Source of the DNA: Phoronis ovalis | Lineage: Eukaryota; Phoronida; Phoronidae | Direction: 5' to 3' | NCBI GenBank assembly: GCA_028565635.1 | Contig: JAOXYB010015965.1 | Coordinates: forward strand, 7,286 to 29,367 | Length of the DNA stretch: 22,082 nt | Shown here: positions 1-22,082 of the stretch, piece by piece | How positions within the stretch are numbered: position 1 is the first letter of the stretch | How the letters are laid out: every line of letters begins with the position of its first letter | The notes under the pieces: model-generated | Seen by the model: only the letters and a program-made list of their open reading frames with translations | Told to the model about the DNA's origin: nothing | Databases searched by the model: none | Program-made: the position numbers and the translations under genes

Positions 1-111
1 ACCGGATTAAAGATATACAGTATTAACCGGATTAAAGATATACAGTATTAACCGGATTAAAGATATACAGTATTAACCGGATTAAAGATATACAGTATTA
101 ACTGGATTAAA
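1..111. repeat. 25-bp tandem repeat array, left end
   Basis: Four exact 25-bp units occupy 1-100, each beginning ACCGGATTAAAGATATACAG. A fifth partial, slightly diverged unit starts at 101 (ACTGGATTAAA). The array begins at the first base of the window, so its real length is unknown. It lies in the intron after the last visible exon of the left-arm gene. Confidence 0.95.
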
Positions 112-593
112 CTAGTTGGTTGTCTTGGGTAGAACGTGAGTTTAAGAGGTTAAACACTTTTGATGACATCGATGTATAAGTTTCCGCAGTTTTATAGGCC
201 TACGACGAATGTTTGCCCTGATATTCACGCAATACCAGTTTTCAAGCCAAGAAACCCTAACCCAACTACAAACTAAAATGTGGATAATATGAAGAAGACA
301 GTTTTAAAATACTTATAATCCTTATATGCTGTGGCTAGTGATATTCCATCGTAAATCTCAAAAATGTGTTGACAGTGTTTAGTATAGTTTGTAATATTTA
401 ATTATTCCATATAATACCGTTTCCTAAGCATTTTAATGCATATCGCAAGTGGTTCATATAATTTAAAGACATGCTTTTACTGTGTTTGGGTGAAATTCTT
501 ACTGAGCATATAATTTTCTATGAATTTTACGAGCTAAAAGTATATGCCTAGATTAAAATCATGTCTCAGATAAAGAAACTATATAGTACATAC

Positions 594-756
594 CTGGACC
601 AGATCCATCATAATACAAATTATGGATGAGGAATGTTTTTGAATTTAATATCGTTACACTTCCATTGACTCCATGATTTGGATTTTGAAATTCACCGACA
701 ATTAGATGTGCAGGGGGTTCAAAAACTGCTGGGACGTTAACGTGGCCGAAACTTAC
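594..756 (-). CDS. Exon 11, left-arm copy: DM13 domain 1 end and DM13 domain 2 start
   Basis: Exact mirror of 21327-21489 and the last visible exon before the left window edge. Confidence 0.9.
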
Positions 757-3700
757 CTGAAACGAAAAATATGCAAATGTTTGATAAAAAACATAAATAT
801 GTCTCGTAACCAGCTAGAAACATCACAAATTTAAAAATGTATTTGTGCAACAAGACGTGTGCACCTGAATATTGTGATTTTTTACATTTTACTGTAATGA
901 CTTATTCGTCTTCAACAGAATGCTGCGTGTTGGTTTCGATTTGAGAATATAAAATATTTCAGTCGGCACTATTTTCCCCACGAACATAAGCTAATGTGAT
1001 CTGCCACGCTATCAATGGAATAAATAAATTCAATGTTAACAACCGTTAAGTCATAAAAAATCATAGATAATACCTTAAAACATATTACAATTTAGACTGT
1101 GCTTAAAATGTTGAAATAATATATTACTCTGCGACAAGATCATGCCCTTGCACTAGAGTAGGAACTTTACAATGGTCTCTTACTGTACACACAACTTACA
1201 TTAAAGTCGGCACACCACACGGAAATCCACTTCAAATCCGTAATGTGTACTCCCTCTGGTAGATTCAGAGTAATGTTTTCATCTTTATATTCTCTTAGTT
1301 TGCTAGTTCTGAAATATAAAGTTTAGCACACCTCGTTTTTTTAGGAAGTGCTGGCTTTTTGAAGTCATATATACACCAGACAGGAATGAATCGAAGTACA
1401 TGTATTTTTTTAACGTGGCGTTTTAATATTAGCCCCTTTTTAAATCGAAACTTGTATTCGGTTCTGTTTGCTATTGGAGTGTGCGATTCATGGATATGTT
1501 TCATACGGATAATATTACATGCGAAATAATTGGCACTGTATTTAAAGGATAGACGTTCAATTAACAAAGAGATAATACCTAGGGAGCATTACCCTTTTAT
1601 AAAATTACATGAACGTTATAATAACTCGAAAACTTGTGTATGTCATACAGTTATGGTATTGTGGTATTTAGACGATGTTTTAGCTGTAAAATGACTTTAA
1701 AGACGTTAAATACATGTATGCTACCGTTTACAGGAACATGTCAATGTTATACTTCTAAATCCCGATATATGGCACAAGTCAATCAATAGACTATTTGCAT
1801 GCACTTGAGGGCGCTACAGTCACAGTGCAGTCAGACCCTTTCAATACCGTAATCCTTTAGTTATACACACAACCTTTTTTTTCTTAATCTGACTTTAGGA
1901 AAGATGTAACCAATAAAATTTAACAAAATAAAAAAACATTCAGTAATAAATAGTTGTTTATGTATTGATATGCTCACTAAAAGGAGGATATTTCTTAGAC
2001 CAAAGAACATCAGATTGCGTGAGCGCACGCAAAACTACCTCAGTGTTCATTCACAGAATGCGACATACCTGAGACTAGTGGCTCCACCAAGTGCATGCGA
2101 ATAGTCTATAAGAGGCCCCAAACTGTATTAATCTGCACGTGTTTTTCTCCTTTTTATTCCATTTTTACTTTTTTGGGTTAGTCGTGCATGGTGATCACTT
2201 TTATTGAAAACGAACAAGCCAGAGGTTGAAAATGCACTTTTAAAAATAAAAATGACATTCTTTTTGTGCATTGGAAGCCCGCAAAAAGTTTCGGATAGTT
2301 TGCACAATTTCTCACCAGGTGGCCTAAATTAGGCTTTAGCAAAAACGTTTACTGGCCACACCATCACGAAAAATCAAGTTTAGACTAGACACATAATCTC
2401 AATGTGTGATTGGATAAAAATATCATAATCTCAGGTTACAGTTTATGGAAAGAATTATTGCATATATACCAATTTGGGAATACACAAACACGAACGTTTA
2501 AGAAATGGCATGTTTTCGATAATATTCATACATTTTTTAAAGATAATTTAATGTGTTAGAACCTGCATGGAATCCGCTGTGATATGTTAACAATTCAGTT
2601 AATGCAAAGTTAGAAGTAAATAAAAATTATATCATTTACCCTCCAAGTTCATCAGCTATAGCTACGCCTGTGTGATCAACTTCATCACTGGCATTGTTCT
2701 TGAAACCAATCCAAAAGTATGCAGCTGAAAACATAAAACATGCAGTGTAATTCGGTGACGCAGAACTAGGTCAATCCGACACTGAACTCTATTTTATTTT
2801 GCCATGTTGCTCAAAATAAAAAGTGGTAATTTCAGATGAATTTAAATATAGACACCTTATACAGATGAATAAACTTCAAAAGTGTTCGATACCGAATAAC
2901 CGTAAAAATAGCTTGACTGGCAGTACAAGTCCACTTTCTAGTTTATTGGCAAAAATAGCAACTTCCTACTATGACATTATTGGGTACAAACATTTCCACG
3001 AAAAGCTTGAAATTATAAACTTTAAATTAATAGTTGAGAGCATGTATTTTTTAAAAAATATATTTTATTGATTTGTTGGTGTAAGGTAAGATTCAAGCAA
3101 ATTCAGTATAAACTTGAAAATGTCTTTGGAATGGTCATACATTTTGATAAAGCCACAACTCAGTCTCGATAGCCCCACGCAAACACCAGGAAGTTGTTTA
3201 ACCATTGCTTTTAAGGCTGATTTCAATAGATTATTAGTAACTCGCAAATCATGTTATTTATAATCATGAATTTTACATATTTTCTAAAATGCGTATTTAT
3301 ACACGATGCGTTCTGACAAATTTTAAATGTTGGTTATACTAATGTGTGATCATTGTATTTACCTGCTTAGATAATACGTTGGAGCCATTGAAATATTATT
3401 CAATATCATAGTCAGTGGTATATTACAAGTTCACGGTTACTAATTAATGAAATTGCTGAATATCATACGTACACCTGCGTAAACATTTACAGTTAATGGA
3501 TTTTTAAAGCTAAAGAAAGTTACCATTTTAATCAACATATTGCTTACAGGGGCTTAGGGGCCAACGGTCCCATAACAAGCACTCTATTACCCGTGTGATT
3601 AAAACCCGTAAACTTATTTTGTCACCTGATAAAATAGAAAGCAGCTAACACTAATGAAATATAGAGCCTTAAATAATATATGTCGGGGAATCAGCAGCTT

Positions 3701-6700
3701 AATTAATCGTGCAATCTTACCAGTAGTGGAATAGTTTCTTTATAATTTCGTTTTTAATAAGCAAATTAAGTGAAACTTAATTAGACACCAGCTCAAGATG
3801 TCATTATTTCACACTTCAAATTATGGCTTGAATTGACATTTTGTTTGGTTTTACTACAATTAAATAGGTACTCGTTAAAACATGCAAATGATAAAATAAA
3901 TTACCTGGACCTTCGCCGTCATAGTTGAAGTTTACAATTCGAATGGTGTCGGCATCCACTGCGAACACTTCTCCGGACAACCCGTGGGTGACATTTTTAA
4001 AACTGCCAATGAATTTACCATTGTAATCCGTTTCTGGCGAAAAGAGAGAAAAGCACCGTGTAACAAGATATCATTACTGAGAGTAGATCAAATTCTAGCT
4101 ATATATTTTGTGTAGACGCCATTTTACCAGCTTACTTTTGTAAATTACACAAGTGACCGGATTAATCGAGCTACCTATCGTTTCCCATTACTATTTAACC
4201 ACGTCGCACAGTCTTACTTGTTTTTTCAGGTTCGGCAGTAGTGTTTACCGCTTCAGATTCTGGGGTTGCTTCTGCTTCTGGTTCAGAAGTTCCTCCAGCT
4301 TCTACTTCACTAGTGGGCTCCGGTTCACCTACAGTCAGTGGTGAGCTACTCGTGACAGGGAAACGCTGACATTGTGGAGTGATTGTATTAGGCTTCCATC
4401 CCAAAGCCACCCAAGTTGAAGATTTAACCCTCATAACGACATCGATTTCTTCAAGCTATAACAAGCAGGACATTGTCGTGTGTAGTTACTGTAGAAGGAT
4501 GTGCAATTTCAAGAATAAAGACTAACATTTCTGTATAGCCTCTTTCTGAACTCGAATGTCTTGTGATAAGGTTGTGATAAGAAAATTGTATTTAATTAAG
4601 CAGAATACCTATATAAAAAAGTAATATATAAAGGTGAACAATATTTGTATATGTCAAAAGCGGTAATTCAGTTCAAATTCAAATATTGTGTTGCTTTATT
4701 TTTCAAGATTATTTTCCTTTGCACGCACTTGTACGTATTTCACAGTAATAAATAAAATAGTTATGAATGCAGAAATGTATTTTCCATATTTATTATCGAA
4801 TGCGGTGTATAAATATATGTTTCGACACAGCGTTTGCAGATTATTACCTCTTCTGTACATGTATCGATTATGTATTCAAAATAGTTGTTTTACCATTAAA
4901 TGTGTGCTTATTTATGCTTTCATCATGATTTGTCCATATTGTCATCTGAATGCTTCCAGCAGAAGCTGAACATGCCTCAGGAGAAGACCTAATAGAGGGT
5001 CACTGAACATCAGTGAGGAATCCATATTATTACAAAAAAGTATTGCAGTTATTTAATATAACTCACCTCAGGAAGGACCTTCCAGTAGAGATCATACTCA
5101 TTTGCTCGAAGTTGTCTATACATATAATCGTCATACGAAACGATGACTGTATCGATACTGGACGCTAGAAGCAGAACAAATCAACACATCATGTAGTTGA
5201 ATGTATTTAAGTTTTACGTGTGAACTTTACGTAGTGTCAGTTTACCATACAATATTCAAAGCTCATATAGTACAAGTTATATTCCAGCACCATTTGTTAT
5301 CGTAATCAAAATAAAAACGGGCTGAAATAAAGTGGGAATCATTAGACATGACTTACTCGTGTTGCATCCCTCACCCATCCAGCCGGCCATACAGTAACAT
5401 TGCTTCTTTGGGTAAACCGTCGACTTGATGTCAATACATTCACCATGTACGCAGTCTGCATTATCCACACATTCGTCTGAATAAAAGGTAGACAATACAT
5501 AGGCAACATATCTAACGTGTAATAGATTTATCACAAGAATGTTTTATTTAAAGTTAATCATATCCAATAGAGTACAGCCGCGAACACAATGTTAGTTAAC
5601 TTGTAAAGTATAGTGTCGATTATTGAGTAATATGGCTCGTAAGATGTCTTTGAAAAATCGTTGAATTGCTGTATTGTTTAAGTTTAGAAATAAACCAAGT
5701 TCCGAGGTTTCACAATGGCGCCATCATAATGTAGTCAAAGGTGTCTATAAAAGACGTCTAATGGAGCTACGAACACTGCCCTTTATAAGCAGACGATGTG
5801 CACATGTTGCTGTTTTTAATGTTTTACTAATTGTACATATTAACTTAACTGGCCTGTAGACAAGTTGTCGTTGTATATACGCGAGCACTTTATAAAGACT
5901 GGGCTGTATTTGTAAAGACTATATTATATATGCATATCGACTGGGAGAAGGGACAGTTTTCATAATCATATGTGTTAAGATATAACAATAATTTTAAAAA
6001 CTTAATTGTTCAATAAGTAACTATATTCCGAAATGGGATATAGTTTAACTGCTATTGTTTAAGGAGTGATTGGGTTTAGTTCATTCCATCAGACCAAATG
6101 TCTGCATAAGCGAAATTCTCATCTAAAAGTCCCTGTGATCTGTATAGCACGTGTACGTTACATCATTTTTAGAACGTTACGATGACGAAAGCACAAGGAC
6201 CAAATGAGCTAAAATATAGTAAAATTCTCACCTTTATTTTCACAGTTGTCACCAGAGTATAACTTTTCACATTCGCATTTTCCGTTTGCGACGTTGCCGT
6301 GACCAGAGCAATCGGAGGTAAATGAAGATTCTAAAACAAGAGATTAGTTATACAGTGTAAGGGGGGAAATATCAAAACATTGAAATTATCATTGATAGTA
6401 AAATTTATAAACATGTAGAAATTAATCAAAGATACATATCTCAACTATAGAATATACGTATTTTGTGCCTTTATAAAATAATTAGAGATCAAGGTATCTG
6501 TTTGCTATGACCGGTGTAATCCCAAAATATTAAACAGGAAATATCACTTATCATGACACCTTTTCGGCCAAATAAATTAAAGTGCCATGATTTCCACGTG
6601 CTGTGCACCTCCTGTGTTCACCTACCAGATAAATATTTTGAAGAATATCACATGAAATACACATTATAGCTATCACTTATAACTCAAGGAATATTGCAAA

Positions 6701-9504
6701 AAATACGCATAAAAGTCAAACTTCTACGACTACCGGTAAAATAGCACAGCTACCAGGTAACACATACTAGAATTACATTGGTAAATATCGCTTGCATTAT
6801 AGCATGAAGCATATATAATACCTACCATTTACAATTCGGATATCTGCACAGCTCCAGAATATGTAACCAGCAGCTCCAGCAGACCATTCAGCCGCCTGCC
6901 TCCGAAGTCTAAGAACACAGCTATCACATAGGAATCCAGGGGGTAATGTAACCTCTTGAAGTTGAGCACTATAATATACCCGACAAATGTCTGACATTTC
7001 AGGCCATGTATAGATTTACTTTCTGGGAGGAATTACTTAAGAACAAAAAATACCGCCCACTATTTCTTTAGTCTAATAAAATTAAAAATATTCTGCTGGT
7101 TAAGATAACGAAGTTGGCTAGTGCAACATTTGATAAGCCTGTAACTTATTTTAATAACTTAAAAGTTTATCTTTGTGCCACTAATTTAAGGTCGTGCAGT
7201 AATGAAACTTACGCTGAAAGGTTCGTTATCGTAAGGGGTACCACAGAAATATACAGACGTATACAGACATGTACCTCTAAATTATCAACTACCCAAAACC
7301 GTACTTCATGCAGTATTTACATGCAGTACATACTTCATGCAGTATGTACTCAGAAAAGGGAAATATCGCATGTAAGAGCGAGAATTCCGCTCACGGAAAG
7401 TTTTGCAAAAATATTAATGACTTCCTAATGGGGCTAGAAGAGTTCCGCCTTGCGGAAATTGTCCGCAAAGTACTAAACTTTACATAACAAATATTTGTGA
7501 GTAAAAAAAAGTATGAAATTGAAATATATTTTTTACGGTGAAATTGGCTCACGTGCGCAAAAAAATGGAACATTTTAATTCTTGTGATTTTTAGGGGGAT
7601 ATTATTTTCGCTCTGGAGCAACTTCTACCGGATGGATTTTCACAAAACAAACTGTAAAATAAAGGTAATATAATTATCTAGAGGGACCTGGGTGTAGCAA
7701 AATAAAATTCTTGCAAATACCTTATTTAGCCTGTCCACAGGCTGAGGAAAGACTAATTATATAAGGATTTAATATATTGATAGTTGACAATTTTGATAAT
7801 TTTCCTCATATTTCGTCATTTATAACAATGCTATCAATAAATTGATCATTATTAGTGCTGAAAATAAAAAGATATAAAATTGGGGTTTTCGGGCCTATGG
7901 TATCGAACTATCAAAATTTAAATATGACTAAATATAAGTTACACAGTTGAAAAAGTACAATTTATCATCACTGTAGACAATTTGAGAAAAAAAAAATCAC
8001 TTTAGGCAATTTGAGTAAACAAAATATTTAATGATACAAATTGCATTATTCACACTGAGTCCAGTCTAATTAATACCTTATTGCAAATTTGATTTATCTT
8101 CTTTACAGGCCTTCCATTCCAAATAGAATCGCGATCCTAGGTACACCTGATCTGAGATGGCCCAGTTTGTTTTTAGTTCAACTTATATGTCAATTATTCT
8201 TTGTTTATATGCTAAATTACTCCAGCCTATTGGTTAGAACACCTGTGATTTATTACATGGAGATCATTTTATGAACGGTTGACCTGTGAAATCACAAGTT
8301 AAGCTCCACCCCTATTTCCACATTGTAAAATACTATTTGTCTCAATTACCTTTTCACGTGATAATATCACCTATCTTTTTGCTAGGTATGTTTTGCAAAC
8401 AAAAAATGATTAAGTCTGGTATACTTGAAATGCACGACATAAACATTTAATAGAAATTGGAAGCTTTTTGTGGGTTTGTTTACAGTGGTTTAATATCCGG
8501 GTCACGTGACCAATACCCGCTAAAATTGGATCAGCATTCACTATCAAATTTAGGCCATTTGAGAAATTGATATACCAATTTATCATCATTTTTACTCTCT
8601 TAGGAATCTGCAATGTTTATGAAATACAATATGCTTACAGAAAATGCTTTTTACAAGGGATTTGAGCAATAAATTAAATGTTGACCTCGTGTTGGCATGC
8701 GCTACTATGAACGAGATCTTGCCAGCCGGGTACGTATAGCAAAAAGGCCGGTACGGTTATGGGAAACTGTAAATATGAGGTACATGTCTGTATACGTTAA
8801 TGTACCCCGGGTACATTTCTGTAGTATCCCTTGCGACAACGACCCTTCCAGACATACTTACGTAGAATCGTTGAGTCCTGTCCAACTAGTATTTAGTGCA
8901 GGAGCAAGCTGATATAAAACCGTACCATTGTCAGAAAGTATTTCTAGACGGTAGCCACCCTGCAATAAGGGATATTTTTTTTTGTTTTTATGAATATTCA
9001 TATATTTCATATTGAATTGCAGATAATGTTAAATGATAAAGTGAATAAGTAATACAGATCCCTTCCACCAGGTGACGCTGGTGAAGATACTTGAAGTTGG
9101 TACTGTTAAGGAAATCGGTTCGATCATTATGCCAGATTAAGCTTTATAAAGTCCTGACACATTATTTGCGGAAACCTTGCAAGTCATATCAACCGAGAAG
9201 ATATTATTTTAAGCTGAAAAGATCGTTCGTAAATGTCATAGGTGTTAATATAGTGTTAAATGAAGCATTAACGTGACATGATCATGTTGTAAGATCAAAT
9301 GTTTACTTGCTATACGAAAGGAACTCACTTCAAAATATAATTGAGGTCAAATATAGGCAGTTTCATATTACATCTAATGATTCACCAACATGGACTCTAG
9401 AAACAGATGTTTATTAATACCTACCCTGTGTGGATAAGATAGATGCCACGACACATTCAAATTGGCGCCTGCAGGTAAATTTGTTATATAACTGCCATTT
9501 AAAC
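594..9504 (-). CDS. Skeletor-like multidomain secreted protein, partial at both ends, left-arm mirror copy
   Basis: This is the exact mirror of the right-arm gene. Exons in transcription order on the - strand: 9504-9425, 8959-8862, 6968-6826, 6330-6232, 5476-5357, 5164-5067, 4455-4218, 4033-3905, 2724-2640, 1308-1200, 756-594. Splice sites, phases and the 453-residue product are identical. The two copies lie head to head across the axis, both lacking their first exon(s), and both run out of the window 3'. If the palindrome is an artefact, this and the right-arm copy are one locus. Confidence 0.88.
1200..1308 (-). CDS. Exon 10, left-arm copy: DM13 domain 1 with conserved cysteine
   Basis: Exact mirror of 20775-20883. 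It encodes the S-V-W-C-A-D-F segment. Confidence 0.92.
1786..2109. mobile_element. MITE-like element, left arm
   Basis: Exact mirror of 19974-20297, with the same terminal inverted repeats; the internal hairpin is at 2015-2032. Confidence 0.78.
2640..2724 (-). CDS. Exon 9, left-arm copy: DM13 domain 1, middle
   Basis: Exact mirror of 19359-19443. It opens with AYFWIG. Confidence 0.92.
3905..4033 (-). CDS. Exon 8, left-arm copy: DM13 domain 1, N-terminal part
   Basis: Exact mirror of 18050-18178. It ends in the Y-D-G-E-G-P motif. Confidence 0.92.
4218..4455 (-). CDS. Exon 7, left-arm copy: DOMON-like second half and acidic linker
   Basis: Exact mirror of 17628-17865. It encodes TWVALGWKP and the Ser/Thr/Pro/Glu-rich linker. 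Confidence 0.88.
5067..5164 (-). CDS. Exon 6, left-arm copy: DOMON-like first half
   Basis: Exact mirror of 16919-17016. It encodes the Y-D-L-Y-W-K-V strand. Confidence 0.8.
5357..5476 (-). CDS. Exon 5, left-arm copy: EGF-like module 2
   Basis: Exact mirror of 16607-16726, the six-cysteine EGF exon. Confidence 0.92.
6232..6330 (-). CDS. Exon 4, left-arm copy: EGF-like module 1
   Basis: Exact mirror of 15753-15851, the four-cysteine EGF-like exon with symmetric 1-1 phases. Confidence 0.87.
6826..6968 (-). CDS. Exon 3, left-arm copy: C-terminal part of the AA15-like domain
   Basis: Exact mirror of 15115-15257. It encodes the C-x-x-C and FWSCADIRI segment. Confidence 0.83.
7208..7304 (+). repeat. 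Dispersed repeat copy B, left arm
   Basis: Exact mirror of 14779-14875. Confidence 0.75.
8751..8857 (-). repeat. Dispersed repeat copy A, left arm
   Basis: Exact mirror of 13226-13332. Confidence 0.75.
8862..8959 (-). CDS. Exon 2, left-arm copy: AA15/chitin-binding-4-like domain, part 2
   Basis: Exact mirror of 13124-13221. It encodes the GGYRLEIL segment. Confidence 0.85.
9425..9504 (-). CDS. Exon 1, left-arm copy: AA15/chitin-binding-4-like domain, part 1
   Basis: Exact mirror of 12579-12658, with the same acceptor and GTAGGT donor read on the - strand. It encodes the L-P-A-G and W-H-L-S-Y-P-H-R segment. Confidence 0.82.
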
Positions 9505-9910
9505 CTGTGAAAATAAAGATCAAATAAACAACTTCATGTGCGAATTTTTCTACATGTGTAAGAAAACGTTAAAGCCTCAAGTGCTCGAATATATTAGCGC
9601 ATGAGAGGGATGTCAGTCATACATCCTATGGTGTGTAAAGGCATGGGAAACAACATTGCTGTATTTTTTCCATATTTTCAATTTAGACATATAATATGAT
9701 ATTTTTAGAAAAACAGATGGATATTTATGTTGTTAAGCTTATTTTTTTAATTATCAATTTAATACTCATTTGTAGCATTTCTGTATCGTAGTAGAAACAT
9801 TCACTCATTGAGAGCCTCGCAGTTGCTGTCTGTTAGTTCATTATGTAAACAGTTCTTAAAAAATAATCATGTTATTACTTAAAGAAATAAAATCATATTA
9901 ATCAAAAAAT

Positions 9911-10051
9911 GGTTTATTGAATGTAGATCTGGTTATTACAGTACCATGGCTTATATTGGTTTATTGGATGTATATCTGGTTATTACAGTACCGTTGTTTA
10001 TATTGTTTTATTGGATGCAGATCTGGTTATTACAGTACCATTGCTTATATT
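9911..10051. repeat. 47-bp tandem repeat, three copies, left arm
   Basis: Mirror of 12032-12172. Units start at 9911, 9958 and 10005, and each contains ATCTGGTTATTACAGTAC. Confidence 0.9.
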
Positions 10052-10589
10052 GATTTACAAATGTCCAGTTTTACAATGCAGACCTACTAGCTTAATTATA
10101 CTAATTTTTAAAATGATAACGCAATGACCCTAGCTGCTCGTATACTGTCTTCATAGTGTCTACTGCAACAAGTAAACTAAGCAGACTAAGACTTCATTTA
10201 CATATTAAAATACTTCAAATAACCTAGAAAATATAATGACGTCACTAAACTGCTTGCTGACGAATTTGCAAGCATTCTTCTAAGAAATTGTATAGCAATG
10301 TGTTCCGGCATCCGGAAAAAGTTGTGTACTCAATACAACTGCTTTATATGCTAACGGTCCTTGTTCCGTTGAAACTAGATTATACAGTATATGTTTTAAT
10401 GTGTATCGGACAAACACTAAACATGCATGTATATGTACATGTACTGCGATCATGATTAGCTAATTTGTTTAGAAAAGTATACCACGTGTGGAACAGATGC
10501 ATATTATTACTATACATTTGTTTTTATTATGCCCTAATATATGCTTACAGTGGAAAAGAATAAAAAAGTAAAAATCGTAAAAGAAACGT

Positions 10590-10686
10590 AGACAATCGAG
10601 AATTAAATCAGTGACCTTTAGATTTTGAATTTAACGCTCTCCAAACTAAGCTATGTTCCTGGTCTTCCAACTGAGCTATGTTCCCC
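10590..10686 (-). repeat. tRNA-like (SINE-type) element, left arm
   Basis: Exact mirror of 11397-11493, on the - strand. Confidence 0.5.
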
Positions 10687-10989
10687 GATTTCTATTTATG
10701 TTGCTATATAATCGTATATTGTTAAGAGTAAACATGCAACGATTGTTGAAACTGATGACTGACTAGTACTAATGATTTATTCGCAAACGTACGTGCGGTT
10801 TCAAAACATCTACTATTTCATAAATGTATATGTTATCTCTATGTTGAATCTATTTGAAGTTCATATTTGTATTTCAAGGAAGTAACTATCTGCCTGTTGT
10901 GCCACATGACATTGAATAAATAATCACGTGTAGCAAAGCAAAGAGAGATAGAATTGAAAAAACCGATCAAATAAATATTTAGACTGCCG

Positions 10990-11011
10990 TATGTGTGTGT
11001 GTGTGTGTGTA

Positions 11012-11071
<60 letters not shown>

Positions 11072-11093
11072 TACACACACACACACACACATA
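10990..11093. repeat. Composite (TG)n-(TA)n-(CA)n microsatellite at the palindrome axis
   Basis: A TG-rich tract with a few TA interruptions (about 10990-11023) runs into an uninterrupted alternating TA tract (about 11024-11059), which runs into the matching CA-rich tract (about 11060-11093). The whole block is self-complementary and centred on the arm junction. Such DNA can extrude a cruciform or fold back and prime on itself. The Met/Cys/Val/Tyr/Ile/His-rich reading frames crossing it on both strands are simple translations of the microsatellite, not genes. Confidence 0.95.
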
Positions 11094-11396
11094 CGGCAGT
11101 CTAAATATTTATTTGATCGGTTTTTTCAATTCTATCTCTCTTTGCTTTGCTACACGTGATTATTTATTCAATGTCATGTGGCACAACAGGCAGATAGTTA
11201 CTTCCTTGAAATACAAATATGAACTTCAAATAGATTCAACATAGAGATAACATATACATTTATGAAATAGTAGATGTTTTGAAACCGCACGTACGTTTGC
11301 GAATAAATCATTAGTACTAGTCAGTCATCAGTTTCAACAATCGTTGCATGTTTACTCTTAACAATATACGATTATATAGCAACATAAATAGAAATC

Positions 11397-11493
11397 GGGG
11401 AACATAGCTCAGTTGGAAGACCAGGAACATAGCTTAGTTTGGAGAGCGTTAAATTCAAAATCTAAAGGTCACTGATTTAATTCTCGATTGTCT
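11397..11493 (+). repeat. tRNA-like (SINE-type) element with duplicated 5' half, right arm
   Basis: ATAGCTCAGTTGG and then ATAGCTTAGTTTGGAGAGC both resemble a tRNA D-arm/A-box. They are followed by an anticodon-arm-like stretch (loop TTCAAAA, CAA at the anticodon position) and a degenerate B-box-like GGTCACTGATTTAATTC. The D-stem GCTT/GAGC pairs, allowing G-T. The second A-box copy inserts about 25 bp, so a normal tRNA cannot fold from the whole element. It is probably a tRNA-derived SINE head or tRNA pseudogene; no 3' tail could be assigned. Confidence 0.5.
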
Positions 11494-12031
11494 ACGTTTC
11501 TTTTACGATTTTTACTTTTTTATTCTTTTCCACTGTAAGCATATATTAGGGCATAATAAAAACAAATGTATAGTAATAATATGCATCTGTTCCACACGTG
11601 GTATACTTTTCTAAACAAATTAGCTAATCATGATCGCAGTACATGTACATATACATGCATGTTTAGTGTTTGTCCGATACACATTAAAACATATACTGTA
11701 TAATCTAGTTTCAACGGAACAAGGACCGTTAGCATATAAAGCAGTTGTATTGAGTACACAACTTTTTCCGGATGCCGGAACACATTGCTATACAATTTCT
11801 TAGAAGAATGCTTGCAAATTCGTCAGCAAGCAGTTTAGTGACGTCATTATATTTTCTAGGTTATTTGAAGTATTTTAATATGTAAATGAAGTCTTAGTCT
11901 GCTTAGTTTACTTGTTGCAGTAGACACTATGAAGACAGTATACGAGCAGCTAGGGTCATTGCGTTATCATTTTAAAAATTAGTATAATTAAGCTAGTAGG
12001 TCTGCATTGTAAAACTGGACATTTGTAAATC

Positions 12032-12172
12032 AATATAAGCAATGGTACTGTAATAACCAGATCTGCATCCAATAAAACAATATAAACAACGGTACTGTAA
12101 TAACCAGATATACATCCAATAAACCAATATAAGCCATGGTACTGTAATAACCAGATCTACATTCAATAAACC
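12032..12172. repeat. 47-bp tandem repeat, three copies, right arm
   Basis: Three consecutive 47-bp units, each containing GTACTGTAATAACCAGAT and a CCAATAAA-like segment, differ by a few substitutions. A partial fourth unit fades out before 12032. The units begin and end without visible target-site duplication, so this looks like a minisatellite within non-coding DNA. Confidence 0.9.
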
Positions 12173-12578
12173 ATTTTTTGATTAATATGATTTTATTTCT
12201 TTAAGTAATAACATGATTATTTTTTAAGAACTGTTTACATAATGAACTAACAGACAGCAACTGCGAGGCTCTCAATGAGTGAATGTTTCTACTACGATAC
12301 AGAAATGCTACAAATGAGTATTAAATTGATAATTAAAAAAATAAGCTTAACAACATAAATATCCATCTGTTTTTCTAAAAATATCATATTATATGTCTAA
12401 ATTGAAAATATGGAAAAAATACAGCAATGTTGTTTCCCATGCCTTTACACACCATAGGATGTATGACTGACATCCCTCTCATGCGCTAATATATTCGAGC
12501 ACTTGAGGCTTTAACGTTTTCTTACACATGTAGAAAAATTCGCACATGAAGTTGTTTATTTGATCTTTATTTTCACAG

Positions 12579-12658
12579 GTTTAAATGGCAGTTATATAAC
12601 AAATTTACCTGCAGGCGCCAATTTGAATGTGTCGTGGCATCTATCTTATCCACACAGG
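12579..12658 (+). CDS. Exon 1 (first visible): AA15/chitin-binding-4-like domain, part 1
   Basis: The acceptor TTTTCACAG precedes 12579 and the donor GTAGGT follows 12658. The exon starts with two bases of a split codon and ends on a full codon. It encodes residues 1-26, including NLPAGANLNVSWHLSYPHR. A glycine-flanked beta strand followed by W-H-L-x-Y-P-H-R is recognisable from invertebrate chitin-binding type-4-like proteins. The split first codon proves that at least one upstream exon exists; I could not find it between here and the axis. Confidence 0.82.
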
Positions 12659-15600
12659 GTAGGTATTAATAAACATCTGTTTCTAGAGTCCATGTTGGTG
12701 AATCATTAGATGTAATATGAAACTGCCTATATTTGACCTCAATTATATTTTGAAGTGAGTTCCTTTCGTATAGCAAGTAAACATTTGATCTTACAACATG
12801 ATCATGTCACGTTAATGCTTCATTTAACACTATATTAACACCTATGACATTTACGAACGATCTTTTCAGCTTAAAATAATATCTTCTCGGTTGATATGAC
12901 TTGCAAGGTTTCCGCAAATAATGTGTCAGGACTTTATAAAGCTTAATCTGGCATAATGATCGAACCGATTTCCTTAACAGTACCAACTTCAAGTATCTTC
13001 ACCAGCGTCACCTGGTGGAAGGGATCTGTATTACTTATTCACTTTATCATTTAACATTATCTGCAATTCAATATGAAATATATGAATATTCATAAAAACA
13101 AAAAAAAATATCCCTTATTGCAGGGTGGCTACCGTCTAGAAATACTTTCTGACAATGGTACGGTTTTATATCAGCTTGCTCCTGCACTAAATACTAGTTG
13201 GACAGGACTCAACGATTCTACGTAAGTATGTCTGGAAGGGTCGTTGTCGCAAGGGATACTACAGAAATGTACCCGGGGTACATTAACGTATACAGACATG
13301 TACCTCATATTTACAGTTTCCCATAACCGTACCGGCCTTTTTGCTATACGTACCCGGCTGGCAAGATCTCGTTCATAGTAGCGCATGCCAACACGAGGTC
13401 AACATTTAATTTATTGCTCAAATCCCTTGTAAAAAGCATTTTCTGTAAGCATATTGTATTTCATAAACATTGCAGATTCCTAAGAGAGTAAAAATGATGA
13501 TAAATTGGTATATCAATTTCTCAAATGGCCTAAATTTGATAGTGAATGCTGATCCAATTTTAGCGGGTATTGGTCACGTGACCCGGATATTAAACCACTG
13601 TAAACAAACCCACAAAAAGCTTCCAATTTCTATTAAATGTTTATGTCGTGCATTTCAAGTATACCAGACTTAATCATTTTTTGTTTGCAAAACATACCTA
13701 GCAAAAAGATAGGTGATATTATCACGTGAAAAGGTAATTGAGACAAATAGTATTTTACAATGTGGAAATAGGGGTGGAGCTTAACTTGTGATTTCACAGG
13801 TCAACCGTTCATAAAATGATCTCCATGTAATAAATCACAGGTGTTCTAACCAATAGGCTGGAGTAATTTAGCATATAAACAAAGAATAATTGACATATAA
13901 GTTGAACTAAAAACAAACTGGGCCATCTCAGATCAGGTGTACCTAGGATCGCGATTCTATTTGGAATGGAAGGCCTGTAAAGAAGATAAATCAAATTTGC
14001 AATAAGGTATTAATTAGACTGGACTCAGTGTGAATAATGCAATTTGTATCATTAAATATTTTGTTTACTCAAATTGCCTAAAGTGATTTTTTTTTTCTCA
14101 AATTGTCTACAGTGATGATAAATTGTACTTTTTCAACTGTGTAACTTATATTTAGTCATATTTAAATTTTGATAGTTCGATACCATAGGCCCGAAAACCC
14201 CAATTTTATATCTTTTTATTTTCAGCACTAATAATGATCAATTTATTGATAGCATTGTTATAAATGACGAAATATGAGGAAAATTATCAAAATTGTCAAC
14301 TATCAATATATTAAATCCTTATATAATTAGTCTTTCCTCAGCCTGTGGACAGGCTAAATAAGGTATTTGCAAGAATTTTATTTTGCTACACCCAGGTCCC
14401 TCTAGATAATTATATTACCTTTATTTTACAGTTTGTTTTGTGAAAATCCATCCGGTAGAAGTTGCTCCAGAGCGAAAATAATATCCCCCTAAAAATCACA
14501 AGAATTAAAATGTTCCATTTTTTTGCGCACGTGAGCCAATTTCACCGTAAAAAATATATTTCAATTTCATACTTTTTTTTACTCACAAATATTTGTTATG
14601 TAAAGTTTAGTACTTTGCGGACAATTTCCGCAAGGCGGAACTCTTCTAGCCCCATTAGGAAGTCATTAATATTTTTGCAAAACTTTCCGTGAGCGGAATT
14701 CTCGCTCTTACATGCGATATTTCCCTTTTCTGAGTACATACTGCATGAAGTATGTACTGCATGTAAATACTGCATGAAGTACGGTTTTGGGTAGTTGATA
14801 ATTTAGAGGTACATGTCTGTATACGTCTGTATATTTCTGTGGTACCCCTTACGATAACGAACCTTTCAGCGTAAGTTTCATTACTGCACGACCTTAAATT
14901 AGTGGCACAAAGATAAACTTTTAAGTTATTAAAATAAGTTACAGGCTTATCAAATGTTGCACTAGCCAACTTCGTTATCTTAACCAGCAGAATATTTTTA
15001 ATTTTATTAGACTAAAGAAATAGTGGGCGGTATTTTTTGTTCTTAAGTAATTCCTCCCAGAAAGTAAATCTATACATGGCCTGAAATGTCAGACATTTGT
15101 CGGGTATATTATAGTGCTCAACTTCAAGAGGTTACATTACCCCCTGGATTCCTATGTGATAGCTGTGTTCTTAGACTTCGGAGGCAGGCGGCTGAATGGT
15201 CTGCTGGAGCTGCTGGTTACATATTCTGGAGCTGTGCAGATATCCGAATTGTAAATGGTAGGTATTATATATGCTTCATGCTATAATGCAAGCGATATTT
15301 ACCAATGTAATTCTAGTATGTGTTACCTGGTAGCTGTGCTATTTTACCGGTAGTCGTAGAAGTTTGACTTTTATGCGTATTTTTTGCAATATTCCTTGAG
15401 TTATAAGTGATAGCTATAATGTGTATTTCATGTGATATTCTTCAAAATATTTATCTGGTAGGTGAACACAGGAGGTGCACAGCACGTGGAAATCATGGCA
15501 CTTTAATTTATTTGGCCGAAAAGGTGTCATGATAAGTGATATTTCCTGTTTAATATTTTGGGATTACACCGGTCATAGCAAACAGATACCTTGATCTCTA

Positions 15601-18600
15601 ATTATTTTATAAAGGCACAAAATACGTATATTCTATAGTTGAGATATGTATCTTTGATTAATTTCTACATGTTTATAAATTTTACTATCAATGATAATTT
15701 CAATGTTTTGATATTTCCCCCCTTACACTGTATAACTAATCTCTTGTTTTAGAATCTTCATTTACCTCCGATTGCTCTGGTCACGGCAACGTCGCAAACG
15801 GAAAATGCGAATGTGAAAAGTTATACTCTGGTGACAACTGTGAAAATAAAGGTGAGAATTTTACTATATTTTAGCTCATTTGGTCCTTGTGCTTTCGTCA
15901 TCGTAACGTTCTAAAAATGATGTAACGTACACGTGCTATACAGATCACAGGGACTTTTAGATGAGAATTTCGCTTATGCAGACATTTGGTCTGATGGAAT
16001 GAACTAAACCCAATCACTCCTTAAACAATAGCAGTTAAACTATATCCCATTTCGGAATATAGTTACTTATTGAACAATTAAGTTTTTAAAATTATTGTTA
16101 TATCTTAACACATATGATTATGAAAACTGTCCCTTCTCCCAGTCGATATGCATATATAATATAGTCTTTACAAATACAGCCCAGTCTTTATAAAGTGCTC
16201 GCGTATATACAACGACAACTTGTCTACAGGCCAGTTAAGTTAATATGTACAATTAGTAAAACATTAAAAACAGCAACATGTGCACATCGTCTGCTTATAA
16301 AGGGCAGTGTTCGTAGCTCCATTAGACGTCTTTTATAGACACCTTTGACTACATTATGATGGCGCCATTGTGAAACCTCGGAACTTGGTTTATTTCTAAA
16401 CTTAAACAATACAGCAATTCAACGATTTTTCAAAGACATCTTACGAGCCATATTACTCAATAATCGACACTATACTTTACAAGTTAACTAACATTGTGTT
16501 CGCGGCTGTACTCTATTGGATATGATTAACTTTAAATAAAACATTCTTGTGATAAATCTATTACACGTTAGATATGTTGCCTATGTATTGTCTACCTTTT
16601 ATTCAGACGAATGTGTGGATAATGCAGACTGCGTACATGGTGAATGTATTGACATCAAGTCGACGGTTTACCCAAAGAAGCAATGTTACTGTATGGCCGG
16701 CTGGATGGGTGAGGGATGCAACACGAGTAAGTCATGTCTAATGATTCCCACTTTATTTCAGCCCGTTTTTATTTTGATTACGATAACAAATGGTGCTGGA
16801 ATATAACTTGTACTATATGAGCTTTGAATATTGTATGGTAAACTGACACTACGTAAAGTTCACACGTAAAACTTAAATACATTCAACTACATGATGTGTT
16901 GATTTGTTCTGCTTCTAGCGTCCAGTATCGATACAGTCATCGTTTCGTATGACGATTATATGTATAGACAACTTCGAGCAAATGAGTATGATCTCTACTG
17001 GAAGGTCCTTCCTGAGGTGAGTTATATTAAATAACTGCAATACTTTTTTGTAATAATATGGATTCCTCACTGATGTTCAGTGACCCTCTATTAGGTCTTC
17101 TCCTGAGGCATGTTCAGCTTCTGCTGGAAGCATTCAGATGACAATATGGACAAATCATGATGAAAGCATAAATAAGCACACATTTAATGGTAAAACAACT
17201 ATTTTGAATACATAATCGATACATGTACAGAAGAGGTAATAATCTGCAAACGCTGTGTCGAAACATATATTTATACACCGCATTCGATAATAAATATGGA
17301 AAATACATTTCTGCATTCATAACTATTTTATTTATTACTGTGAAATACGTACAAGTGCGTGCAAAGGAAAATAATCTTGAAAAATAAAGCAACACAATAT
17401 TTGAATTTGAACTGAATTACCGCTTTTGACATATACAAATATTGTTCACCTTTATATATTACTTTTTTATATAGGTATTCTGCTTAATTAAATACAATTT
17501 TCTTATCACAACCTTATCACAAGACATTCGAGTTCAGAAAGAGGCTATACAGAAATGTTAGTCTTTATTCTTGAAATTGCACATCCTTCTACAGTAACTA
17601 CACACGACAATGTCCTGCTTGTTATAGCTTGAAGAAATCGATGTCGTTATGAGGGTTAAATCTTCAACTTGGGTGGCTTTGGGATGGAAGCCTAATACAA
17701 TCACTCCACAATGTCAGCGTTTCCCTGTCACGAGTAGCTCACCACTGACTGTAGGTGAACCGGAGCCCACTAGTGAAGTAGAAGCTGGAGGAACTTCTGA
17801 ACCAGAAGCAGAAGCAACCCCAGAATCTGAAGCGGTAAACACTACTGCCGAACCTGAAAAAACAAGTAAGACTGTGCGACGTGGTTAAATAGTAATGGGA
17901 AACGATAGGTAGCTCGATTAATCCGGTCACTTGTGTAATTTACAAAAGTAAGCTGGTAAAATGGCGTCTACACAAAATATATAGCTAGAATTTGATCTAC
18001 TCTCAGTAATGATATCTTGTTACACGGTGCTTTTCTCTCTTTTCGCCAGAAACGGATTACAATGGTAAATTCATTGGCAGTTTTAAAAATGTCACCCACG
18101 GGTTGTCCGGAGAAGTGTTCGCAGTGGATGCCGACACCATTCGAATTGTAAACTTCAACTATGACGGCGAAGGTCCAGGTAATTTATTTTATCATTTGCA
18201 TGTTTTAACGAGTACCTATTTAATTGTAGTAAAACCAAACAAAATGTCAATTCAAGCCATAATTTGAAGTGTGAAATAATGACATCTTGAGCTGGTGTCT
18301 AATTAAGTTTCACTTAATTTGCTTATTAAAAACGAAATTATAAAGAAACTATTCCACTACTGGTAAGATTGCACGATTAATTAAGCTGCTGATTCCCCGA
18401 CATATATTATTTAAGGCTCTATATTTCATTAGTGTTAGCTGCTTTCTATTTTATCAGGTGACAAAATAAGTTTACGGGTTTTAATCACACGGGTAATAGA
18501 GTGCTTGTTATGGGACCGTTGGCCCCTAAGCCCCTGTAAGCAATATGTTGATTAAAATGGTAACTTTCTTTAGCTTTAAAAATCCATTAACTGTAAATGT

Positions 18601-21489
18601 TTACGCAGGTGTACGTATGATATTCAGCAATTTCATTAATTAGTAACCGTGAACTTGTAATATACCACTGACTATGATATTGAATAATATTTCAATGGCT
18701 CCAACGTATTATCTAAGCAGGTAAATACAATGATCACACATTAGTATAACCAACATTTAAAATTTGTCAGAACGCATCGTGTATAAATACGCATTTTAGA
18801 AAATATGTAAAATTCATGATTATAAATAACATGATTTGCGAGTTACTAATAATCTATTGAAATCAGCCTTAAAAGCAATGGTTAAACAACTTCCTGGTGT
18901 TTGCGTGGGGCTATCGAGACTGAGTTGTGGCTTTATCAAAATGTATGACCATTCCAAAGACATTTTCAAGTTTATACTGAATTTGCTTGAATCTTACCTT
19001 ACACCAACAAATCAATAAAATATATTTTTTAAAAAATACATGCTCTCAACTATTAATTTAAAGTTTATAATTTCAAGCTTTTCGTGGAAATGTTTGTACC
19101 CAATAATGTCATAGTAGGAAGTTGCTATTTTTGCCAATAAACTAGAAAGTGGACTTGTACTGCCAGTCAAGCTATTTTTACGGTTATTCGGTATCGAACA
19201 CTTTTGAAGTTTATTCATCTGTATAAGGTGTCTATATTTAAATTCATCTGAAATTACCACTTTTTATTTTGAGCAACATGGCAAAATAAAATAGAGTTCA
19301 GTGTCGGATTGACCTAGTTCTGCGTCACCGAATTACACTGCATGTTTTATGTTTTCAGCTGCATACTTTTGGATTGGTTTCAAGAACAATGCCAGTGATG
19401 AAGTTGATCACACAGGCGTAGCTATAGCTGATGAACTTGGAGGGTAAATGATATAATTTTTATTTACTTCTAACTTTGCATTAACTGAATTGTTAACATA
19501 TCACAGCGGATTCCATGCAGGTTCTAACACATTAAATTATCTTTAAAAAATGTATGAATATTATCGAAAACATGCCATTTCTTAAACGTTCGTGTTTGTG
19601 TATTCCCAAATTGGTATATATGCAATAATTCTTTCCATAAACTGTAACCTGAGATTATGATATTTTTATCCAATCACACATTGAGATTATGTGTCTAGTC
19701 TAAACTTGATTTTTCGTGATGGTGTGGCCAGTAAACGTTTTTGCTAAAGCCTAATTTAGGCCACCTGGTGAGAAATTGTGCAAACTATCCGAAACTTTTT
19801 GCGGGCTTCCAATGCACAAAAAGAATGTCATTTTTATTTTTAAAAGTGCATTTTCAACCTCTGGCTTGTTCGTTTTCAATAAAAGTGATCACCATGCACG
19901 ACTAACCCAAAAAAGTAAAAATGGAATAAAAAGGAGAAAAACACGTGCAGATTAATACAGTTTGGGGCCTCTTATAGACTATTCGCATGCACTTGGTGGA
20001 GCCACTAGTCTCAGGTATGTCGCATTCTGTGAATGAACACTGAGGTAGTTTTGCGTGCGCTCACGCAATCTGATGTTCTTTGGTCTAAGAAATATCCTCC
20101 TTTTAGTGAGCATATCAATACATAAACAACTATTTATTACTGAATGTTTTTTTATTTTGTTAAATTTTATTGGTTACATCTTTCCTAAAGTCAGATTAAG
20201 AAAAAAAAGGTTGTGTGTATAACTAAAGGATTACGGTATTGAAAGGGTCTGACTGCACTGTGACTGTAGCGCCCTCAAGTGCATGCAAATAGTCTATTGA
20301 TTGACTTGTGCCATATATCGGGATTTAGAAGTATAACATTGACATGTTCCTGTAAACGGTAGCATACATGTATTTAACGTCTTTAAAGTCATTTTACAGC
20401 TAAAACATCGTCTAAATACCACAATACCATAACTGTATGACATACACAAGTTTTCGAGTTATTATAACGTTCATGTAATTTTATAAAAGGGTAATGCTCC
20501 CTAGGTATTATCTCTTTGTTAATTGAACGTCTATCCTTTAAATACAGTGCCAATTATTTCGCATGTAATATTATCCGTATGAAACATATCCATGAATCGC
20601 ACACTCCAATAGCAAACAGAACCGAATACAAGTTTCGATTTAAAAAGGGGCTAATATTAAAACGCCACGTTAAAAAAATACATGTACTTCGATTCATTCC
20701 TGTCTGGTGTATATATGACTTCAAAAAGCCAGCACTTCCTAAAAAAACGAGGTGTGCTAAACTTTATATTTCAGAACTAGCAAACTAAGAGAATATAAAG
20801 ATGAAAACATTACTCTGAATCTACCAGAGGGAGTACACATTACGGATTTGAAGTGGATTTCCGTGTGGTGTGCCGACTTTAATGTAAGTTGTGTGTACAG
20901 TAAGAGACCATTGTAAAGTTCCTACTCTAGTGCAAGGGCATGATCTTGTCGCAGAGTAATATATTATTTCAACATTTTAAGCACAGTCTAAATTGTAATA
21001 TGTTTTAAGGTATTATCTATGATTTTTTATGACTTAACGGTTGTTAACATTGAATTTATTTATTCCATTGATAGCGTGGCAGATCACATTAGCTTATGTT
21101 CGTGGGGAAAATAGTGCCGACTGAAATATTTTATATTCTCAAATCGAAACCAACACGCAGCATTCTGTTGAAGACGAATAAGTCATTACAGTAAAATGTA
21201 AAAAATCACAATATTCAGGTGCACACGTCTTGTTGCACAAATACATTTTTAAATTTGTGATGTTTCTAGCTGGTTACGAGACATATTTATGTTTTTTATC
21301 AAACATTTGCATATTTTTCGTTTCAGGTAAGTTTCGGCCACGTTAACGTCCCAGCAGTTTTTGAACCCCCTGCACATCTAATTGTCGGTGAATTTCAAAA
21401 TCCAAATCATGGAGTCAATGGAAGTGTAACGATATTAAATTCAAAAACATTCCTCATCCATAATTTGTATTATGATGGATCTGGTCCAG
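12579..21489 (+). CDS. Skeletor-like multidomain secreted protein (AA15/CBM-like, EGF x2, DOMON-like, DM13 x2), partial at both ends, right-arm copy
   Basis: Eleven exons join in one frame: 12579-12658, 13124-13221, 15115-15257, 15753-15851, 16607-16726, 16919-17016, 17628-17865, 18050-18178, 19359-19443, 20775-20883, 21327-21489. All introns are GT..AG and all phases match, giving 453 residues without a stop. Domains by residue: AA15/chitin-binding-4-like 1-106; EGF-like 114-136 and 142-177; DOMON-like 184-245; acidic linker 246-291; DM13 no. 1 about 293-408; DM13 no. 2 from about 415, unfinished. DM13 and DOMON are redox or heme-associated modules; DM13-DM13-DOMON is the core of Skeletor-type proteins. 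EGF modules and paired cysteines imply an extracellular protein, probably matrix- or cuticle-associated (inference). The start codon and signal peptide are not visible upstream, and the 3' end lies outside the window. Exon structure is firm; biochemical role is not known. Confidence 0.88.
12659..13123 (+). other. Intron 1 (mirror 8960-9424)
   Basis: AT-rich intron with donor GTAGGT and acceptor TTATTGCAG. I see no other feature in it; the 61-codon antisense frame it contains has no recognisable domain. Confidence 0.75.
13124..13221 (+). CDS. Exon 2: AA15/chitin-binding-4-like domain, part 2
   Basis: The acceptor TTATTGCAG and donor GTAAGT define it; phase 0 in, two bases left over. It encodes residues 27-58, starting GGYRLEILSDNG, so the join with exon 1 reads YPHRGGYRLEIL, a continuous beta-sandwich strand pair. 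One NTS and one NDS sequon are present (the latter as N-D-S-T). The donor lies immediately beside a diverged repeat copy in intron 2. Confidence 0.85.
13226..13332 (+). repeat. Dispersed repeat copy A in intron 2, forward, right arm
   Basis: It shares a long, clearly alignable stretch with the reverse complement of 14779-14875. Common blocks include GTATACAGACATGTACCTC, an AAGGG-GTAC/ATAC-ACAGAAAT block and a terminal AACCGTAC. Copy A has about 13 extra bases (a GTACCCGGGGTAC palindrome) near its middle. It begins within 5 bp of the exon 2 donor. Probably an end of, or a whole copy of, a short non-autonomous element. Confidence 0.75.
14068..14116 (+). repeat. Pair of 20-bp direct repeats in intron 2 (mirror 7967-8015)
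   Basis: CTCAAATTGCCTAAAGTGAT at 14068 and CTCAAATTGTCTACAGTGAT at 14097 differ at two positions and are separated by a T run. A looser third version begins near 13520 (CTCAAATGGCCTAAATTTGA). Likely remnants of one old repeat family. Confidence 0.55.
14340..14355. repeat. Short perfect hairpin in intron 2 (mirror 7728-7743)
   Basis: AGCCTGTGGACAGGCT forms a 7-bp stem with a 2-base loop. No function is evident in this intronic position. Confidence 0.5.
14779..14875 (-). repeat. Dispersed repeat copy B in intron 2, inverted, right arm
   Basis: Inverted, diverged partner of 13226-13332. Similarity does not visibly extend past either end. The pair could be terminal inverted repeats of a 1.65-kb element or two separate insertions; no transposase-like frame lies between them. 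Confidence 0.75.
15115..15257 (+). CDS. Exon 3: C-terminal part of the AA15/chitin-binding-4-like domain
   Basis: It encodes residues 60-106. The pattern V-T-L-P-P-G-F-L-C-x-x-C-V-L-R-L-R-R-Q-A then an aromatic stretch and FWSCADIRI resembles the C-terminal cysteine core of AA15/chitin-binding type-4 proteins (C73, C76, C99). I chose the acceptor at 15113-15114 because its phase joins exon 2 to give N-D-S-T-A-Q-L-Q-E-V. The open frame extends further upstream through MSDIC, but an acceptor there (AG at 15091-15092) would put exon 3 out of phase with exon 2. The N-terminal histidine needed for a copper LPMO active site would lie in a missing exon, so activity cannot be judged. Confidence 0.83.
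15258..15752 (+). other. Intron 3 (mirror 6331-6825)
   Basis: Donor GTAGGT, acceptor CTTGTTTTAG. AT-rich; I see nothing else in it. Confidence 0.75.
15753..15851 (+). CDS. Exon 4: EGF-like module 1 (reduced cysteines)
   Basis: The acceptor CTTGTTTTAG and donor GTGAGA bound a symmetric phase 1-1 exon, residues 108-139. The core is C-S-G-H-G-N-V-A-N-G-K-C-E-C then G-D-N-C. Only four cysteines are present (C114, C125, C127, C136). The usual cysteine after the H-G turn is absent. It reads like the short EGF type seen after a C-x-G-H-G motif. Confidence 0.87.
15852..16606 (+). other. Intron 4 (mirror 5477-6231)
   Basis: Donor GTGAGA, acceptor TTTTATTCAG. The antisense 61-codon frame inside has no recognisable domain. 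I see no repeat. Confidence 0.75.
16607..16726 (+). CDS. Exon 5: EGF-like module 2 (six cysteines)
   Basis: The acceptor TTTTATTCAG and donor GTAAGT bound a second symmetric phase 1-1 exon, residues 141-179. Six cysteines (142, 148, 153, 166, 168, 177) have the spacing of a complete EGF domain, with C-Y-C-M-A-G-W-M-G-E-G-C at the end. One module per 1-1 exon is the classic arrangement for exon shuffling in extracellular proteins. Confidence 0.92.
16919..17016 (+). CDS. Exon 6: DOMON-like segment, first half
   Basis: The acceptor TGCTTCTAG and donor GTGAGT bound residues 181-212. The segment carries SYDDYMYRQL and YDLYWKVLPE. The Y-D-L-Y-W-K-V strand matches the start of DOMON domains, where an aromatic/W strand precedes the ligand-binding beta sandwich. 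It ends on a complete codon. Confidence 0.8.
17017..17627 (+). other. Intron 6 (mirror 4456-5066)
   Basis: Donor GTGAGT, acceptor TTGTTATAG. It interrupts the DOMON-like segment between W-K-V-L-P-E and L-E-E-I-D. The antisense 93-codon frame has no recognisable domain. No other feature seen. Confidence 0.75.
17628..17865 (+). CDS. Exon 7: DOMON-like second half plus acidic linker
   Basis: The acceptor TTGTTATAG and donor GTAAGA bound residues 213-291. Residues 213-234 (E-E-I-D-V-V-M-R-V then TWVALGWKP) complete the first half of a DOMON fold. C241 follows in ITPQCQRFP. Instead of continuing through the DOMON core, the chain enters an acidic Ser/Thr/Pro/Glu linker (about 246-291, with repeated S-E-P-E, E-A, P-E), which is probably unstructured and could be O-glycosylated. 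The open frame runs past the donor to a stop at 17886-17888, so intron retention would end the protein early. Confidence 0.88.
18050..18178 (+). CDS. Exon 8: DM13 domain 1, N-terminal part
   Basis: The acceptor TTTCGCCAG and donor GTAATT bound residues 293-334. Hallmarks are G-K-F-I-G-S-F, H-G-L-S-G-E-V, T-I-R-I-V-N-F and Y-D-G-E-G-P, the conserved opening strands of DM13 domains, proposed to be electron-transfer modules. Phase 1 at the end splits the codon after G-P. Confidence 0.92.
18179..19358 (+). other. Intron 8 (mirror 2725-3904)
   Basis: Donor GTAATT, acceptor GTTTTCAG, within the G-P|A-A-Y-F-W motif of DM13 no. 1. The 60- and 82-codon frames inside look like chance. I see no defined repeat. 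Confidence 0.75.
19359..19443 (+). CDS. Exon 9: DM13 domain 1, middle
   Basis: The acceptor GTTTTCAG and donor GTAAAT bound residues 336-362. It opens AYFWIGFKNN, so the join reads Y-D-G-E-G-P-A-A-Y-F-W-I-G, the most recognisable DM13 signature (commonly G-P-D-A-Y-F-W; the D is A here). It ends with two bases of a glycine codon. Confidence 0.92.
19444..20774 (+). other. Intron 9 (mirror 1309-2639)
   Basis: Donor GTAAAT, acceptor TATATTTCAG. It contains the MITE-like element at 19974-20297. The 90-codon frame at 20516-20788 runs across the acceptor into exon 10 in another frame and has no recognisable domain. Confidence 0.75.
19974..20297. mobile_element. MITE-like element with about 30-bp terminal inverted repeats, right arm
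   Basis: Both ends read ATAGACTATT[C/T]GCATGCAC inward and stay similar for about 30 bp (then TTG, G-rich, GC, AC). The element is 324 bp with no coding capacity. A perfect internal hairpin, TTGCGTG-CGCT-CACGCAA, lies at 20051-20068. I could not assign a clean target-site duplication. Size, terminal inverted repeats and intronic position fit a non-autonomous DNA transposon; the superfamily is undetermined. Confidence 0.78.
20775..20883 (+). CDS. Exon 10: DM13 domain 1, part with the conserved cysteine
   Basis: The acceptor TATATTTCAG and donor GTAAGT bound residues 364-399. The pattern L-R-E-Y-K then I-T-L-N-L-P-E-G then L-K-W-I-S-V-W-C-A-D-F-N is typical of DM13. C395 in S-V-W-C is the near-invariant cysteine proposed to serve in redox chemistry or metal/heme contact. 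It ends on a full codon. Confidence 0.92.
20884..21326 (+). other. Intron 10 (mirror 757-1199)
   Basis: Donor GTAAGT, acceptor CGTTTCAG. It is followed directly by another GTAAGT, which is coding in exon 11. Nothing else seen. Confidence 0.75.
21327..21489 (+). CDS. Exon 11: end of DM13 domain 1 and start of DM13 domain 2
   Basis: The acceptor CGTTTCAG and donor GTATGT bound residues 400-453. VSFGHVNVP closes DM13 no. 1. G-E-F-Q-N then H-G-V-N-G-S-V and Y-Y-D-G-S-G-P open DM13 no. 2. The donor splits the codon after G-P in phase 1, exactly as exon 8 does. The next exon, expected to begin with an A-Y-F-W-like motif, lies outside the window. Confidence 0.9.
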
Positions 21490-21971
21490 GTATGTACTAT
21501 ATAGTTTCTTTATCTGAGACATGATTTTAATCTAGGCATATACTTTTAGCTCGTAAAATTCATAGAAAATTATATGCTCAGTAAGAATTTCACCCAAACA
21601 CAGTAAAAGCATGTCTTTAAATTATATGAACCACTTGCGATATGCATTAAAATGCTTAGGAAACGGTATTATATGGAATAATTAAATATTACAAACTATA
21701 CTAAACACTGTCAACACATTTTTGAGATTTACGATGGAATATCACTAGCCACAGCATATAAGGATTATAAGTATTTTAAAACTGTCTTCTTCATATTATC
21801 CACATTTTAGTTTGTAGTTGGGTTAGGGTTTCTTGGCTTGAAAACTGGTATTGCGTGAATATCAGGGCAAACATTCGTCGTAGGCCTATAAAACTGCGGA
21901 AACTTATACATCGATGTCATCAAAAGTGTTTAACCTCTTAAACTCACGTTCTACCCAAGACAACCAACTAG
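21490..21971 (+). other. Start of intron 11, open at the window edge (mirror 112-593)
   Basis: Donor GTATGT follows exon 11. No acceptor with a DM13-like continuation is visible before the 25-bp tandem array, so the intron continues beyond the window. I see nothing else here. Confidence 0.65.
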
Positions 21972-22082
21972 TTTAATCCAGTTAATACTGTATATCTTTA
22001 ATCCGGTTAATACTGTATATCTTTAATCCGGTTAATACTGTATATCTTTAATCCGGTTAATACTGTATATCTTTAATCCGGT
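21972..22082. repeat. 25-bp tandem repeat array, right end
   Basis: This is the mirror copy of the array at 1-111: one diverged partial unit, then four exact 25-bp units running to the last base. The array is cut by the window edge, which suggests that sequence contiguity broke in this repeat. Confidence 0.95.

Follow-up and report, generated by a model that had tools for sequence, protein, structure and literature searches.

An inverted repeat with two perfectly identical arms raises the question of whether it exists in the genome or was created when a single copy was written twice during library making or assembly. This question was addressed for a stretch of 22,082 bp, referred to as the window, which covers positions 7286-29367 of a contig of 29,367 bp (C216). 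The initial annotation had described it as an exact spacerless palindrome of 22 kb, and this description is correct. The whole window is its own reverse complement with 0 mismatches at 22,082 of 22,082 positions, and the self-BLAST of the window gave a single inverted match of 22,082 bp with 100 % identity. The left arm at 1-11041 (C216:7286-18326, plus strand) is the exact reverse complement of the right arm at 11042-22082 (C216:18327-29367, minus strand), with a spacer of 0 and the symmetry axis at 11041/11042. Such a palindrome cannot have arisen by chance.

The axis lies within a pure TA run of 36 bp with 18 copies at 11024-11059 (C216:18309-18344), which is bordered by a TG-rich tract on the left and a CA-rich tract on the right, forming a compound TG...TA...CA microsatellite. 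Within one arm alone, the longest spacerless perfect palindrome is the terminal alternating TA of 18 bp. The left arm begins at its outer edge with a 25-bp minisatellite of 4.4 copies (1-111), mirrored at 21972-22082 at the contig end; it had no match outside C216 in a search that skips very common words. The presence of fast-evolving repeats inside the arms, another claim of the initial annotation, is confirmed by this minisatellite, by the microsatellites also found in the arms, and by a 47-bp minisatellite of 3.1 copies at 9910-10057. The latter lies between exon 2 of the gene described below and the axis and is the same in both arms.

The last base of the contig is also the last base of the right arm, and the 7,285 further positions to the left of the palindrome (C216:1-7285) are all N. 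This N block stops precisely where the palindrome, and with it the window, begins. A one-sided flank and a contig that ends at the outer edge of an arm are also what a collapsed real palindrome gives, and this counts against the artefact explanation, since a fork of diverging flanks would stop the contig at the same base. Neither the arm divergence nor the spacer, both 0, shows the asymmetric centre or the divergence between arms that is expected of a real genomic palindrome, although zero divergence could equally come from an assembler collapsing two arms.

It had been reasoned from the exactness across these repeats that the palindrome is either a fold-back artefact or a recent or gene-converted event. 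Exactness does not decide between the two, because the assembler outputs one consensus for both arms whether it has merged two real ones or passed through a single one twice. The palindrome is nevertheless very probably a technical fold-back artefact of library making or assembly. This side is favored because exon 1 is missing at the axis, a second contig has a like anatomy and the axis itself lies in a self-complementary tract.

The arm contains one gene on the minus strand of the left arm, with at least 11 exons or exon parts. The exons found are all open reading frames, and their borders are recognizably GT/AG, with one doubtful 3' border at 4210-4455. Exon 2 (9425-9505, minus strand) is the first coding exon found and aligns with residues 53-85 of the uncharacterized Saccoglossus protein P0001, including a WHLxYxHR motif. 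Ten further exons or exon parts with open frames and with DM13 and EGF-like matches lie on the minus strand within 592-8959, namely at 592-756, 1200-1307, 2639-2725, 3906-4034, 4210-4455, 5067-5162, 5355-5477, 6233-6331, 6827-6967 and 8861-8959. One Pfam match to DM13 exceeds the cut-off (36 bits vs 25), two more remain below it (22.9 and 19.6 bits), and the EGF-like models all match below their own cut-offs. A protein search returned 16 proteins with P0001 at the top (E-value 6.6e-59); Skeletor/DM13 proteins and a protein from Apostichopus (P0007, E-value 1.7e-46) were among the others. No Rfam family reached its gathering score in the arm. With a G+C content of 34 %, the arm looks like ordinary animal nuclear DNA.

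High-copy dispersed repeats are located between the exons of the gene. The element at 1784-2109 was found with approximately 70-90 % identity in 38 other contigs among the best 40 of 469 candidates. Another repeat, at 7206-7726 and 8072-8864, has inverted ends (approximately 7214-7304 vs 8751-8851) and is interrupted by a high-copy element of about 350 bp at 7721-8075. In the contigs C1363 and C2799, the parts from either side of this element adjoin, and the element is probably a nested insertion, judging from the arrangement of the copies.

Relatives start with a signal peptide and the pattern HVRLTFPPAR..FLDN.RT.GPCG, both encoded by exon 1. In the arm, exon 2 is preceded by a proper splice acceptor (TTTTCACAG), and an upstream exon is therefore expected. 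No exon 1 is recognizable in the part of intron 1 that separates exon 2 from the axis (9506-11041, minus strand; 1,536 bp). Searching the arm with four exon-1 peptides gave a best match of 16.9 bits, which is within chance, and searches with P0001 and P0007 did not recover exon 1 there either. The same two queries recovered exon 1 in the loci of two paralogues of the same assembly (C169:13848-13940 and C1436:6213-6305) with E-values of 2e-11 to 3e-10, serving as a positive control. In the search of the assembly, the six matches comprised exon 1 in C169 and C1436, and exon 2 in both arms of C216, in C169 and in C1436. The paralogue in C169 also has a long Glu/Pro/Ser/Thr repeat region.

Based on this exon structure, the axis falls in intron 1, with both arms carrying the same headless gene, the remaining exons of which are open. 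The junction interrupts the true locus by cutting the gene, as is expected of a fold-back artefact. A real duplication would require that both gene copies lost exon 1 at once and yet remained undecayed, which is conceivable only if it is very young, whereas an artefact gives this state naturally. The sequence past the axis, i.e. the arm gene's own exon 1, was not found in the contigs searched, the shortest of which seen had 10,001 bp, and this missing continuation counts against the artefact.

A second case in the same data supports the artefact. An inverted-repeat scan was applied to 28 loci from C216 and 22 contigs matching window positions 10000-11041, most of them scanned in part. In the contig C3817, positions 1-10062 form an exact palindrome with 0 mismatches and a spacer of 0, which begins at contig base 1 and has the axis ATATAT|ATATAT at 5031/5032. 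A tail of 560 bp (10063-10622) lies outside the palindrome on one side only. Its anatomy is the same as that of C216, with zero spacer, an AT-alternating axis and one edge at the contig end. The arm of C3817 ends in just 6 nt of alternating AT, so that any seed there must be short or masked by the symmetry. No tandem repeat was visible by eye at the stopping point, and no Pfam family was found in five of six frames of the first 5,031 bases, the search being for a gene cut by the axis. In the other 21 contigs scanned, inverted repeats were either absent or limited to 26-74 bp; the longest stretch (74 bp, 92 %) lies within a microsatellite at the start of C3767. C3817 thus provides the recurrence in the same data that is expected of a fold-back artefact, and the occurrence of two distinct exact cases in the contigs inspected argues against a real duplication.

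Mirror-image contigs are rare in the assembly, which comprises 4,805 contigs with 77.4 Mb; none besides C216 and C3817 was seen. Mirror pairs, i.e. two matches in one contig with equal query span and bits on opposite strands, were sought by eye in family searches. None occurred among 143 kinase, 148 7tm, 44 tRNA and 113 WD40 matches or among the at least 170 ankyrin matches listed. Opposite-strand neighbors do occur, for example tRNAs in C3638 and C4349, but their scores are unequal. Searches with dispersed repeats (66 and 57 matches) gave mirror pairs in C216 alone, and the search with the axial repeat (77 matches) gave them in C216 and C3817. This rarity counts against the artefact and favors a real duplication insofar as it indicates that no gross amplification artefact took place.

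The axial microsatellite lies at most 150 bp from the first base in 7 of the 34 other matching contigs, where 0.3 would be expected, counting contig starts only and by eye. TA/TG repeats are weak points at which this assembly breaks. Seven of the 23 contigs seen, which are not a random sample, have sizes of 10-11 kb, compared to a mean of 16.1 kb for all contigs, which points to a 10-kb length cut-off applied to the assembly and not to long reads. The breaks at microsatellites and the contig sizes look short-read-like, and the fold-back may therefore sit in the assembly graph instead of a long molecule. Regarding the origin of the assembly, the mitochondrial COX1 gene at C1114:10091-11431 has 90 % identity to Phoronopsis harmeri; among the best 120 matches, a single unnamed sequence at 87 % and then molluscs at up to 86 % come next. 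This one mitochondrial gene makes a phoronid the probable source.

A technical fold-back would mean that a single genomic copy of 11 kb was written twice, as forward sequence and as reverse complement, turning at the alternating TA tract. The responsible step could lie in the molecule, the read or the graph, which are candidates only. On the molecule route, the 3' end of a strand in the TA run would fold back or switch template and copy itself, i.e. snap-back synthesis would occur during amplification or library making. On the graph route, the assembly graph would close a hairpin at the TA run where the true continuation was lost, with the assembler then retracing the arm for as long as it had support. 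A hairpin made by the graph alone would be expected to continue as far as the mirror image of base 1. The observed stopping point therefore needs a further cause, which may be the end of a molecule or read or the minisatellite at 21972-22082. The last 91 nt of one arm do not form a strong hairpin at the axis, as they fold no better than shuffled sequences (z = -0.49, 54 of 200 as good). A pure k-mer loop in a de Bruijn graph is not favored as the single cause, as it would imply a k below about 36 for C216 and a smaller one still for C3817.

The literature describes several ways in which such structures are formed technically. One study describes fold-back long reads as a known artefact that common quality control tools often miss and that is able to tangle assembly graphs (PMC12870357). 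Another reports that amplification creates artificial palindromes and that 0.5 % of the reads of an unamplified control were flagged as palindromic, with part of these regarded as false positives (PMC6218980). Hairpin molecules arising by template switching at short inverted repeats are described for amplification with the T7 replisome (PMC9484634), impaired long-read assembly due to palindromic reads for amplified tardigrade DNA (PMC13265396), and artificial palindromes due to erroneous scaffolding in a further publication (PMC7953838). Fold-back reads and contigs have near-perfect reverse-complement arms, little or no spacer and a turn near a self-complementary seed. The window matches this with its exact arms, its missing spacer and the 36 bp of TA at the turn; it differs from fold-back reads in being a contig and not a read. 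A palindromic arrangement within a draft assembly is also known from the 2013 draft of Adineta vaga. A later study detected none in its relative A. ricciae and gave either true differences between the species or artefacts of the assembly as the explanation (PMC5916493). The palindromes of A. vaga are gene-level and consist of homologous copies, in contrast to the exact and spacerless palindrome in C216.

The strongest alternative to a technical fold-back is a real inverted duplication, very recent or perfectly gene-converted, whose arms were collapsed by the assembler and whose contig ends at the fork. A broken end folding back at the TA tract, or replication switching template there, would have created it in vivo. 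Inverted repeats are also described as breaking and rearranging chromosomes in vivo, and C3817 resembles C216 in stopping at the edge of an arm, with no visible repeat there. However, palindromes that are long, perfect and spacerless are highly unstable in living cells. The real primate Y palindromes P1-P8, which share large inverted gene-carrying arms with the present case, have spacers and unique flanks on both sides, compared to a spacer of 0 in C216. They also show approximately doubled read depth, as reported in PMC6218980. Moreover, no other contig combining the edge of the arm with a second flank was found. The initial annotation had proposed looking for the arm elsewhere with other flanking sequence. 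When the arm was searched in four pieces, only C216 matched besides dispersed repeats, and the only full-length second copy of the left arm, among the best 40 candidates scored in each of three of these searches, was the right arm. This result carries little weight for either explanation, since the smallest of the 23 contigs had 10,001 bp and shorter ones are apparently absent. Taken together, a real duplication is considered unlikely.

A broader version of the in vivo explanation holds that the phoronid genome carries young, symmetrical and spacerless palindromes of 10-22 kb that arise from AT-alternating tracts, with germ-line fold-back still ongoing and C216 and C3817 as its examples. This is considered quite unlikely. 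Extrachromosomal or programmed palindromic DNA, in the form of a linear hairpin-ended or dimeric molecule carrying a gene fragment, is highly improbable: perfect palindromic dimers are known from gene amplification and from the amplified rDNA of certain protists, but the 7,285 further positions on one side do not fit a bare dimer, and what the arms contain, a headless gene and dispersed repeats, includes nothing obviously replicating or selected. An old inverted duplication was rejected as the divergence is nil, and so was a transposon or viral inverted repeat as the cause, the arm being an intron-exon animal gene with dispersed repeats.

If the technical fold-back is the right reading, at least two contigs of this assembly contain falsely doubled sequence, and the genes in their arms should not be counted twice. 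Gene counts and claims of inverted duplicates or 'head-to-head gene pairs' derived from this draft need a palindrome screen. If the palindromes were real instead, the persistence of such long and perfect structures in the germ line of an animal would call current ideas on their instability into question.
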